The notes beneath the pieces are model-generated. The model had not been told where the DNA came from. It saw nothing but the letters and a program-made list of their open reading frames with translations, and made no database searches. From Ruminococcus sp. (GTDB lineage: Bacteria > Bacillota > Clostridia > Oscillospirales > Ruminococcaceae), in NCBI GenBank assembly GCA_017542125.1, contig JAFXXU010000035.1:1-64000 (forward strand): a stretch of 64,000 nt of DNA, read 5' to 3'. How positions within the stretch are numbered: position 1 is the stretch's first letter; each line of letters opens with the position of its first letter. Shown in pieces: positions 1 through 64,000 of the stretch. The position numbers and the translations under genes are program-made.

Positions 1-38
1 CATATAGCATTTCTCCTTTCGGGATTTTTATTATTCTA

Positions 39-231
39 GGGCAACACCGCACGACCCGCGGCTGACGCCTCTGCACGCCATCTGCCGTGTCAAGCCTGCT
101 TGACGACCGGCTTATCCGTCATATTACCCAAATTCTCCTTGCCGGGCGCCAGCCCGCCTGCGTCGAATTTAGGCAATCTGACGAAAACCTGGACTTCGCA
201 TTTGACGCACAGGGGTCGTGCGGTGTTGCCC
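39..231. repeat. MITE-like dispersed repeat, copy 1
   Basis: About 193 bp bounded by a perfect 19-bp terminal inverted repeat (39-57 and 213-231, starting GGGCAACACCGCACGACCC). The reverse complement of 29964-30143 matches it along almost the whole length, with internal substitutions and small indels. It holds no convincing ORF. It ends only 5 bp beyond the stop codon of the leftward gene at 237-758, so on the transcript it could also fold into a large hairpin. I infer a non-autonomous mobile or REPIN-like element; no target-site duplication was certain. Confidence 0.8.
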
Positions 232-236
232 AAGTA

Positions 237-758
237 TTATTCCGCTGCCTCGGAAGAACTGTCGGCCGCTGCGGGAATGAGGTCGGAGTAGGGGAGCCCC
301 AGCTCGTTCAGCATATCGTGGAGCGATGATACCGCATTGGCTACTGCGCCCTCATCGGCGATAGCGATGACGGAGGCTGCCTTGTCAAGGGAGCTGAACT
401 CGGTCTTGAGCTCGTCGAGAGTCTTTTCGGTGCCGTTTAAGATATACTTGCTGCCCGAAACGGTAACGGCTACCGAGACCTTCTCAGCCTCAGCCAAGGA
501 GGAATCCTCGGTGACGGATGAGGTCTCGGAAACAGAGGAGGTGCTTTCGGCACTGCCGGAGGTAGTGTCGCTGCCCTCGTTCTCGCCCTTGCCCTTGAAC
601 CAGCCCTGACCCCAGCCAATGCCGCCTATCAGCAGCGCGATGAGCAGGAGCAGTATCAGCAGCCAGAGCAGACCTCTCTTCTTCTTTTTCTTCTCCTTGC
701 GTTTTTCGTGCTCCTCCTGGCGCTTCTGCGCGGGATGGATATAGTTTTTATCACTCAT
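237..758 (-). CDS. Single-pass membrane protein downstream of ExbB/ExbD-like genes
   Basis: 173 residues. The N-terminus is cytoplasmic-looking and very basic (a run of K/R/E at about 13-28), then one membrane segment at about 30-50 (rich in L, I and G), then an acidic Ser/Thr/Glu linker (about 60-90) and a small C-terminal domain (about 95-165). The ATG is preceded by AAAGGAG. It is the last gene of a leftward operon with the ExbD- and ExbB-like genes (38-bp gap), so it may be the accessory or load-bearing partner of that proton channel. I recognise no family; the role is inferred from position only. Confidence 0.7.
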   Translation of the reverse strand: MSDKNYIHPAQKRQEEHEKRKEKKKKKRGLLWLLILLLLIALLIGGIGWGQGWFKGKGENEGSDTTSGSAESTSSVSETSSVTEDSSLAEAEKVSVAVTVSGSKYILNGTEKTLDELKTEFSSLDKAASVIAIADEGAVANAVSSLHDMLNELGLPYSDLIPAAADSSSEAAE

Positions 759-795
759 AGAAATATACTCCTTTCGGATAAATAATATGATCGGT

Positions 796-1383
796 CTATG
801 ACTTTCCGCTGGTGTTTATGTAGGCAAAGTAGATGCCCTCGTAATCGGCGCGGAGCCCCTCCAGAGCCTTTCTTACTGCCTCAACATCGCGGTAGAGGGC
901 GGTGTTGCCGTCGTAGACGAAGGCCGCCAGGATTATGCCGTCCTTGTTGGGGAGGGAATCCAGCACCCGCCTGATCTCATATTCGATATTTGAATAGCCC
1001 GTCAGCACGACGGAGGAGATCTGCTCGCCGGATCTTGCAAAGGAGAGCGTCTCCATAGAATCGACGTAGGTTATGCTGATGGAGAGCATCTCACCGTTCT
1101 GGAAGCCCTCGACGGTATCGGCATACTGCGCCAGCCTTTCAGCCTGGGATTCAGCCTTCTGCACCTTCTGCTCCGCTTCCTCGCGGGCGGCCTTTATCTC
1201 CTGCTCGGCGCGGGAATCTGCCTCGGAGATACGCACCGATGCAGCCGCGTTTGCAGCGTCGATCTTCTCCTGAGCCTTCTGATCCGCCTTATCGGAGGAT
1301 ACCATCATCACCCAGAAGAGCATTATCAGTATAACGTCCAGCAGCGAGGTGAGCTCAATGACGAGGCCCTTGTTTTTGTTCAC
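796..1383 (-). CDS. ExbD/TolR-like proton-channel subunit
   Basis: 195 residues, probable GTG start behind a GGGGG Shine-Dalgarno. One N-terminal membrane helix at about 7-28 carries Asp16 in ELTSLLDVILIMLF, matching the conserved membrane aspartate of ExbD/TolR/MotB that binds protons. A charged Ala/Glu-rich coiled coil follows (about 32-95), then a compact C-terminal domain (about 98-193). With the ExbB-like gene upstream (29-bp gap) it should form an ion-driven motor in the membrane. ExbD in Gram-negatives works with TonB, but no outer membrane or TonB is expected here, so the driven partner is unknown. Family assignment is good, substrate open. Confidence 0.75.
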   Translation of the reverse strand: MNKNKGLVIELTSLLDVILIMLFWVMMVSSDKADQKAQEKIDAANAAASVRISEADSRAEQEIKAAREEAEQKVQKAESQAERLAQYADTVEGFQNGEMLSISITYVDSMETLSFARSGEQISSVVLTGYSNIEYEIRRVLDSLPNKDGIILAAFVYDGNTALYRDVEAVRKALEGLRADYEGIYFAYINTSGKS

Positions 1384-1412
1384 CGGGGCACCCCCTTTCC
1401 CATGTCGGAGGC

Positions 1413-1916
1413 TTACTGCCTGTTATCGCCGTTGTTGCGGGCGAGGTAGAGCGCGACGGTCTTTTCGTTATCCTCGATCTTGGCGCTGATGACGCCGTCC
1501 AGCAGCTTGAAGGTGATGGCGAACACCAGCCCCCAGAAGGTGGAGGTGAGAGCGCCGTAGAAGCTGCCCTGAACGTCCGACATATCCTGCACCAGCGTCA
1601 GCAGGGAGGATACTGTTCCCAGTATTCCCAGCAGGGGGAATATGCCGGTAAGGTTCACGAACACCGAGTAGAGCCTGCCCATAAGGTCGCGCATCCTGAC
1701 CACTTCGGTCTCCCGGAGCTCGCTCAGAGCCCTCTGGGCATCCTCCTGGGACTGGGCGCTGCCGGGGACGAACACCGTCAGATGCATCTTGCGGTAGAGC
1801 TCGTCCGCCGCACGCTTGGCAAAATGGTAGAACACCCCGTTGACTATCGCGACCAGGAATATTATCATATCGAACCCGATGAGGTTCAGAAATATCACGG
1901 AAAAAAAGTCCTTCAT
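1413..1916 (-). CDS. MotA/TolQ/ExbB-family proton channel protein
   Basis: 167 residues from the ATG at 1916; an upstream in-frame TTG (1922) is less likely because GGAAGG sits 7 nt before the ATG. Three membrane segments: about 5-28, about 90-112 (containing TGIFPLLGILGTVSSLL) and about 128-150 (ALTSTFWGLVFAITFKLL), the layout of ExbB/TolQ, with a cytoplasmic loop between the first two. It is the first gene of a three-gene leftward operon with ExbD and a single-pass protein. Members of this superfamily conduct protons to drive a partner across the envelope; Zorya defence ZorA is a distant relative, but no ZorC/D/E genes are near. Confidence 0.78.
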   Translation of the reverse strand: MKDFFSVIFLNLIGFDMIIFLVAIVNGVFYHFAKRAADELYRKMHLTVFVPGSAQSQEDAQRALSELRETEVVRMRDLMGRLYSVFVNLTGIFPLLGILGTVSSLLTLVQDMSDVQGSFYGALTSTFWGLVFAITFKLLDGVISAKIEDNEKTVALYLARNNGDNRQ

Positions 1917-1955
1917 TAACAAACCTTCCTTCGAGCAAATAGTCTGTCTATTGAT

Positions 1956-1984
1956 ATTGTACCACGAAAAGCCGAATAATGCAA
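1956..1984 (-). promoter_or_regulatory. Promoter of the ExbB/ExbD-like operon
   Basis: Read on the minus strand: TTGCAT (1979-1984), 17 bp, TACAAT (1956-1961), about 40 nt upstream of the ExbB-like start. Confidence 0.65.
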
Positions 1985-2037
1985 CAGTTTTTTTAAATTT
2001 AGCCTCCCATTTTTCCCGCGGCGGGATATATGATAAG

Positions 2038-2074
2038 ACAAAAACGTTCCCGTGCTTTTTTGAACACGGGAACG
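2038..2074 (-). terminator. Rho-independent terminator after the SGNH lipoprotein gene
   Basis: Perfect 10-bp stem (2045-2054 with 2065-2074), 10-nt loop, followed on the minus strand by TTTTTGT. It lies just beyond the stop codon at 2091. Confidence 0.85.
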
Positions 2075-2090
2075 CTCATAAAGGGTAATC

Positions 2091-3413
2091 TTATGAAACC
2101 AGGAGGCCCAGCACCTCAAATTTCTGCTTTTCGCCGTCTCTTACGGTGATGGTGACGGTGTGCTTTTTGGTCTCATCGGAGGAATAGCACTCGGCGTTGG
2201 TGGGATAGCTGCCCCAGCCGCCCTTGAAATCGGCGTTCACAAGGGTCTTCTTCTCGCCGTCAATATCGACGGAAACTGAGCCGTACTTGCCGGAGGTGCT
2301 CTTGTAATAGAGCAGGCCCAGGTTCCTGAACTCTGCCTCAAAGGTTATGGTGCCGCCCTCGGAGGTCTTCCAGCCGTTCTTGAACTGTGAGGGGGTGGTG
2401 CCCACCGCAAAGGTCTCGTCGGCGCTGACTGTCAGACCCTCGGAGGCGGAATCGAGGATAGTGGCGTCAGCGAACTTATCTCCCGTGGGAGAGGGGGTGG
2501 AGGGGTCGAACGCCTCGGGAGCGGGAGCGCTGTCCATACCCGCCTTGACCTTTTCAAGGAAGCTCTTGGCTATATCCGCTACCCAGCCGTGGCCGATGTC
2601 GTTGGGATGAGTGCCGTCGCCGGAGATATCGTCAAAGCTGAAATTGCCTGCTTCCACCTCGGGAGCTACGGCGTCGTGGTAGGAGAGCACCGGGACGTTG
2701 TAGGCCTCAGCTGCGGCGCTGTGAGCGCTCTGGCAGTTGCCGCCGCCCTTGAGCGACATCTCGATGAGGACTACTGCCGGCTGGCTCTCGCAGGAGAGGC
2801 ACTTGCGGATAAGGCTGTCCATAGTGGACTTGTAGAACTCATTGTCGGCATCGTTGATGAACTCGATGAATACGATATCCGGATCATTGGCGAGAACGTC
2901 CCTGTCGGCGCGGTGAACCCCCAGATAGGAGTCGGTAGCGCCGATGCCCGCATTGATGCAGACGCAGCTGCTCTTGGCGTTTTCATCGAACCATTCCTCG
3001 ATGAGGGCTGTGTACTGGTTCTTGCTGCCCGAAGCGCCGCTGCCCTGGGTTATGGAGTCACCGAGGAATACCACGGTGGAGCCCTTTGAATAGCCCTCGT
3101 CGCAGATGTTGCGGAGCTTTGCCGCCAGGCGGGAGGTGTCGCCCTCAAAATGCACCGAGCGGGTCAGCATATTCTCGGTGATGCCGGAGGCGGGGTCGAA
3201 GGGGGCGTCAGCCACGGGAGCCTTTAGCCCCTCCTCTGCGGGAGCTTCCGGCTCTGAGGAGGTATCCTCCGACGCAGCAGTGGTGTCGGCAGGGTTTGAG
3301 GTGTCCGTCCCCGAGGCTGTCTCAGCCTTAGAGGAGGACTCTGATTTGCCGCAGGCAGCGAGCAGAGCCGCAGCTGCCAGCAGCGCCAGTGTTACGATCA
3401 GCAGTTTTTTCAT
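2091..3413 (-). CDS. Lipoprotein with SGNH/GDSL hydrolase domain
   Basis: 440 residues. A lipobox (LAAC, Cys21) follows a short hydrophobic signal, so it should be anchored outside the cell. A Ser/Thr/Glu linker runs to about residue 60. The SGNH domain (about 110-290) shows block I FLGDSITQGSG with Ser120 as nucleophile, a variant block III (EFINDAD instead of GxND) and block V DGTHPNDIGH with the catalytic Asp/His. Residues about 305-440 form an extra beta-rich domain that may bind carbohydrate. SGNH enzymes deacylate polysaccharides or glycolipids; the substrate here is unknown. It has its own promoter and terminator and diverges from the CE2-like gene at 3656. Confidence 0.85.
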   Translation of the reverse strand: MKKLLIVTLALLAAAALLAACGKSESSSKAETASGTDTSNPADTTAASEDTSSEPEAPAEEGLKAPVADAPFDPASGITENMLTRSVHFEGDTSRLAAKLRNICDEGYSKGSTVVFLGDSITQGSGASGSKNQYTALIEEWFDENAKSSCVCINAGIGATDSYLGVHRADRDVLANDPDIVFIEFINDADNEFYKSTMDSLIRKCLSCESQPAVVLIEMSLKGGGNCQSAHSAAAEAYNVPVLSYHDAVAPEVEAGNFSFDDISGDGTHPNDIGHGWVADIAKSFLEKVKAGMDSAPAPEAFDPSTPSPTGDKFADATILDSASEGLTVSADETFAVGTTPSQFKNGWKTSEGGTITFEAEFRNLGLLYYKSTSGKYGSVSVDIDGEKKTLVNADFKGGWGSYPTNAECYSSDETKKHTVTITVRDGEKQKFEVLGLLVS

Positions 3414-3488
3414 ATTTCCATCCGTTCCTTTCTGCCCGGAGATCTCCCGGGCGGAGCCGCTTTCCAGGGGCGGCTGAAATGCAAGATT

Positions 3489-3517
3489 ATTATACTATGC
3501 TATTGCCATATATGCAA
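3489..3517 (-). promoter_or_regulatory. Promoter of the SGNH lipoprotein gene
   Basis: Minus strand: TTGCAT (3512-3517), 17-bp spacer, TATAAT (3489-3494), about 75 nt before the start codon. Confidence 0.75.
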
Positions 3518-3560
3518 GGGATTTTCAGACTTTTTTACCTTTGCGCAATAATTTTTTAAC

Positions 3561-3574
3561 CGAAAACGATTACC
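3561..3574 (+). promoter_or_regulatory. Possible cre/LacI-type operator
   Basis: The sequence CGAAAACGATTACC matches the catabolite-response-element pattern TGNAANCGNWNNCW except at its first and last positions. It sits just upstream of the -35 box of the CE2-like esterase gene, where a LacI/CcpA-family regulator could act. The match is weak and the assignment is inference. Confidence 0.3.
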
Positions 3575-3578
3575 GTTC

Positions 3579-3607
3579 TTGACAGTAAGGCGGATAGATG
3601 CTAGAAT
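3579..3607 (+). promoter_or_regulatory. Promoter of the CE2-like esterase gene
   Basis: TTGACA (3579-3584), 17-bp spacer, TAGAAT (3602-3607), about 45 nt before the ATG at 3656. Confidence 0.8.
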
Positions 3608-3655
3608 GGATTTAAAACACCGGCATCTGAGAAAAAACGGAAAGAGGGCTTTTAT

Positions 3656-4726
3656 ATGGAAAAAAAGTTTGTGGCGGCGGCTGACCCCGCTGTAAGGTAT
3701 ATGGGACGCATCGACCGGACGGATCCGGAGGCTCCGAAGATAGTCTTCGCGGGGACCTCAGTGACCCTGCGTTTTGTGGGGACGGAGATCTCTGCGGTGA
3801 TCTGCAACCACCGCTTCTATAACAAAATGGAGCTGGGTCTTCTGGTGGACGGTCTGGAGAGCAAGGTCTGCTTCGATACCGACCGTCAGCGCTTCACCCT
3901 GCCTCTGGCTTCCGGGCTGGAGGATAAGGAGCATGAGGTCACTCTCTTCAAGCGGCAGGATGCCACTCACTACTTTGATTTTTATGGCTTTGAGCTGAAC
4001 GGAGAGGCTGAGGTGCTGCCTGCGCTGCCCGGGTCTGACCGCAGGATGGAATTTTACGGCGACTCCGTAACTGCCGGCGCTGTGGTGGAGGCTGTGGAGA
4101 ACGTAGCCTCAAACGACCCCGACGACACCCAGGGCGTATACGATAACGCCTACCACTCCTATGCGATGATAACCGCCAGGAACCTGGGGGCGGAGATCAA
4201 CAACGTCGCCCAGGGGGGCATAGCCATATTTGACGGCACGGGCTACTACCATATGCCCGAGACCATCGGTATGGAGACGGCCTACAACAAGGTCTGCTAC
4301 TTCCCGGAGGAGTGCGGCTACACCGATTGGGATTTCTCTCAGTACACACCCCAGGTGGTGGTGTTTGCCGTAGGGCAGAACGATCAGCACCGCGAGGGCG
4401 GCGACCCCGACATCAACGACCCTGCCTACCGCAAAAGCTGGAAGGAGCGCTACAAGGAGATGATCAGGGATCTGCGGGGGCATTATCCCAAGGCTTGCTT
4501 TATAATGCTGCTCACCGTGCTCATGCACGACCCCACCTGGGATAAGGCTCTTGACGAGATAGTCGCGGAGCTTCGGGCGGAGGGTGAGGATAATATCTCC
4601 CACCTGACCTTCAAGCGCTGCGGAAAGGCTACCCCTGGGCATCCCCGCCTGCCGGAGCAGTATGAGATGGCAAGCGAGCTCACCGCCTATATCTCCCGGC
4701 TGGGGGACGGCATCTGGCAGGTGTAA
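3656..4726 (+). CDS. Carbohydrate esterase family 2-like SGNH esterase
   Basis: 356 residues with no signal peptide, so probably cytoplasmic. The two-domain layout is that of CE2 acetyl-xylan esterases: a beta-sandwich (about 10-125) then an SGNH domain. Block I is YGDSVTAG (Ser137), block III is VGQND, and the C-terminal block V is GHPRLPEQYEMA with its histidine. CE2 enzymes remove acetyl groups from xylan and other sugars; an intracellular form would act on imported acetylated oligosaccharides. The gene is alone behind a strong promoter with a possible catabolite operator, consistent with a sugar-use role. Substrate not determinable here. Confidence 0.82.
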   Translation: MEKKFVAAADPAVRYMGRIDRTDPEAPKIVFAGTSVTLRFVGTEISAVICNHRFYNKMELGLLVDGLESKVCFDTDRQRFTLPLASGLEDKEHEVTLFKRQDATHYFDFYGFELNGEAEVLPALPGSDRRMEFYGDSVTAGAVVEAVENVASNDPDDTQGVYDNAYHSYAMITARNLGAEINNVAQGGIAIFDGTGYYHMPETIGMETAYNKVCYFPEECGYTDWDFSQYTPQVVVFAVGQNDQHREGGDPDINDPAYRKSWKERYKEMIRDLRGHYPKACFIMLLTVLMHDPTWDKALDEIVAELRAEGEDNISHLTFKRCGKATPGHPRLPEQYEMASELTAYISRLGDGIWQV

Positions 4727-4787
4727 AGGCATATTCCGACACAATTGTGCAGATTACACAAAGATGCGACAGATTTCTTTCAGAGTA

Positions 4788-4816
4788 TAGACAAACCGAT
4801 TTTGATGTGGTATAAT
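4788..4816 (+). promoter_or_regulatory. Promoter of the NUDIX gene
   Basis: TAGACA (4788-4793), 17-bp spacer, TATAAT (4811-4816), 38 nt before the start codon. Confidence 0.7.
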
Positions 4817-4854
4817 ATTTAGGATAAATCTATAATACAGAAAGGAACCTGACA

Positions 4855-5259
4855 ATGCTGCATGAAAAATCCTGTGGCGCAATAGTGTACAGAAAGTACC
4901 ACGGCAACACGGAGATACTGCTGATAAAGCATATCAACAGCGGGCATTGGTCATTCCCCAAGGGGCACGTCGAGGGGGACGAAACGGAGGTCGAGACCGC
5001 CAAGCGCGAGATCATGGAGGAAACGGGCATAGATGTCAATCTTGACCCCACCTTCCGCGAGATCGTTACATATTCTCCCCGAAAGGATACCGTCAAGATC
5101 GTGGTTTATTTCATCGCCAAGGCGAAGAATACCGATTTCGTCCCGCAGGAGGACGAGATATCCGAGATCAAGTGGGTCGAGATAGACCGCGCAGGGCAGG
5201 TGCTTGCCTACGAGAACGACCGAAGCATCGTTAACAAGGCTAAAAAATTCATAATCTGA
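4855..5259 (+). CDS. NUDIX hydrolase, probable Ap4A-type pyrophosphatase
   Basis: 134 residues, ATG behind AAAGGAA. The NUDIX box begins at the G of GHVEGDETEVETAKRE and continues IMEETGI, fitting GX5EX7REUXEEXGU exactly. The N-terminus (EKSCGAIVYRK) and small size match asymmetric bis(5'-nucleosyl)-tetraphosphatases, which cleave Ap4A and related dinucleotides to limit toxic by-products of aminoacyl-tRNA synthetases. Other MutT-like substrates cannot be excluded. Single-gene unit with its own promoter and terminator. Confidence 0.85.
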   Translation: MLHEKSCGAIVYRKYHGNTEILLIKHINSGHWSFPKGHVEGDETEVETAKREIMEETGIDVNLDPTFREIVTYSPRKDTVKIVVYFIAKAKNTDFVPQEDEISEIKWVEIDRAGQVLAYENDRSIVNKAKKFII

Positions 5260-5269
5260 GCTGATGTGA

Positions 5270-5313
5270 CAGCGGGAATGCCCGAAAGGGACTCCCGCTG
5301 CTCGTCTTTTTTT
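5270..5313 (+). terminator. Terminator after the NUDIX gene
   Basis: GC-rich interrupted hairpin (outer arm 5270-5277 with 5293-5300, inner CCC/GGG around a GAAA tetraloop) followed six nt later by seven T residues (5307-5313). Confidence 0.75.
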
Positions 5314-5364
5314 GGAAACTGTCCGAAAATTTACATAGGAGTGGCCAAAAATTCGCATTTGCTC

Positions 5365-5393
5365 TTGAAATAAGGAGCAGTGTGTGGTATAAT
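5365..5393 (+). promoter_or_regulatory. Promoter of the O-acylation cluster
   Basis: TTGAAA (5365-5370), 17-bp spacer, TATAAT (5388-5393), about 65 nt before the first gene. No clear terminator interrupts the genes downstream up to 9881. Confidence 0.75.
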
Positions 5394-5459
5394 ATCTGTG
5401 TATGCGGTCGGGAAGGACCGCAGTAAGGAAGGAATAACGGGAAAAAGGAATGGAATGAT

Positions 5460-6440
5460 ATGGCAAAAAGAAAAATAAAGAAATGCTCCCGAGCCATGGC
5501 AAGCGTGATCGGCGTGGTATGCGTGGCGCTGATAGGCTTTGTTATGGTCTGGGCAGGCTATAAGGCGATAAAGGGCTTTGAGGACAGCAGCGTCGATACT
5601 GCTTCCGCTGCGGATATCTCGGCGGCATCGGCGGGGGACAGCTCCGTCCCGGCGGAAAGCAAGGCTGAGGACAAGAGCAGCACCGACGACGCCAAGCCCG
5701 ATGAGAGCAATGCGGATGTCTCCTCGCAGGCTGACGACACCCAGCCCGATGTGAGCAGCGCCCCCGACAGCAGCCGGGAGGAGAACAGCTATTGGACCGA
5801 GAGCGTTGAGAACGCCGGCAAGACCGAGAGCAAGAGCAGCGGCGAGATCGTGTTCCCCACCTCGGCGGAGATCGACGATGATTTTGCCGACGCGGTGTTC
5901 ATCGGAAACTCCAGGACTGTGGGCCTCCAGCTGAGCTGCGGCAAGCCTCAGGCGACCTTCTACGCCTCCACGGGTATGAACGTCAACAAGATCTGGGATG
6001 CCAAGGAGATCACCCTTGACGACGGCACCGAGGGCACCGTCTTCGATGCGCTGAAGCAGCACCAGTTCAAGAGAGTTTTCGTTATGTTCGGCATCAACGA
6101 GATGGGCTGGCCTTATCTGGATGTTTTCAGGGAGATGTACGAAAAGGCCATCAACGAGATCAAGAGGCTCCAGCCCGACGCTACGGTCTATATCCAGTCG
6201 GTGCTGCCTGTATCCACCAAGGCTATCAGCACCAATGAGGTGTTCACCACCGCCAACGTGGATGCCTTCAATGAGTATGTTAAGACCGCTGCCGCCAACA
6301 CCGGCTGCGTTTATCTGGATGTCAACTCCGCCCTCCGTGACGAGACCGGCGGCCTGCCCCTTGAGGCTTCCACCGACGGCATCCATCTGATGAAGGATTA
6401 CTGCCTGGTATGGCTCAAATATCTGGCTGACCATACCTGA
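5460..6440 (+). CDS. Membrane-anchored SGNH-like protein
   Basis: 326 residues. A signal anchor lies at about 13-37, then an acidic Ser/Asp-rich linker (about 40-125), then an SGNH-like domain (about 140-325) outside the cell. Block I is FIGNSRTVG (Asn in place of Asp before the Ser), block III GINEMG, block V STDGIHL. It heads a cluster with a DUF4358 lipoprotein, an MBOAT acyltransferase and a DHHW protein, so it probably serves in O-acetyl transfer to, or removal from, a surface polymer. The variant block I could mean transferase rather than esterase activity; that is inference. Confidence 0.8.
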   Translation: MAKRKIKKCSRAMASVIGVVCVALIGFVMVWAGYKAIKGFEDSSVDTASAADISAASAGDSSVPAESKAEDKSSTDDAKPDESNADVSSQADDTQPDVSSAPDSSREENSYWTESVENAGKTESKSSGEIVFPTSAEIDDDFADAVFIGNSRTVGLQLSCGKPQATFYASTGMNVNKIWDAKEITLDDGTEGTVFDALKQHQFKRVFVMFGINEMGWPYLDVFREMYEKAINEIKRLQPDATVYIQSVLPVSTKAISTNEVFTTANVDAFNEYVKTAAANTGCVYLDVNSALRDETGGLPLEASTDGIHLMKDYCLVWLKYLADHT

Positions 6441-6463
6441 ACAAATGAAAGGAAGATAATACT

Positions 6464-6976
6464 ATGAAGAAAAAGATCATCGCGGTAATAGCCGCACTCA
6501 CCCTGAGCCTTACGGCTCTTGCCGCCTGCGGGGACAGCAGCTCCTCCAAGGCTGACGACATCTCGGCTGCTTCTCAGGCTGCCGATGCGGGCGAGACCGC
6601 CAAGGATGTAGTCGAGACTGCGGACAAGCTCTTTAACGAGCTGGCCTGGAAGGATCAGCTCAACGAGCTGACCCAGGATATGTATAAGAGCATCTACCGT
6701 ATCGAGGAGGGCTCCTACAAGAAGGCTAAGGTATATGTGGGCTCCGGCGGAACCACTGCAGAGGAGATCGCCTGCTTTGAGGCCAACGACGAGGCCGGTG
6801 CCGCTGATATCAAGGCTAAGCTGGAGAAGCGTGTAGAGTCCCAGAAGAAGGCTTTTGAGAACTACGTCCCCGAAGAGATGACCAAGCTGAACGCCGCAGT
6901 TATCGTGGTCAAGGGCAGCAGCGTCTATATGTGCATCGCAGACGATGACGCCAAAGCCAAGGAGATAATCGGCTAA
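6464..6976 (+). CDS. DUF4358-type lipoprotein
   Basis: 170 residues, ATG behind AAAGGAAG. A lipobox (LAAC) at about residue 21 predicts a membrane-anchored exterior protein. The remainder, with a conserved-looking core around YKSIYRIEE and a C-terminal half beginning ACFEANDEAGA, resembles DUF4358 proteins, commonly found beside MBOAT/AlgI genes in Clostridia. Its molecular role is unknown. It lies 23 bp after the SGNH gene and 23 bp before the MBOAT gene, so co-transcription is likely. Confidence 0.75.
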   Translation: MKKKIIAVIAALTLSLTALAACGDSSSSKADDISAASQAADAGETAKDVVETADKLFNELAWKDQLNELTQDMYKSIYRIEEGSYKKAKVYVGSGGTTAEEIACFEANDEAGAADIKAKLEKRVESQKKAFENYVPEEMTKLNAAVIVVKGSSVYMCIADDDAKAKEIIG

Positions 6977-6999
6977 ACTCACACCACGGAGAGATGTAA

Positions 7000-8415
7000 A
7001 TGCTATTCAGCAGTACGACCTTTTTATTCGTTTTCTTATCGCTTGTACTTGCCTGTTACTTTGCAGTGCCGCGTTTTCTGAAAAACGCGGTGCTGCTTGT
7101 GTTCAGTCTGGTCTTTTATGCCTGGGGCGAGCCCGTTTACGTTTTCCTGATGCTGGGCTCTATCACCGTGGCATATCTGACGGGGCTTTTCTGCGACAAG
7201 CAGAAGCACTCGGGCAGGACGGCGCTTATCTCGGTGATAGCGGCGGTGGTCTGGAATCTGGGTCTGCTGCTGTTTTTCAAGTACACGAATTTCTTCATCG
7301 AGAACGCCAACTCGCTGATGCATATGAACATCTCCCCCTTCAAGGATCTGAAGCTGCCCATAGGCATATCCTTCTACAGCTTCCAGACCCTCTCCTACGT
7401 TATAGACGTTTACAGGGGCGGGGTCAAGTCACAGAGGAATTTCCTGAACCTTGCCACCTATGTCACCCTCTTCCCCCAGCTGATAGCCGGGCCTATCGTC
7501 CGCTATCAGACCATAGAGGAACAGTTGGTCAACAGGCGTGAGAGCCTGCAGCAGTTCTCACGGGGCGTAAAGCGCTTTGCAGTGGGTCTGGGCAAGAAGG
7601 TCATCCTAGCCAACAATATCGGAGCGCTGTTTTCCGAGATCTCGGCGGCTCCCCAGGCTGAAATGAGCGTATGCGCCAGCTGGCTGGGGATAATCGCCTA
7701 CACCTTCCAGATCTACTTTGACTTCTCGGGCTACTCGGATATGGCAATAGGCTTAGGCAAGATGTTCGGCTTTGATTTTCTGGAGAATTTCAACTACCCC
7801 TATATCTCCGACTCGATAACCGAGTTCTGGAGGCGCTGGCATATATCCCTTTCCAGCTGGTTCCGGGACTATGTCTACATCCCCCTGGGGGGCAACCGCA
7901 AGGGCAAGGTAAGGCAGTGCGTGAACATTATGATCGTCTGGTTCCTGACCGGCTTCTGGCACGGCGCCAACTGGAACTTTATGATGTGGGGAGTTTACTT
8001 CGGCATCATACTGCTCTGTGAGAAGCTGTTCCTGCTGGCCTTCCTCAAAAAGCTGCCCCGGATCATCCGGCACATATATGCGCTGCTGCTCATAGTCATA
8101 GGCTGGGGCATATTCGCCTTTGAGGATACCTCGGCGCTTCTGCGCAACCTCAAGAATATGTTCGGCCTGGGAGGGCTGCCCCTGTGGAACGGCGGCTCGG
8201 ACAAGTTCTGGCTCATGCAGAACGCCATACTCTTCGTGATACTGATAATCGCATCGCTGCCCCTCTTCAAAAAGCTGGGCGAGGTGCTGACGGTGAAGCT
8301 CCCCACGGCTTACGGCTGCGTGATCGAGCCTGCCTGCACGGCATTTCTGCTGATCGTTTCGATAGCATACCTGGCGGGGAATTCCTTCAACCCGTTCTTG
8401 TATTTCAGGTTTTAA
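7000..8415 (+). CDS. MBOAT O-acyltransferase (AlgI/PatA-like)
   Basis: 471 residues with about 10 membrane helices. Family hallmarks are FPQLIAGPIVRYQ, YSDMAIGLGKMFGFDF, EFWRRWHISLSSWFRDY, and FLTGFWHGANWNFMMWG, whose histidine in WHGA is the catalytic residue. In alginate and peptidoglycan O-acetylation the MBOAT protein brings acetyl groups across the membrane to an SGNH partner. Here the SGNH (5460), lipoprotein (6464) and DHHW (8431) genes are in the same operon, so it probably O-acylates a cell-wall or capsular polymer. GGAGAG precedes the ATG. Confidence 0.92.
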   Translation: MLFSSTTFLFVFLSLVLACYFAVPRFLKNAVLLVFSLVFYAWGEPVYVFLMLGSITVAYLTGLFCDKQKHSGRTALISVIAAVVWNLGLLLFFKYTNFFIENANSLMHMNISPFKDLKLPIGISFYSFQTLSYVIDVYRGGVKSQRNFLNLATYVTLFPQLIAGPIVRYQTIEEQLVNRRESLQQFSRGVKRFAVGLGKKVILANNIGALFSEISAAPQAEMSVCASWLGIIAYTFQIYFDFSGYSDMAIGLGKMFGFDFLENFNYPYISDSITEFWRRWHISLSSWFRDYVYIPLGGNRKGKVRQCVNIMIVWFLTGFWHGANWNFMMWGVYFGIILLCEKLFLLAFLKKLPRIIRHIYALLLIVIGWGIFAFEDTSALLRNLKNMFGLGGLPLWNGGSDKFWLMQNAILFVILIIASLPLFKKLGEVLTVKLPTAYGCVIEPACTAFLLIVSIAYLAGNSFNPFLYFRF

Positions 8416-8430
8416 GGAGGCGGAGCGTTA

Positions 8431-9576
8431 ATGGAAAACAAGCACAGGCGCGCCGCCGATATCGTAATGATCGCGGTGTTCGTGATCATCATATTTGGGT
8501 TCGCGCTGGCATTGATCATCAAGAGCGACAGAGATTTCTCCGAGATGGAGAACCGCAATCTGGCGCAGAAGCCGGAGCTGAGCTGGAGCAGCATAAAGTC
8601 CGGGGATTTCTCCGACGGGCTGGAGAGCTATATCTCCGACCAGCTGTTCGCAAAGGATGCTCTTGTTACCCTCAAAACGGATTTTGACCGTCTGCTGGGA
8701 AAGAGTTATCAGAACGGTGTGTATCTGATAAAGGACAGCGACGGCAGGCTCAGGTATGTTCAGAAATACACCGAGGACAGGGAGCAGATCCGGGAGAATG
8801 CGGAGTGTCTCAACGATCTTGCCGATAAGCTGAGCATCCCCGTGGATATGATACTCGTGCCGAATGTTTCGGCTTATACACTTGACAAGCTGCCCGCCGG
8901 TGCTGACTGCAACGATCAGAAAAAGAGCGTTGAATATGTGGGTAGCATCCTCAGTGATAAGATCGGGTTTTATCCCATGACGGAGACCCTGGCGGCATCC
9001 TATGAGCAGAACTACTACCTTACAGACCACCACTGGACATCCTGGGGTGCGGCGCTTGCGGCAGAGGATTATCTGCGCCGGAGCGGTCAGCTGGCGGCTG
9101 ACGGGGCGGTGAACAAGGAGCCCTCAGAGACGGTCAAGGATTTCTACGGGACATTATATTCAAAGGCTCCCTCGGCATTTGCCGACCCTGACGTGCTGGA
9201 GATCGGCTCCTCCTGCGGCGTTGCGGAGATAGAATGGGTCGCCGAGGGAAAGAGCGGGGATAACCTGATCGAGCGCTCCTTCCTTGAAAAGAAGGATAAG
9301 TATGCGGCATTTCTGGGAGGAAATTTCGCACAGGTGCGAATCAGGACCGGCAGAGAGGGCGAAAAGGTGCTCATCCTCAAGGACAGCTACGCCAATGCGG
9401 CGGTGCAGTATCTGACGGAGCAGTACAGCGAGATTACCATGATCGACCTGAGATATTACCGTATGCAGGAAAGATCTGTCTCGGAACTCTGTGAGGACTA
9501 CGGCGTTGACAGGGTAATAATGCTCTACAATATGGACTTTATCAACGAGGACAGGAATTTCGTATGGCTCTCCTGA
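8431..9576 (+). CDS. DHHW/AlgJ-like exported protein
   Basis: 381 residues. Signal anchor at about 8-31, then an extracellular alginate O-acetyltransferase-like domain. The signature YLTDHHWTSWGAALAAEDYL at about 190-210 carries the DHHW motif, and LILKDSYANAAVQYL near the C-terminus supplies the SGNH-like serine. Such proteins transfer acetyl groups delivered by an MBOAT partner, which is the gene directly upstream (15-bp gap, strong AAGGAGG). The stop overlaps the next small gene by 13 bp. Confidence 0.85.
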   Translation: MENKHRRAADIVMIAVFVIIIFGFALALIIKSDRDFSEMENRNLAQKPELSWSSIKSGDFSDGLESYISDQLFAKDALVTLKTDFDRLLGKSYQNGVYLIKDSDGRLRYVQKYTEDREQIRENAECLNDLADKLSIPVDMILVPNVSAYTLDKLPAGADCNDQKKSVEYVGSILSDKIGFYPMTETLAASYEQNYYLTDHHWTSWGAALAAEDYLRRSGQLAADGAVNKEPSETVKDFYGTLYSKAPSAFADPDVLEIGSSCGVAEIEWVAEGKSGDNLIERSFLEKKDKYAAFLGGNFAQVRIRTGREGEKVLILKDSYANAAVQYLTEQYSEITMIDLRYYRMQERSVSELCEDYGVDRVIMLYNMDFINEDRNFVWLS

Positions 9577-9881
9577 ATCGGAACAAGGCGTTTATCAAGA
9601 AGCTGAAAAAGCTGGGCAAGCCCGCAGCGGGCAGGGTCACGGCTGTAACTGCGCAGAGCGAGCTCCGGGGGATGATGGGTATGCCCCTCGGGGAGGGTCT
9701 GCCTTATACGGTGGTGGTGGGCTTCACCACGGAAGAGGGCAGAGCCGAGCAGCTGGTGATGCACACCTCGGAGGGCAGCTCCTATGCGGCAGGCTTCGAG
9801 GTTCCGGTGATCTATTACTATGAGAATGGTGTATGCTTTGCGGCTCCCGCATTTATCGCCGAGAAGAACGGGCACGGCTGA
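9564..9881 (+). CDS. Small hypothetical protein
   Basis: 105 residues, overlapping the DHHW gene by 13 bp, with GAGGA upstream of the ATG. The N-terminus is basic, followed by a predicted beta-rich domain (GRVTAVTAQSELRG, YTVVVGFTTEEG, PVIYYYENG) that faintly resembles DUF3592-type domains. No signal peptide or membrane segment. Function unknown; translational overlap suggests co-expression with the cluster upstream. Confidence 0.65.
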   Translation: MALLNRNKAFIKKLKKLGKPAAGRVTAVTAQSELRGMMGMPLGEGLPYTVVVGFTTEEGRAEQLVMHTSEGSSYAAGFEVPVIYYYENGVCFAAPAFIAEKNGHG

Positions 9882-9892
9882 TCGAGGTTTGT

Positions 9893-10879
9893 ATGATAGG
9901 ATATGTGAAGATCGGAAATGTGAATATCGAGCGGATTGCGGCGCTGGCTCCCATGGCATCGGTGGCGGACAAGGCTTACAGGCTGATGTGCAAGCGGTTC
10001 GGAGCCTCATATCTCGTCAGCGAGATGATCTCAGCAAAAGGGCTTTGCTACGGTGATAAAAAGACGGCGGTGCTCTGCCAGATCGAGGACGGGGAACGCC
10101 CTATGGCCTTGCAGCTCTTCGGCGAGGACGCTCTCCACGTGGGTAAGGCGACCTATCTGCTGAACAGGTTTGAGCCGGATATCATCGACATAAATATGGG
10201 CTGCCCCGTACCCAAGATAGTTGGCAACGGCAGCGGCTCGGCGCTGATGAAGACCCCTGATATTGCTTTCGATATCATAAAGGCGGCGGCGGAGAACGCA
10301 GAATGCCCCGTCACCGTGAAGATGCGTGCGGGCTGGGATGCGGAGCATATAAACGCCGTTGAGCTTGCAAAGGCCGCGGAGCAGGCAGGAGCCTCGGCTA
10401 TAACCGTACACGGCAGGACGAGGACGATGTTCTATTCCGGGAAGGCTGACTGGGATATCATCAGGCAGGTCAAAGAGGCTGTGAGCTGCCCCGTCATCGG
10501 GAACGGCGACGTTGCCTCGGCACAGGACGCACTTGCAATGTATGAGCAGACCGGCTGCGATCTGGTGATGATCGGCCGGGGGAGCTACGGCAGGCCCTGG
10601 ATCTTCCGGGAGGTCAAGCATTTCCTTGAAACGGGTGAGCTGCTCCCGGAGCCGTCGGTGACAGAGAAGATGAGGATAATGGTCGAGCACGCCGAGCTGA
10701 TATGCAGCCATAAGGGTGAGCGTCAGGGCATCAAGGAGATGCGGCATAATTTCGCGTGGTACATCAAGGGCCTCCGGGGGGCGGCGAAGCTGAGAGGCGC
10801 CTCGGGGGAGCTCAACACCCTGGATGACATTAGAACTGTGGCGGAGAGGCTCTCTGCCGAGTCGGAGGAGAATGAGTAA
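9893..10879 (+). CDS. dusB: tRNA-dihydrouridine synthase, DusB type
   Basis: 328 residues from the ATG at 9893 (CGAGG upstream); a longer frame from 9833 overlaps the previous gene and adds non-conserved residues. The FMN-dependent enzyme reduces uridine in tRNA. Hallmarks: LAPMASVADKAYRLM near the N-terminus, NMGCPVPKIVGNGSGSALM with the catalytic Cys, TVKMRAGWD, ITVHGRTRTMFYSGKADW and VIGNGDV. The stop overlaps the rsmI start by one base, so the two are translationally coupled. Confidence 0.92.
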   Translation: MIGYVKIGNVNIERIAALAPMASVADKAYRLMCKRFGASYLVSEMISAKGLCYGDKKTAVLCQIEDGERPMALQLFGEDALHVGKATYLLNRFEPDIIDINMGCPVPKIVGNGSGSALMKTPDIAFDIIKAAAENAECPVTVKMRAGWDAEHINAVELAKAAEQAGASAITVHGRTRTMFYSGKADWDIIRQVKEAVSCPVIGNGDVASAQDALAMYEQTGCDLVMIGRGSYGRPWIFREVKHFLETGELLPEPSVTEKMRIMVEHAELICSHKGERQGIKEMRHNFAWYIKGLRGAAKLRGASGELNTLDDIRTVAERLSAESEENE

Positions 10880-11709
10880 TGGGTAAGCTGTATGTGGTCG
10901 GTACGCCGATAGGTAACCTGGGAGATATGACCTACCGCGCCGTTGAGACGCTTAAAAGCGTCAGCTTCATCTGCGCCGAGGATACCCGTGTGACCGCAAA
11001 GCTGCTGAATTATTTCGAGATCAAGAAGCCTCTTGTGAGCTATCACGAGCATAACGCCCGTCAGGCAGGGGAGGGTATCGTCGCCCGGATACTGGGCGGT
11101 GAGGATGCCGCAATAGTGACAGATGCGGGTATGCCATGCATCTCCGACCCCGGTGAGGATCTGGTGAGGCTCTGCGCCGAGAGGGGAGTAAAGGTGGAGG
11201 TCGTCCCCGGGCCTACGGCGGCAATGTCGGCCATGGCGGTCAGCGGGCTGGATACAAAGAGATTTCAGTTCGAGGGCTTTCTATCGGTAAACAAAAAGCA
11301 GAGGTTGGAGCGCCTGGCACTGGTAAAGGACAGCACCGCGACCCTGATATTCTATGAAGCCCCCCACAAGCTGCTCCAGACCCTGGAGGATATGCTTGAG
11401 TTCTTCGGAGACCGCCGCATAGCCCTCTGCAGGGAGCTTACCAAGCTCCACGAGGAGATAGTCCGCACCACGCTTTCGGAGGCTGCTGCCTTCTATAAGG
11501 AGAACCCTCCCAAGGGGGAGTTCGTGCTGGTCATTGAGGGCGCAGAGGAAAAAGCCGCCGCAGAGACATTAGAGGAGGCTTTCGCCCGGGTGGAGGAGCT
11601 TGTCAGCAAGGGCGTTCGAGGCGCTGATGCCTGCAAGCAGATAGCCAAGGCCACGGGCTTTTCAAAGGGCGAGCTGTATTCGATGCTGTTGGACAAAAAT
11701 ACCGTATAA
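10879..11709 (+). CDS. rsmI: 16S rRNA 2'-O-ribose C1402 methyltransferase RsmI
   Basis: 276 residues. It begins LYVVGTPIGNLGDMTYRAVE, then ICAEDTRVTAKLL and VSYHEHN, then VTDAGMPCISDPGEDLVRLC and VEVVPGPTA, all characteristic of RsmI, a tetrapyrrole-methylase-fold SAM enzyme that methylates C1402 of 16S rRNA in the decoding centre. A C-terminal helical extension is present as usual. Its stop codon lies inside the first palindrome of the intergenic repeat at 11697-11748. Confidence 0.95.
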   Translation: MGKLYVVGTPIGNLGDMTYRAVETLKSVSFICAEDTRVTAKLLNYFEIKKPLVSYHEHNARQAGEGIVARILGGEDAAIVTDAGMPCISDPGEDLVRLCAERGVKVEVVPGPTAAMSAMAVSGLDTKRFQFEGFLSVNKKQRLERLALVKDSTATLIFYEAPHKLLQTLEDMLEFFGDRRIALCRELTKLHEEIVRTTLSEAAAFYKENPPKGEFVLVIEGAEEKAAAETLEEAFARVEELVSKGVRGADACKQIAKATGFSKGELYSMLLDKNTV

Positions 11710-11748
11710 GGCATTTGAACACAAAGATAAATACAATATAAGGTATTC
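11697..11748. repeat. Paired-palindrome intergenic repeat, copy A
   Basis: Two 20-bp imperfect palindromes (11697-11716 and 11729-11748), each of the form AAATACC-n-GGTATT, separated by 12 nt. The second ends 9 nt before the rimI start. The same unit occurs at 12925-12976 and 14010-14060. The left palindrome overlaps the last codons of rsmI. Confidence 0.8.
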
Positions 11749-11757
11749 GGTGATATA

Positions 11758-12204
11758 ATGCTTGTTATAAGAGATATGCGCCCGGAGGATTGCGAGGCAG
11801 TAGCGGCGCTGGATAAAGAGGCTTTCTCAAAGCCGATGAGCGTTCAGGGCTACGAGAGGGAATATACCAACCCCAATTCGACGACTCTCATCGCTGAGCT
11901 GGACGGCAGAGTGATAGGCTTTGCCAACCTCTGGAACATCTGCGGCGACGTTTCGCTGAACAATATAGCCGTGACCGCATCGGAGCGCTCAAAGGGCGCA
12001 GGTACGGCGCTTATACGCGAGGCGATAATGAGGTTCGCAGGCTGCGATTTCATAACTCTTGAGGTGAGGAAGTCCAATGAGGGAGCCATCAGGTTCTACA
12101 AGCGTTTCGGTTTTCGGCAGGTGGGTATCAGGAAGGATTTTTACGATCTCCCCACCGAGGATGCCCTGCTGATGACAGTTTGTCTCGAGGATGCGGAGAG
12201 GTGA
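11758..12204 (+). CDS. rimI: Ribosomal-protein-alanine N-acetyltransferase RimI
   Basis: 148 residues, GNAT fold. It shows the RimI pattern: MLVIRDMRPEDCEAVAALDK, the beta-bulge acetyl-CoA loop VTASERSKGAGTALIREA, LEVRKSNEGAIRFYKRFGF and a C-terminal YDLPTEDALLMTV. RimI acetylates the N-terminal alanine of ribosomal protein S18, and in Firmicutes is usually next to tsaD, as here two genes downstream. Its stop lies 5 bp before the next start. No good Shine-Dalgarno is visible apart from the weak CGGTGA at the end of the repeat. Confidence 0.85.
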   Translation: MLVIRDMRPEDCEAVAALDKEAFSKPMSVQGYEREYTNPNSTTLIAELDGRVIGFANLWNICGDVSLNNIAVTASERSKGAGTALIREAIMRFAGCDFITLEVRKSNEGAIRFYKRFGFRQVGIRKDFYDLPTEDALLMTVCLEDAER

Positions 12205-12208
12205 GAGA

Positions 12209-12925
12209 ATGACCGAATACACCGACCTTACTGTAGAAAAGCTCCTTGACGGCATCGAGATCGTGATCTCCACCGAGCACCGGTTCGGCACCGATGCCTT
12301 CCTGCTGGCGGATTTCGCTGCACCCCGGCACAAGGATACTGTCTGCGACTTCTGCACCGGCAGCGGGATAATCGCCCTGCTGATGTATCAGAATTTTAAA
12401 CCCAAAGCTATAGATGCAGTGGAGATCCAGCAGAAGGCTCACGATCAGCTTCTTATGACCCTGGAGCGGACAAAGATAGACTGCATAACTCCTATACTCG
12501 GTGATCTGAAGGACTACCGCCCCGCCAAGGAGCTGGACCTCATCACCTGCAACCCGCCCTACAAGATCGATGGGACAGGTGCAAAAAATGAAACCGAAGC
12601 TGTGTCCATTGCACGGCATGAGATGATGTGCACCATCGAGGATGTGTGCGCTGCGGCGAAGCGTGCTCTGCGCTACGGCGGGAGGCTCTGCATCTGCAAC
12701 CGCCCCGAGCGGCTCTGCGATATAATGGTGGCAATGCGTCAGAACGGCATCGAGCCCAAGAGAGTGCGGTTCGTCAGCAAGACCCCGGAAACTGCTCCGT
12801 GGCTTGTCCTCGTGGACGGGCGCAAGGGCGGCAGCAGTTTCTTGAAGGTGGAGCCTCAGCTTTATACTATGAACCCCGACGGCAGCTTCACCGATGAGAT
12901 GAAAAGGATATACCGGCAGATATAA
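12209..12925 (+). CDS. tRNA1(Val) adenine-37 N6-methyltransferase-like (TrmN6/YfiC)
   Basis: 238 residues from the ATG at 12209 (GAGGTGAGAGA upstream); an earlier in-frame start would overlap rimI. Class I SAM methyltransferase: motif I DFCTGSGIIALLM, and the N6-adenine catalytic motif NPPYKIDG. The N-terminal EHRFGTDAFLLADF matches the TrmN6/YfiC family, which methylates A37 of tRNA-Val. The last base of its stop codon is the first base of palindrome copy B. Confidence 0.85.
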   Translation: MTEYTDLTVEKLLDGIEIVISTEHRFGTDAFLLADFAAPRHKDTVCDFCTGSGIIALLMYQNFKPKAIDAVEIQQKAHDQLLMTLERTKIDCITPILGDLKDYRPAKELDLITCNPPYKIDGTGAKNETEAVSIARHEMMCTIEDVCAAAKRALRYGGRLCICNRPERLCDIMVAMRQNGIEPKRVRFVSKTPETAPWLVLVDGRKGGSSFLKVEPQLYTMNPDGSFTDEMKRIYRQI

Positions 12926-12976
12926 AATACTGTATGCGGTATTTTATTAAATCATTAAATACCTTATACGGTATTC
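12925..12976. repeat. Paired-palindrome intergenic repeat, copy B
   Basis: Palindromes at 12925-12944 and 12957-12976, 12-nt spacer, same sequence family as copies A and C. The second palindrome runs directly into the GGAG ribosome-binding site of tsaD. Confidence 0.85.
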
Positions 12977-12991
12977 GGAGATGTGAGATAT

Positions 12992-14008
12992 ATGAAGATA
13001 CTTGCAATAGAATCCTCCTGCGACGAGACTGCCTGCGCCATCGTTGAGGACGGTGTGAATGTGCTATCAAATATAGTTGCGACCCAGATCGCCGAGCACA
13101 GGCTCTACGGCGGTGTTGTTCCCGAGATCGCCTCCCGTATGCACGCGGAGTGCATATATCAGGTGACGCAGGAGGCGCTGACCGCTGCAAACTGTGCTCT
13201 TTCGGATATCGACGCCATAGCTGTGACCTATGCTCCCGGTCTGATCGGGGCGCTGCTGGTGGGTATCAGCTTCGCAAAGGGGCTGGCGATGTCCTCCGGA
13301 AAGCCGCTGATCCCTGTACATCATATCGCCGGGCACATCGCTGCCAACTATATCTCTCATCCCGAGCTGGAGCCCCCCTATCTCTGTCTTGTGGTGAGCG
13401 GCGGGCACTCCCACATAGTTGAGGTCCTCGACCGGACGAGATACCGTGTAGTCGGCAGGACTCACGACGACGCTGCAGGGGAATGCTTTGACAAGGTTGC
13501 CAGGACTCTTGGCTATGAGTACCCCGGCGGTAAATATATCGACTCCGCGGCGAAGATCGGCGACCCTAAAGCTTATAATTTCCCCCACCCGAGGGTGGAC
13601 GGCTGCGAGTACGATTTCTCCTTTTCCGGGCTGAAAACTGCTGTCATAAACCTTGTTCACAACGCCTCGCAGAAGGGCGAGACCCTCGTCCGGGAGGACG
13701 TAGCTGCGTCATTTCAGAGGACTGTCTGCGAGATAGTCGTGGGTAAAACTATGGCTGCTGCGGAGGCTCTTGGCTACAAGACCATCGGCCTCGCGGGAGG
13801 CGTTTCGGCGAATTCCGGAGTGCGTGGCGCTCTGCAAAAAGCCTGCGACAAGAGGGGCTTCAAGCTCTATATGCCCGAGCTGAAATACTGCGGTGACAAC
13901 GCAGCTATGATCGGCTGCCAGGGATATTATGACTACCTCGCCGGCAAGCGTGCCGACAGCTCGCTTAACGGCATAGCGACTCTCTCCCTTGAAAAGATAT
14001 CTGAATAG
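12992..14008 (+). CDS. tsaD: tRNA threonylcarbamoyladenosine transferase TsaD
   Basis: 338 residues from the ATG at 12992 (starts MKILAIESSCDETA); a GTG three codons upstream is possible. ASKHA-fold enzyme that, with TsaB and TsaE, attaches threonylcarbamoyl to A37 of tRNAs reading ANN codons. Metal motif HHIAGHIAANY, then VVSGGHSHIV, FDKVARTLGYEYPGG, FSFSGLKTAVINL and LAGGVSANSGVR are all present. tsaB is not in this neighbourhood. Confidence 0.96.
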   Translation: MKILAIESSCDETACAIVEDGVNVLSNIVATQIAEHRLYGGVVPEIASRMHAECIYQVTQEALTAANCALSDIDAIAVTYAPGLIGALLVGISFAKGLAMSSGKPLIPVHHIAGHIAANYISHPELEPPYLCLVVSGGHSHIVEVLDRTRYRVVGRTHDDAAGECFDKVARTLGYEYPGGKYIDSAAKIGDPKAYNFPHPRVDGCEYDFSFSGLKTAVINLVHNASQKGETLVREDVAASFQRTVCEIVVGKTMAAAEALGYKTIGLAGGVSANSGVRGALQKACDKRGFKLYMPELKYCGDNAAMIGCQGYYDYLAGKRADSSLNGIATLSLEKISE

Positions 14009-14009
14009 A

Positions 14010-14060
14010 AAATACCGTATGAGGTATTTGATAAATCACTAAATACCATATAAAGTATTC
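14010..14060. repeat. Paired-palindrome intergenic repeat, copy C
   Basis: Palindromes at 14010-14029 and 14041-14060 with an 11-nt spacer, in the tsaD-polA gap. The second is followed at once by the GGAGG ribosome-binding site of polA. It is the best-conserved copy of the left arm (AAATACCGTATGAGGTATTT). Confidence 0.85.
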
Positions 14061-14071
14061 GGAGGTGCAGA

Positions 14072-16606
14072 ATGAAACTGCTTGCAATAGACGGTAACAG
14101 CATAATGAACCGCGCATTCTACGGCGTTAAGGGTCTAACCAATTCCAAGGGCGTTCCCACAAATGCCCTCACCGGCTTTCTGAACACATATCTCAAATAT
14201 ATGGGTGAGCTGGAGCCCGATTGCGTGGCTGTGGCATTCGACCTCCGCGCCCCCACATTCCGTCATAAGGCCAGCCCCGTTTACAAAGCCAACCGCAAGG
14301 GTATGCCGGAGGAGCTGGCTCAGCAGATGCCTCTCATCAAGAAACTGCTGGGCTTTATGGGCGTCCGCATAATCGAATGCGAGGGCTATGAGGCTGACGA
14401 TATCCTGGGGACGCTTTCCCGCGTTGCTGCCGAGTCTGGGGACGAGTGCTATGTCCTCACCGGCGACCGCGACAGCCTCCAGCTGGTAAATGACAGCGTG
14501 ACCGTCATTTATGCGGGAGTTCGCGGCGACAAGTATTACACCCCCGATGCTATAATGGAGGAATACGGTATCGAGCCCCGGCAGTTCATCGAGGTCAAGG
14601 CTCTGATGGGTGACTCTTCCGACAACTACAAGGGCGTTGACGGCATCGGCGAGAAGACCGCGTTCGCTCTGATAAAGGAGTGCGGCTCCGTTGACAAACT
14701 GTACGAAAATCTGGACAGCATCAAGCTGACCCCCTCGGTTCGCACCAAGCTGGAGAACGGTCATCAGGATGCTCTGGACAGCCGTTTCCTGGCGACTATC
14801 TGTCTCGAAGTCCCCATCGAGGCTTCCGCTGAGAGCTGCAAGCTGGGTGCAGCCGATGCCGAGGGTGCAAAGCAGCTTCTGGCCGAGCTTGAAATGTTCA
14901 AAATGATCGAGAAGCTCGCCTTCGGCGAAAGCGAAGCTGCTGTTGAGAAGAAGGTGTCCCTTGCGGAGCTGGAGCCCTTTACCTCCTCAGAGCTGAACGC
15001 AGAGGTGGTCTCTCAAAGAGGCGGCGAGAGCAGCTGCTTCATCTATTCCGAGGGCAAGCTGTCCGCAGTGTACGGGCAGGATATTTACACCGCCGAGGAT
15101 GAAGCTCTGATCCTCTCCTATTTTGAGACCGAGGGCAGCAAATCCGCATTTGAGGCCAAGGCTGCTCACAAGGCGGCAATGGCGGCAGGGAAGTCCCTTA
15201 ACGGTCTTGTTTTCGCCTGCGATCTTGCAGGCTATCTGCTCAACTCCCAGTCCAGCGATTACAGCGTGGAGAGCCTCGCTCTTGCTTACAAGGTCACCTA
15301 CCGCAAGGATGCGGGAGACAGTGCCGACGCTGCCACCCTACCTGCTCTTGTGACCCGTCTGACCTCTCAGCTTGAAGCGGACGGGATGATGAAGCTCTTC
15401 AACGACATCGAGCTGCCCCTCTGTGAAGTGCTGGCTTCTATGGAGATATACGGCGTCCGTGCCGATGCGGAGGGTATCCGTGAGTTCGGAAAGGGTCTTG
15501 AGGGGGATATCGAGAGCCTGCAGGCCAGGATCTACGAGTGTGCAGGGAAGGAGTTCAACATCCTCTCACCCAAGCAGCTTGGCAGCGTGCTCTTTGAAGA
15601 CCTGGGTCTTAAGGGCGGCAAGAAGACCAAGACCGGCTACTCTACCAATGCAGATGTACTGGAGGGGCTGGTTGACAAGCACCCAATAGTCCCGATGATA
15701 CTTGAATACCGCACCCTCACCAAGCTGCGCTCCACTTATGTGGAGGGTCTCTTAAAGGAGATCCGTGAGGACGGGAGAGTCCACAGCGTGTTCAAGCAGA
15801 CCGAGACCCGCACCGGGCGTATCTCCTCCGCAGAGCCCAATATGCAGAACATCCCCGTCCGCAAGGAGCTGGGGCGAAATATGAGAAAATTCTTCATAGC
15901 CGAGGAGGGCTGCACCCTTGTGGATGCCGATTACAGCCAGATAGAGTTGCGCGTACTTGCCTCGGTATGCGGAGATATGAATATGCAGGAAGCCTTCAAG
16001 GAGGGCAACGACATCCACCGCTCCACGGCGGCGCAGGTCTTCGGAGTGCCGGAGGATTTCGTCTCGCCCGAGATGAGATCGGCAGCAAAGGCGGTCAACT
16101 TCGGTATCATCTACGGTATCGGCGCCTTCTCCCTCTCAAAGGATATCGGCGTCTCACAGAAGGAAGCCAAGCAGTATATCCAGAGCTATCTCGATAACTA
16201 CCCGAAGGTCTCGGAGTTTATGGATAAGACCGTTGAGGACTGCAAGCGGCAGGGCTATGTCAGCACCATCTTCGGCAGAAGAAGGATGATCCCCGAGATA
16301 CACGCAGGCAACGGCAATGTCCGCAAATTCGGCGAGAGAGCTGCAATGAATGCCCCGATACAGGGTGCTGCGGCGGATATAATCAAGCTGGCTATGGTAG
16401 CTGTATACAGAAGATTAAAGTCCGAAAAATTGGACGCAAAACTTATCCTTCAGGTACACGACGAGCTTATAATCGAGTGCCGTGAAGACCTGGCAGGGCA
16501 GGTATCCGCCCTGCTGAAAGAGGAAATGGAGAACGCTGTCAGCCTCGCCGTCCCCATGACGGCGGACGTACACAGCGGAAAGAGCTGGTATATCGCCAAG
16601 GGGTGA
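14072..16606 (+). CDS. polA: DNA polymerase I
   Basis: 844 residues. N-terminal 5'-3' exonuclease (about 1-290; AFDLRAPTFRH, EGYEADDILGTLS, LTGDRDSLQL, GVDGIGEKTA). The central region (about 300-460) lacks the acidic DxE residues of an active 3'-5' proofreading domain, as in Bacillus-type Pol I. The C-terminal polymerase (about 465-844) has TGRISSAEPNMQNIP, motif A VDADYSQIELRVLAS, the O-helix KAVNFGIIYGIGAFSLS and motif C LQVHDELIIE. It repairs DNA and removes RNA primers. GGAGG precedes the ATG and directly follows repeat copy C. Confidence 0.97.
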   Translation: MKLLAIDGNSIMNRAFYGVKGLTNSKGVPTNALTGFLNTYLKYMGELEPDCVAVAFDLRAPTFRHKASPVYKANRKGMPEELAQQMPLIKKLLGFMGVRIIECEGYEADDILGTLSRVAAESGDECYVLTGDRDSLQLVNDSVTVIYAGVRGDKYYTPDAIMEEYGIEPRQFIEVKALMGDSSDNYKGVDGIGEKTAFALIKECGSVDKLYENLDSIKLTPSVRTKLENGHQDALDSRFLATICLEVPIEASAESCKLGAADAEGAKQLLAELEMFKMIEKLAFGESEAAVEKKVSLAELEPFTSSELNAEVVSQRGGESSCFIYSEGKLSAVYGQDIYTAEDEALILSYFETEGSKSAFEAKAAHKAAMAAGKSLNGLVFACDLAGYLLNSQSSDYSVESLALAYKVTYRKDAGDSADAATLPALVTRLTSQLEADGMMKLFNDIELPLCEVLASMEIYGVRADAEGIREFGKGLEGDIESLQARIYECAGKEFNILSPKQLGSVLFEDLGLKGGKKTKTGYSTNADVLEGLVDKHPIVPMILEYRTLTKLRSTYVEGLLKEIREDGRVHSVFKQTETRTGRISSAEPNMQNIPVRKELGRNMRKFFIAEEGCTLVDADYSQIELRVLASVCGDMNMQEAFKEGNDIHRSTAAQVFGVPEDFVSPEMRSAAKAVNFGIIYGIGAFSLSKDIGVSQKEAKQYIQSYLDNYPKVSEFMDKTVEDCKRQGYVSTIFGRRRMIPEIHAGNGNVRKFGERAAMNAPIQGAAADIIKLAMVAVYRRLKSEKLDAKLILQVHDELIIECREDLAGQVSALLKEEMENAVSLAVPMTADVHSGKSWYIAKG

Positions 16607-16612
16607 CGTTTT

Positions 16613-17140
16613 GTGATATATTATAACGAGGGAAAGATAACCGTCCGGGAGCTGCGTGAGAGCGACGCTGAGTATTTCGCCGCCGAGGAACGGGCTCAGG
16701 GCTGGAATTCCACCCGCGACAAGTACGATATTCACCTGCGGGATCATAGAGAGGGCAGATGCACAGCCCTTGCAGCAGACTTTGACGGCATCCCCGCAGG
16801 CTACATAAATCTTTATTTCGATTCGGAGAGAGGCCCCTATTTCGGGAGCGGCCTGCCGGAGATAGAGGATTTCGGAGTGCTGCAAAAGTTTCAGAAGCAG
16901 GGTATCGGCACCGTTCTTATGGACATAGCCGAGGGCCTCGCAGCAGAGCGGGCGGATACCGTCTGCCTGGCGGTGGGGCTGCATAACGGCTACGGCTCCG
17001 CCCAGAGGATGTACGCCAAGCGGGGATACATCCCCGACGGCTCCGGCGCCTGGTACGGCGGCAAGCCCTGCACCCCCTACGACAGGATCTACACCGTGGA
17101 TGACGATCTGCTGATCTGGATGTCGAAGAAGCTGAGATGA
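16613..17140 (+). CDS. GNAT-family acetyltransferase
   Basis: 175 residues, GTG start 6 nt after the polA stop with AAGGGGTGA upstream. GNAT fold: VRELRESDAEYFAAEE at the N-terminus, IEDFGVLQKFQKQGIGTVLM containing the acetyl-CoA loop (QKQGIG), and a C-terminal YAKRGYIPDGSGAWYGGK. The tail with PYDRIYTVDDDL resembles GNATs seen in Clostridia without known substrates. Possibly co-transcribed with polA. Substrate unknown. Confidence 0.8.
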   Translation: MIYYNEGKITVRELRESDAEYFAAEERAQGWNSTRDKYDIHLRDHREGRCTALAADFDGIPAGYINLYFDSERGPYFGSGLPEIEDFGVLQKFQKQGIGTVLMDIAEGLAAERADTVCLAVGLHNGYGSAQRMYAKRGYIPDGSGAWYGGKPCTPYDRIYTVDDDLLIWMSKKLR

Positions 17141-17162
17141 TCTGAGAATACGGAGAATAGCT

Positions 17163-17864
17163 ATGGCATTTGTTGAATTCAAGGGCGTTTACAAGCGCTA
17201 TAAAATGGGCGAGGTCATTATCAGCGCCAGCGACGGCGTTGATTTTGAGATCGAAAAGGGAGAATTCGTGGTAATAGTCGGCGCTTCGGGCGCAGGCAAG
17301 ACCACTATCCTCAATATGCTGGGCGGTATGGACACCTGTGACGAGGGCGAGATCATTGTGGACGGTCAGAACATCGCCGCCTACAGCCGCAGGCAGCTCA
17401 TTGCCTACCGCCGCTTCGATATCGGCTTTGTGTTCCAGTTCTACAATCTGGTCAATAATCTGACAGCTAAAGAGAATGTGGAGCTGGCGACCCAGATCTG
17501 CAAGGATGCCTCCGACCCCGCAGAGGTGCTGAGAAGCGTGGGCCTCGCGGACAGGATGGATAACTTCCCCTCACAGCTCTCCGGCGGCGAGCAGCAGAGA
17601 GTCTCCATTGCCAGAGCCCTGGCAAAGAACCCCAAGCTCCTCCTCTGCGATGAGCCTACGGGCGCTCTTGACTACAACACGGGCAAGACCATCCTCAAGC
17701 TGCTCCAGGACACCTGCCGTCAGAGCGGCAAGACCGTCATCGTAATAACTCACAATTCCGCTATCGCTCCGATGGCGGACCGCGTCATCCGCATAAAGAA
17801 CAGCAGGGTGGACAGCGTTGTGCTGAATCCTGCCCCTGCCGATGTTTCGACTATCGAATGGTGA
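17163..17864 (+). CDS. ABC transporter ATP-binding protein, MacB/LolD type
   Basis: 233 residues. Walker [11 protein letters not shown] (about 39-48), Q-loop FQFYNL, signature [15 protein letters not shown], Walker [13 protein letters not shown] and H-loop VITHN. The sequence pattern is that of ATPases partnered with FtsX/MacB-type permeases (lipoprotein or peptide export, or bacitracin-type resistance). No permease gene is adjacent; a K+ channel gene follows at once, so it either works with a permease elsewhere or has lost its partner. CGGAGAAT precedes the ATG. Confidence 0.9.
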
Positions 17865-17872
17865 GCAAGACT

Positions 17873-18850
17873 ATGGACGAGAAAAAGACCTTCAAACGCA
17901 GGGTGTTCGATATCATACAGATCGGCTATAAGGGCGACCTCCCCAGCTGTATCTTCGATATCTTCATCTCGGTGGTGATAATCCTCAATATCCTTGCCAT
18001 GACGCTGGAGACCTTCGAGAGCCTGTCGCCTGCCGCTCCGGTCTTTGAGGCGATCGAGCTGTTCACCGTGGCGGTGTTCTGTGTCGAGTATATCCTCAGA
18101 CTGTGGACAGCTGACATGCTCTATCCCCAGTACGGCAAGATCACGTCGCGGCTGCGTTTCCTCATATCCTACGACGGCATTATCGACCTGTTGACGATCC
18201 TGCCCTTCTATTTCCTTTCGGGCTTCATCGTGTTCAGGATGCTGCGGGTGGTCAGGATATTCAGGCTCTTCAAGATCAACACCCAGTACGACTCCTTCAA
18301 TGTCATAACCGCGGTGCTGAAAGAGCGCCGCAAGCAGATAATCTCATCGGTGTTCATCATCCTGATACTGATGCTTGCCTCCTCGATCGGGATGTACTCT
18401 GCGGAGCACAACGCCCAGCCGGGAGTGTTCGAGAATGCATTCTCGGGAATGTGGTGGAGCATCTCCACGCTGATGACAGTAGGGTACGGCGACATCTACC
18501 CTGTAACGGTGATGGGAAAGCTGATGGCGATATTCACGGCTATCCTGGGAGTGGGAGTAGTGGCTATCCCCACAGGTATCATCAGCGCGGGATTTGTTGA
18601 GCAGTACCGTAAGGACGAGTTCTCGGACGTTCACTACCCGGATGTTTCGCATATCGGAGAGCTGGTGGCTGACGAAGCCAGCGGGTTCATCGGCAAGACT
18701 GTCGGGGAGCTTACGGATACCCACAGCTTCCGTGTGCTGGTGCTGCTGCGGGGAGAGCTGACGGTCATAGCAATGGAGAATACTCACATCTGTGAGGGAG
18801 ACATATTGGTAGTGGAGACGGAGAGAATAAAAAAGAAGAAAAAGAAATAA
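17873..18850 (+). CDS. Voltage-gated potassium channel
   Basis: 325 residues from the ATG at 17873, chosen because GGTGAG lies 7 nt upstream; an alternative ATG at 17858 overlaps the ABC gene by 7 bp. Six membrane helices: S1 about 27-47, S4 with regular arginines (FRMLRVVRIFRLFKI, about 122-136), and S5-pore-S6 with the selectivity filter TVGYGD. A cytoplasmic C-terminal domain (about 250-320) resembles TrkA-C (GKTVGELTDTHSFRVLVLLR), which can bind a regulatory ligand. The C-terminus ends in a lysine run. It should conduct K+ in response to membrane potential. Confidence 0.9.
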   Translation: MDEKKTFKRRVFDIIQIGYKGDLPSCIFDIFISVVIILNILAMTLETFESLSPAAPVFEAIELFTVAVFCVEYILRLWTADMLYPQYGKITSRLRFLISYDGIIDLLTILPFYFLSGFIVFRMLRVVRIFRLFKINTQYDSFNVITAVLKERRKQIISSVFIILILMLASSIGMYSAEHNAQPGVFENAFSGMWWSISTLMTVGYGDIYPVTVMGKLMAIFTAILGVGVVAIPTGIISAGFVEQYRKDEFSDVHYPDVSHIGELVADEASGFIGKTVGELTDTHSFRVLVLLRGELTVIAMENTHICEGDILVVETERIKKKKKK

Positions 18851-19059
18851 CGACGCGAAACCAATAATCCAAATGCGGAGCATAGACCGCGGGTCAAACT
18901 TTATTCCTCAGTTTCGCTCGGAATAAAGCGGGGTGCGGTCAGCCCCTTTGCAGGGTTCCTAAGCAGGGCTCGGGACAGAGTCCCGTTCGGAGCACAGCTC
19001 CGACCCTAACCTCTGTATCACCAAACCCGCAATAACACAATAAGCCAAAAATACAAATC
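18851..19059. other. Intergenic region with serial hairpins
   Basis: No gene seen. It holds three short perfect inverted repeats in a row: 18899-18907 with 18920-18928 (CTTTATTCC arm), 18971-18976 with 18980-18985 (CGGGAC, loop AGA) and 18988-18993 with 18997-19002 (CGGAGC, loop ACA). It lies between convergent genes and is probably untranslated or a degenerate dispersed repeat. Confidence 0.5.
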
Positions 19060-19095
19060 GGCGCTGCATCCCAAGCACAAAAGGGATGCAGCGCC
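19060..19095. terminator. Bidirectional terminator between K+ channel and P-type ATPase
   Basis: Perfect 13-bp stem (19060-19072 with 19083-19095), 10-nt loop. AT-rich on both sides but without a long T run. A further 120 bp to the ATPase stop at 19217 show nothing recognisable. Confidence 0.7.
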
Positions 19096-19216
19096 TTATT
19101 ATCTATATAGTTCTATCAAGGAAACGCCTTATGCAGCACTGCTCAACTCCCTACCCTCCCCGCACACACAGGAAGAGCGGGCAAGCGATTTCCGTACCTT
19201 AACGAACAAAGCAAAG

Positions 19217-21625
19217 TTACGACTCCTTCGCCTCTTCCGGCGTCTTTATCAGGTTTATCCTGAACAGCATCTTCTCCGCGTGAGTGATAACGAAAATAGT
19301 AAACCTGATGAACGTGTCCGCCATAATGCCGAAGTTGATGCAGAGCAGCAAGCACTTTGTCGAAAGGGAGGTGGTGCCGAATACCCAGCCCAATAGCCTG
19401 AATGCGAATATCAAGCCTGCCGTGCAGAGCAGGATGATCGCCCGCTTGTAGTTGGTCAAAGGCTTTGATATCAGCCTCAGTACCATTATCCCGACTACCG
19501 AGAGCAGTATGGTCGAGGCCGTCTGTATCTCGCCCTGGGTCACTTCAAAGATCTGACCGAATACTACCATCGCCACAACTACGAATACATCCGTAAGCGC
19601 GCCGGGGACAGCCTTCATTATGACGTTCTTCATAAAGTGCCCGCGGATAAGGAAATGGTCGGGTACCTGCGAGAGCAGGAATGCCGGTATGCCTATGGTG
19701 AAAAGGCTGATGAGTGTGATCTGTGAGGGAGTAAGCGGGTAAACCACGCCGAAGGCGATGGCAAGTACCGAAAGGATCACCGAGAAGATGTTCTTTACCA
19801 GGAACAGGCTTCCCGAGCGCTCCATGTTGTTTACTACCTGCCTGCCCTCCATTACTACGTCGGTCATGTGGGAGAAATCGGAGTCCAGCAGGACGAGCTG
19901 TGCAGCCTGAACAGCCGCGTCGCTTCCCGATGCCATAGCTATGGAGCAGTCAGCATCCTTGAGGGCAAGGATGTCGTTTACACCGTCGCCGGTCATGGCA
20001 ACGGTCTTGTCCTGCGCCTGCAAAGCCTTGACGAACTTCCGCTTCTGATCGGGCGTTACACGTCCGAATACGGTGTAGTTCTTCATCGCCTCGCTGATGG
20101 ATTCCTCTGTGGTAAGGGTCGAGGCGTCAACATATCTGCCGGCGTTGGCGATGCCTGCCTGCTTTGCTACCTCGGAAACGGTTATCGGGTTGTCGCCGGA
20201 GATGACCTTGACCTCAACGCCCTGCTCTGCAAAGAAATTGAAGGTGGCGGGAGCGGTCTCTCTTACGGGGTTGGAGATCATCACAAGAGCCTCGGGTTTG
20301 CACTCTGCGGTGAGAGCCTTGCCGTCGGGCTTGCCCTTGTACTGTGCAAATGCCAGCACACGGTAGCCGCGCCTGCTGCTGAGCTCTATCTCCTCACGGT
20401 AGTCCTCGTAGAGATCCCGGAGGATCCACTCGGGAGCTCCGAGGACGTAGGCCTCATTCTCAAAGGTCACGCTGGAATACTTGAACTCGGATGAGAAATC
20501 GGTGTGACCTACTATCTTGCGGTCGGTGGGGGTGGTGAAATACTGCTTCAGAGCCGCCATGGTGATATTGTCGGCGGACTGCTCGGCTGCGAAATCTGAG
20601 AGCAGATCGGTGAGCTGCTCCGCGGTCTTGTCGCCGATGGAGGAAAGCCCCGTTACCTTCATGGTGTTTTCGGTGATCGTTCCGGTCTTGTCCACGCAGA
20701 GGACGTCAACTCTGGCGAGGGTCTCGATACATTTCATGTTATGGACGAGGACCTTCTGCCTTGCGAGCCTCATGGCGCTGATAGCCAGGGTAACGCTCGC
20801 CAGCAGGAAAAGTCCCTCGGGGATCATACCGATCACGGAAGCCACCATAGAACGGATGCTCTGCTCAAAGGGCAGGTCGTTCACCAGGTAGGACTGTCTG
20901 AACTGGAGTGCGCCCAGGGGGATGATAATGAAGCCTGCCAGCTTTACTATCTTGTTCAGCGAGCGGATCATCTCCGACTGCTCGCCGGTCTTGACCTTCT
21001 TGGCCTGCAGCGTCAGCTGGGAGATATAGGACTCGGCGCCCACCTTGGTGAGCCTTGCCTTGCAGGAGCCGGAGACTATGTAGCTTCCGCTCATGAGCTC
21101 AGAGCCGTTGACCTTGACGATCTCGTCTGCCTCACCGGTCAGCAGAGCCTCGTTGGCAGAGACCTTGCCCTCGATAACGATGGCATCGGCGGGGATCTGA
21201 TCTCCGGCGCGGAAAATGACTATGTCGTCAATGACCAGCTTTTCCGATGGGATATGCTGCTCCGCCCCTCCCCGTATGACCTTGGCGGTGGGGGAGTTGA
21301 GCATCGTCATCTTATCCAGCAGGGATTTGGAACGCAGCTCCTGGACGATACCGATAAGGGTATTTACTACGATAACAGGCAGGAAGGTCAGATCCCGGTA
21401 GGAGCCTGCTATTATCAGCAGCACGGATATTATCGCAAAGATGAAGTTGAAGTAGGTGAACAGGTTGCTGAATATTATCTGCATCACAGATTTGGAGGGC
21501 GGCTTGACGGGCGTATTGGCCAGCCCTGCGCTGATACGCTCCCGCACTTGCTCCTCGGTGAGCCCCATATCGGGCGGAGCCTCGACTCGGACAACGCTCA
21601 GGGCGTTGGCGGATCTTTTACTCAT
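19217..21625 (-). CDS. Cation-transporting P-type ATPase (CtpE-like)
   Basis: 802 residues from the ATG at 21625 (GGGAG 8 nt upstream); upstream in-frame starts are poorer. N-terminal GLTEEQVRERISAGLAN, about 10 membrane helices, actuator domain with LLTGEADEIVK (TGE loop), membrane motif MIPEGLFLL, phosphorylation site VDVLCVDKTGTITENT and hinge TGDGVNDILALKDADCSIAM. Overall pattern matches the CtpE group of P2-like pumps, linked to Ca2+ uptake in Mycobacterium; the ion here is not provable from sequence. Single gene with its own promoter. Confidence 0.88.
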   Translation of the reverse strand: MSKRSANALSVVRVEAPPDMGLTEEQVRERISAGLANTPVKPPSKSVMQIIFSNLFTYFNFIFAIISVLLIIAGSYRDLTFLPVIVVNTLIGIVQELRSKSLLDKMTMLNSPTAKVIRGGAEQHIPSEKLVIDDIVIFRAGDQIPADAIVIEGKVSANEALLTGEADEIVKVNGSELMSGSYIVSGSCKARLTKVGAESYISQLTLQAKKVKTGEQSEMIRSLNKIVKLAGFIIIPLGALQFRQSYLVNDLPFEQSIRSMVASVIGMIPEGLFLLASVTLAISAMRLARQKVLVHNMKCIETLARVDVLCVDKTGTITENTMKVTGLSSIGDKTAEQLTDLLSDFAAEQSADNITMAALKQYFTTPTDRKIVGHTDFSSEFKYSSVTFENEAYVLGAPEWILRDLYEDYREEIELSSRRGYRVLAFAQYKGKPDGKALTAECKPEALVMISNPVRETAPATFNFFAEQGVEVKVISGDNPITVSEVAKQAGIANAGRYVDASTLTTEESISEAMKNYTVFGRVTPDQKRKFVKALQAQDKTVAMTGDGVNDILALKDADCSIAMASGSDAAVQAAQLVLLDSDFSHMTDVVMEGRQVVNNMERSGSLFLVKNIFSVILSVLAIAFGVVYPLTPSQITLISLFTIGIPAFLLSQVPDHFLIRGHFMKNVIMKAVPGALTDVFVVVAMVVFGQIFEVTQGEIQTASTILLSVVGIMVLRLISKPLTNYKRAIILLCTAGLIFAFRLLGWVFGTTSLSTKCLLLCINFGIMADTFIRFTIFVITHAEKMLFRINLIKTPEEAKES

Positions 21626-21706
21626 ATGCATCTCTCCCTTTAGCTGTAAACACATCAGAATTTGAGGAATAAACAGTTATTCCGCCGCACGGCGGCATAC
21701 ACAACT

Positions 21707-21735
21707 ATTATAGCACCTTATCCCCGCCCTGTCAA
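21707..21735 (-). promoter_or_regulatory. Promoter of the P-type ATPase gene
   Basis: Minus strand: TTGACA (21730-21735), 17 bp, TATAAT (21707-21712). The leader contains a CCGCC/GGCGG hairpin near 21681-21695. Confidence 0.8.
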
Positions 21736-22071
21736 GGCGGCAGGTGCGGCAGGGGCGTGCCCCTGCACCCAACTCCGCCTTTAGCGGGCTTGGAACGGTT
21801 CCCGGCTCGGTGTGACGGCGGGCTGTGGCTTTTTGTTGAGCTTTGGCTGGTATATTCGTTCAGAGGGTTTGGTTTGAGCTTGTTATATTTGGAGGGAGTA
21901 TTTGAAGGCGTGAGCGGTCTGTGGCGTAGTGTGACGGCAAGGCTTTTTGGCTCACCGACAGGCTGCCGGGGGTGCTTGACGGGGTTATTTGTTATTTTGC
22001 CCATTTATCGGGGGCGGGCAGGGCTTAATCTGTTCAAACTAATGATTTTTTGCAAGACAGGCAAAAACAAC
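21736..22071. other. Intergenic region with GC-rich hairpin, no convincing gene
   Basis: It contains a tight hairpin (21749-21756 with 21759-21766, GCAGGGGC/GCCCCTGC). A 108-codon open frame (21757-22083) has biased composition and no ribosome-binding site, so it is not called. The rest shows no recognised element. Confidence 0.5.
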
Positions 22072-22100
22072 TTGCAAAAATGAGCTTTTGGGTATATAAT
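22072..22100 (+). promoter_or_regulatory. Promoter of the aminotransferase gene
   Basis: TTGCAA (22072-22077), 17 bp, TATAAT (22095-22100), about 100 nt before the start; the leader has no recognised riboswitch. Confidence 0.75.
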
Positions 22101-22200
22101 GAGTAAGGCTCGGCCAAAGGCGGTCGGAGAGTATCTCAGCGGGGAAACACCGCAGCACCGCCGCAAGCGCCGATACGATGATTATTCGGAGGGATAGGTA

Positions 22201-23484
<1,284 letters not shown>

Positions 23485-23501
23485 TCTCAGATATAGCAAG
23501 A

Positions 23502-23537
23502 GCTCCCGCTCACGGTAATGTGAGCGGGAGCTTTTTT
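23502..23537 (+). terminator. Terminator after the aminotransferase gene
   Basis: 12-bp perfect GC-rich stem (23502-23513 with 23520-23531), 6-nt loop, six T residues. Confidence 0.92.
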
Positions 23538-23544
23538 CATTCCC

Positions 23545-25344
23545 TCAGTCAAAGAGGCTGTCCATTTCCTTGATAAGCTCGCCGAAGAGCTTTAAAGCAT
23601 CGGATACAGGCTTCTCGGTGGCCATATCCACACCTGCGCCGCGGAGCAGCGAGATGGGATCCTTTGAGCAGCCGCCCGAAAGGAAGCCGAGGTAGTCCTT
23701 AACCGCAGCCCCGCCCTCGGTGAGTATCCTCTGGGAGAGGGCTATCGCTGCCGAATAGCCGGTAGCATACTGGTAAACGTAGTAGTCGTAGTAGAAGTGG
23801 GGGATCCTCGCCCATTCAAGGTCGATCTCGTCGTCGATAACGATGCCGTCACCGAAATAGAGCTTGTTCAGGTCACGGTAGAGGGAGTTGAGCCCCTCGG
23901 CGGTGAGGCTCTCGCCCTCGGCGCAGATCTCGTTGATCTTAAGCTCGAACTCTGCGAACATGGTCTGGCGGTAGAGGGTGGTACGGAACTGCTCCAGGAA
24001 ATAATTGATAAGATACGCCTTTTCCCGCTTGTCAGAGGTGTTTTTCAGCAGATACTGCATCAGCAGCGCCTCGTTGCAGGTAGAGGCTACCTCCGCCACG
24101 AAGATGACATAATCCGAATAAACCACCGGCTGGTTCTTGTTTGAGAGGTAGGAGTGTATGGCGTGACCCATCTCGTGAGCCAGGGTGAACATACAGTTCA
24201 GGGTGTCCTTGTGGTTCAGCAGGACAAAGGGGTGTACCCTTGCCCCCGCCGAGTAGGCTCCGCTGGTCTTGCCCTCGTTCTCGTAGACGTCTATCCAGCG
24301 CTCGCTGAAGCCCTTGCGTATCAGCGAGAGATATTCCTCGCCCATGGGTGCCAGCGCCTTGAGAACGGTCTCCTTAGCCTCCTCAAAGGTTATCTTCATA
24401 TCCAGGTCGGAGACTATGGGGGTGTAGAGGTCGTACATATGCAGCTCGTCAACGCCCATCAGCTTCTTGCGCAGGGCAACGTAGTCATACATATACCCCA
24501 TATTCTCGTGGACTGACTTGATAAGGTTGTGATATACCTCCACAGGCACCTCGTTCGCCGTAAGCGCAGCCTCCAGCGAGGAGCCGTACTTCCTGGCCTT
24601 GGCATAGAACTGCACCGCCTTGATCTGAGCGTTTAGGGTAGAGGCGCAGGTGTTCTTGAAGCTGTCGTAGGTGTGATACATGGACTCGAAAGCGGATTTT
24701 CTCAGCACTCTGTCGCTGCTCTGCACCAGGGGGATATAGGAGCCGTGAGTTACCTGATGAGCCTTGCCCTCCTTATCCGCAGCATCGGGGAATTTCAGAT
24801 CGGCATCCGAGAACATGGAAAAGATGTTTTCGGGGGACTGCCCCATCTCGCCTGCAAGAGCCAGGATCTTTTCCTCCGCCTCCGAGAGGATGTGATCCTT
24901 CTTGAGGCGCAGCCTGTCGATGGCGCGCTTGTAGAGGCGCAGCTCCCCGCATTCCTCATAGAAGCGGTCAAGGGTCTCCTGCGGGATAGCGATAATCTCC
25001 GGGGTCTCGAAGCTGCCCGCTGCGTTGACACCCACATATGCGTTCATCAGCTGACCCACCATTCCCTGATAGAGGGAGTTGGCGGTGTCCTCATCCGAGC
25101 GGCGCTGGGCGTAGTTCCCCAGGCTGTCGCAGAGGACGGAGATCTCGTCGGAGAATTTCAGAAATCCAAGGAGCACATCTGCGCTTTCAGCCAGCCTGCC
25201 CTTATATGAGAGCAGCTTATCCGGGACGGCGATCAGCTTATCGAGATCGGCCTTCCAGGCATCGTCTGCGGGGTAGATATCCTCGATAGCCCACTTGAAC
25301 TGCTCGGGCACTTCGGATCTCTTGGGTATTCTTTCTTCACTCAT
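23545..25344 (-). CDS. pepF: Oligoendopeptidase F
   Basis: 599 residues, M3 metallopeptidase. Zinc site LAHEMGHAIHSYLSNKNQ supplies HExxH, with the third ligand Glu in VAEVASTCNEALL. N-terminal RSEVPEQFKWAIEDIYPADD is typical of PepF. It is a cytoplasmic enzyme that trims oligopeptides. ATG behind AAAGGAA; own promoter; convergent with the aminotransferase gene. Confidence 0.94.
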   Translation of the reverse strand: MSEERIPKRSEVPEQFKWAIEDIYPADDAWKADLDKLIAVPDKLLSYKGRLAESADVLLGFLKFSDEISVLCDSLGNYAQRRSDEDTANSLYQGMVGQLMNAYVGVNAAGSFETPEIIAIPQETLDRFYEECGELRLYKRAIDRLRLKKDHILSEAEEKILALAGEMGQSPENIFSMFSDADLKFPDAADKEGKAHQVTHGSYIPLVQSSDRVLRKSAFESMYHTYDSFKNTCASTLNAQIKAVQFYAKARKYGSSLEAALTANEVPVEVYHNLIKSVHENMGYMYDYVALRKKLMGVDELHMYDLYTPIVSDLDMKITFEEAKETVLKALAPMGEEYLSLIRKGFSERWIDVYENEGKTSGAYSAGARVHPFVLLNHKDTLNCMFTLAHEMGHAIHSYLSNKNQPVVYSDYVIFVAEVASTCNEALLMQYLLKNTSDKREKAYLINYFLEQFRTTLYRQTMFAEFELKINEICAEGESLTAEGLNSLYRDLNKLYFGDGIVIDDEIDLEWARIPHFYYDYYVYQYATGYSAAIALSQRILTEGGAAVKDYLGFLSGGCSKDPISLLRGAGVDMATEKPVSDALKLFGELIKEMDSLFD

Positions 25345-25384
25345 AGTGTTTCATTCCTTTCGCTTGGGATAGTGATACATTAGT

Positions 25385-25413
25385 ATTATACCACATAACG
25401 GGTGCTATTTCAA
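25385..25413 (-). promoter_or_regulatory. Promoter of pepF
   Basis: Minus strand: TTGAAA (25408-25413), 17 bp, TATAAT (25385-25390). Confidence 0.78.
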
Positions 25414-25483
25414 CAGGGCGGGGAAATATTTTCGGTATATGCTCTCCGACCCTTTGTATATGAGCTCTGGGGGTTTTTCTTCC

Positions 25484-25512
25484 TTGACACTTATCCCCCC
25501 ATATGCTATAAT
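25484..25512 (+). promoter_or_regulatory. Promoter of the hpt-apt-glpK genes
   Basis: Full-consensus TTGACA (25484-25489), 17 bp, TATAAT (25507-25512), about 65 nt before hpt. Confidence 0.85.
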
Positions 25513-25579
25513 AATACCGTAGATCATCGAAAAATGTCGTGCGGCGGCAGCCCGCTTATGTGAAAAGAGGGATCGTTTT

Positions 25580-26131
25580 ATGCTCATAACCGATAAGCAG
25601 CAGTTTGAAAAAGGTATCAAGCGCGTCCTGATCTCCGAGGAGGAACTCAACGAAGCGCTGGATAAGTGCGCAAAGTGGATAGATAAGGAGTATGAGGGCA
25701 AGCCCCTCCTGCTGGTGAGCGTGCTGAAAGGCGCATTCATATTCTTAGCGGATATCACCAAGCGGGTGACTATCCCCTGCGAGGTGGGCTTTATGGCTGC
25801 CAAGAGCTACTTCGAGGGTACTTCCTCCACCGGCAATGTGGAGATCACCTATGACCTGGCAAAGGATATAAGCCAGTACCACGTTCTTATCATCGAGGAT
25901 ATCATCGACACCGGCAGGACGCTCAAGACCATCCTTGCGGAGCTGAGCCGCAGAAAGGCTCTCTCCCTGAAAGTCGTGACCCTTCTCGATAAGCCCGACC
26001 GCAGAGTAGTCGAGCTGGATGCCGACTATTCTCTCTTCACCATCCCCGACCACTTCGTCATCGGCTACGGCCTGGATTACGGCGAATACTACCGCAATCT
26101 GCCCTATATCGCCGAGTACGGAGAGGACTAA
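25580..26131 (+). CDS. hpt: Hypoxanthine phosphoribosyltransferase
   Basis: 183 residues. PRPP-binding motif VLIIEDIIDTGRTLKTI, flexible loop region KSYFEGTSSTGNVEI, and LLVSVLKGAFIFLADI are hallmarks of bacterial HPRT. It converts hypoxanthine (and guanine) plus PRPP to IMP/GMP for purine salvage. First gene of a short purine-salvage operon followed 33 bp later by a second phosphoribosyltransferase. Confidence 0.94.
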   Translation: MLITDKQQFEKGIKRVLISEEELNEALDKCAKWIDKEYEGKPLLLVSVLKGAFIFLADITKRVTIPCEVGFMAAKSYFEGTSSTGNVEITYDLAKDISQYHVLIIEDIIDTGRTLKTILAELSRRKALSLKVVTLLDKPDRRVVELDADYSLFTIPDHFVIGYGLDYGEYYRNLPYIAEYGED

Positions 26132-26164
26132 TGCGACCCAAATATCTTTACAGGAGTGATAAAA

Positions 26165-26713
26165 ATGTCCAACACCTATACCCTTAATGTCGCGGGTCTT
26201 ACCAGAGAGCTCCCCCTCTGCAAGGCTTCCGATGACTTGAACATCGCCGCTTTCGTTATGTTCTCCGATGTGGAGCTGACAGTTGCCGCTGCTGCGGAGC
26301 TGCTCAAAAAATGCCCCGACTTCGACGTCGCCGTGACAGCCGAGTCAAAGGGCATACCCCTGGCCTACGAAATGGCAAGGCAGTCCGGCAAGACCTATAT
26401 CGCCGGCAGAAAGTCCGTAAAGCTCTATATGACCGACCCCATCGAGGTCAGCGTCAAGTCCATAACCACCGCCAACGTCCAGAAGCTCTACCTCTCCCAG
26501 GAGGATGTGGCCTCGATGAAGGGCAAGAGAGTCCTCATCGTGGATGACGTTATCAGCACCGGCGAGTCGCTGATCGCTCTGGAAAAGCTCACCGAGGCCG
26601 CGGGCGGCATCATCGTGGGCAAGGCAGCAGTTCTCGCCGAGGGCTGCGCAGCCGACAGAACGGATATAATCTTCCTGGAGAAGCTCCCCCTGTTCCCCGT
26701 AGAAAAGAACTGA
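26165..26713 (+). CDS. Phosphoribosyltransferase, adenine-type
   Basis: 182 residues from the ATG at 26165 (AGGAG upstream). The PRPP loop is [20 protein letters not shown], and [20 protein letters not shown] and [12 protein letters not shown] are like the Apt/Xpt group. It differs from canonical Apt in having an extended N-terminal beta region. Likely purine salvage, with adenine as the best guess; a regulatory PurR/XPRT-like role cannot be excluded. Lies between hpt and glpK. Confidence 0.78.
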
Positions 26714-26738
26714 CGACCCGAAAGGAGTGCGGGCAGCT

Positions 26739-28220
26739 ATGAAAAAGTATATACTCGCTCTTGATCAGGGTACTACCTCTTCAAGAGCCGTGCTGTTTGA
26801 AAAAAGCGGAAAGGCAGCAGGTGTCTGCCAGATCGAGTACACCCAGATCTACCCCGGCAACGGCTGGGTGGAGCACGATGCCGAGGAGATCTATTCCTCG
26901 CAGCTGGCAGCGGCTAAGGGCGTTCTGGAAGAATGCGGAGCCTCTGCCGAGGACATCGCCGCCATAGGCATCACCAATCAGCGCGAGACCACGATAATGT
27001 GGGATAAGAACACCGGAAAGCCCGTCTGCAACGCCATAGTATGGCAGTGCCGCAGAACGGCTGATATCTGCGAGACCTACAAGCAGCAGGGTCTGGATAA
27101 GTTCTTCCGCGACAAGACGGGTCTGCTCATAGACCCCTATTTCTCCGCCACCAAGATCCGCTGGATACTCCAGAACGTGGAGGGGGTCAGGGAGCGTTCC
27201 GAGCGGGGAGAGATCCTCTTCGGAACGGTGGACAGCTGGCTCATCTGGAAGCTCACCGGCGGCAAGGTCCATGCCACTGATATGACCAATGCCTCCCGCA
27301 CGATGCTCTATAACATCCACACCCTTGAATGGGATAAGGAGATACTGGGTCTGCTGGGCATCCCCGAGAGCATACTGCCGAAGGTCGTGCCCTCCAGCGG
27401 TGAGATAGGCGTCTGTGAGTCCTCTGTCTTCGGCACTGAGATACCCATAACCGGCTGCGCGGGCGACCAGCAGGCGGCCCTCTTCGGGCAGAAATGTATG
27501 AACGAGGGTGACGTCAAGAACACCTACGGCACAGGCGGCTTCCTGCTGATGAATACGGGCAGCAAGCCTGCGGCATCCTCCCACGGCCTGCTGACCACTA
27601 TCGGCTGGTGCATAGGCGACAAGGTCACATATGCGCTGGAGGGCTCGGTGTTCATAGCGGGAGCGGTAGTCAAGTGGCTCCGCGACGAGCTGGGCTTTAT
27701 CAGCTCCGCCTCCGAGAGCGGAAAGCTGGCTCTTTCGGTGGAGAGCACCGGGGGAGTGTATATCGTCCCCGCATTTACAGGCCTGGGCGCCCCCTATTGG
27801 CAGCCGGAGGCCAGAGGCGTTATCACCGGCCTGACAAGAGGCTCGGGGAGGGCTCATATAGTCCGGGCGGCGCTGGAGGCTATCGCCTACCAGACGGCTG
27901 ATGTGCTGGCGGCAATGGAAGAGGATGTAGGCAGGCTGGGCACCATCCGCGTGGACGGCGGCGCCTCGGCTAACGACTTTCTTATGCAGTTCCAGTCGGA
28001 TATCCTGGGCAGAGAGATCATCCGTCCGGAGAATGTGGAATCCACCGCCATAGGTGCGGCATTCCTTGCAGGGCTTGCCTGCGGCTTCTGGTCGGGTATG
28101 GACGAGATCGTCTCCCTGGGCGGCAGCTTTGAGAAATTCACTCCCGTAATGAGCGCGAAGCAGCGCAAAGAAAAGCTGGCGGGCTGGAAAAAGGCAGTAG
28201 CCTGCGCGATGCAGGGTTAA
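26739..28220 (+). CDS. glpK: Glycerol kinase
   Basis: 493 residues from the ATG at 26739 (AAAGGAG upstream). FGGY-family kinase: [66 protein letters not shown], and [12 protein letters not shown]. It phosphorylates glycerol to sn-glycerol 3-phosphate. No glpF or glpD is adjacent. The gene follows purine-salvage genes in the same direction with 25 bp between, so it may share their transcript; a strong terminator follows. Confidence 0.95.
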
Positions 28221-28238
28221 CAGATCCGCAGAGGATAA

Positions 28239-28278
28239 AAAAGGCGCTTTCACCGAACTGACGGTGAAAGCGCCTTTT
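28239..28278. terminator. Bidirectional terminator between glpK and the SSS symporter
   Basis: Perfect 17-bp stem (28239-28255 with 28262-28278) with a 6-nt loop, ending in T4 on the plus strand and T4-T6 on the minus strand. Confidence 0.92.
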
Positions 28279-28290
28279 GGTTTACTGTTA

Positions 28291-29823
28291 TCAGAGCTCC
28301 GGGTTATCGTAGCACTCGAATACCTTATCAATGTATTCCTGATCCTCTTTCTTGTTCTTGGTGAAGAGACTCACTACCGGAACAAGTATGAGGCCGAAGA
28401 GCATTGTGAGAGCGCCGGCGTTGATAGCCGAGTGGATCGCAAGGCCGCCGATCTCAAGGGTGCGCTTGCCGAAGGTGAAGTAGAACATATGGGCAAGGGT
28501 CAGACCCACGCCGCTGATGAAGCAGGCCATAACAGCCGCCTTGGTGATCTTCTTGGAGTAGAGGCCGTAGAGGTAGGGTGCCAGGAAGGCTCCTGCCAGT
28601 GCGCCCCAGGATATGGACATCAGCGTGGAGATTATGGTGGTGGGGTTCTCAAGAGTGAATATTGCAATGACTACCGATACCAGCAGGAACACGCCGATGA
28701 ATATCCTCATTATCAGCAGCTCCTTCTTCTCGGACATATTCTTGCGGAGGGGCTTGATAAGGTCGATGGTGAGTACCGAAGCCGAGGTCAGCACCAGCGA
28801 GGAAAGGGTGGACATGGAGGCGGAAAGCACCAGCACGATAACGATGCCGAAGAGCAGATCGGGGATCTGGTTCATCATCTCGGGAACGATGCCGTCAAAG
28901 CCGGTGGCGGGAGCGCCGTTCACGTTGTCAACGAACAGCCTGCCGAAGCCGCCCAGGAAGTAGCAGCCGCCTGCTACAACAACAGCAAATACGGTGGAAA
29001 CGATGGTGCCGGTCTTGATGGCGTGGTCGTCCTTGACTGCATAGAACTTGCCCACCATCTGGGGAAGTCCCCAGGTACCCAGAGAGGTGAGGATAACAAC
29101 ACCCAGCAGGTTTATGGGGTCGGGGCCGAAGAGAGCTGCGAATTCACCGGTCTTGCCCGAGGCATCGGGGATAGCTGCCATCTTGTCGATGGACTCGGTA
29201 AGGCCGCTGTTCTTGTTGAGGACGGCAAGCACTACTGCGGTGATGCCCACCAGCATAAAGATACCCTGGATGAAGTCGGAGAGTGCGGTAGCCTTGTAGC
29301 CGCCCAGGATAACATAGATCGCGGTGAATACCGCCATAACGATGATGCAGTATTTGTAGGGGATGCCGAAGCCTTTCTCAAAAAGTCTGGAAAGACCGTT
29401 GTATACCGAAGCGGTGTAGGGGATGAGGAACACGAAGATTATCATAGCCGAGCAGATCTTCAGCGCAGAGGAATTGTAGCGCTTCTCGAAGAACTCCGGC
29501 ATAGTCTTGGCTTTCAGATGCTTGGACATGATCCTCGAGCGCTTGCCGAGTATCAGCCAGGGCAGCAGGGAGCCGATGACCGCATTGCCTATACCTACCC
29601 AGGTGGAGGCTACACCGTAGCTCCAGCCGAAGCGCCCCGCATATCCGACGAAGATAACTGCCGAGAAGTAGGAGGTGCCGTAGGCGAAGGCCGTGAACCA
29701 GGGGCCCAGCGTTCTTCCTCCCAGAACGAAATCGGTGACATTTGCCGTCTTCCGTCTGTAATAGACGCCTATGCCGACCATAAGTATCAGATAGGCGATC
29801 AGTATGATCCACATTCCGACCAT
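28291..29823 (-). CDS. Sodium:solute symporter (SSS family, PutP-like)
   Basis: 510 residues, about 13 membrane helices. SSS motifs: NVTDFVLGGRTLGPWFTAFA near the N-terminus, WVGIGNAVIGSLLPW, and ALSDFIQGIFMLVG. The pattern is PutP-like (Na+/proline), though pantothenate or other solutes are possible. The C-terminal tail carries charged residues (FTKNKKEDQEYIDKVF). Single gene with a strong promoter; its 90-nt leader has inverted GCGCTTT/AAAGCGC segments. Confidence 0.86.
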   Translation of the reverse strand: MVGMWIILIAYLILMVGIGVYYRRKTANVTDFVLGGRTLGPWFTAFAYGTSYFSAVIFVGYAGRFGWSYGVASTWVGIGNAVIGSLLPWLILGKRSRIMSKHLKAKTMPEFFEKRYNSSALKICSAMIIFVFLIPYTASVYNGLSRLFEKGFGIPYKYCIIVMAVFTAIYVILGGYKATALSDFIQGIFMLVGITAVVLAVLNKNSGLTESIDKMAAIPDASGKTGEFAALFGPDPINLLGVVILTSLGTWGLPQMVGKFYAVKDDHAIKTGTIVSTVFAVVVAGGCYFLGGFGRLFVDNVNGAPATGFDGIVPEMMNQIPDLLFGIVIVLVLSASMSTLSSLVLTSASVLTIDLIKPLRKNMSEKKELLIMRIFIGVFLLVSVVIAIFTLENPTTIISTLMSISWGALAGAFLAPYLYGLYSKKITKAAVMACFISGVGLTLAHMFYFTFGKRTLEIGGLAIHSAINAGALTMLFGLILVPVVSLFTKNKKEDQEYIDKVFECYDNPEL

Positions 29824-29912
29824 ATCAATACATTTCCTTTCCCATAATGGATTTTAACAATTTAGCGCTTTTGCGTTTTTACGCTTTTACCCGATAAAGC
29901 GCCGCATACCTT

Positions 29913-29941
29913 ATTATACTCCATAGCTCCCGTTTTGTCAA
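29913..29941 (-). promoter_or_regulatory. Promoter of the SSS symporter gene
   Basis: Minus strand: TTGACA (29936-29941), 17 bp, TATAAT (29913-29918). Confidence 0.82.
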
Positions 29942-29963
29942 GAGTTTTTTTATTACGGGGTTT

Positions 29964-30143
29964 TTAAGGCAACACCGCACGACCCCTGTGCATCAGATGC
30001 GCCGTCCAGATTTTCGTCAGATTGCCTAAATTCGACGCAAGCTTGCTGACGCAAGTCAAGGAGAATTTGGGTAATATGACGGAAAGCTGGCAAGCAGATG
30101 ATGTGCAGAGGCGTTAGCCGCGGGTCGTGCGGTGTTGCCTTAA
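29964..30143. repeat. MITE-like dispersed repeat, copy 2
   Basis: About 180 bp with a perfect 22-bp terminal inverted repeat (29964-29985 and 30122-30143). In reverse orientation it aligns along its length with 39-231. It lies upstream of the symporter promoter in a gene-free stretch. The sequence from 30144 to about 30328 shows nothing further recognisable. Confidence 0.82.
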
Positions 30144-30328
30144 TTAGTCATAACTCCCCCAACCCTCAGCAGGGGAGAGCTGTTACAACTCCGCTCGCCT
30201 TACTCCGCGCTCCCGTCTCCCTGTCCGGATCCGCCCTCGCCAAAAAGCATTAAAAGTCTTTGGAAAGGTTTTCCTAAACATATCCCGCACAAGGAAACTG
30301 CAGCACGCAGAAAGGCGGGCGGATATGC

Positions 30329-30357
30329 TTGACAAAACCTTGATTTTGTGGTAAAGT
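30329..30357 (+). promoter_or_regulatory. Probable promoter of the small membrane gene and proS
   Basis: TTGACA (30329-30334), 17 bp, weak -10 TAAAGT (30352-30357). Confidence 0.5.
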
Positions 30358-30395
30358 TAAAAGGCGGTATTATGTTTTCAGGGAGGTGTGCGTTT

Positions 30396-30683
30396 ATGAA
30401 CAGCGAGCTTGTCACGCTGCTTTTGAAGCTGATATTCGGCAGTGCTCTGATAATGGCGTTCATAGCGCTTGCCTGTATAGTAACGCCGAGGCTTGCAAAG
30501 GTCATCACAAAGCGTCATCCCGAATGGAACAGTCCCGAAAGGGTGGGGGATGATAACGAGTCTGCCGGGGAGCCCTCGGTCAAGGGTGCCTACGATGCGC
30601 AGAAAGAGGATTATGACCTGAATTACAAGATCTACAATAAAGATATATATGGAGTTGATTTCAAGAATGGCAAAAAACAATGA
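30396..30683 (+). CDS. Small single-pass membrane protein
   Basis: 95 residues from the ATG at 30396, selected because GGGAGG lies 9 nt upstream; earlier in-frame starts lack a site. One membrane segment at about 4-29, then a soluble tail with a predicted basic start ([13 protein letters not shown]) and an acidic, Tyr-rich end. It overlaps the start of proS by 17 bp. No family recognised; coupling to proS suggests only shared expression. Confidence 0.65.
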
Positions 30684-32127
30684 CAAAAAGGTCGAAGCGA
30701 TAACCTCAATGGACGAGGACTTCGCAAAGTGGTACACCGATATCTGCAAGAAGGCCGAGCTGGTAGAGTACACCAGCGTTAAGGGCTGTATGGTCATCAG
30801 ACCCTACGGCTATGCTATCTGGGAGAATATCCAGAAGATACTTGACTCGGAGTTCAAGGCGCTGGGTCACGAGAATGTATGTATGCCTATGTTCATCCCC
30901 GAGAGCCTCCTCAATAAGGAGAAGGACCACGTTGAGGGCTTTGCTCCCGAAGTAGCCTGGGTAACTCACGGCGGCAGCGAGAAGCTGGAGGAGCGCCTCT
31001 GCGTCCGCCCCACTTCCGAGACGCTGTTCTGCGAGCACTATGCCAATATCGTACACAGCTACCGCGACCTGCCGAAGCTCTACAATCAGTGGGTGTCGGT
31101 AGTCCGCTGGGAAAAGACCACCCGCCCCTTCCTGCGCTCCAGAGAGTTCCTCTGGCAGGAGGGACACACCATCCACGCCACAGCGCAGGAGGCTGCTGAG
31201 GAGACCGAGCGTATGCTCAACTGCTATGCAGATTTCTGCGAGAAGAGCCTCTGTATGCCCGTGGTAAGAGGTCAGAAGACCGAGTCGGATAAGTTTGCGG
31301 GCGCAGTTTCCACCTACGCCATCGAGGCTATGATGCACGACGGCAAGGCTCTGCAGGCCGGTACCTCCCACTATTTCGGCGACGGCTTCGCCAAGGCCTT
31401 CGGCATCCAGTTCACCAGCAAGGATAACAAGCTGGAGTATCCCCATCAGACCTCCTGGGGCATGACCACCCGCCTTATCGGCGCTATCATAATGACCCAC
31501 GGCGACAACAACGGACTTGTCCTGCCGCCTGCGGTAGCACCTGTTCAGGTCGTTATCGTGCCTATCGCCCAGTTCAAGGAGGGAGTTTTGGAAAAGGCAG
31601 GGGAGATTCTCGAGAAGCTGAAGGCTCTCGGCATCAGGGTCAAGCTGGACGACAGTGACAACTCTCCCGGCTGGAAGTTCGCTGAGTACGAGATGCGTGG
31701 CGTGCCTGTCCGCATAGAGATAGGCCCCAAGGATATCGAGAACGGCCAGTGCGTAGTGGCTACCCGCTACAACAGTCAGAAGCAGACCGTCTCCCTGGAG
31801 AATATGCTGGAGACTCTCGCTGCAAAGGTGACAGACCTGCTGGAGAACGAGATCCCTCAGGGTATGTTCAATAACGCCCTCGAGAACAGAAAGAACCGCA
31901 CCTATCAGTGCACCACCGTTGACGAGATCAACAAGGCGCTTGAAGAAAAGGGCGACGGCTTCATCGAGGCTATGTGGTGCGGCGACGAGGCCTGCGAGGA
32001 TAAGGTCAAGGAGCTTTCCGGCGTGGGTTCAAGGTGCATCCCCTTTGAGCAGCATCAGATCTCCGATAAGTGCGTATGCTGCGGCAAGCCCGCAAAGAGC
32101 ATGGTGCTCTGGGGAAAAGCGTACTAA
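30667..32127 (+). CDS. proS: Prolyl-tRNA synthetase, eukaryote/archaeal-like short type
   Basis: 486 residues from the ATG at 30667; an upstream ATG at 30649 is possible. Class II synthetase with motif 2 [20 protein letters not shown] and motif 3 [14 protein letters not shown], followed by an anticodon-binding domain ([14 protein letters not shown]) and a C-terminal extension ending with a Cys-rich segment (CVCCGKPAK) and KAY. No editing INS domain is inserted between motifs 2 and 3, which is the non-canonical ProRS type seen in some Firmicutes. It charges tRNA-Pro. Confidence 0.93.
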
Positions 32128-32144
32128 GCAATAACAGATATCAG

Positions 32145-32171
32145 GCAGGAGTTCCGGCTCCTGCTTTTTTT
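32145..32171 (+). terminator. Terminator after proS
   Basis: 7-bp stem (32145-32151 with 32158-32164) followed by seven T residues. Confidence 0.88.
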
Positions 32172-32245
32172 GTATCTGTTTTGACTGTAACTATTTTAAC
32201 CGTGAATTATCATACGAACCGTTTTATTCGTTTTGCGATATGCTG

Positions 32246-32274
32246 TTGACAGAGTGCGGAATATCTGGTATAAT
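32246..32274 (+). promoter_or_regulatory. Promoter of the CotH lipoprotein gene
   Basis: TTGACA (32246-32251), 17 bp, TATAAT (32269-32274), 54 nt before the start. Confidence 0.85.
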
Positions 32275-32328
32275 ATCTCTTGACAGATTTAGGATCGCGT
32301 ATCATAATATATGGAGGTGTGTGATAAT

Positions 32329-34284
32329 ATGAAACAGTATAGGCTGAGAGCCGCGGCCTTTGCCGCAGCGCTGATGCTGCTCTGCGGCTGTGCCTCTCAG
32401 AGCAGCTCCGCTCCGGAGAGCTCGCCGGTAACGGAAACAGCAGCGGGTACGGAGCAGGCATCCTCGGCTGAGCCGGAGCCCGAAAAGGAGAAAAAGCCCG
32501 TCACCGAGGGCTCGGTGGAGTTCTCCGCGGAGAGCGGCGTCTACTCCGAGAGCTTTGAGCTGACCCTGACATCTTCGGAGCAGGGGGAGATCTACTATAC
32601 CACCGACGGCAGCGACCCGGCTCTTTCGTCCACGGCAAAAAAGTACGAAAGCCCCATAACCGTCACCGACAGGCGAGGAGAGGCCAATGGGGTCAGCGCG
32701 GTGGATCCTCTGCTCATCGCCGGGACCTTCAACGAGCCCGACAGCTCCCGCAAGGGCTTCATCAGCAAGGTCAGCGCGCCCTCGGACAAAGCCGTTGACA
32801 AGTGTACGGCGGTGAGAGCGGCGGTGAAGCGGGAGGACGGCAGCTTTGGCGGCAATTCCTCCGCCTGCTATTTCATCGGCACTGCCGAGGAGCATATCCG
32901 GGGCCTTGCCGAGAGCTGCAAGGCGGCAGGGCAGCCTCTTGCGGTCATAAGCCTCGCTATGGACTACGATGACCTCTTCGACAGCGAAAAGGGCATCTAC
33001 GTCAAGGGGGATATCTTCGATAAGGCGCTGGCAGCCGAGGGCCGCGTCAAGGACGGCGAGACCGCCCGCTCCCTCGATGCCAACTACAAGCAGCACGGCA
33101 AGGAATGGGAACGTCAGGCAGGGATGACCTTTATGGAGTTCTCACCGGAGGGGAGCGTCACCCGCTTCACCCAGGACTGCGGCGTGCGGATCCAGGGCAA
33201 CTATTCCCGCTCGGATCTTCAGAAGGGTCTGCGGCTCTATGCCAGAGCCGAGTACGGCGGGCGGAATTTCTCCTTCCCCGTTTTCGGCGAGGACTATCAC
33301 AACGATGCCGGCGAGACTATGGATAAGTTCGATACTCTCGTCCTCCGGGCAGGAGGCAACTGCGCCTTTACCGCCAAATTCAACGACACTTACTGGCATT
33401 CGCTTATGAGAGAGGGTGCCTGCGAGACCAAGCGCTCCCGCCCCTGTGTGGTGTACCTGAACGGCGAATACTGGGGGCTCTACGTCCTGGAGGAGGACTA
33501 CTCCGACGACTACTTTGAGGATAAGCACGGCGTTGACAAGGATGATGTGGTGGTCTACAAGGGGGATGCGGAGAAGTACGAGTCCGGCTACAAGCTTGAT
33601 GAGGGCAGGCTCCCCGAGGGCGAGAGCGAGGACTACTTCTTTAAGGAGCTTAAGGCCTTCTTCAATAAGCACAAGGATGCATCTTCTGACGAGGACTTTG
33701 CCGCCCTCTGCGCGCTGGTCGATCCCGACAGCGTCAGGGACTATTTCGCCTATGAGTGCTGGATCAACAACAAGTGGGACTGGCCGGGCAAGAACTGGTC
33801 TATGTGGAAGACAGCCTCCGTTTCCGATGCCTCGCCCTACGCCGACGGCAGGTGGCGCTTTATGCTCTACGATGTTGAGTTCGGCGGCGTCAGCGGCAGC
33901 AGCGATGCGGGCGTCAACACCGTCAAGGAGGATAACTACAAGCCCAAGGGCCTGCTGGATATGGATACAAACAACCCCGCCGTCCTCTGCTTTGCCTATA
34001 TGATGACCAACGAGGGCTTCCGTCAGGGCTTTTACGAGAGGCTGGAGGGGCTCTCGACCGGCGAGCTGGAGAGATCGGCAGCCAAGGAGCGGCTCAAGGA
34101 GTTTGAGAACATCTACTCTCCCCTCTATGAGCAGTTCTTTGAGCGCTACCCCGGCACAGGCTCTGCCGATGAGGCAGTCAACGGCGGTTATGCCAGCATC
34201 AGGTGCATCTCCGACTTTCTCGATAAGCGTGCGGCAAGCATAAATAAACTGATCAAATACTGCCGGAAAACTCTGGGGTCATAA
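32329..34284 (+). CDS. CotH-kinase-family lipoprotein with chitobiase-like domain
   Basis: 651 residues from the ATG at 32329 (GGAGGT 10 nt upstream). Lipobox LLCGC at about residue 20 predicts surface anchoring. Residues about 60-125 resemble the CHB_HEX_C beta-sandwich (GEIYYTTDGSDPALSS). Then comes the CotH domain (about 250-600): GVRIQGNYSRSDLQKGLRLY, LVLRAGGNC, YLNGEYWGLYVLEEDYSDDY and WRFMLYDVEFG. CotH is an atypical protein kinase of spore coats; in Ruminococcaceae CotH proteins also occur as surface or cellulosomal proteins. The substrate here is unknown. Confidence 0.85.
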   Translation: MKQYRLRAAAFAAALMLLCGCASQSSSAPESSPVTETAAGTEQASSAEPEPEKEKKPVTEGSVEFSAESGVYSESFELTLTSSEQGEIYYTTDGSDPALSSTAKKYESPITVTDRRGEANGVSAVDPLLIAGTFNEPDSSRKGFISKVSAPSDKAVDKCTAVRAAVKREDGSFGGNSSACYFIGTAEEHIRGLAESCKAAGQPLAVISLAMDYDDLFDSEKGIYVKGDIFDKALAAEGRVKDGETARSLDANYKQHGKEWERQAGMTFMEFSPEGSVTRFTQDCGVRIQGNYSRSDLQKGLRLYARAEYGGRNFSFPVFGEDYHNDAGETMDKFDTLVLRAGGNCAFTAKFNDTYWHSLMREGACETKRSRPCVVYLNGEYWGLYVLEEDYSDDYFEDKHGVDKDDVVVYKGDAEKYESGYKLDEGRLPEGESEDYFFKELKAFFNKHKDASSDEDFAALCALVDPDSVRDYFAYECWINNKWDWPGKNWSMWKTASVSDASPYADGRWRFMLYDVEFGGVSGSSDAGVNTVKEDNYKPKGLLDMDTNNPAVLCFAYMMTNEGFRQGFYERLEGLSTGELERSAAKERLKEFENIYSPLYEQFFERYPGTGSADEAVNGGYASIRCISDFLDKRAASINKLIKYCRKTLGS

Positions 34285-34293
34285 AACGGGAAA

Positions 34294-34318
34294 AACGCAG
34301 GTTTTACCTGCGTTTTTT
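34294..34318 (+). terminator. Terminator after the CotH gene
   Basis: ACGCAGGT/ACCTGCGT hairpin with a 3-nt loop followed by six T residues. Confidence 0.88.
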
Positions 34319-34319
34319 G

Positions 34320-34348
34320 TTGACATTCAGCGGCTGATGTGTTACCAT
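34320..34348 (+). promoter_or_regulatory. Possible promoter of the MutS-like gene
   Basis: TTGACA (34320-34325), 17 bp, weak -10 TACCAT (34343-34348), directly after the terminator. Confidence 0.5.
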
Positions 34349-34379
34349 AAATACATAAGGCATACAGGAGGGCAGCACT

Positions 34380-36104
34380 ATGAACACCGATAATTATTTC
34401 AGCATACTGTTCTGCGGAGAGGGCAGGAGATACAAGCGCCTTTCGGATACGGCGTTCCACGACCTGGGGCTGGATACGGTCTTGAAGAGCTTTACCGACG
34501 ACCCCAAGGAGCAGAAAATGATCGCCGATGTCCTCTCGGAGATGACCCCCGACCCCGAAACCGCCCGCTACCGCAGCGAGGTGTTCTCGGACATCGCAGC
34601 ACTGCCGGAGCTGAGGGAGAAGATGTGCGCTCTCTTTGAGCGTATGGAGTTCATCCGCTCCTTCGGGATAATGCATAAGACTATGGACAAGGAGCTGGGC
34701 CTCTGGCACCTTTTCCACCGTATGGAGGAGCTGGGCGACTATATCGAGTGCGTGGAGTCGATGCAGGACTGCCTCGCTGACGACAGGATACGCTCCCGGG
34801 GACTGCTGGCTCTCCGAGAGCATATCGCAGGGCTCTACGAGGACGCCTGTTTTGCAGAGATGAAGCAGGATATAACCTCTCTGCGGGTAAAGGCCTCCGA
34901 GGTAAAGAGCGTAACTCTCGGCATAAACGTTAACGAGCGGTTCGAGGCGGTGAGCATGGGTCTGGTGTCGGTGAACAGCAAGCCCTTCAAGCGCTCGGGG
35001 ATAGTCGGCAGCTTTGCCGACGCCATAGCCTCCAAAGACAGGCTCTCCTCCACCGAGGAATGGAACGGCGATATGCGCTATTACCCCATCGACAGCGCCT
35101 CGGACGGCAGGTTCGCCGCAGCTGTGGAGAAGCAGGCGGCCTTTATGGCACCTAGGATAATGCCCTTCGTTGATGCCAGGACCAAATCCACCATCGTGGG
35201 CACCGCCGAGGGCGACGGCGCAAAGGGCTCCACCTTCTACCTGGAGGCCACCATAAACAAAATGCTGGGCTCCCTGGTCAAGCGCCTGCGGGACACGCTC
35301 ACCAAGTACGCGAATGTGGCGGTAATGAGCATCTCCCAGCTTCTGCCGGAGTTCACCTACTATATCAGAGCCGTGGAGTTCGTGGAGAAATGCCGCGCCA
35401 AGGGCTTTGATTTCTGCAAGGCGCAGCCCTCCGACGAAAAGGGCATGATGAATGCCAGGGGCTTTTATAACCTCAAGCTGGCCCTCACCCTCGACTCCCC
35501 GGAGGAGCTTGTCAAGAACGACCTTGACTTTGACGAAGCCCACACCGTCTACATACTCACGGGTGCCAACAGAGGAGGCAAGACCACGGCGACCCAGGCC
35601 GTAGGGCTGCTGTTCGTGCTGGCTCAGGCAGGTATGGACGTCCCCGCCGAGGGCTTTGAATTCAGCCCCGCCGACTGCATCTACACCCATTTCCCCGCCG
35701 ACGAGGACAAGACTGTGGATCTCGGCAGACTGGGCGAGGAATGCGTCCGCTTCCGTGAGATATACACTGAGAGCAGCAACGACAGCCTTATGCTCTTAAA
35801 CGAGACCTTCTCCACCACCTCCTTTGAGGAGGGCTGCTATATCGCCAAGGATTCGGTGAGGGCGCTGCTCAGAAAGCGGGTCAGGACGATATATAACACC
35901 CATATGCATCGCCTTGCCGCCGATCTCGGCGAGCTTGGCAGCGATGGCGCGGGAGCAGTATCACTCACCGTCCGCACGGATGCGGGCAAGCGCTCCTTCA
36001 GGCTGGAGCTGGCCTCACCCGAGGGGCTCTCCTACGCCCACGATATCGCTGAAAAATACGGCGTGACCTATGAGCTGCTCACAGCCCCCGAGGGCTTGAC
36101 TTGA
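34380..36104 (+). CDS. MutS-like ATPase lacking mismatch-recognition domain
   Basis: 574 residues, ATG behind AGGAGGG. The C-terminal third is a MutS domain V ATPase: Walker A LTGANRGGKTTATQA (about 397-411), Walker B region LMLLNETFSTTSFEEG, and NTHMHRLAADL. The preceding part looks like the helical core and clamp (domain III/IV) of MutS; the N-terminal mismatch-binding domain I is absent. Glu in LLNETFS sits where MutS has Asp-Glu. Such truncated MutS relatives in Clostridia are uncharacterised and may act on recombination intermediates rather than mismatches. Confidence 0.82.
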   Translation: MNTDNYFSILFCGEGRRYKRLSDTAFHDLGLDTVLKSFTDDPKEQKMIADVLSEMTPDPETARYRSEVFSDIAALPELREKMCALFERMEFIRSFGIMHKTMDKELGLWHLFHRMEELGDYIECVESMQDCLADDRIRSRGLLALREHIAGLYEDACFAEMKQDITSLRVKASEVKSVTLGINVNERFEAVSMGLVSVNSKPFKRSGIVGSFADAIASKDRLSSTEEWNGDMRYYPIDSASDGRFAAAVEKQAAFMAPRIMPFVDARTKSTIVGTAEGDGAKGSTFYLEATINKMLGSLVKRLRDTLTKYANVAVMSISQLLPEFTYYIRAVEFVEKCRAKGFDFCKAQPSDEKGMMNARGFYNLKLALTLDSPEELVKNDLDFDEAHTVYILTGANRGGKTTATQAVGLLFVLAQAGMDVPAEGFEFSPADCIYTHFPADEDKTVDLGRLGEECVRFREIYTESSNDSLMLLNETFSTTSFEEGCYIAKDSVRALLRKRVRTIYNTHMHRLAADLGELGSDGAGAVSLTVRTDAGKRSFRLELASPEGLSYAHDIAEKYGVTYELLTAPEGLT

Positions 36105-36124
36105 CGGCGCTTTTGTAGTATAAT
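36096..36124 (+). promoter_or_regulatory. Promoter of the second AlgJ-like gene
   Basis: TTGACT (36096-36101), 17 bp, TATAAT (36119-36124); it overlaps the stop codon of the MutS-like gene. Confidence 0.75.
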
Positions 36125-36171
36125 ATACTTTGTCCGCAAAACAGGATATATTGCTAAAAGGAGCTTATCTG

Positions 36172-37599
36172 ATGAACAAGGCTTTCAAAATAGCATATGC
36201 CTCGGTGTTTCTGGCGATCTGTGCGACGCCTCTCATACTGATGCCCTTCGTTACCGGCAATGCCGAGATAGAGAAGAAAGAGCTCACAGCCATGCCCTCT
36301 CTTATCAAGGACGGCTCGCTGAACAACGATTTCTCCACCGAGTTTGAGTCGTGGTTCAACGACAGGCTGCCCCTCCGTTCGGAGCTGCTCTCCGCCGCCG
36401 ACTTCGTCAAGAGCGAGGTGTTCTCCTCGCCCGCATCGAACGTCATCACCGGCAGCGACGGCTGGCTTTTCTTCAACGACGAAAAGAAGGACTATATGGA
36501 CACCAACGCCCTCTCCGAGAGGCAGCTGCGCAGCTCGGCTGTCACCGTTTCGCTGCTTGAGGAGTATGTGACCTCACGGGGCGGACGCTTCGTGTTCGTG
36601 CCGATGCCCAATAAGGCCTCTGTCTATGGGGAGTATATGCCCTCCTGCTATACAATGTCCCGGATGAACAACCTCTCGCGCCTCTGCGCCGAGTTGGACA
36701 AGCTGGAGGTCAACTACGTCGATATGAAGCAGGTGCTCACCGATAACAAGGATCAGGGGGTCTACCATAAGCGGGATACCCACTGGAACTACCTGGGGGC
36801 TCTCATCGGCTACAACGCCATAATGGACAAGCTGGGAGCTGACCACCGCACCTACGGCGGCGCCTCCTACGAATACAAAAAGGACTGGCGTGCCGACCTG
36901 GATAAGCTGCTTTACCCCTCAAGCGGGTTTATGGATTATCAGTACCATTTTGATATCGAGTATCAGCCCTTCCGCTTCTCCGCCCCTGCCGGTATTACCG
37001 ACGAGCAGGAGGCTCTTGCCAGCTTTATGAGCGACAAGGAGGAGAACGACATCCGCATCACCGCTCAGAACGAGGGCGACGCCGCCAACGAGCGCCTCTA
37101 TATGGTGCGTGACTCCTTCGGACGCGCCCTGCTGCCCTTTATGATCGACAACTACGAGAAGTCGATGTTCGTCCGTGCCGATAATCCCGATATGTCAATG
37201 GCCTCCGAGGGCGGGGATATGGTCTATGAGATCGTCGAGAGAAATATCTCCCGCATCGCTGCCAAGGCGCCCTATATGTTCGCCCCCGAGAGAGAGGGCT
37301 TTGAGATTCCCGCTGTCGGCGGTGAGGTGGAAAAGACCGTCTGCACCGACGAGGGCTATGCGGTAAGGCTCTACGGCAAGCTTCCAGAAGGCAAGCTCAC
37401 CGACGGACGCACCTACGTCACCCTGACCCAAAACGGCACCACCCGCACCTTTGAAGCCTTCCCCATCTGTGAAAAGGAACTGGAAGGCGACCGCGGGTTT
37501 TCAATGTATCTCTCCCCCGACCTTGGCCTGGAGGGGGAATACGAACTTACCGTCACCGCCGACGGCGTTGCATATTCCGGCGGGAAGATAACCGTTTGA
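36172..37599 (+). CDS. AlgJ/DHHW-like exported protein
   Basis: 475 residues from the ATG at 36172 (AAGGAG upstream). Signal anchor at about 5-25, then an alginate O-acetyltransferase-like domain (about 50-380): ITGSDGWLFFNDEKKDYMD, VYHKRDTHWNYLGALIGYN (the DTHW version of the DHHW motif) and LYMVRDSFGRALLPFMIDNY with the catalytic-type serine. A C-terminal beta-rich domain (about 385-475) resembles an Ig-like fold. Its likely job is O-acetylation of a surface polymer using acyl groups delivered by an MBOAT protein; none is adjacent, but one lies at 7000. Confidence 0.82.
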   Translation: MNKAFKIAYASVFLAICATPLILMPFVTGNAEIEKKELTAMPSLIKDGSLNNDFSTEFESWFNDRLPLRSELLSAADFVKSEVFSSPASNVITGSDGWLFFNDEKKDYMDTNALSERQLRSSAVTVSLLEEYVTSRGGRFVFVPMPNKASVYGEYMPSCYTMSRMNNLSRLCAELDKLEVNYVDMKQVLTDNKDQGVYHKRDTHWNYLGALIGYNAIMDKLGADHRTYGGASYEYKKDWRADLDKLLYPSSGFMDYQYHFDIEYQPFRFSAPAGITDEQEALASFMSDKEENDIRITAQNEGDAANERLYMVRDSFGRALLPFMIDNYEKSMFVRADNPDMSMASEGGDMVYEIVERNISRIAAKAPYMFAPEREGFEIPAVGGEVEKTVCTDEGYAVRLYGKLPEGKLTDGRTYVTLTQNGTTRTFEAFPICEKELEGDRGFSMYLSPDLGLEGEYELTVTADGVAYSGGKITV

Positions 37600-37611
37600 T
37601 AAATATAAATG

Positions 37612-37640
37612 CCCGCCGCACCGGGGATGGTGCAGGCGGG
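37612..37640. terminator. Terminator between convergent genes
   Basis: Hairpin CCCGCC-GCACC / GGTGC-A-GGCGGG with one bulge, followed by an AT-rich tract; it serves the AlgJ-like gene and may serve the convergent gene at 37646. Confidence 0.75.
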
Positions 37641-37645
37641 TCTTA

Positions 37646-38083
37646 TTATAGTCCAAGATGCTTTCGGAGCGAGGCGCGGAGGTCTTCGTACCGGAGGCGT
37701 TTTTCTTCCTTTGCGAAGTGGACCTCCCGGGATTGTTCCGGGCAGCCGTCGTAGCAGAGACGCTCCGAGCCGAACTGCTCGCTGGTCAGGTCGAATACGC
37801 AGTCCCCGACCACATTGAAGCAGTGATAGTTGCCGTCGGGGCGCTTTATACCAAGCACCTGTCCGCCGTAGATGTCCTGTGTCAGAAACGCGGTTATGGA
37901 GCATTGCCCGAGAGTAGGGTTATCGCTGCTCCACCTGTCTCTCAGACGGGGAGCGCAGGTCTCAGCGCTCCAAAGCTCCAGCAGCAGATCGTAAAGCTGC
38001 CTCGGATCTCCGACAGCGCGGTATTCCTCGTTAGCAGGCAAAATGTCGGCAGATGAGCTGCCGTAGAAATTGTAAGGGGGCAT
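37646..38083 (-). CDS. YunG-like small protein
   Basis: 145 residues, ATG behind AAGGAG. The segment NPTLGQCSITAFLTQDIYGG, followed by HCFNVVGD and DLTSEQFGSE, resembles Bacillus YunG-type proteins. The Cys in GQC, the His in YHCFN and the Asp in DLT could form a transglutaminase- or protease-like triad, which is speculative. No signal peptide. It lies downstream of the giant surface-protein gene, separated by that gene's terminator, and has no obvious promoter of its own. Confidence 0.65.
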   Translation of the reverse strand: MPPYNFYGSSSADILPANEEYRAVGDPRQLYDLLLELWSAETCAPRLRDRWSSDNPTLGQCSITAFLTQDIYGGQVLGIKRPDGNYHCFNVVGDCVFDLTSEQFGSERLCYDGCPEQSREVHFAKEEKRLRYEDLRASLRKHLGL

Positions 38084-38116
38084 AGTTAATGGCTCCTTTC
38101 GGATAAACCAAGATTT

Positions 38117-38151
38117 GAAAGAAAGAGCCGCGGGCGCGGGGCTCGCGGCTC
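38117..38151 (-). terminator. Terminator of the giant surface-protein operon
   Basis: 8-bp stem (38125-38132 with 38144-38151, GAGCCGCG/CGCGGCTC), followed on the minus strand by TTTCTTTC. It lies 51 bp beyond the stop codon at 38202. Confidence 0.75.
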
Positions 38152-38201
38152 AGATGTTTGATGGGATCTCAGTAAAAGAATTAGTATTCTGTTATTTCAG
38201 C

Positions 38202-41200
38202 TCAGCCGCCTACGCCGGATGGTGGAGTTACTCTTTCGGTATAAATCTTCGCGTGCGTATAGATCAGGTAGTCTGTTGCAAATGTACCTGTTTTTGCAGC
38301 GGCATCAGTTGATGAACTATCCTGCATGGTTACTTCCAAAGTAATCTTATAGTTTGAATAGATCCTTTTATTTCCGTTGGTGTCTGTTCCGTTTTCAAAA
38401 TCATCTCCTGAAATAATCGTCAGTTCAATTGGAATGCTGTAAATATCATTGATGAAATTAAGATCGTTCTTGTCAAATACAAATGAGCATTCCGTTGAAC
38501 CCGCTGTGATTGTTCCGGCACTATCACCGAACTGTATTCCCGAAAGGTAATCGTTCAGTATGAGTGGAGTTGTATAGGATCCATCAGCATTTCTTCTGCT
38601 TAGTCTTACCACACATTTGATGTAATCGCATTCTGAGGCAGCTATCTTGCAGTTGGTAATGCCATAGTTCCCTTGTGTTTCAATCACGGATACAGAGGAT
38701 TCTTGCGGGTCGCGCCTGTTGATGCCAAGCTGCTGCAATTCTCCTTTGTTTGGAATAGTGACTGCTTCATAGGAAAGTGCAGCACCTTGTTCGCTGGCTG
38801 TGTAGTAGATTTTGGTGCTTTCTTCTTTATCATAAGTGTTGCTGAAAGCTGTCTGAGCGTTAACGGATGCAATGTTAGAATAAGCCCATACAACAGTACC
38901 TCGTTCTGCATCCTCGGGCTTTCCGTAGAACTGATCTGAGAGGTCTGTGCTTTCCTCGCTTCCGTCAAAAATCATTGTGACCCTGGCTTTGATCACAGTC
39001 TTTCTGTTGTTCTCTGAATTGGTTTTAATCAGCTCGGATAGGTTCTGATCGGATTTGACTTCAATATAGTTAGAGTTTCCGTTATACGACAGAGCTGTAG
39101 ATGTCAGATTGCCTTCATATCCAATCTGTCCTTCAGAAGGAGTGACCTGAATGTTTTCAGCCAGTATTCCGACTTCTGTTTTTGTAGGATTGGAAGCATT
39201 ATTGAACTTATTGAGCTTGATTAGAAAGCTTTGGAAAAGATCTGCATGCTCAAGATTGGTAAAAACATTATTCTTTCCGGCCTGAGTCAATTCTATAGTT
39301 GCACGAAGATCTGCTACTATAGTGTTGTTTTCAGCGGTGATCTGTTCAGGATCCGACAAGGAGTCAATATACACCTGATTTGAATAAATAACTCCGAGAT
39401 AGAGATCAGATCTTTGATTTACAGCAGTTGTAACTTTTGATGGGAACTGGCCTTCGCCTTCATCAAGTTTACTCTTGGAACCTATATCATAATGATAAAC
39501 CTTTTCAGAGTTTGGACTTGATGGTGTGTAGATCGTCAGGAAATACCGCTCGGCTATCTCATTAACGCCTTCAGGGAAAGAAAGAGTGAGATTATACCTT
39601 TGATACCCGTTTCCGCTGTCAGATGCATCTTCATATAAGCGCATAAGTTTGCCGTTCATTACGCTTCCGCTGTTCACCTTGGCTGTTCCGGTACCTCCAG
39701 CCTGATCTACGCAGACAAACTCTCCGTCATTGGCTGCTTCGGCTGTTATGATCAAGAGATCGTTGAAGCATAAAGGAGTAAATGCTGCAGAATCCGAATC
39801 CGTAAATGTATTCAGATTAAGATAACTTTGATTCTGAGAATCAGGTACCGAAAAACTTGTTGAGGTCAGAGAATTGAGATAATAGGCCTTTCCGCTGCGG
39901 TTTACGTCCACTAAAACCATTTCCGTATCAGAAGGGAAGCTGTCGGGCGTTATTCCGACTTCTGCAAAAGTAGAATTCTTAAACTCAAGATATCTCGGTG
40001 AATAAGGAGTGATCAGTGAATCTCCGCCTTCAAGGGCATTTATCCATTCTTGAAGATTTCTCTTATAGACATATGCTATTTCCATCGTGACTGGAACGCC
40101 GATGTTCTCGATCAGCATATTTGTTTCATTCTGGCTTCTGATGCTGGCCGGATCTGCTGTTCTGTCATAATTCGTTCCGGATTCAAGCTTGATTCTGAAA
40201 TCATATTCCAACAGCTTGCGGCAGTAAACGGGAATATAAAGGTGATAAGCTACCTTAGTGGTGTTGGATGGGTCGAAGAACTGAACATCCACAAGCGTGA
40301 ACTGGGCTTTTTCCGCTACCGTATCAGTGTGGGATTCATCCATATAGATCTTGCCGGAAGTACTATTACGTAATAGGCTGTCATATCCTGATGTAGCTTC
40401 GACAAGTTTTCCCTGGGATGGATCGTATTGATACCTAGTCAGCACTACCCGATACTTTCCGGCATCGTCAATAGCAAAATTAGCAAAATCGCTGCTTGAA
40501 GTGTTTGTAAGCAGGTGAATATAGTTGTTGATGTAGTTGGTCGCTTGTGTAGCATTTGAGATATCAAGGATAAGAACCGGGAATTCGTAGCCCGAAACAC
40601 CGGAAAGCTTATCGCTGGCTTCCTCGGCAAAGGTTGATTGTCTTGTAATATAGGAGTTATAAAGCTCCTGCATATTTGCCTTGAAAGCAGTTATATCGGT
40701 AGGGTATCCGTCAGCCGCTTTGATGTAGTTAGGTTTATTAGCCTGAACATCATCATTGATCTTTTTCAGGACAGCAGAAGCTTCTCCGCCTGCTACCGCG
40801 CTCAGAGGGCTGATACCGTCACCGGTAAGGATCTTTGAACCGTCAAATGTTACATAAGGGTTGATATGAACGTATGGGTCATTGAATGAATCAATATTGT
40901 TGGTATTGTTTATTGTAGAAGCAGTAGTATTGCTCTGAGTGCCAAGATAATCAGCAAAAACAATATAACCGCCGTTTCCGTACGGATGTGTTGTGCAGGA
41001 GCCAATGATAGTTGCAAGCATAGTGTTATCCTCACGGGTTTCCTGACGCGAGAATGCAACAAGCTTGATAAGACCTTTATCACTGTCTACTATTGTTCCG
41101 ACTACATAACCTGCTGTTGTTCCGGTTACCGTCAGATCTTTGGCGTGAACATTGTAACCTTTGATAGGAGTAAGCAATTGTCCTACTAACCCTCCTGCAA

Positions 41201-44200
41201 CATTTCCAGTGCCTGTGCCTGTTACAGAGCAAGTATCGATTTCAAAGTTTTCTATACGCATATCCCATGGGACATTGCTTTTTCGTTCAGTATCTCTTTT
41301 TCCAACAATACCCCCTACAATTTTTCCGCTAATAGCATAACCACTAAGAGTACTATTCAATATTGTAAATTTAAGAGTACCATCATCCTTTGAGGAAACT
41401 CCTAAAACTCCACCGCAAAAACCATTTCCTTTAATAACAGCCTTAGCATTTGTGTTTGAATTAATAACAGTATCATCAACTTGAACCTGACACTTTGTGG
41501 TTGTGAAACCAACTAATCCTCCAACATATGTATCTGCTCCATTAGAGATAACCGTAATATTATTAACTGAGCAATGCTGTATTTTAGGAGAACACCTATT
41601 TAATGTTCCCATTAATCCGCCAGCATTAATACCTTTTGAGGGAACACTACATCCAACAACAGAAGCCGTTAGTTGTTCTGGATCACCAACTTTTATGTAT
41701 TCTATTGTTCCATCTGGAGCAGGATCTCCTGAACCAGCACGGCAAACTCCAATAATTCCGCCTACTCCATATTTAAAATTTGCTATGTCAGACTCAGCAT
41801 CACTATAAATCTCAGTAATATTGAAAATATGATTATTATAACTGATTTTGGGATTACCAGCCTGCCATCTACCAATCATGCCTCCTGCACCAGTAACTCC
41901 ATGAACTACTATACCATAGGATGATTCTGTATAAGAAGATTGCTGTTCAATTGTAATATTTCGACCGTTACTATTTGGTCCTGAACCAATAAAACCACCA
42001 GAATATTTTGCACCTCTAACATCTATGTTTCTTAGGGTAACATTTTGAATTTTAGTTCTACTATATAAAGTTCCAAAAAGCATGCCTGTCGATAAAACAT
42101 ATGATTTATCTATACCTTTATTCTTATCAGTAAATGTATACGAGGCATGATTTCCCGTACCTTTATCCACTACATCGCTTCTAACTTTTCCAGTAAGAAT
42201 AAAATCCTTGTAAGTTACTTCGACATTGTCTCTACCTTCTTGGCGATTAAATAATCCCAACCCCAAATCCGGTGCAGTATAAGTAGTATCGCCATCTCCG
42301 GCAACAGGTAAATATTGTGCATTATCAAAACCATCATCATAACTCACAAATCTTGTATTCTGATCAATAGTACAGCCTTTTCCGTCAAATCCGGCAACAT
42401 TCAATCTAAGTGCAGCATTGTTATTGAAAATATTACCAATGCCCTTATAACCATCAGGAAGATTGTATGTCACACCTGATGTCAGGTTAATAGTCCAAGC
42501 AGTGCTACTACCGCCCAGAGTCTTGGCAACATAGTTATCAGAATCTGACCCTGGTGTATAGTTTTCGATAATATAAGGTGTATCCGCTTGCTTTTGAGAA
42601 TCTGTTGCAGTCTGCCAAAATACATCCTTTGATGCGAGAGAAGTATAGTCAGTGCTAGTGTCTTCGCCTATTTCGCTATACAAAGCGTGCCTTGTTGTGC
42701 AATAACCATTGTAATATCCCAAAGGATTAGTTACAGATGTAGCATCAGCTGCCGTCTTCATTCCCATTCCGCTGTTTACAATCAAAGATATAATAAAGAA
42801 TGACTGTGCATTAGGAATAGTAATTGTAGAACCGGATACTGTAAAATTGCCCTCACTTGGATTAATATCCGTGATAGAATAATGCTTTGTACCGTTCTGA
42901 AGCATCTGAGCAGAATCTCTGTCATGATAAGCTGAAGCTATATTTACAGCATAACCGTTGATAACTCTGCCAACATACGGGTTAACATACAACCAAAGGT
43001 CATTAGTGGTTTCATGTGTGCTTGTGGTAGCAGTCATATCAGCCACAACTTTAGCTGTTTGATTTGTTGTAACATTAGCAGCGGCAAGCTTTGATGATGA
43101 TGAAACGGTACTCATATTTCTGAATATCAGACCGCCGTAAAGAACCACACCGACATATCCGCCAGTAGGAATAAGCTGAGCCTTATCTCCATTAAGACTA
43201 ATTACAGAAGCCCCAAAGTTTACCGTAACCTTATCAATGATATTATCGCCGCCATGTATTTGACCGATGATTGCGCCATAAGCAGTAGCAGTCGGAAACG
43301 TGTCCTGATATCCTATTTTTGCTATGGTGGTTTTGTCAACTGTTACTGTCAAATCCTTTACAACGCTTCCGTTGCTTGTTGCAATAAGCGGAAAGTCCGT
43401 CTGATTGATAATGGTCTTATTATTGCCGTCAATTACACCTCGGAACATTGTATCAGCTGAGGTTGAACCAAGACCGTTAAAATCAGTATTATTACTTACG
43501 GTTATACTGTCTGCACCGTTCTTTGGCTGAATAAGATAGTATGCTCCGGCAAGATGCTTACGAACATCATCTGTGGATTGACTCGATCCGGAAGCAGGAA
43601 CAAAAACAGTACCATCAAATGTAAAAGAAATATGATCGGGAGTAGCTTTATCATGACACCAGGTCGCACCGATAGCAACAGTTGTTCCGTCAGAAGTCGG
43701 TAGGCAGAGAGTATCACCGTTATTAGCATTACCACGTATTATTCTGGAAACACCTTCGAGCTGAGTACCTTCTTCTATTACATAAGGATCATTATAAGTA
43801 CCACAACCAGTAAGCGTGATTGATCTATGGTTTACTGCAAGCTGAAATTTCTTGCTTGATTTATTTACATCAGCAACATATGGACGAAACTCCCCTCTGA
43901 ACGTGGAGGAGACGGTTGAGTCAGGTGAGGTGAATGGTCCGCCGTTATTCTGCTTGTATGCAACATAATTGCTTGATCCGGAATACTGTAATTCTTGACT
44001 CGGGAACTGATTCTTATTTGCCTCGCTTGGAGTGCCCGTAACATAACCAAGCTCTGCGCCGTATGTAACTCTGTGTGGGCTTGTTCCGCCCCAGTCCTCA
44101 TCATAGGTAAAATTGTACACGCCGGAAGAATCAGAATCATACATAAATGATTCAAGCAGAGTAGCTCTTGAAAAAATAGATCTAGTTGTATTATATCCAT

Positions 44201-47200
44201 ATATATCAGACGATGCTGTGCTGATCTGGCTGGGTTTATTTTTAGTAATTCTACCATCAAGTTTAATATCCGAAAAAGTCACATTCAAAAACTTAGCAGT
44301 ACTTGATCCAAGTTTTCCGATCAAACTAGTTGCAACTTCCTTTCCCTCAGGAACGGCATAAGTTGAATTATTTGTATTTGAGACATGGTAAATATCAAGT
44401 GTTACATATCCTGTTGAAGAGTTTATTAATAGAGGAGCATAGGATGAAGACTTAGTACTAAAATTGTGAACCTGAATTCCATCCAAAGAAATGCTTCCAT
44501 TCACACTTGAAACCACTACGGGATTTGTATCTGAACCGCTGATAGTTCCGTATATGAGCGCGCCGGTGCCGCTTGTACCGACGGCGCCGATATTGCCCTG
44601 TAAAACTATATCTCCAATAGTAACATTTGCATTTACGTTATAAAACAGACCATTCTGCATCATATAATGCTGAGTCCCTGATAAAGAACTGAGCTTGGTA
44701 TTGCTCTTTTCTGCTTCGCACCCTTCAAATTCTTTATTGAAGAATTTGAATTTTCCGGATACGGTAACAGCCGAATCAACACTTACAGGATACCAACTGT
44801 AGCCATCCATCGTAAAACCGTTTGTGCTGTCGGTGGCGCTGATATTACCGTTATAAGGATCCGGGAAATATGGCTTTATGTTTTTGCAGGCATACTGATT
44901 AAGCCCCCAACGCATAAGCTTTGCGGGATCACTGGATAATGTAGCGACTCTGTCATCCACAGCATCAAGATTATAGTAGTATCTGGTGTTGCCATTTACA
45001 GTTGATTGTCCCTTGGTAGTTTTAGCAACATACGTAAGGCTGTTCGTAGCTGTGCTTTCGGTCTTGGGAGCACCTGTGATCTTGATAGAAATGATGCCCT
45101 GACTGTTATTCATTACAGATCCGTCCTTGGCGCTGTAAGCACAGATCTCATCGTAAACAAGACTACTGGGGATGTTGCTTCCTGAGTCTAAAGAAATAGT
45201 ATATGTCGAAGGATCAATTTCGAGATAGATACCCTTTCTTGATTGTTTATCTACCTCAGTATAGCCTTTATTAACTATATATCCAAAAGAAGCAGCTTTG
45301 GGTATATTTAATTTGATTGCGCTATAAGAAAGGGTTCCTATATCCCACTTTCCCGAAGCGGCGTAAACCAGTCCGGCGCCATGTTGAGCACCAGAACCTG
45401 TCATAGTAATATTTGAGGTCCCGTTTACGGTCAGCGATTGAAGGTTTACATTTGTCTCTGCCCAGGAATAACCGAGAAGACCGCCCATAGAAGATTTATC
45501 TTTAACATTACCACTTACAGTAAGATTTGATATCGTTACATCATCTACTGTAAGGGTTCTTAAAGACTTTCCATCCGTGTTGCTTCCTTCAATACTCGCA
45601 ACCAAACCACCGATTTTTTGTATCTTTGACGAAGTATTGCTAATTTCTCCTGAAATGGTTATATCTTCAAAATCCCAGGAGGTTGCTGTATTTGATGTAT
45701 AATTAATATAACCTATTACTCCACCAAGGCGATAACCGTCGTTAGTGTTTGAGCCGGTTAATGTCCCAGCGTATGTTCCCCCACTGACCGTTATGCCGGT
45801 TATGGAACTATCAGCCACTCCAATTGCTCTTCCGGCATTTCCATTTTTATCGCCATTTATCGTAACTGAAAGCGTACTAGCCGTATTACAAGAATTAAGG
45901 CTTAGCGCCCCTGAGGCTTCCGCAGCAAAGCAACCCGCATAAATACCATCCTGCTTTGCAGTAATTTCCATGCTTCCGTCCATAGAAAGATTGCTGAAGG
46001 TTGTTCCACTTACCTTTCCAAATAAACCATTAAGTTTATGAAAATATATAGGCTTGTTCCCAACATTCTTTACATCCAGGATAATGCTGCCGTTGTTGCC
46101 TGCAAAGGTTGAACCGCTGTATTGGATCTTTTTCGTTCCGTTATCGCGGGTTATTCCTTTAAGACCTGTTCCGCGCAGATCTATTACGGCATTGCTTGCA
46201 AGAGAAAGCGCGGTGCTTGCACCGATGCTTGTTCCTGAGAGTATATCGTTCGAGCTTATATCTATCTGAGAAAGGATAGAGAGCTTAGCATAGTCCTCAG
46301 CATCTGCTATTACGTTTGCATTAGTAGGGGAGCCTATTGTTATTGTGTGGTTCGAATTCTCTGTCAAAACATTTGCCTTGACAAGGTTTCCGGCATTTGT
46401 CAGAGAGCCTGCGTTAAATACAATCACATCTCCCCAGGAGCCAACGTTGTCCACAACTATATTGCTTCTTGAGAAAGTCCATCCGGAGTCTGCATAGATC
46501 AGAGCGTTATCACGGTTGGCCACGATCTGTCCATTGAGAGCAGAGGAGAATGGTTGGGCATTGGTAAGGTTGATCGTGCCGCTCATCCTGAGTACTCCGT
46601 TTTCAAGATCGTTTACGATAGCTCCGCCGTAAAAGTCGCTGACTTTACTTGAGGAGGAACCGACAGTTATATCTTTTGCGTAAATATAGCTTTTCTTTGC
46701 TTCGTCAATAAGACCGCCGTATTTCACATCGGTGCCGTTTTCACCGTCTGAAGCAACATCAATTGTATCAAACTCAATATATGAAAGCTCTGGAGCTTCA
46801 GCAATGCATCCGCCGTATTTCAAGGCAGATAAAGTATTATTGGAATCTGCCGTAATATCGGAAACAGAAAGAGTTGTTGTAAGATCGTTGCCTGTAAGGT
46901 ACTGACCAATCAAACCGCCGTACCGTGCGGCTTTTTTATACTCAAGACTGGTTCCAAGAGTGTTGAGTTCAGAAGAAACCGTAGTCTTTCCAGCAGCTCC
47001 GGTGATCTCAACAGTTCCGTTATTCTTAAGAACGCCGATAAGACCGCCGGCTGAGCTTGTATCTTCGGTAACGCTGTTAAGAAGGCAGTTTATCGCATAA
47101 TTACTTGTATCGAGAGTGAAAGTAGAACCGGAAGGGACCTCATAGTAACCAAACAAGCCCCCTTCGCCTGCGGTGCCGGAGATCATCTGATTTACTGCAT

Positions 47201-48200
47201 AGGTGCCTGTGCTGCCTGTGCAGTTGAGTGTGACGGTTCCGCCTGCATTATATCCAACCAGACCGCCTGCGTACTTGTCTGATCCCGTAGTCTTTATATA
47301 GGATCCCTGAAGTGTCTGGGGATTGGCTTCCAGTGTAAGATCAAATAAGCTTCCGGAAGCAATTGAACCTACAAAGCCGCCGGTATGACCAGTGGAAGAG
47401 ATCAGAAAATCTGTTTTTGAACCTGAGTATTCAGCCTTGAGCTCTGCTCCCGCACCGAGCTTGCCGCATATTATTCCGACATCGTCGTCATTGGTGATAT
47501 CGGAGTTTCCTTCTGTTCCGACTGCTTCATTAGCGTAGACAATGTAAACCATAGCACCGGCATCGATCTCTTCGACAAGACCGGCATAATTATACGCCCA
47601 CTGGTTATTGCCGTCGATATATGCAGCGCTTCGAATATACCAGCGCGGAGCTGTGTCAGCACTTTCGATAGAAGCTACATCATCATGTATGACTTTTCTT
47701 GCCAACAACGGTTCGTTATTGTTCTCTGCGCACTTGCTGATTATGACATCAGTGTTTACTTCGGCGGATCCGCTGTCCTTAACTATCTTCACACTGTCAT
47801 ATACTGTACCGAAGATCGGGACACTAATATAAAACTGTGCAATGGTCGCGGTATCATAAAGGATCTTGCCTTTAAAAGGTTTGCTGTCGCTTCCTATGCT
47901 TTGATAACCGGTCAGAGGTGCACTCAGAGCACCTGTAATATAGATCGTATCTTCCTCATGACCGGATTCCGAGTAGTACAATTCTGAATATTCTATCAGA
48001 TCCTGAGATGATGTGATAGTTACTGTTTGGGAAGTGGAATCATATGAAGGCGCAGCAAAAACAGTCCAAAATGACTTGGATCCGAAAAGCTCTGAAAGCA
48101 TTCCGAAATTGACCTCTGTCAGCACCAGGGCAGCCGCGGTGAGAATGCTCAATGCTTTCTTCATTATTCTATTGTTTATTGAATGTTTGTTATTCAGCAT
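38202..48200 (-). CDS. Giant secreted surface protein with GGLVG-type repeats
   Basis: About 3332 residues. GTG (48209), ATG (48206) and ATG (48200) are candidate starts; the last has GGAG 10 nt upstream. A Sec signal (KKALSILTAAALVLTEV) is followed by FAAPSYD. About 19 motifs of the form GG[LIFV][IVL]G, each with a following turn (GGLVGYNAGG, GGLIGQYLTG, GGFIGSGPN, GGIIGVCRAG, GGLVGFTTTK), occur between about residues 280 and 2500, as in GLUG or beta-helix surface proteins. The last 800 residues form beta-rich domains ending KIYTERVTPPSGVGG, without LPXTG or membrane anchor. The stretch around 41200-42600 is visibly more AT-rich than the rest and than flanking genes. Likely an extracellular fibre or adhesin exported with the proteins upstream. 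Confidence 0.82.
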   Translation of the reverse strand: MLNNKHSINNRIMKKALSILTAAALVLTEVNFGMLSELFGSKSFWTVFAAPSYDSTSQTVTITSSQDLIEYSELYYSESGHEEDTIYITGALSAPLTGYQSIGSDSKPFKGKILYDTATIAQFYISVPIFGTVYDSVKIVKDSGSAEVNTDVIISKCAENNNEPLLARKVIHDDVASIESADTAPRWYIRSAAYIDGNNQWAYNYAGLVEEIDAGAMVYIVYANEAVGTEGNSDITNDDDVGIICGKLGAGAELKAEYSGSKTDFLISSTGHTGGFVGSIASGSLFDLTLEANPQTLQGSYIKTTGSDKYAGGLVGYNAGGTVTLNCTGSTGTYAVNQMISGTAGEGGLFGYYEVPSGSTFTLDTSNYAINCLLNSVTEDTSSAGGLIGVLKNNGTVEITGAAGKTTVSSELNTLGTSLEYKKAARYGGLIGQYLTGNDLTTTLSVSDITADSNNTLSALKYGGCIAEAPELSYIEFDTIDVASDGENGTDVKYGGLIDEAKKSYIYAKDITVGSSSSKVSDFYGGAIVNDLENGVLRMSGTINLTNAQPFSSALNGQIVANRDNALIYADSGWTFSRSNIVVDNVGSWGDVIVFNAGSLTNAGNLVKANVLTENSNHTITIGSPTNANVIADAEDYAKLSILSQIDISSNDILSGTSIGASTALSLASNAVIDLRGTGLKGITRDNGTKKIQYSGSTFAGNNGSIILDVKNVGNKPIYFHKLNGLFGKVSGTTFSNLSMDGSMEITAKQDGIYAGCFAAEASGALSLNSCNTASTLSVTINGDKNGNAGRAIGVADSSITGITVSGGTYAGTLTGSNTNDGYRLGGVIGYINYTSNTATSWDFEDITISGEISNTSSKIQKIGGLVASIEGSNTDGKSLRTLTVDDVTISNLTVSGNVKDKSSMGGLLGYSWAETNVNLQSLTVNGTSNITMTGSGAQHGAGLVYAASGKWDIGTLSYSAIKLNIPKAASFGYIVNKGYTEVDKQSRKGIYLEIDPSTYTISLDSGSNIPSSLVYDEICAYSAKDGSVMNNSQGIISIKITGAPKTESTATNSLTYVAKTTKGQSTVNGNTRYYYNLDAVDDRVATLSSDPAKLMRWGLNQYACKNIKPYFPDPYNGNISATDSTNGFTMDGYSWYPVSVDSAVTVSGKFKFFNKEFEGCEAEKSNTKLSSLSGTQHYMMQNGLFYNVNANVTIGDIVLQGNIGAVGTSGTGALIYGTISGSDTNPVVVSSVNGSISLDGIQVHNFSTKSSSYAPLLINSSTGYVTLDIYHVSNTNNSTYAVPEGKEVATSLIGKLGSSTAKFLNVTFSDIKLDGRITKNKPSQISTASSDIYGYNTTRSIFSRATLLESFMYDSDSSGVYNFTYDEDWGGTSPHRVTYGAELGYVTGTPSEANKNQFPSQELQYSGSSNYVAYKQNNGGPFTSPDSTVSSTFRGEFRPYVADVNKSSKKFQLAVNHRSITLTGCGTYNDPYVIEEGTQLEGVSRIIRGNANNGDTLCLPTSDGTTVAIGATWCHDKATPDHISFTFDGTVFVPASGSSQSTDDVRKHLAGAYYLIQPKNGADSITVSNNTDFNGLGSTSADTMFRGVIDGNNKTIINQTDFPLIATSNGSVVKDLTVTVDKTTIAKIGYQDTFPTATAYGAIIGQIHGGDNIIDKVTVNFGASVISLNGDKAQLIPTGGYVGVVLYGGLIFRNMSTVSSSSKLAAANVTTNQTAKVVADMTATTSTHETTNDLWLYVNPYVGRVINGYAVNIASAYHDRDSAQMLQNGTKHYSITDINPSEGNFTVSGSTITIPNAQSFFIISLIVNSGMGMKTAADATSVTNPLGYYNGYCTTRHALYSEIGEDTSTDYTSLASKDVFWQTATDSQKQADTPYIIENYTPGSDSDNYVAKTLGGSSTAWTINLTSGVTYNLPDGYKGIGNIFNNNAALRLNVAGFDGKGCTIDQNTRFVSYDDGFDNAQYLPVAGDGDTTYTAPDLGLGLFNRQEGRDNVEVTYKDFILTGKVRSDVVDKGTGNHASYTFTDKNKGIDKSYVLSTGMLFGTLYSRTKIQNVTLRNIDVRGAKYSGGFIGSGPNSNGRNITIEQQSSYTESSYGIVVHGVTGAGGMIGRWQAGNPKISYNNHIFNITEIYSDAESDIANFKYGVGGIIGVCRAGSGDPAPDGTIEYIKVGDPEQLTASVVGCSVPSKGINAGGLMGTLNRCSPKIQHCSVNNITVISNGADTYVGGLVGFTTTKCQVQVDDTVINSNTNAKAVIKGNGFCGGVLGVSSKDDGTLKFTILNSTLSGYAISGKIVGGIVGKRDTERKSNVPWDMRIENFEIDTCSVTGTGTGNVAGGLVGQLLTPIKGYNVHAKDLTVTGTTAGYVVGTIVDSDKGLIKLVAFSRQETREDNTMLATIIGSCTTHPYGNGGYIVFADYLGTQSNTTASTINNTNNIDSFNDPYVHINPYVTFDGSKILTGDGISPLSAVAGGEASAVLKKINDDVQANKPNYIKAADGYPTDITAFKANMQELYNSYITRQSTFAEEASDKLSGVSGYEFPVLILDISNATQATNYINNYIHLLTNTSSSDFANFAIDDAGKYRVVLTRYQYDPSQGKLVEATSGYDSLLRNSTSGKIYMDESHTDTVAEKAQFTLVDVQFFDPSNTTKVAYHLYIPVYCRKLLEYDFRIKLESGTNYDRTADPASIRSQNETNMLIENIGVPVTMEIAYVYKRNLQEWINALEGGDSLITPYSPRYLEFKNSTFAEVGITPDSFPSDTEMVLVDVNRSGKAYYLNSLTSTSFSVPDSQNQSYLNLNTFTDSDSAAFTPLCFNDLLIITAEAANDGEFVCVDQAGGTGTAKVNSGSVMNGKLMRLYEDASDSGNGYQRYNLTLSFPEGVNEIAERYFLTIYTPSSPNSEKVYHYDIGSKSKLDEGEGQFPSKVTTAVNQRSDLYLGVIYSNQVYIDSLSDPEQITAENNTIVADLRATIELTQAGKNNVFTNLEHADLFQSFLIKLNKFNNASNPTKTEVGILAENIQVTPSEGQIGYEGNLTSTALSYNGNSNYIEVKSDQNLSELIKTNSENNRKTVIKARVTMIFDGSEESTDLSDQFYGKPEDAERGTVVWAYSNIASVNAQTAFSNTYDKEESTKIYYTASEQGAALSYEAVTIPNKGELQQLGINRRDPQESSVSVIETQGNYGITNCKIAASECDYIKCVVRLSRRNADGSYTTPLILNDYLSGIQFGDSAGTITAGSTECSFVFDKNDLNFINDIYSIPIELTIISGDDFENGTDTNGNKRIYSNYKITLEVTMQDSSSTDAAAKTGTFATDYLIYTHAKIYTERVTPPSGVGG

Positions 48201-48231
48201 GATCATCACGCTCCATAGTACAATGATCCTA

Positions 48232-49269
48232 TTAGTTTTCAGTAAAAGTCACTACACCTGTGGCCTGATTAGCAAAGGCAGACCACTGCATTGAGTCTAT
48301 TGCGGATCTACCGCTTATGACCGTATCGTTAACTTCTTTGTAGACCACATAGAATTGAATGTCATATCGACCGCCGTTATCGGTAGAATCAAGGCTTAAT
48401 ACGATCGAACTTGTCGTTCCGAGGGTCTCAACAGAACTGTTCTCTTTTTTTATTCGGTTTATCTGCTGCATATTGGGTTCCAGCAGAGTATTGTTCCAGG
48501 AAAGAGTTCCTTCTGATTTGCCGTTTCCGGTTATACTGTAATTGAAACCGTCGTATTCGCTCAAGGGGATATTTCTGTTATCGTTGAAATCCCCGCGCCA
48601 GCCGTCAATCCGGTTAAAAGTCTGGGTCTTAATTGAGAAGTATGCGCCGATATGGTTCGGAAGATCTGTATATCCTGAAGGAGATGCAGTTATCTTGATG
48701 CTTATATCCTTATTCTTCATAGAGATAGGGAGAACTAATCTGAAAGAGTCTTCTTTGATGGCTGACGTAACTGTCCTTGAAGAAGTCCTATCCTCGAGAG
48801 AGGAATCTTTATTAATGCTCATAAATGGTGTTGCTGAAACGGAACTTCCGCTGATCTCATATAGCTGGATAGTATCGTTCCCTATCAAAGCATTGATCTG
48901 CTCAGAGTTAAGGGCTTGAGTACCTGCACTGTTGTAAAATGATAGAACAAGATCATAGTCTATATCTATCGGGTATTCAGTTCCTGGATTCTTAATATCA
49001 AAGCTGTAAATGCTGATATCAAAGTATTGTGGAGTTGTTACTTCTTCAGAGACTGTCTTAGTCTGCTGAGGCTCAGATATGTTCAGAAGATTAGATGAGA
49101 ATAGCGATTTCTCGCCTTTTTGTGTAGATACTACACGTTTTACAACATTTGTGCTGTCATTATACCTTGCATACGCGATCATTCCGGCGGCGGCAAGCAA
49201 AGCTATGATCATCCAGACAGTTAACCAATGCTTTCGTATAACTTTTGTTATCCTTTTATATGATTTCAA
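48232..49269 (-). CDS. Exported SipW-type protein D
   Basis: 345 residues, TTG start with AGGAGG 8 nt upstream. One membrane segment at about 15-31 ends AYARYNDSTNVVKR, similar in layout to SipW-dependent signal peptides (aromatic-rich residues and Asp just after the core). The remainder is a beta-rich extracellular domain of no recognised family (ISIYSFDIKNPGTEYPIDID, FNRIDGWRGDFNDN, RYDIQFYVVYKE). It ends 22 bp before the giant gene and follows gene C by 39 bp, all in one leftward operon. Confidence 0.75.
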   Translation of the reverse strand: MKSYKRITKVIRKHWLTVWMIIALLAAAGMIAYARYNDSTNVVKRVVSTQKGEKSLFSSNLLNISEPQQTKTVSEEVTTPQYFDISIYSFDIKNPGTEYPIDIDYDLVLSFYNSAGTQALNSEQINALIGNDTIQLYEISGSSVSATPFMSINKDSSLEDRTSSRTVTSAIKEDSFRLVLPISMKNKDISIKITASPSGYTDLPNHIGAYFSIKTQTFNRIDGWRGDFNDNRNIPLSEYDGFNYSITGNGKSEGTLSWNNTLLEPNMQQINRIKKENSSVETLGTTSSIVLSLDSTDNGGRYDIQFYVVYKEVNDTVISGRSAIDSMQWSAFANQATGVVTFTEN

Positions 49270-49308
49270 TTAGGCCGCCTCCTTCCTGACGGTATTTTAG
49301 GGTATTTA

Positions 49309-50205
49309 CTATTTCCTGAAAGCAAACAGATATACAATATCGGTTTCTTTATTGTTGTCAATCCTATCTGCCGTAACATCAGCAGCTGTCCAGGAGATCT
49401 CTAATAAGAAAGTCTTAAAGAATGGGTGGCCTACATATGCAGAAGACTGAACACTCGGTATTCCGGTGCATTGCCAGAAAAGCGGCTCTTCATTGATTAT
49501 GAGATCTGAGTAATCGCCGTAGCATTCGGTGTGATAAGTGTTGTCAGCGACCTTTCTGCCGTTTACGGTCGTATCGTTCAGATAATGACCTCCGCCGTAT
49601 TTTTGGGAATCAAGTTCATCACCCTTAACAATGTAAACCGAAGTCTGAACGGCGGTTTTCTCGATGGGCGTGGGCTCAGCGGAGATAACGACGCCATTAC
49701 TTTCCAGGGTCTCCCATTCTCCGTTAAGCTTGTATTCTACCACTACACCGTTTGCTCCCGCGGCAGATTCAGCAGCTTCGTAAGTCGTATATGCAGTACC
49801 CTCATATATTTTGTAAATGAAAGGGTTATTGGTAGTGTGAGCCATCTGGAGAGTAAAATGATTGACATACTTGCCGGCAACGCCGAAGGGATAATATTTT
49901 GGTTCGGTTATGGGATTATTATTGCTATCCTTGACTTTTATTGATGAAAGGTCAAAAAACTTGATGTCTTCTGCGTTTGCGGAAGTTATATAAAGGAGAT
50001 CTGGCTCTCTGACCTGCTGCAGCTCTGCGACCTTGCGCTGATGCGAAAACCAGGCAAATGTGGGAATGCCGATCACTATGGCTAAGGTGCACATCAAAGC
50101 AATTGTCATCTGGATTTTCTTGGAGACGGGCAGATTTCTGACCGGTTCCTTTTCAGACTCGGATGCTGAACTGCCATTTTCGCTGTGATTGATTATGTCA
50201 GCCAC
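49309..50205 (-). CDS. Exported SipW-type protein C
   Basis: 298 residues, GTG start with AGGAGG 8 nt upstream. A cytoplasmic tail of about 30 residues precedes a membrane segment (about 34-53) ending IPTFAWFSHQRKVAEL, again the aromatic AWFS junction of SipW-type signals. The extracellular domain (about 65-298) is beta-rich with YVNHFTLQMAHTTNNPFIYK and a C-terminal ADRIDNNKETDIVYLFAFRK. Probably a structural subunit or anchor of the surface assembly. Confidence 0.75.
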   Translation of the reverse strand: MADIINHSENGSSASESEKEPVRNLPVSKKIQMTIALMCTLAIVIGIPTFAWFSHQRKVAELQQVREPDLLYITSANAEDIKFFDLSSIKVKDSNNNPITEPKYYPFGVAGKYVNHFTLQMAHTTNNPFIYKIYEGTAYTTYEAAESAAGANGVVVEYKLNGEWETLESNGVVISAEPTPIEKTAVQTSVYIVKGDELDSQKYGGGHYLNDTTVNGRKVADNTYHTECYGDYSDLIINEEPLFWQCTGIPSVQSSAYVGHPFFKTFLLEISWTAADVTADRIDNNKETDIVYLFAFRK

Positions 50206-50243
50206 TGCCGATACCTCCTTTTCGTGTAATAAAAGGGAACATT

Positions 50244-51455
50244 TCAGTCTCCCGCTGTCATTTCTATCATAATATAGTGGATCATATCTCCGATTATCTG
50301 ATCAGCGTCATTGTATGCATCGGAGAGATCAGCTACTGCCTGATCGAATCCTGAGCCGTTTAATTGAACGACTGCCAGCTTTTCCGAGATCGCTGATGAC
50401 GTAAGTCCATCGAATACAGACGAGTTTGCGGGGGAAAGAAAAGAATATACTGCTGTCCTGTCATCCGAAGTAGCGTCTCTGAGCAGGGGAGAATAGCTGC
50501 TGTGGGTTGAATCGAAGATCATCTGTTCAAAGGTGTTTGCCCATTTCCAATAAACTGTTACTTTTTTCTTCTCTCCCGCGGTAAAGGTGGTCCCGCCCTC
50601 TTCGGTGAAATAATCAGAAAGTTTGAAAGATCTGTCGGAACCGAGGAACCCCGAATAATACCCGTCGGAATCTTTCTCAAGGAAGAACAGGATATGTCCG
50701 CGGATATATGAGAGAGCTTCCTGCTTTTGAGCTACCAGTTCTGACGTGAGGGTAGCATCAACGTCAGAGTGTGTTTCAAGAGCAGAGTTTATCTCAAAAA
50801 GGTTATCGACAACATCGACTAAAGATTCGCCCTGGTTTTCGGTGTGAGTTTTGGCGTGAAAACCTCTGATATTGAAAGTGAACTCGGGATCGAGGACACC
50901 GGCTTCTTTTGCAACGACCCAGAACTCAAGCTTCCCAGAAGAATTTGGCTCCAGACCGTCTTCGTAATGGCCGTTGTCAGTATTGAGTGCCGGTTTCCGC
51001 CAAATGATGCTGTCCTTTGATGGTGAGGTCTGATAATAGGGATTGTCCTCGTCGATCTTATCGCCATCCTGATATGTTTCGTTTATAGCGGTATTAAGAT
51101 CACTGATCAGTGCGACGTTCTCTCGGTTATCTCCTCTTACTTCTATCTCATAGGAGCCGTATTGAACCTTTACCCCCATCCCCCCCGCACTGACATCGCG
51201 GTTGGATGAGAACCAGGAAAGCGTGAGCAAAATCATCATCAGCGCGAGGAAAAACAGCACTATGCCGATCTTGAACAGCTTGCGGCGCTTGGACTTATCT
51301 GACTTATCCGGGGGGAGCTGCTCTTGCTGCGCGGGCTCCTGATCGGGGGCTTCCGGGGCAGGGGAGGACTCCACGGGCATAAGGGTATTCACTGTCAGCT
51401 CGGGCTGAGCCGAACCGAGAATACTTAAGGCGTTTGCCGTGATATCAGCTTTCAT
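50244..51455 (-). CDS. Exported SipW-type protein B
   Basis: 403 residues from the ATG at 51455, with GGGAGG 8 nt upstream; the GTG at 51464 lies inside that site. A Pro/Glu-rich cytoplasmic tail (about 20-55) precedes a basic KRRKLFK and a membrane segment (about 62-83) ending LTLSWFSSNRDVSAG. The extracellular part has EPNSSGKLEFWVVAKEAG, a long middle region and VTVYWKWANTFEQMIF, with a TasA-like look (long beta strands, N-rich turns). First gene of the operon B-C-D-giant protein, behind its own promoter and structured leader. Confidence 0.75.
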   Translation of the reverse strand: MKADITANALSILGSAQPELTVNTLMPVESSPAPEAPDQEPAQQEQLPPDKSDKSKRRKLFKIGIVLFFLALMMILLTLSWFSSNRDVSAGGMGVKVQYGSYEIEVRGDNRENVALISDLNTAINETYQDGDKIDEDNPYYQTSPSKDSIIWRKPALNTDNGHYEDGLEPNSSGKLEFWVVAKEAGVLDPEFTFNIRGFHAKTHTENQGESLVDVVDNLFEINSALETHSDVDATLTSELVAQKQEALSYIRGHILFFLEKDSDGYYSGFLGSDRSFKLSDYFTEEGGTTFTAGEKKKVTVYWKWANTFEQMIFDSTHSSYSPLLRDATSDDRTAVYSFLSPANSSVFDGLTSSAISEKLAVVQLNGSGFDQAVADLSDAYNDADQIIGDMIHYIMIEMTAGD

Positions 51456-51464
51456 TTTCCTCAC

Positions 51465-51605
51465 CTCCCGATGATGTATTCGGTGCCTTGACCCGTCCTG
51501 CGGAACCTAGCTGAAAATCACAAATTTTCAACAAACTTTCAGGGCTAGATTTGTGCATTATGCTGCATTCAGAGCTAACGGGTATATTAAGGTATTATTA
51601 TCTAC
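51465..51605 (-). promoter_or_regulatory. Long, structured 5' leader of the B-C-D-giant operon
   Basis: About 140 nt between promoter and start. On the minus strand CTAGC and CTGAAA pair with TTTCAG and GCTAG around a loop, followed by GGTTCCGCAGGACGGGTCAA and GGCACC. It could be a regulatory RNA, but it does not match the c-di-GMP-I consensus I know; no riboswitch class is claimed. Confidence 0.35.
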
Positions 51606-51634
51606 ATTATAGCATATTTCAAGCCCATTGTCAA
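51606..51634 (-). promoter_or_regulatory. Promoter of the B-C-D-giant operon
   Basis: Minus strand: TTGACA (51629-51634), 17 bp, TATAAT (51606-51611). Confidence 0.85.
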
Positions 51635-51715
51635 CTGATTTTGTAGGATTTGTTGCATTTTCGGGCAGAAATTTTTGCCTTTCCGGCGGCGTGCAATAAT
51701 AGGATTGTTAAGTAT

Positions 51716-51738
51716 AAAAAACGCCCCCTTGCGGGGGC
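51716..51738 (-). terminator. Second of two tandem terminators after gene A
   Basis: GCCCCC/GGGGGC stem (51723-51728 with 51733-51738), 4-nt loop, followed on the minus strand by six T residues. Confidence 0.9.
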
Positions 51739-51748
51739 TGATCGGGGA

Positions 51749-51779
51749 GAAGAAAACCCCCGGACTTGTGATCCGGGGG
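51749..51779 (-). terminator. First tandem terminator after gene A
   Basis: Stem CCCCCGGA/TCCGGGGG (51757-51764 with 51772-51779), followed on the minus strand by TTTTCTTC. The tandem pair insulates gene A from the operon promoter at 51606. Confidence 0.88.
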
Positions 51780-51814
51780 ACGTGGTTGTTTAGTTAGATT
51801 TGTTTAGTGTTATA

Positions 51815-52813
51815 TCAGCCGCCCTGCTGTGTGTTCAGCGAAGGAACTGCAACACCGTTGTCAGCCGGTGCTGCCGTGTTATATTCCAGTGCAAACTTGA
51901 ATGATACAGTTACATTATCGAGTGTGGAGATGACATTATCTGTCTTAAGCTTAGCATCCTCGCCCTCGAAATAGAGGTATACATAAACAGGAGTTCCGTC
52001 TGCAGTTACAGCTGGAATTGAATCCATACATGTTTGCTGGTCCGTTGTGTAAGCTGTTGTTGCTGCACTAGCTGCATTTACATAATACGAGGTCGTCGCT
52101 CCCGATACAGGTGCAAAGAAGTAAACCTTTTTGTTTACAACAACTGCTACTCTAAGGGCGGCATCAAGATCTTGTTGATTCTGAGCCATACCAGTATTAT
52201 TATTATTGGTTATAGTCATATCTTTAATCCAGAGAGACTGATTGAGATTACCTTGAGCAGTCGTCAAACTAAGTGCATCACCTGAAGACTTCAGATAATA
52301 AGTATACTTTACATAATAGCCTTCACCTAAGTCATATTCGCTATCAGCATCCTTATCAACATAGATAATTTCATGCTTTGCATTTGTTCCTGCTGCTGCA
52401 TCAACCGTTTCAGTAGTTGTGGCAAACGGTGCTGTTCCAAGAGTTCTATAACCATCGGTTGTCAAATCAGTGGAAGCCTGACCTGCACTAGCTGCGGCAG
52501 CGGTATTAGACTTCGTACTGTATGCTACATACCAAGTATCGGTATTAGCCGTTGATGTTGCATGAAGCTGAATACCGGTTGACTGAGACGTTGTTGCCAG
52601 TTCATCCCAGTTCTGGTCACCAGCAGTAGCAACTTCGTTGATCAGAAGACCCTGATCAGCCTTTGCCTGAACCTGCATGTTCTGTACTGTTACTTCCTTA
52701 TTCATCGTAAACCATGCATAAGTTGCGGTTGAGAGCATGATCGCGGAGGTGGTGAGCATCGCGATCGCGGGGACCAATTTTCTCTTTGCAGAGTTTCTCT
52801 TAGTGTTTGCCAT
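51815..52813 (-). CDS. TasA/camelysin-like secreted fibre protein A
   Basis: 332 residues, ATG behind AAGGAA. The N-terminus ALSTATYAWFTMNKEVTVQ is the form of a SipW-dependent signal peptide: hydrophobic core, aromatic TYAWFT, then mature protein. The mature part is Ala/Thr-rich with a beta-sandwich core (YYVKYTYYLKSSG, LDAALRVAVVVN, VYVYLYFEGEDA, TVSFKFALE); the same strand pattern appears in the plus-strand protein at 54180. TasA-type proteins polymerise into biofilm fibres. Strong own promoter and tandem terminators suggest high expression as a separate unit. Confidence 0.78.
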   Translation of the reverse strand: MANTKRNSAKRKLVPAIAMLTTSAIMLSTATYAWFTMNKEVTVQNMQVQAKADQGLLINEVATAGDQNWDELATTSQSTGIQLHATSTANTDTWYVAYSTKSNTAAAASAGQASTDLTTDGYRTLGTAPFATTTETVDAAAGTNAKHEIIYVDKDADSEYDLGEGYYVKYTYYLKSSGDALSLTTAQGNLNQSLWIKDMTITNNNNTGMAQNQQDLDAALRVAVVVNKKVYFFAPVSGATTSYYVNAASAATTAYTTDQQTCMDSIPAVTADGTPVYVYLYFEGEDAKLKTDNVISTLDNVTVSFKFALEYNTAAPADNGVAVPSLNTQQGG

Positions 52814-52936
52814 AATTCATTTTCCTTTCGTAATGTATTTCGTTCTTACGGCGGGGCTTTTTACCCGCCTGCCCTGACAGCCCCGAGCGCCGATAACTCA
52901 TTGGCTGCCGACTGCCTTCCGTAATTCTATGGTCTT
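52814..52936 (-). promoter_or_regulatory. GC-rich leader of gene A
   Basis: On the minus strand CGGGGCT pairs with AGCCCCG and GGCGGG with CCCCGCC in mutually exclusive hairpins near 52850-52890. It may affect stability or termination; no known riboswitch recognised. Confidence 0.35.
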
Positions 52937-52965
52937 ATTATATACCAAAACGGTGCCGTTGTCAA
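52937..52965 (-). promoter_or_regulatory. Promoter of gene A (TasA-like)
   Basis: Minus strand: TTGACA (52960-52965), 17 bp, TATAAT (52937-52942). Confidence 0.88.
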
Positions 52966-53307
52966 GAATTTCAGCGATGGGATAAATAAGTTTAGAGATT
53001 ATAACAAATTGACCCTTTTTCTTTATGGCTAATTCCACAAATCAGACGTTTTTTATTTTAATTTATTCAAAAACGACCATTTTGGTACATTTTTATTTGT
53101 GTACGTCTTGCAGTAAATCTGCACATACTGCGAGCGCTCGGTTGTGCAATGTGACGGAAACAACGAAACCGTTTGAGTGAATTTCATAGTTTGTTCACAC
53201 TTTCGGTTGAAAAATCCTCTTATAAACCTATGGCATTATTACCAAAAAATAGGGTGAAACTTTTTGCTTTCCAAATGAAATTTATTCAAAAAGGGACGCC
53301 TTTTTCA
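52966..53307. other. AT-rich divergent control region of the fibre locus
   Basis: No gene. A 14-bp direct repeat AATTTATTCAAAAA occurs at 53060-53073 and 53279-53292. The region separates the left and right arms of the locus and is more AT-rich than flanking genes; it is a natural place for a shared regulator to bind. Confidence 0.5.
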
Positions 53308-53336
53308 TTGACAAATTGTGCAGTTTGGTGTATAAT
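53308..53336 (+). promoter_or_regulatory. Promoter of the EAL-TasA-SipW-AAA operon
   Basis: TTGACA (53308-53313), 17 bp, TATAAT (53331-53336), 45 nt before the EAL-like gene. Confidence 0.88.
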
Positions 53337-53381
53337 AGAATAGAGTATCTCTATGCATATATTATAAAGGAGGGAACAGGG

Positions 53382-54146
53382 ATGCCGGAAGCAGTTCAGA
53401 CATTGGTCGGGGGGCTGAGAGCAATAGAGCTCCACTACCGCCCTATCAGGGAATCCTCCAGCGGAAATACCGCTTTCTTACAATCCCAGACCAGGCTAAA
53501 TACTCCCGGGCTCGGCACCCTGATGCCCGAAAACTTCCGCGACGTCGCCGAGATAACCAACCAGTGCATCTCCCTCTTCGATCTGGAGCTGCTCCAGGCT
53601 ATGGAGGCCGCCGAAAGGTTCGTTGAGCGCGAGGTCGTCTTCGGATGGCTGTCGGTGTATATGCCCGCCGAGTATCTGAGAGATATTAGAGCCGAGCGGA
53701 ACCTTATGGAGTTCGCCCGGAGGTATAACGTGCATACCAATAAGATCTGCTTCGCCGTCTCGGCCAAGCTCCTGGAGGAAAAGGACGGCAGAGCAGCCAC
53801 CGTTATGAAGAATCTCCGCAACCGGGGCTTCCATTTTATGCTGACAGGCTTCGGCTCCGATTCCTGCCCGATGATGAAGCTCTCGGAGTTCCCCGTGGAC
53901 TACGTCCTGCTCTCGCCGGAGGTAACACAGTTCCTGGGCAAGACCGAGCGCTCTGACGGTGCGGTGAAGTCGATAGTCGATTTCGTCTCCGAGCTGGATG
54001 CCACCGCCATTGCCGACGGCGTGTCCTCCCTGCAGCAGGCAGAGAAGTTCTTCGAGTTCGGCTGCCTCTATACGGCAGGCTCCCTCTCGGGCAAATACGT
54101 CACCGAGAAATACGTGAGAAAGAAAAACGATGAGACCGAAACTTAA
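53382..54146 (+). CDS. Degenerate EAL-domain protein
   Basis: 254 residues from the ATG at 53382 (GGAGG 8 nt upstream). The whole length aligns in pattern with an EAL c-di-GMP phosphodiesterase: AIELHYRPIRESSSG is the ELHYQPI start, GFHFMLTGFGSDSCPMMKL the DDFG loop and TAIADGVSSLQQAEKFFEFG the AEGVE segment. The key residues are changed (EAL to AFL, DDFG to TGFG, E of AEGVE to D), so catalysis is unlikely. It probably senses or transmits a signal as an inactive EAL receptor. No membrane segment or GGDEF domain. First gene of the rightward operon. Confidence 0.8.
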   Translation: MPEAVQTLVGGLRAIELHYRPIRESSSGNTAFLQSQTRLNTPGLGTLMPENFRDVAEITNQCISLFDLELLQAMEAAERFVEREVVFGWLSVYMPAEYLRDIRAERNLMEFARRYNVHTNKICFAVSAKLLEEKDGRAATVMKNLRNRGFHFMLTGFGSDSCPMMKLSEFPVDYVLLSPEVTQFLGKTERSDGAVKSIVDFVSELDATAIADGVSSLQQAEKFFEFGCLYTAGSLSGKYVTEKYVRKKNDETET

Positions 54147-54179
54147 GTTTATATATACATTTATAAAGGAGGGGCAGCG

Positions 54180-54893
54180 ATGGCGGACAAAACAGTAAAT
54201 GTCCTGGAGCTGCGGCGAAAATCCAAAGAGGTAAAGAGATATGTCGTCCTGACAAGGATACTGGGGCTCCTGGTAATAATCCTTGTGGCGATAATCGCGA
54301 TAGCCTACGCGATATCATATTTCTACGATAAGTTCGGCAGCTTTACGGTAAAGGTCAATAAATACGATATGATGCGTCAGGGCCTTACCCTTTCGGAGAC
54401 ACCGGAGTACGATAAGACGATCTCGGTGCTCAACGCGAATATCGTCTACGATATGACCAACATCAGCGGCGCGGATCTCCCGGCGAACATTGATATGATC
54501 AACGGCAGCCATAACGGGGAGAGCTACATAGCCTACACCTTCTACCTTATAAATGCCGGAAGCGATACGATCTCCTACGACGGAGAGATGAATATCGAGA
54601 ACGTCACCAAGAACGTTGACGACGCCATACGGATAGCCGTCTACGTCAACGGAGAGAAAACGGTCTACGGCAAGACAAAGTCTGACGGAACGGGAATGGA
54701 ATCCGACTGCGATAAGGAGTTCTTCTCGGCCACCACCGTTATGAAGACCCTTCGGGAGGGCTTCGAGCCAAAGGCAAAGGACAAGTACACCGTAGTAATC
54801 TGGCTGGAGGGCAACGACCCCGATTGCATCGACGATCTGATTGGCGGCACCCTGAAGCTCTCGATGGATTTCAAGATAACCGAATCGACTTAA
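54180..54893 (+). CDS. Membrane-anchored TasA-like protein
   Basis: 237 residues, ATG after AGGAGG. A basic cytoplasmic tail (RRKSKEVKR) is followed by a membrane segment (about 24-46) ending AIAYAISYFYDKFGSF, again aromatic-rich like a SipW-type signal. The mature domain (SYIAYTFYLINAGSDTISY, DDAIRIAVYVNGE, YTVVIWLEGNDPDCID, GTLKLSMDFKI) matches the strand pattern of protein A at 51815. It may be an anchoring or minor fibre subunit. 33 bp after the EAL-like gene and 21 bp before the signal peptidase gene. Confidence 0.78.
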   Translation: MADKTVNVLELRRKSKEVKRYVVLTRILGLLVIILVAIIAIAYAISYFYDKFGSFTVKVNKYDMMRQGLTLSETPEYDKTISVLNANIVYDMTNISGADLPANIDMINGSHNGESYIAYTFYLINAGSDTISYDGEMNIENVTKNVDDAIRIAVYVNGEKTVYGKTKSDGTGMESDCDKEFFSATTVMKTLREGFEPKAKDKYTVVIWLEGNDPDCIDDLIGGTLKLSMDFKITEST

Positions 54894-54914
54894 TTATAAG
54901 GGAGAAGAACAGAT

Positions 54915-55679
54915 ATGAAAAAAGCGTTGAAAATAATAGGAAATGTATTAGTGTGGATCCTGCTCATCTTTGCATTGCTCATAACCATCGTTGTGTTCTC
55001 ATCCGACCGCAACGGCGGCGTGGCGAACCTCTTCGGCTTTATGCCGATGACCGTTGAAACGGGATCCATGGAGCCCACCTTCTACGAGGATGACCTTATA
55101 ATCGTCAAGGAAGTGGATGATATCTACTCCCTCAAGGAGGGCGACGTTATCACCTTCTGGACCATCATCGACGGCCAGAGAGTAAAGAACACCCACCGTA
55201 TCGTAAAGGTCAACGAGCTTGAAAACACCCGCACCTTCGTTACCCGAGGCGATAACAACACCGCCGACGATACCGATACCGCCAAGGCCGGCGACATCAT
55301 CGGCAAATGGACCGAGACCAGGATCCCCGGCTTCGGCAAGGTGATGCGCTTCTTGCAGACCAGGACAGGCTTCTTCATCTGCATAATCCTCCCGATGGCG
55401 ATCTTCTTCCTCTATGAGCTTTACAGGTTCATCGCAACACTCATAGAGATCAGGAAGCCCCGCCTCACCGAGACCGACGAGGAGGAGATCAAGCGCCGCG
55501 CCATAGAGGAGTACCTGGCAAGCCAGAAGGCCAAGGAGGGCGAGCAGCCCGCTGCCGAGGCTCCCAAGGCCGAGGAAGCTCCCGCTGCTGAGGCGGATCC
55601 CGTTACCGAGGCGCCTGCTCCCGAGGCGACCGCCGCACCCGCAGAGAACACAGACGCCGGTGAGGGAAAGACCGAATAA
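54915..55679 (+). CDS. SipW-type signal peptidase I
   Basis: 254 residues. N-terminal helix (about 7-28), then catalytic Ser51 in VETGSMEPTF, the ER-type general base His94 in KNTHRIVKV (bacterial SipS-type enzymes use Lys) and Asp113 in FVTRGDNN. A second helix at about 155-175 is followed by a low-complexity Ala/Glu/Pro tail of about 75 residues, presumed cytoplasmic. SipW enzymes process TasA-type fibre proteins, and five candidate substrates lie in this locus. AGGGAGAAG precedes the ATG. A second SipW-type domain is encoded at the end of the 57330 gene. Confidence 0.88.
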   Translation: MKKALKIIGNVLVWILLIFALLITIVVFSSDRNGGVANLFGFMPMTVETGSMEPTFYEDDLIIVKEVDDIYSLKEGDVITFWTIIDGQRVKNTHRIVKVNELENTRTFVTRGDNNTADDTDTAKAGDIIGKWTETRIPGFGKVMRFLQTRTGFFICIILPMAIFFLYELYRFIATLIEIRKPRLTETDEEEIKRRAIEEYLASQKAKEGEQPAAEAPKAEEAPAAEADPVTEAPAPEATAAPAENTDAGEGKTE

Positions 55680-55703
55680 ACTGATAATTGATCGGAGAAG
55701 GCT

Positions 55704-57272
55704 ATGAACGAATTTCTAAAATGGTTCTTCGTGTTTATTTCCGAGATGCTGAAAGGCTTCGGCATGATCTTTTCGGGCATCGGAAAGGGCATAGTACAGA
55801 TATTCAATATCAAAAACTACATAGACATATTCAAGGCCCACTCACCGGATTTCACCGTGCTGAGCTGGATACTGGCGATACTCTCTATTATAATAGTTAT
55901 CGCAGTGTATGTGCTGATAGGCTTCATCATCGTACTGCTCATCAGGAAGTATGTGCGCTTCCGCCACTCGCTGGTCAGCAATGAGGATCTGCTGGAGGAG
56001 ATCTCAAATCTCCAGCGCCAGGTGCTCAAGATGACCAAGGAGAAGGACGAGATCATGGCGATGAAGGTGGCTCAGATGGGCCTGCCCGTGTCGGGCGCTC
56101 TCTCCTATGCGGGCGCCGACGGCACCGCCGTGCCCTATCAGGGCGAGGGCGAGGCTCCCCAGGCTGTGGAGGACGGTATCGTCCAGACGGCAGACAGGCG
56201 TTTCTCCCGTCTGCTGGAGGTGGACAGCTTCTACCGCAACTACACTCCGCCGGAGTACGACAACTCCATTACGCTGGAGGGCATCTGCGAGGCTTACCGC
56301 AACTTTGCCTGCTCCAAGATGCACCTCTACTACGATATCAAGACGATACGCCTGTTCATTGCGGGTATGGCTTCCACCAAGCTCATAATCCTGCAAGGTA
56401 TCTCCGGTACAGGTAAAACATCGCTGCCTTACTCCTTCGGTAAGTTCTTGCAGAACGATACTACCATAGCTTCGGTGCAGCCCTCGTGGCGTGACCGTAC
56501 CGAGCTCTTCGGCTACTTCAACGAATTCACCAAGAACTTCAACGAGACCGAAGTCCTCAAGAGGATCTATGCCTCGGGCTATAACAACGATGTCAACCTG
56601 ATACTCCTCGATGAGATGAACATCGCCCGTATCGAGTATTATTTCGCCGAGATGCTCTCCATACTCGAAATGCCCAACGCAGACGAGTGGGAGCTGGATA
56701 TCGTGCCCAACGCCTGGAGCACCGACCCTGTCAAACTGGATAAGGGCAAGCTGAGGATCCCTCAGAACGTATGGTACATCGGTACGGCTAATAACGACGA
56801 CTCGACCTACGCTATCTCCGATAAGGTTTACGACCGTGCTCAGCCCATCAACCTGGATGCAAAGGGTATCGCCTTCGAGGCCCCCGTGCAGGAGCCTATC
56901 AACCTGGGCTACGACCACCTCCAGGCTATGTTCGACGAGGCCTTCGAGAAGTATCCCATATCGCAGGATAATCTCAGAAAGATCCAGCAGCTCGACCTGT
57001 GGGTGATCGAGAAGCTGCGTGTGGCTTTCGGTAACCGTATCTTAAAGCAGATGGGCCTGTTCGTGCCTGTTTACGTTGCCTGCGGAGGCGACGAGCTGGA
57101 CGGTATCGACTACGTCCTCGCTACCAAGATATTCAGAAAGTTCGAGTCCCTCAACCTGGCTATGCTGCGTGAGGAGCTGAGAGAGCTGGTGGTATATATC
57201 CACAAGTCCTTTGGCAAGAACAAGATGAACGAGTCCGTGGCATACCTCGAAAGACTGCAGAAGCTGTTCTGA
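55704..57272 (+). CDS. Membrane-anchored McrB-like AAA+ ATPase
   Basis: 522 residues, ATG after CGGAGAAGG. N-terminal amphipathic stretch (about 5-30) and one clear membrane helix (about 53-81), then a short coiled coil (SNLQRQVLKMTKEKDEIMAM), a linker and an AAA+ domain. Walker A is LQGISGTGKTSLPYS (Lys238), Walker B ILLDEMNIARIEYYFAEML (Asp303-Glu304), sensor region WYIGTANNDDSTYAIS and arginine-type KVYDRA, all in the McrB/MoxR style. The usual McrB DNA-recognition N-domain is replaced by the membrane anchor. The DUF2357/McrC-like partner is next downstream. Confidence 0.82.
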   Translation: MNEFLKWFFVFISEMLKGFGMIFSGIGKGIVQIFNIKNYIDIFKAHSPDFTVLSWILAILSIIIVIAVYVLIGFIIVLLIRKYVRFRHSLVSNEDLLEEISNLQRQVLKMTKEKDEIMAMKVAQMGLPVSGALSYAGADGTAVPYQGEGEAPQAVEDGIVQTADRRFSRLLEVDSFYRNYTPPEYDNSITLEGICEAYRNFACSKMHLYYDIKTIRLFIAGMASTKLIILQGISGTGKTSLPYSFGKFLQNDTTIASVQPSWRDRTELFGYFNEFTKNFNETEVLKRIYASGYNNDVNLILLDEMNIARIEYYFAEMLSILEMPNADEWELDIVPNAWSTDPVKLDKGKLRIPQNVWYIGTANNDDSTYAISDKVYDRAQPINLDAKGIAFEAPVQEPINLGYDHLQAMFDEAFEKYPISQDNLRKIQQLDLWVIEKLRVAFGNRILKQMGLFVPVYVACGGDELDGIDYVLATKIFRKFESLNLAMLREELRELVVYIHKSFGKNKMNESVAYLERLQKLF

Positions 57273-57329
57273 TCCCATCCCCGAGAGTGAATTATACTAT
57301 TATATAAGAGAAAGGGCGGTGAGGACTGA

Positions 57330-60290
57330 TTGAACGGCTTTTACGATGAATGGTATGAGGATTTCAAGGAGGCGGTAGATGCCTTCGGCGACGACGCGCT
57401 GTTCGATCAGCTCGACGCTCTCCTGCAATCCAGCAGAAATACCTTCGCCTTCAACCGCAAGCTGATGGAGAAGGCGATAGACGTCTCCTGGGTAGAGGCC
57501 ATAGAGAACGGCCTTATCCACGTTGACAACGTGCTGAGAAACCCGAGCCGAACGATCGAGGACGTGGAAGAGATCGTCCCCATAGAGCGCTCGCGGAAGA
57601 TCACGGTCGAGTCGGTAAAGCACCTTGCTCAGCATACCGACTTCATCCAGAGCATAGATAAGCGCACGGGCAAGATAACCCCGTCGAAGATATTAAATAT
57701 CCACAAGGAAGAAAGCTACCTTACATACGAGAATAAGTTTGTCAATACGCTGATCGACAGGCTGTTCATCTTCATAAACACCCGCTACGAAAAGCTGGCC
57801 CAGGTGGCAAGGGACGAGGAGGTATTCTCCCTCGGCTACGATACCTCCATAGATACCGGCAACGGCGGCAAAATGAAGATAGAGGTCAAGATCGAGACCT
57901 CCGACAGCCTGGAATCCACCGACGCCCACGGCGTCACCATCTGGCAGAGAGTGGAAAAACTCAAAAAGGTCATCGAGGGCTATAAGGGCTCGGATCTCTG
58001 TATGAAGCTGGGCAATAACTACATACGTCCCCCCGTAATGCGCACCAACGCCATTATGAAGAACGTTGAGCTCAAAGCCTGTCTGGCTCTGTGGCAGTAC
58101 ATCGAAGGCTATGATAAGGTGGGCTACGAGATCAACGTGGAGAATACTGCGGTCAAGCCGCAGAACAGGTATGTCGAGGATTTCTATAAGCTGGTCATCA
58201 TGAACCTGCTGCTGTTCAGAGCATATACCGTTGACAGCGAAAAGGAAATGACCGAGCTGAAGACCCAGAAGCTGAAGACCCTGACCCCGAAATTCGTCAA
58301 GCGGTTCGAGAAGGAGGTCGCCGACGACTACGGCATCCAGACGGATGCTGCGGTAGGCTATATCGCAGCCGACGGCGAGTTCCGTATGACCAAGAGGCTC
58401 CCAAAGAATATGAACCTGGTCTTTACGCAGATAAGCGAAGCGATAAAGATCGAGAAGGCCTATCTGGAGGAGCGCGAGAAGGAGCGTCTGGCAAGAGTTG
58501 CCGCCGAGGAGGAGGCAGAGCGTCTGCGCCTCGAGGAGGAAGCCCGCCAGGAGGAGCTCCGCCGCATAGAGGAAGCCAAGCGGGAGGAACGCGAGAGGCT
58601 CCAGCGCGAGAAAGAAGAGGAAGAAAGACGTATCCAGGAGCTTCTGGAGCAGAAGCGCCGCGAGCAGGAGGAGGAAGAGCGGGAACGTGCCCGCCTCGAA
58701 GCCGAGCGGCAGGCCAAGCTGGAAGAGCAGCGCCGCCTGGAGGAGGAAGCCCGCAAGAAGCGGGAGGAAGAAGAGCGCGTAGCTGCCGAGCGGGAAAGAG
58801 TTTTCCAGAACAAGCTCAAGATGCGCTCCGAGCTGGGTGAGGCAGAGGGCGTTGACGTAGAAAAGCTGGAAGAGCACGAGCACGAGGACGAGGAAAAGCT
58901 GGAACAGCAGGTCTACGAGGAAGTCACCACCGAGGAGATCGAACAGGTCAAGGCGGAAATGGAGGAGGCCGCGGGCGAGGAGCAGTCCGAGTTCGAGGAT
59001 CCCAGAGCCATCGCCGCCAGAAAGAAGCTGGAGCAGCAGAGGCAGGAGAAGGAACGCTTCGAGGCCGAGCGTGCCGCAAGGCTCAAGGCCGACCGCGCCA
59101 AGTTCGAGGCCAAGCCCTTCGAGCAGATCAGGTGGGAGTATTCCCACAACCCGATCAGGCTGCTGCAAAGGCTCATACAGTATATCCTCGTTTACTGGTT
59201 CCATATCATCCCCGAGGATACCGACAATCCCGACCACAAGCGGCTGCGTGCCGAGCTGGCTGAGAAGAAGCGCATAAAGGAAGAGGAGGCCGCCGAGCGC
59301 GACAAGATGGAGGTCTACTACCGCAAGTATGCAGGCACCTTCAAGTACCGGTTCAGGCGCTATCTGGCAGACCGCAAGTTCAAGAAGAAGAAAAAGCTGG
59401 AGGCAAAGAGCAGGCCGAAGCCGACCTATACTCCGCCCAAGCGTACTCCCGAGGAGCAGCGTGAGATCGATCTCGAGATGAAGCGCCTCTACAGAGAGTA
59501 CCATGTAAGCCTCTGGCAGAAGCTGGTCAGGGCACATAAAGAGCGCAAGAGGATGCGCAACGAGCTGCGCGAGAGCGTAGGTCAAAAAAAAAATGACCTA
59601 GAAGGCCAAAGCAAGGTAAAAAGCAGGGCGCAGAAGGCCGTTGACGTGATCCTGACAGTGATACTTGTCATCTCGATGATCATCTGCGGCTATGTTCTCA
59701 TCAATGCCGCGAGAGGCAAGGCTGTGAACCTGTTCGGCAAGAGCATACTCCAGGTCGTGACCGGCAGCATGGAGCCCTCGATACACGTGGGGGACTACAT
59801 AATCACCGAAAAGACCGATGTTTCCGAGCTCAAAGAGGGGGATATAATCTCCTTCTACTCGGATCAGGAGGATGTAAAGGGCAAGATCGTCACCCACCGT
59901 ATCGTCTCGGTGAACGATGACGGCTCCTTTGTTACAAAAGGCGATTCAAGGTCTGACGGCTCACCTAACGAAACGTTGGACACCGCCCCCGCCCAGCCCG
60001 ATAAGGTCATTGGTAAATATGCGGGCAAGTCCAGGTTCTTTATCTGGCTCTCATCCTTCGGCGAGACCAGAAAGCTCGTAATGATAGTCGTGATCCTGCC
60101 TCTGGCAGTGATGGCGGTATTCGAGCTGAGATCTGTGACGAGGCTGGGCAGGAAGGTCCGTGAGGAAAAGCGGCAGCAGGCTGCCGAAAGCAAACAAAAG
60201 CTCATAAGAGAAGAGATCGAAAGGGAAAAGCGCCGCCTTGAACGGGAGGGCGTTTCCGAGGACGAGGTGAAGAACGGTGAACCAAGATAA
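57330..60290 (+). CDS. DUF2357/McrC-like coiled-coil protein fused to SipW-type signal peptidase
   Basis: 986 residues, TTG start with GTGAGG upstream. Residues about 1-390 resemble DUF2357 proteins that pair with McrB-like ATPases (ESYLTYENKFVNTLIDRLF, and repeated helical segments); no PD-(D/E)xK nuclease motif could be identified by eye. Residues about 390-610 are a Lys/Glu/Arg coiled coil. A hydrophobic helix (RLIQYILVYWFHII) lies near 620. At 59584-59593 ten A residues mark the junction (codons 752-755). The C-terminal part (about 770-940) is a complete SipW-like peptidase: helix VILTVILVISMIICGYV, Ser813 in VVTGSMEPSIH, His856 in VTHRIVS, Asp872/Asp876, and a second helix near 925-945. 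One A more or less gives an immediate stop after the coiled-coil part. Confidence 0.8.
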   Translation: MNGFYDEWYEDFKEAVDAFGDDALFDQLDALLQSSRNTFAFNRKLMEKAIDVSWVEAIENGLIHVDNVLRNPSRTIEDVEEIVPIERSRKITVESVKHLAQHTDFIQSIDKRTGKITPSKILNIHKEESYLTYENKFVNTLIDRLFIFINTRYEKLAQVARDEEVFSLGYDTSIDTGNGGKMKIEVKIETSDSLESTDAHGVTIWQRVEKLKKVIEGYKGSDLCMKLGNNYIRPPVMRTNAIMKNVELKACLALWQYIEGYDKVGYEINVENTAVKPQNRYVEDFYKLVIMNLLLFRAYTVDSEKEMTELKTQKLKTLTPKFVKRFEKEVADDYGIQTDAAVGYIAADGEFRMTKRLPKNMNLVFTQISEAIKIEKAYLEEREKERLARVAAEEEAERLRLEEEARQEELRRIEEAKREERERLQREKEEEERRIQELLEQKRREQEEEERERARLEAERQAKLEEQRRLEEEARKKREEEERVAAERERVFQNKLKMRSELGEAEGVDVEKLEEHEHEDEEKLEQQVYEEVTTEEIEQVKAEMEEAAGEEQSEFEDPRAIAARKKLEQQRQEKERFEAERAARLKADRAKFEAKPFEQIRWEYSHNPIRLLQRLIQYILVYWFHIIPEDTDNPDHKRLRAELAEKKRIKEEEAAERDKMEVYYRKYAGTFKYRFRRYLADRKFKKKKKLEAKSRPKPTYTPPKRTPEEQREIDLEMKRLYREYHVSLWQKLVRAHKERKRMRNELRESVGQKKNDLEGQSKVKSRAQKAVDVILTVILVISMIICGYVLINAARGKAVNLFGKSILQVVTGSMEPSIHVGDYIITEKTDVSELKEGDIISFYSDQEDVKGKIVTHRIVSVNDDGSFVTKGDSRSDGSPNETLDTAPAQPDKVIGKYAGKSRFFIWLSSFGETRKLVMIVVILPLAVMAVFELRSVTRLGRKVREEKRQQAAESKQKLIREEIEREKRRLEREGVSEDEVKNGEPR

Positions 60291-60729
60291 GATAATGAAG
60301 CGCAGGATGATAACAGCCATTGTGCTGATGCTCATCTGCCTGATAGCTCTGCTTGTGTTCATCGGGCTTTACGTCGATGAGACCAAGCGGGTACAGGAGG
60401 TCTACCGTACCCAGTACAAGACCGAGCTGCGGCACGTGGTCGAGGAGATCGACATCTACCTTGAACCCGAGGGCGATGACGATCTGGTCTACCGTCGGGT
60501 ATGCAGCTATATGAGCAATGCCGGTGCCTTCGCCTTCCTCATCGAGGACTTTTCAGAGAAGCAGATACTTATAAACCAGATAAGCACCGCGCTTATCAAG
60601 TACCCCGTGCAGATGCAGCCGAAGCTGGAAGAGCTCAAGCAGGCGATAAACGATATCCTGGCAGAGCTCGATAAGGGCTATACCGAGCTTGACGAGCTGT
60701 TTCAGTCTATAGAATTAAAGGGAAATTAG
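60277..60729 (+). CDS. Small membrane protein of the fibre operon
   Basis: 150 residues, GTG start overlapping the end of the fusion gene by 14 bp (GAGGTGAAG upstream); ATG 60295 is an alternative. One membrane helix at about 11-32, then a helical extracytoplasmic or cytoplasmic domain (YRTQYKTELRHVVEEIDIYL, ISTALIKYPVQMQPKLEELK). No family recognised. The overlap implies translation coupled to the upstream gene. Confidence 0.7.
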   Translation: MNQDKIMKRRMITAIVLMLICLIALLVFIGLYVDETKRVQEVYRTQYKTELRHVVEEIDIYLEPEGDDDLVYRRVCSYMSNAGAFAFLIEDFSEKQILINQISTALIKYPVQMQPKLEELKQAINDILAELDKGYTELDELFQSIELKGN

Positions 60730-60748
60730 CCAAAGGAGTGATGAAAAA

Positions 60749-60973
60749 GTGAGCGAAAAGAGCAAGCTCAAAAAGGAGATAAAGATCTGCCGCCAGACCA
60801 TTGAGGAGATCGAGCGCAAGCGCTCCAGATCCCAGTCGGCGCTGGTTCAGGCAGTGCTTTTGCAGGAATCCCCCGACGAAATGGACGTTGAGTGGTTCAA
60901 TAAGTACACCGGCGAGATAACCGCATGCCGTAACCATATGATAGAGCTGCAGAAGAAACTCAATTCACTTTGA
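60749..60973 (+). CDS. Small coiled-coil protein
   Basis: 74 residues, GTG start with AAAGGAGTG upstream. Mostly charged helix with heptad character (LKKEIKICRQTIEEIERKRS, ending HMIELQKKLNSL). No signal or membrane segment. Last gene of the operon, 19 bp after the previous stop, and followed by a strong terminator. Possibly a cytoplasmic adaptor for the AAA+ or DUF2357 proteins; this is inferred from position. Confidence 0.65.
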   Translation: MSEKSKLKKEIKICRQTIEEIERKRSRSQSALVQAVLLQESPDEMDVEWFNKYTGEITACRNHMIELQKKLNSL

Positions 60974-60980
60974 TACCAAA

Positions 60981-61021
60981 CCGAGCCTGCCTTTCCCAAA
61001 AAGGCGGGCTCGGTGCTTTTT
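60981..61021 (+). terminator. Terminator of the fibre operon
   Basis: 14-bp stem with one G-T pair (60981-60994 with 61000-61013), then TGCTTTTT. Confidence 0.88.
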
Positions 61022-61203
61022 AACAGAACGATCAGGCCGTTGATCTGTAAGAGCGTGATCCGCAGGGGGCCGGGGGCGACGGGAAGCCCCGGAAACGGGC
61101 GTGCAGCAAGCTGATGTCTTAGATACAGTCCCGGGCGGGCTCAAAATACGGGTTTTGCAGATGCTTTTAAGCCGGAAAATCCTCATCAGCGGTAAATTCC
61201 CTC
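61022..61203. other. Intergenic region before the asnS T-box
   Basis: No gene seen. GC-rich with short inverted segments (GATCAGGCCGTTGATC near 61030, and GGGCCGGGGG/CCCCGG around 61067-61093). Nothing recognised. Confidence 0.4.
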
Positions 61204-61232
61204 TTGACAGCGTGAAAAAAACGTGCTATAAT
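61204..61232 (+). promoter_or_regulatory. Promoter of the asnS T-box transcript
   Basis: TTGACA (61204-61209), 17 bp, TATAAT (61227-61232). Confidence 0.88.
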
Positions 61233-61239
61233 GTCTCTA

Positions 61240-61501
61240 TCAAATGCGAGGACGGAGAGAAGTAGCAGAGCAGTTCTGTCTCAGAGAGCGCGGGCAAGGT
61301 GCGAGCCGCGTACAAGAGGCTTTGTGAATAACACTCCCGAGCAGCAAGCCGAACAGCCCCCGGGGCCCAGTAGGGGAGTCGTTTTACGCGCGTTACTGCG
61401 TATGAGAGATCGCGGGTCTTGATAACAATACGCCTGCGGTAATTCAGGTGGCACCACGGAAGCACAGCTTTCGTCCTGTACGAGGACGAAGGCTTTTTTT
61501 A
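61240..61501 (+). promoter_or_regulatory. T-box riboswitch for asnS
   Basis: About 260 nt leader. The specifier AAC (Asn) is at 61330-61332 within GAATAACACTCC. The antiterminator T-box AGGTGGCACC is at 61446-61455, whose UGGC pairs with the tRNA acceptor end; the fourth base fits the G discriminator of tRNA-Asn. The terminator is AGCTTTCGTCC/GGACGAAGGCT (61466-61476 with 61484-61494) followed by T8. Uncharged tRNA-Asn should promote readthrough into asnS. Confidence 0.93.
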
Positions 61502-61532
61502 TTGTATGATCAAAGGAAAGGATTGATTGTTT

Positions 61533-62903
61533 ATGAAACACACCGATATCAAGGCGATCTTTGAGGACAGGAGCTTCATCGGGCAGAGCGTTACCGTCTG
61601 CGGATGGGTGAGGACGTCTAGAGACTCCAAGAACGTGGCCTTCATCGAGCTCAACGACGGCACGACCCTCAAGCACCTCCAGATCGTTATAGACAAGGCT
61701 GCCGGCCTCGCCCTGGATGAGGCTCTGAAGCTGGGTACATCTCTTAAAGTCACCGGTCAGGTGGTCGAGGGCAGGAACAGCGTTCCCGAGATCAACGCTG
61801 CCGAGCTGGAAGTCCTGGGCGTATGCCCGCCGGAGTACCCCCTCCAGAAGAAGCGCCACACCCTTGAATTCCTGCGCACCATGCCCCACCTCAGAGGCAG
61901 GACGAATACCTTCAACGCCGTGTTCCGCGTACGATCCACCGCTGCTGCAGCCCTCCACGAGTATTTCCAGAGCAGGAACTTCGTATATGTGAACACCCCC
62001 CTCATCACCGGCTCCGACTGCGAGGGCGCGGGCGAGATGTTCCAGGTGACTACCGTGGGCTATGACCCATCCATCAAGTCCGAGGAGGAGTATTTCGCCA
62101 ACGACTTCTTCGGTCAGAGAGCAGGCCTCTCAGTTTCCGGACAGCTGGAGGGCGAGATGGCTGCTATGGCCTTCGGAAAGATCTATACCTTCGGCCCCTC
62201 GTTCAGAGCCGAGAAATCCAACACCCCCAGACACGTTGCCGAGTTCTGGCATATCGAGCCGGAGGTGGCCTTTGCCGAGCTCCCCGATGTTATCGAGCTG
62301 GCTGAGGGCATGATCAAGTTCGTGGTAAGAAAGGTGCTTGACAACTGTAGGTCGGAGATGGAGTTCTTCGACCAGCACTTTGAGAACGGCCTTATCGAAA
62401 AGCTGGAGACTCTTATCTCCCACGAATTCGGCACCTGCACCTATACCGAGGCCATCGAGCTGCTGAAAAAGTCCGGCAAGGACTTCCAGTACCCCGTTGA
62501 GTGGGGCTGCGACCTCCAGACCGAGCACGAGCGCTATATCTCCGAGGAGGTATTCAAGAAGGCTGTGTTCGTTACCGACTATCCCAAGGAGATCAAGTCC
62601 TTCTATATGAAGCAGAACCCCGACGGCAAGACCGTTGCGGCTGTGGATCTGCTTGTACCCGGCGTGGGCGAGATCATCGGCGGCAGCGAGAGAGAGGCTG
62701 ACTACGATAAGCTCCTTGCCGCTATGGAGGAGCGCAAGATGTCCCTGGATCCCTATGCGGATTACCTGGATCTCAGAAAGTTCGGCTCGGTGCCCCACGG
62801 CGGCTTCGGCCTCGGCTTTGAGAGACTCATTATGTATATGACCGGCATCAGCAATATCAGAGACGTTATCTTCTTCCCCAGAACGGTGGGAAGCATCCGA
62901 TAA
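61533..62903 (+). CDS. asnS: Asparaginyl-tRNA synthetase
   Basis: 456 residues from the ATG at 61533 (AAGGAAAGGA upstream); an in-frame TTG at 61527 is less likely. OB-fold anticodon domain at the N-terminus (FIGQSVTVCGWVRTSRDSK), then a class IIb catalytic domain: TRNTFNAVFR-like HLRGRTNTFNAVFRVRS, FGPSFRAEKSNTPRHVAEFW (motif 2), and motif 3 GFGLGFERLIMYMTGISNIR. It charges tRNA-Asn. Presence of asnS with an Asn-specific T-box makes the direct pathway the route to Asn-tRNA. Confidence 0.96.
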   Translation: MKHTDIKAIFEDRSFIGQSVTVCGWVRTSRDSKNVAFIELNDGTTLKHLQIVIDKAAGLALDEALKLGTSLKVTGQVVEGRNSVPEINAAELEVLGVCPPEYPLQKKRHTLEFLRTMPHLRGRTNTFNAVFRVRSTAAAALHEYFQSRNFVYVNTPLITGSDCEGAGEMFQVTTVGYDPSIKSEEEYFANDFFGQRAGLSVSGQLEGEMAAMAFGKIYTFGPSFRAEKSNTPRHVAEFWHIEPEVAFAELPDVIELAEGMIKFVVRKVLDNCRSEMEFFDQHFENGLIEKLETLISHEFGTCTYTEAIELLKKSGKDFQYPVEWGCDLQTEHERYISEEVFKKAVFVTDYPKEIKSFYMKQNPDGKTVAAVDLLVPGVGEIIGGSEREADYDKLLAAMEERKMSLDPYADYLDLRKFGSVPHGGFGLGFERLIMYMTGISNIRDVIFFPRTVGSIR

Positions 62904-62918
62904 GCCCCGGAGGACATA

Positions 62919-63656
62919 ATGACAAAGACAACGGAAAAGAGCTCGCTCCTGCCGCTTCTGCTGCCCTCCCGCAGTATCATTTTCCTGTTGATATTCCTTA
63001 TCGGCTCGGCAGTTACCGGCAAGGAGCTTAAGGAGATAAACAACTGGTGGTCGGTAGCCGCGACGCTGGTGAATATAGTCACGGTGGCGGCCATAGTGCT
63101 GCTGGCAAGAAAGTCGGGTCGGAGCTATAAAGAGCTCATAAACTACCGCAAAGGCGGCCGGAGCGTCAAAAAGACCATACTTCTGGTCTACGTCTTTGTC
63201 TGCGTCGGAATGGGCGGGATGTATGCCGCGGGCTTCATATTCTACGGCAAGTTTATGCCGCAGGTCTCGCTGGATATCGTGTCTCCCATACCCGCAGCGC
63301 TGGCGATCATAAACCTGATACTCCTGCCTCTGACCGTTCCCTTCGCGGAGGACGGCCTCTACCTCGGCTGCGGCGTTGGAAAGATCAGGAACAGCTATGC
63401 CGCGGTCATCGTACCCGCGTTCTTCTACGCGCTCCAGCACTGCTTTATCCCCACGATGTTCGACGTGAAGTATATGTTTTACAGGTTCGTTTCCTTCCTG
63501 CCGCTGACGGTGATCTTCTGCGTGTATTACCGCAGGAAGAAGGACCCTTTTGCGATAATGATAAGCCACGCTATACTCGATCTGGCCACCGGCGTGATGA
63601 TAATGCTCACCTCGGTAGTGCCCGGGCTTTATGAGAGCTGGCAGAGCATGATCTGA
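62919..63656 (+). CDS. CPBP-like intramembrane protease homologue with altered motifs
   Basis: 245 residues, ATG behind GGAGG, 15 bp after asnS. About seven membrane helices. The CPBP (Abi/Rce1) family motifs are recognisable but changed: AEDGLYLG replaces EExxxR, FFYALQHCFIP keeps the FxxxH-type histidine, and SHAILDLATG replaces HxxxN with HxxxD. Activity may be altered or lost. Family members process prenylated or signal-peptide-like proteins, or give bacteriocin immunity. Co-transcription with asnS is possible. Confidence 0.65.
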   Translation: MTKTTEKSSLLPLLLPSRSIIFLLIFLIGSAVTGKELKEINNWWSVAATLVNIVTVAAIVLLARKSGRSYKELINYRKGGRSVKKTILLVYVFVCVGMGGMYAAGFIFYGKFMPQVSLDIVSPIPAALAIINLILLPLTVPFAEDGLYLGCGVGKIRNSYAAVIVPAFFYALQHCFIPTMFDVKYMFYRFVSFLPLTVIFCVYYRRKKDPFAIMISHAILDLATGVMIMLTSVVPGLYESWQSMI

Positions 63657-63678
63657 GGCGGGAAGAGGTTAACAGCTT

Positions 63679-64000
63679 ATGAGAGAGATCGCACCGGAGG
63701 AAGTATATAAGCTCAGGGAATGCCTGAAAAAGCTGGCTGAGCACCATAATCAGGTCTCGGTGAATTTCAAGGGGTGCTTCCCGAAAAAGCCCGTTTCCGA
63801 ATCGCTGGCGATATTCGAGGAAGCCGTGCGCAGCGGGAAGTCAAGGATAGCCGTCGTCGAGGACGGCGACAGGGTGGCAGGTTTCTGCAAGACAGATCTT
63901 ATCGGCATCGACGGGCATATAGACATCCTGATCGTGCTTAAGGAATACCGTGGCAGCGGATATGGAAAGCTCCTGATGGACTGGGCTGTCGAGGGCCTGA
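63679..64000 (+). CDS. GNAT-family acetyltransferase, cut by window end
   Basis: Starts ATG at 63679 (GAGG 9 nt upstream) and runs off the right edge after 107 codons. The encoded MREIAPEEVYKLRECLKKLA, IAVVEDGDRVAGFCKTD and ILIVLKEYRGSGYGKLLMDW show a GNAT fold with the acetyl-CoA loop (RGSGYG). The substrate is unknown and the rest of the protein is not in view. Confidence 0.75.
   Translation, partial: MREIAPEEVYKLRECLKKLAEHHNQVSVNFKGCFPKKPVSESLAIFEEAVRSGKSRIAVVEDGDRVAGFCKTDLIGIDGHIDILIVLKEYRGSGYGKLLMDWAVEGL

Follow-up and report, generated by a model that had tools for sequence, protein, structure and literature searches.

How a McrB-like NTPase of the kind usually met in defence modules might work beside signal peptidases and pilin-like surface proteins is the question raised by one locus of a 64,000-nt window (the whole stretch of DNA that was analysed) from a 2.9 Mb draft genome, whose closest relatives among the named genomes compared belong to Ruminococcus. 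The locus lies at ~38.2-61 kb of the window and consists of two arms, P0001-P0005 on the minus strand and P0006-P0011 on the plus strand (Table 1). A 2024 census named this kind of system CoCoPALM and, in the part cited here, predicted a link to pili (eLife 2024, PMC11090510). Judging from sequence and gene neighbourhood, we consider it fairly probable that the locus is of the CoCoPALM type and makes a surface pilus or fibre, and that a membrane machine driven by NTP is coupled to the processing or assembly of its pilins. A defence-type module probably now helps to build fibres on the cell surface.

Table 1. Features of the fibre locus, in window coordinates; gene models are stop-to-stop open reading frames, not gene calls.
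Feature	Position	Strand	Description	Proposed role or remark
P0001	38202..48209	-	3335-aa surface protein, GGLVG-type repeats	proposed tip or adhesin
P0002	48232..49269	-	345 aa, one hydrophobic segment, near-match YARY junction	proposed minor subunit
P0003	49309..50205	-	298 aa, TFAWF junction	proposed minor subunit
P0004	50244..51464	-	406 aa, TLSWF junction, pilin-like	proposed minor subunit
Promoter-like site for P0004-P0001	51606..51634	-	sigma-70 type, 12/12	
Two terminator-like hairpins	51723..51779	-	3' of the P0005 gene, then T runs	
P0005	51815..52813	-	332 aa, SipW-type, TYAWF junction	major pilin candidate
Promoter-like site for P0005	52937..52965	-	sigma-70 type, 12/12	
Promoter-like site for P0006-P0011 operon	53308..53336	+	sigma-70 type, 12/12	
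P0006	53382..54146	+	EAL fold, several catalytic residues lost	start picked by eye; ORF list 53316
P0007	54180..54893	+	237 aa, transmembrane segment 27-45, pilin-like ectodomain, without WF junction	proposed membrane-held base
P0008	54915..55679	+	SipW-type signal peptidase	NF046067 4.1e-35, TIGR02228 9.3e-27
P0009	55704..57272	+	membrane-anchored McrB-like AAA+ protein	
P0010	57330..60290	+	DUF2357, long charged coiled-coil-like stretch, transmembrane segment, SipW-type peptidase, transmembrane segment	
P0011	60277..60729	+	150-aa single-pass membrane protein, conserved partner	in 64/97 loci, many truncated
ORF at operon end	60749..60973	+	74 aa	read by eye

The surface arm was examined for likely substrates. 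A preliminary description of this DNA had counted five proteins with SipW-like aromatic junctions; a strict motif after a hydrophobic stretch was found in three of them (P0003, P0004 and P0005), while P0002 has a near match only, judged by eye, and P0007 is without a junction motif. Profile comparison with hhalign related both P0004 and P0007 to the pilin profile (94%, E=2.4e-8 in each case), gave a weak link between P0003 and P0004 (48.6%) and showed no link of P0002 to the pilin family. Among 37 pilins, 36 carry a YAWF-type motif, compared with 6 of 438 other genes; the first figure is circular in part, since proteins of this sort were used to build the pilin profile. P0005 is a TasA-type pilin candidate, and its predicted model (pLDDT 72.9, pTM 0.75) shows weak structural similarity to the thread subunit 7pnb. 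The substrates had earlier been called TasA-type, a label for which the support from the fold is weak. The giant GGLVG-repeat surface protein is present as P0001, with 15 GG[LFIVA][VILMA][GAD] motifs compared with a shuffle mean of 0.65 and a maximum of 4 in 1000 shuffles. P0001 had no match in Pfam, and its start is uncertain, with a later MKK start possible.

The arms diverge as previously claimed, and the supposed two operons are better read as three transcription units, with 12/12 sigma-70-like sites before P0005, P0004 and P0006. Given the hairpins after P0005 and the separate 12/12 sites, the major pilin candidate looks separately transcribed, an arrangement that would be fitting for a shaft protein made in excess. 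Promoter-like sites scoring at least 11/12 lie upstream of 26 of the 36 pilin genes of relatives; for control genes of these loci the figure is 77 of 403. For P0006, the TTG start at 53316 was disfavoured; because it falls inside the promoter-like site, the gene probably starts at the ATG at 53382. Leaders of ~120-140 nt precede P0004 (51465-51600) and P0005 (52814-52936). Neither had an Rfam match at the gathering threshold, and no conservation of the P0005 leader was seen by eye among P0005 relatives.

In the opposite arm, both of the SipW-type peptidase domains noted earlier were recovered, in P0008 and at the C-terminus of P0010. Each has a Ser-His-Asp triad (Ser51, His94 and Asp113 in P0008), and each scores above the TIGR02228 cut-off and below that of NF046067. 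The triad was counted in 232 of 252 aligned SipW rows, which include the two domains of the window and some genes counted twice; 10 rows were gapped and 10 had other residues. The genome encodes four SipW-type peptidases above cut-off, two at the fibre locus and two on another contig, where they belong to a second SipW cluster. This cluster (contig C67, locus L216, 11753-19899) encodes a 504-aa FAWF protein together with another peptidase and had no McrB or DUF2357 match, which indicates that SipW export does not always depend on the motor.

P0006 is the degenerate EAL protein of the earlier reading, matching Pfam EAL at E=1.1e-29 with several presumably catalytic residues replaced. Specifically, P0006 and 12 relatives were set against three fuller EAL domains in an alignment. 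All of them have other residues in place of the Glu of the EAL motif, the Asn, the Lys and the first Asp of the DD pair, positions with catalytic roles in EAL enzymes, and the last Glu had become Asp; another Glu and the second Asp were kept in some relatives. The genome also holds 24 GGDEF matches, and EAL or GGDEF-EAL proteins adjoin the related loci L127 and L129.

The putative motor, P0009, matched a solved McrB (E=8.8e-5, profile positions 211-388) and has one strong transmembrane segment at 62-80, in line with its earlier description as a membrane-anchored McrB-like ATPase. The segment is followed by basic residues, so the positive-inside rule would place the AAA+ part inside the cell. 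A charged heptad-like stretch, recognized by eye, then follows, and an FtsB-like transmembrane segment with a coiled coil is a CoCoPALM feature. The strings GISGTGKTS, DEMN and TANNDD and the Arg of YDRA, which we take to be the Walker A, Walker B, signature motif and arginine finger, were invariant in 19 of 19 aligned P0009 relatives. This naming also rests on the cited portion of PMC11090510, where an NxD form followed by a second Asp is described for CoCoPALM; the NNDD letters of P0009 fit that form and also NxxD. The N-x-D pattern was found in 189 of 192 McrB ORFs collected, some of them counted twice.

The DUF2357 assignment of P0010 was confirmed with its first 397 residues (Pfam DUF2357, E=3.9e-9, above the gathering score); the whole protein gave no DUF2357 match in Pfam, and the domain was found in 25 of 25 family members. 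The domain is followed by a long E/R/K-rich stretch, judged by eye to be a coiled coil, a transmembrane segment (773-791), the SipW domain and a second transmembrane segment (915-933). The fusion of DUF2357 to a signal peptidase, also previously noted, recurs in relatives: the two are fused in 33 of 67 decidable loci and are adjacent separate ORFs in the other 34, with 13 of 80 loci undecidable. On a McrB tree of the 67 decidable loci and the window, the fused or adjacent state changes five times, and at least two of these changes are forced by well-supported branches. Switching between the two states is expected of two parts of one machine. The question of nuclease activity is less simple. 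Pfam identified no nuclease family among the 25 DUF2357 members, and the family alignment has no fully invariant single acidic residue after position 180. Reading this as the absence of a nuclease site was too strong: all 25 rows have D or E at 216, 247 and 262, and 23 of them have Lys at 249, so the DUF2357 part may have a nuclease or degraded nuclease fold. Residues 247-249 are predicted at a helix start, not in a strand, and nuclease activity has likely been lost in this part of P0010.

The spread of the locus bears directly on whether these genes work together. It is not confined to one genome. A search with P0009 matched 17 of 61 genomes, the source genome being one of them, and in 15 cases E was 1e-178 or better; 12 of 16 same-genus genomes carry the locus (own included), and two of the four without it are 99% complete. 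With the McrB profile at E<=1e-40, matches were found in 45 of 395 genomes sampled from the order, in 21 of 393 from the class and in 2 of 398 of a phylum sample, both from the same order, where each count includes the genome itself and takes in tandem and polytopic McrB types. A scan of named genomes gave 161 places, of which 80 were kept; carriers among them include R. albus 8, R. flavefaciens strains, R. bicirculans 80/3 and Eubacterium ruminantium. Across 97 loci, many cut by contig ends and some from genomes counted twice, the counts were, for the plus-strand arm, P0006 in 76, P0007 in 87, SipW in 95, P0010 in 95 and P0011 in 64 and, for the minus-strand arm, P0005 in 36, P0001 in 18, P0004 in 16, P0003 in 9 and P0002 in 9.

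Co-occurrence of McrB-like and DUF2357 genes with SipW and pilin-like genes was likewise found across many genomes. A single-anchor McrB was present in 43 of 59 larger loci (single, tandem and polytopic labels were assigned by us, two genomes gave two loci each, and some genomes are common to the 59- and 80-locus sets). SipW and DUF2357 accompanied it in 43 of 43 cases and a pilin in 39 of 43; a P0007-like gene was present in 31 and an EAL gene in 23. SipW, McrB and DUF2357 usually follow one another in that order, with exceptions including L143, L144 and L195. The SipW label changes twice on a 74-row McrB core tree, compared with a shuffled mean of 20.5, and twice on a careful 45-row tree; the McrB profile was built from SipW-linked loci, and SipW itself was not a criterion for choosing loci. 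Placement of a tandem clade inside the SipW clade was not secure, as a single SipW clade was not rejected (AU p=0.10). The linkage is neither chance nor specific to this genome.

Conservation differed strongly between the parts. Median identity to the window was taken over the 35 of the 80 loci that have a McrB, a P0007 and a P0005-like gene; it was 78.4% for McrB, 73.4% for P0007, 61.3% for the DUF2357 part, 59.8% for P0008, 46.3% for the fused or second SipW and 36.7% for P0005. Median identities of the minor subunits were 26.3% for P0004 (11 loci), 31.1% for P0003 (9) and 27.6% for P0002 (8). A constant engine with a variable surface product would be typical of pili under host or phage pressure.

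If the locus builds a fibre of the CoCoPALM type, the pilins would be exported by Sec and cleaved by P0008 and the C-terminal domain of P0010, with P0005 forming the shaft and P0001 the tip; P0004, P0003 and P0002 would act as adaptors, and P0007 would be the base held in the membrane. P0009 would assemble into a hexamer at the cytoplasmic side of the membrane, with DUF2357 inserted as McrC is in McrB, and NTP hydrolysis would be passed through the P0010 coil to the peptidase, whose active site would lie outside. In this way the machine could time or drive the step in which cleaved pilins leave the membrane and join the growing fibre. P0006, with its catalytic residues lost, may be a regulatory or docking protein, perhaps a c-di-GMP sensor. 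The mechanical step of such motor-driven assembly is one that we infer. The most specific version is that a restriction-type McrB ring and DUF2357 stalk form a motor gating or powering donor-strand-type pili via the coil-linked peptidase, and that a sister branch with tandem McrBs serves transglutaminase-like surface proteins; this we put forward tentatively and regard as doubtful in full.

Envelope quality control is the strongest competing explanation, if an unlikely one. Here McrB/DUF2357 would remove unprocessed or misassembled pilins, or cleaved signal peptides, and be dispensable for normal assembly. Membrane-anchored AAA+ proteins often extract substrates, DUF2357 is tied to a peptidase, and SipW systems exist without McrB/DUF2357, all of which would suit such a role; however, Pfam and NCBIfam identified no protease domain beyond SipW in the operon, and the near-motor conservation of P0007 would be left unexplained.

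We think it quite improbable that the module is an anti-phage system related to type IV restriction, with the pili as bystanders or as phage receptors under its control. The McrB homology of P0009 points that way, as do its match to the PADLOC candidate model PDC-M26A (E=1.4e-37), the conserved D/E-x-K in the DUF2357 part and the partial McrB-like matches at <60% identity in 263 plasmid and 2 phage records; the CoCoNuT relatives are also predicted defence systems in the cited part of PMC11090510. Yet not one of the plasmid and phage matches reaches 80% coverage of P0009. No PADLOC match at E<=0.1 was obtained for P0010, P0008, P0006 or P0007, and the 25 DUF2357 members gave no nuclease family match. 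The linked genes are export and surface genes, and the locus is found in 12 of the 16 same-genus genomes. The PDC-M26A match is a likely source of defence mislabelling and a warning for defence-finding pipelines. As for chance or selfish linkage, in which motor and pilins share a locus without joint function, the GC of the pilin arm is below that of the motor arm (0.41-0.49 for P0001-P0005, 0.50-0.57 for P0006-P0011 and 0.554 for window positions 1-38000) and the orientation of the pilin arm varies between loci, but the joint presence of SipW, McrB and DUF2357 in 43/43 loci and their union (DUF2357 with SipW) in one protein in 33 of 67 make it barely credible.

Compared with known systems, the locus is best assigned to the CoCoPALM type. 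It shares with CoCoPALM, as characterized in the cited part of PMC11090510, a McrB-like GTPase domain with an N-terminal transmembrane segment and, judged by eye, a coil, a DUF2357 McrC homologue with a coil likewise judged by eye, associated signal peptidases and the predicted pilus link. The SipW-DUF2357 fusion, the pilin genes, the EAL protein and P0007 are found here and are not among the CoCoPALM features given there. Among the papers listed in literature searches, only PMC11090510 and its preprint dealt with McrB/DUF2357-SipW coupling, and the supplement of PMC11090510 may list the fusion. The preliminary description had suggested that the AAA+ module acts in the assembly or quality control of exported fibre proteins: linkage and fusion stand, the coupling itself was already in print, and quality control is one of several unproven roles. 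What the present analysis adds to the cited account of CoCoPALM is a set of likely substrates, the fusion of DUF2357 with SipW, the contrast between conserved NTPase residues and fast-changing pilins, strong promoter-like sites that are separate, and a sister branch that has tandem membrane McrBs and, where examined, transglutaminase-like surface proteins.

The tapA-sipW-tasA operon of B. subtilis and sipW-bsaA of C. perfringens resemble this locus in placing a SipW peptidase beside fibre-forming substrates, whereas the cited passages describe those operons without a McrB/DUF2357 module, a second SipW or a giant tip protein (PMC9674648, PMC7395162). Archaeal threads and donor-strand pili are similar in their signal-peptidase-I processing and beta-sandwich subunits, a likeness to which the weak 7pnb similarity of the P0005 model belongs; unlike the threads as described in the sections cited, the present locus has an NTPase candidate (PMC9715654). 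That source allows both spontaneous and machinery-catalysed assembly, and our locus bears on whether TasA/thread-type donor-strand fibres need an assembly machine. It offers a candidate motor physically joined to a processing enzyme, across many genera of the window's class. With E. coli McrBC it shares the AAA+ core and DUF2357, and it differs in the membrane anchor, the peptidase fusion and the absence of any Pfam nuclease or methyl-DNA family match. The locus also points to a way in which an NTPase of the defence type could come to serve the cell envelope.

Loci without SipW were also compared. Among the 59 larger loci, 11 were of the tandem type, mostly McrB-DUF2357-McrB (SipW 0, pilin 0, DUF2357 9), and 5 were of the polytopic type (SipW 0, DUF2357 4, motif match 2). 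McrBs with poor N-terminal profile coverage had been considered unanchored; this was rejected, as hydropathy shows them to be membrane proteins too, including all 16 tandem and polytopic McrBs. McrB-DUF2357-McrB membrane triplets without SipW or pilins were seen in L153, L155, L157, L158, L191 and L192, all from the window's class. Large proteins with one or two predicted transmembrane segments lie near the tandem McrBs of L153, L157, L191 and L192, and transglutaminase-like domains were found in two of those of L153, one of L157 and one of L191; the one large protein examined in L193 had no such domain. Transglutaminase-like surface proteins beside tandem McrBs suggest that the membrane engine formed by McrB and DUF2357 serves a second surface client as well. 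A literature search on McrB with transglutaminase and membrane gave nothing evidently relevant among the matches listed. In L159-L161, McrB proteins of ~800 aa with 6-8 predicted transmembrane segments lie beside a DUF2357 ORF, which in L159 has weak zinc-ribbon matches.

The fibre locus is flanked on its 5' side (window 32311-38083) by genes for CotH-kinase-like, MutS domain V, AlgX-like SGNH and YunG proteins. On the other side, a T-box leader at 61240-61481 is followed by an ORF at 61527-62903, which presumably encodes an asparaginyl-tRNA synthetase.
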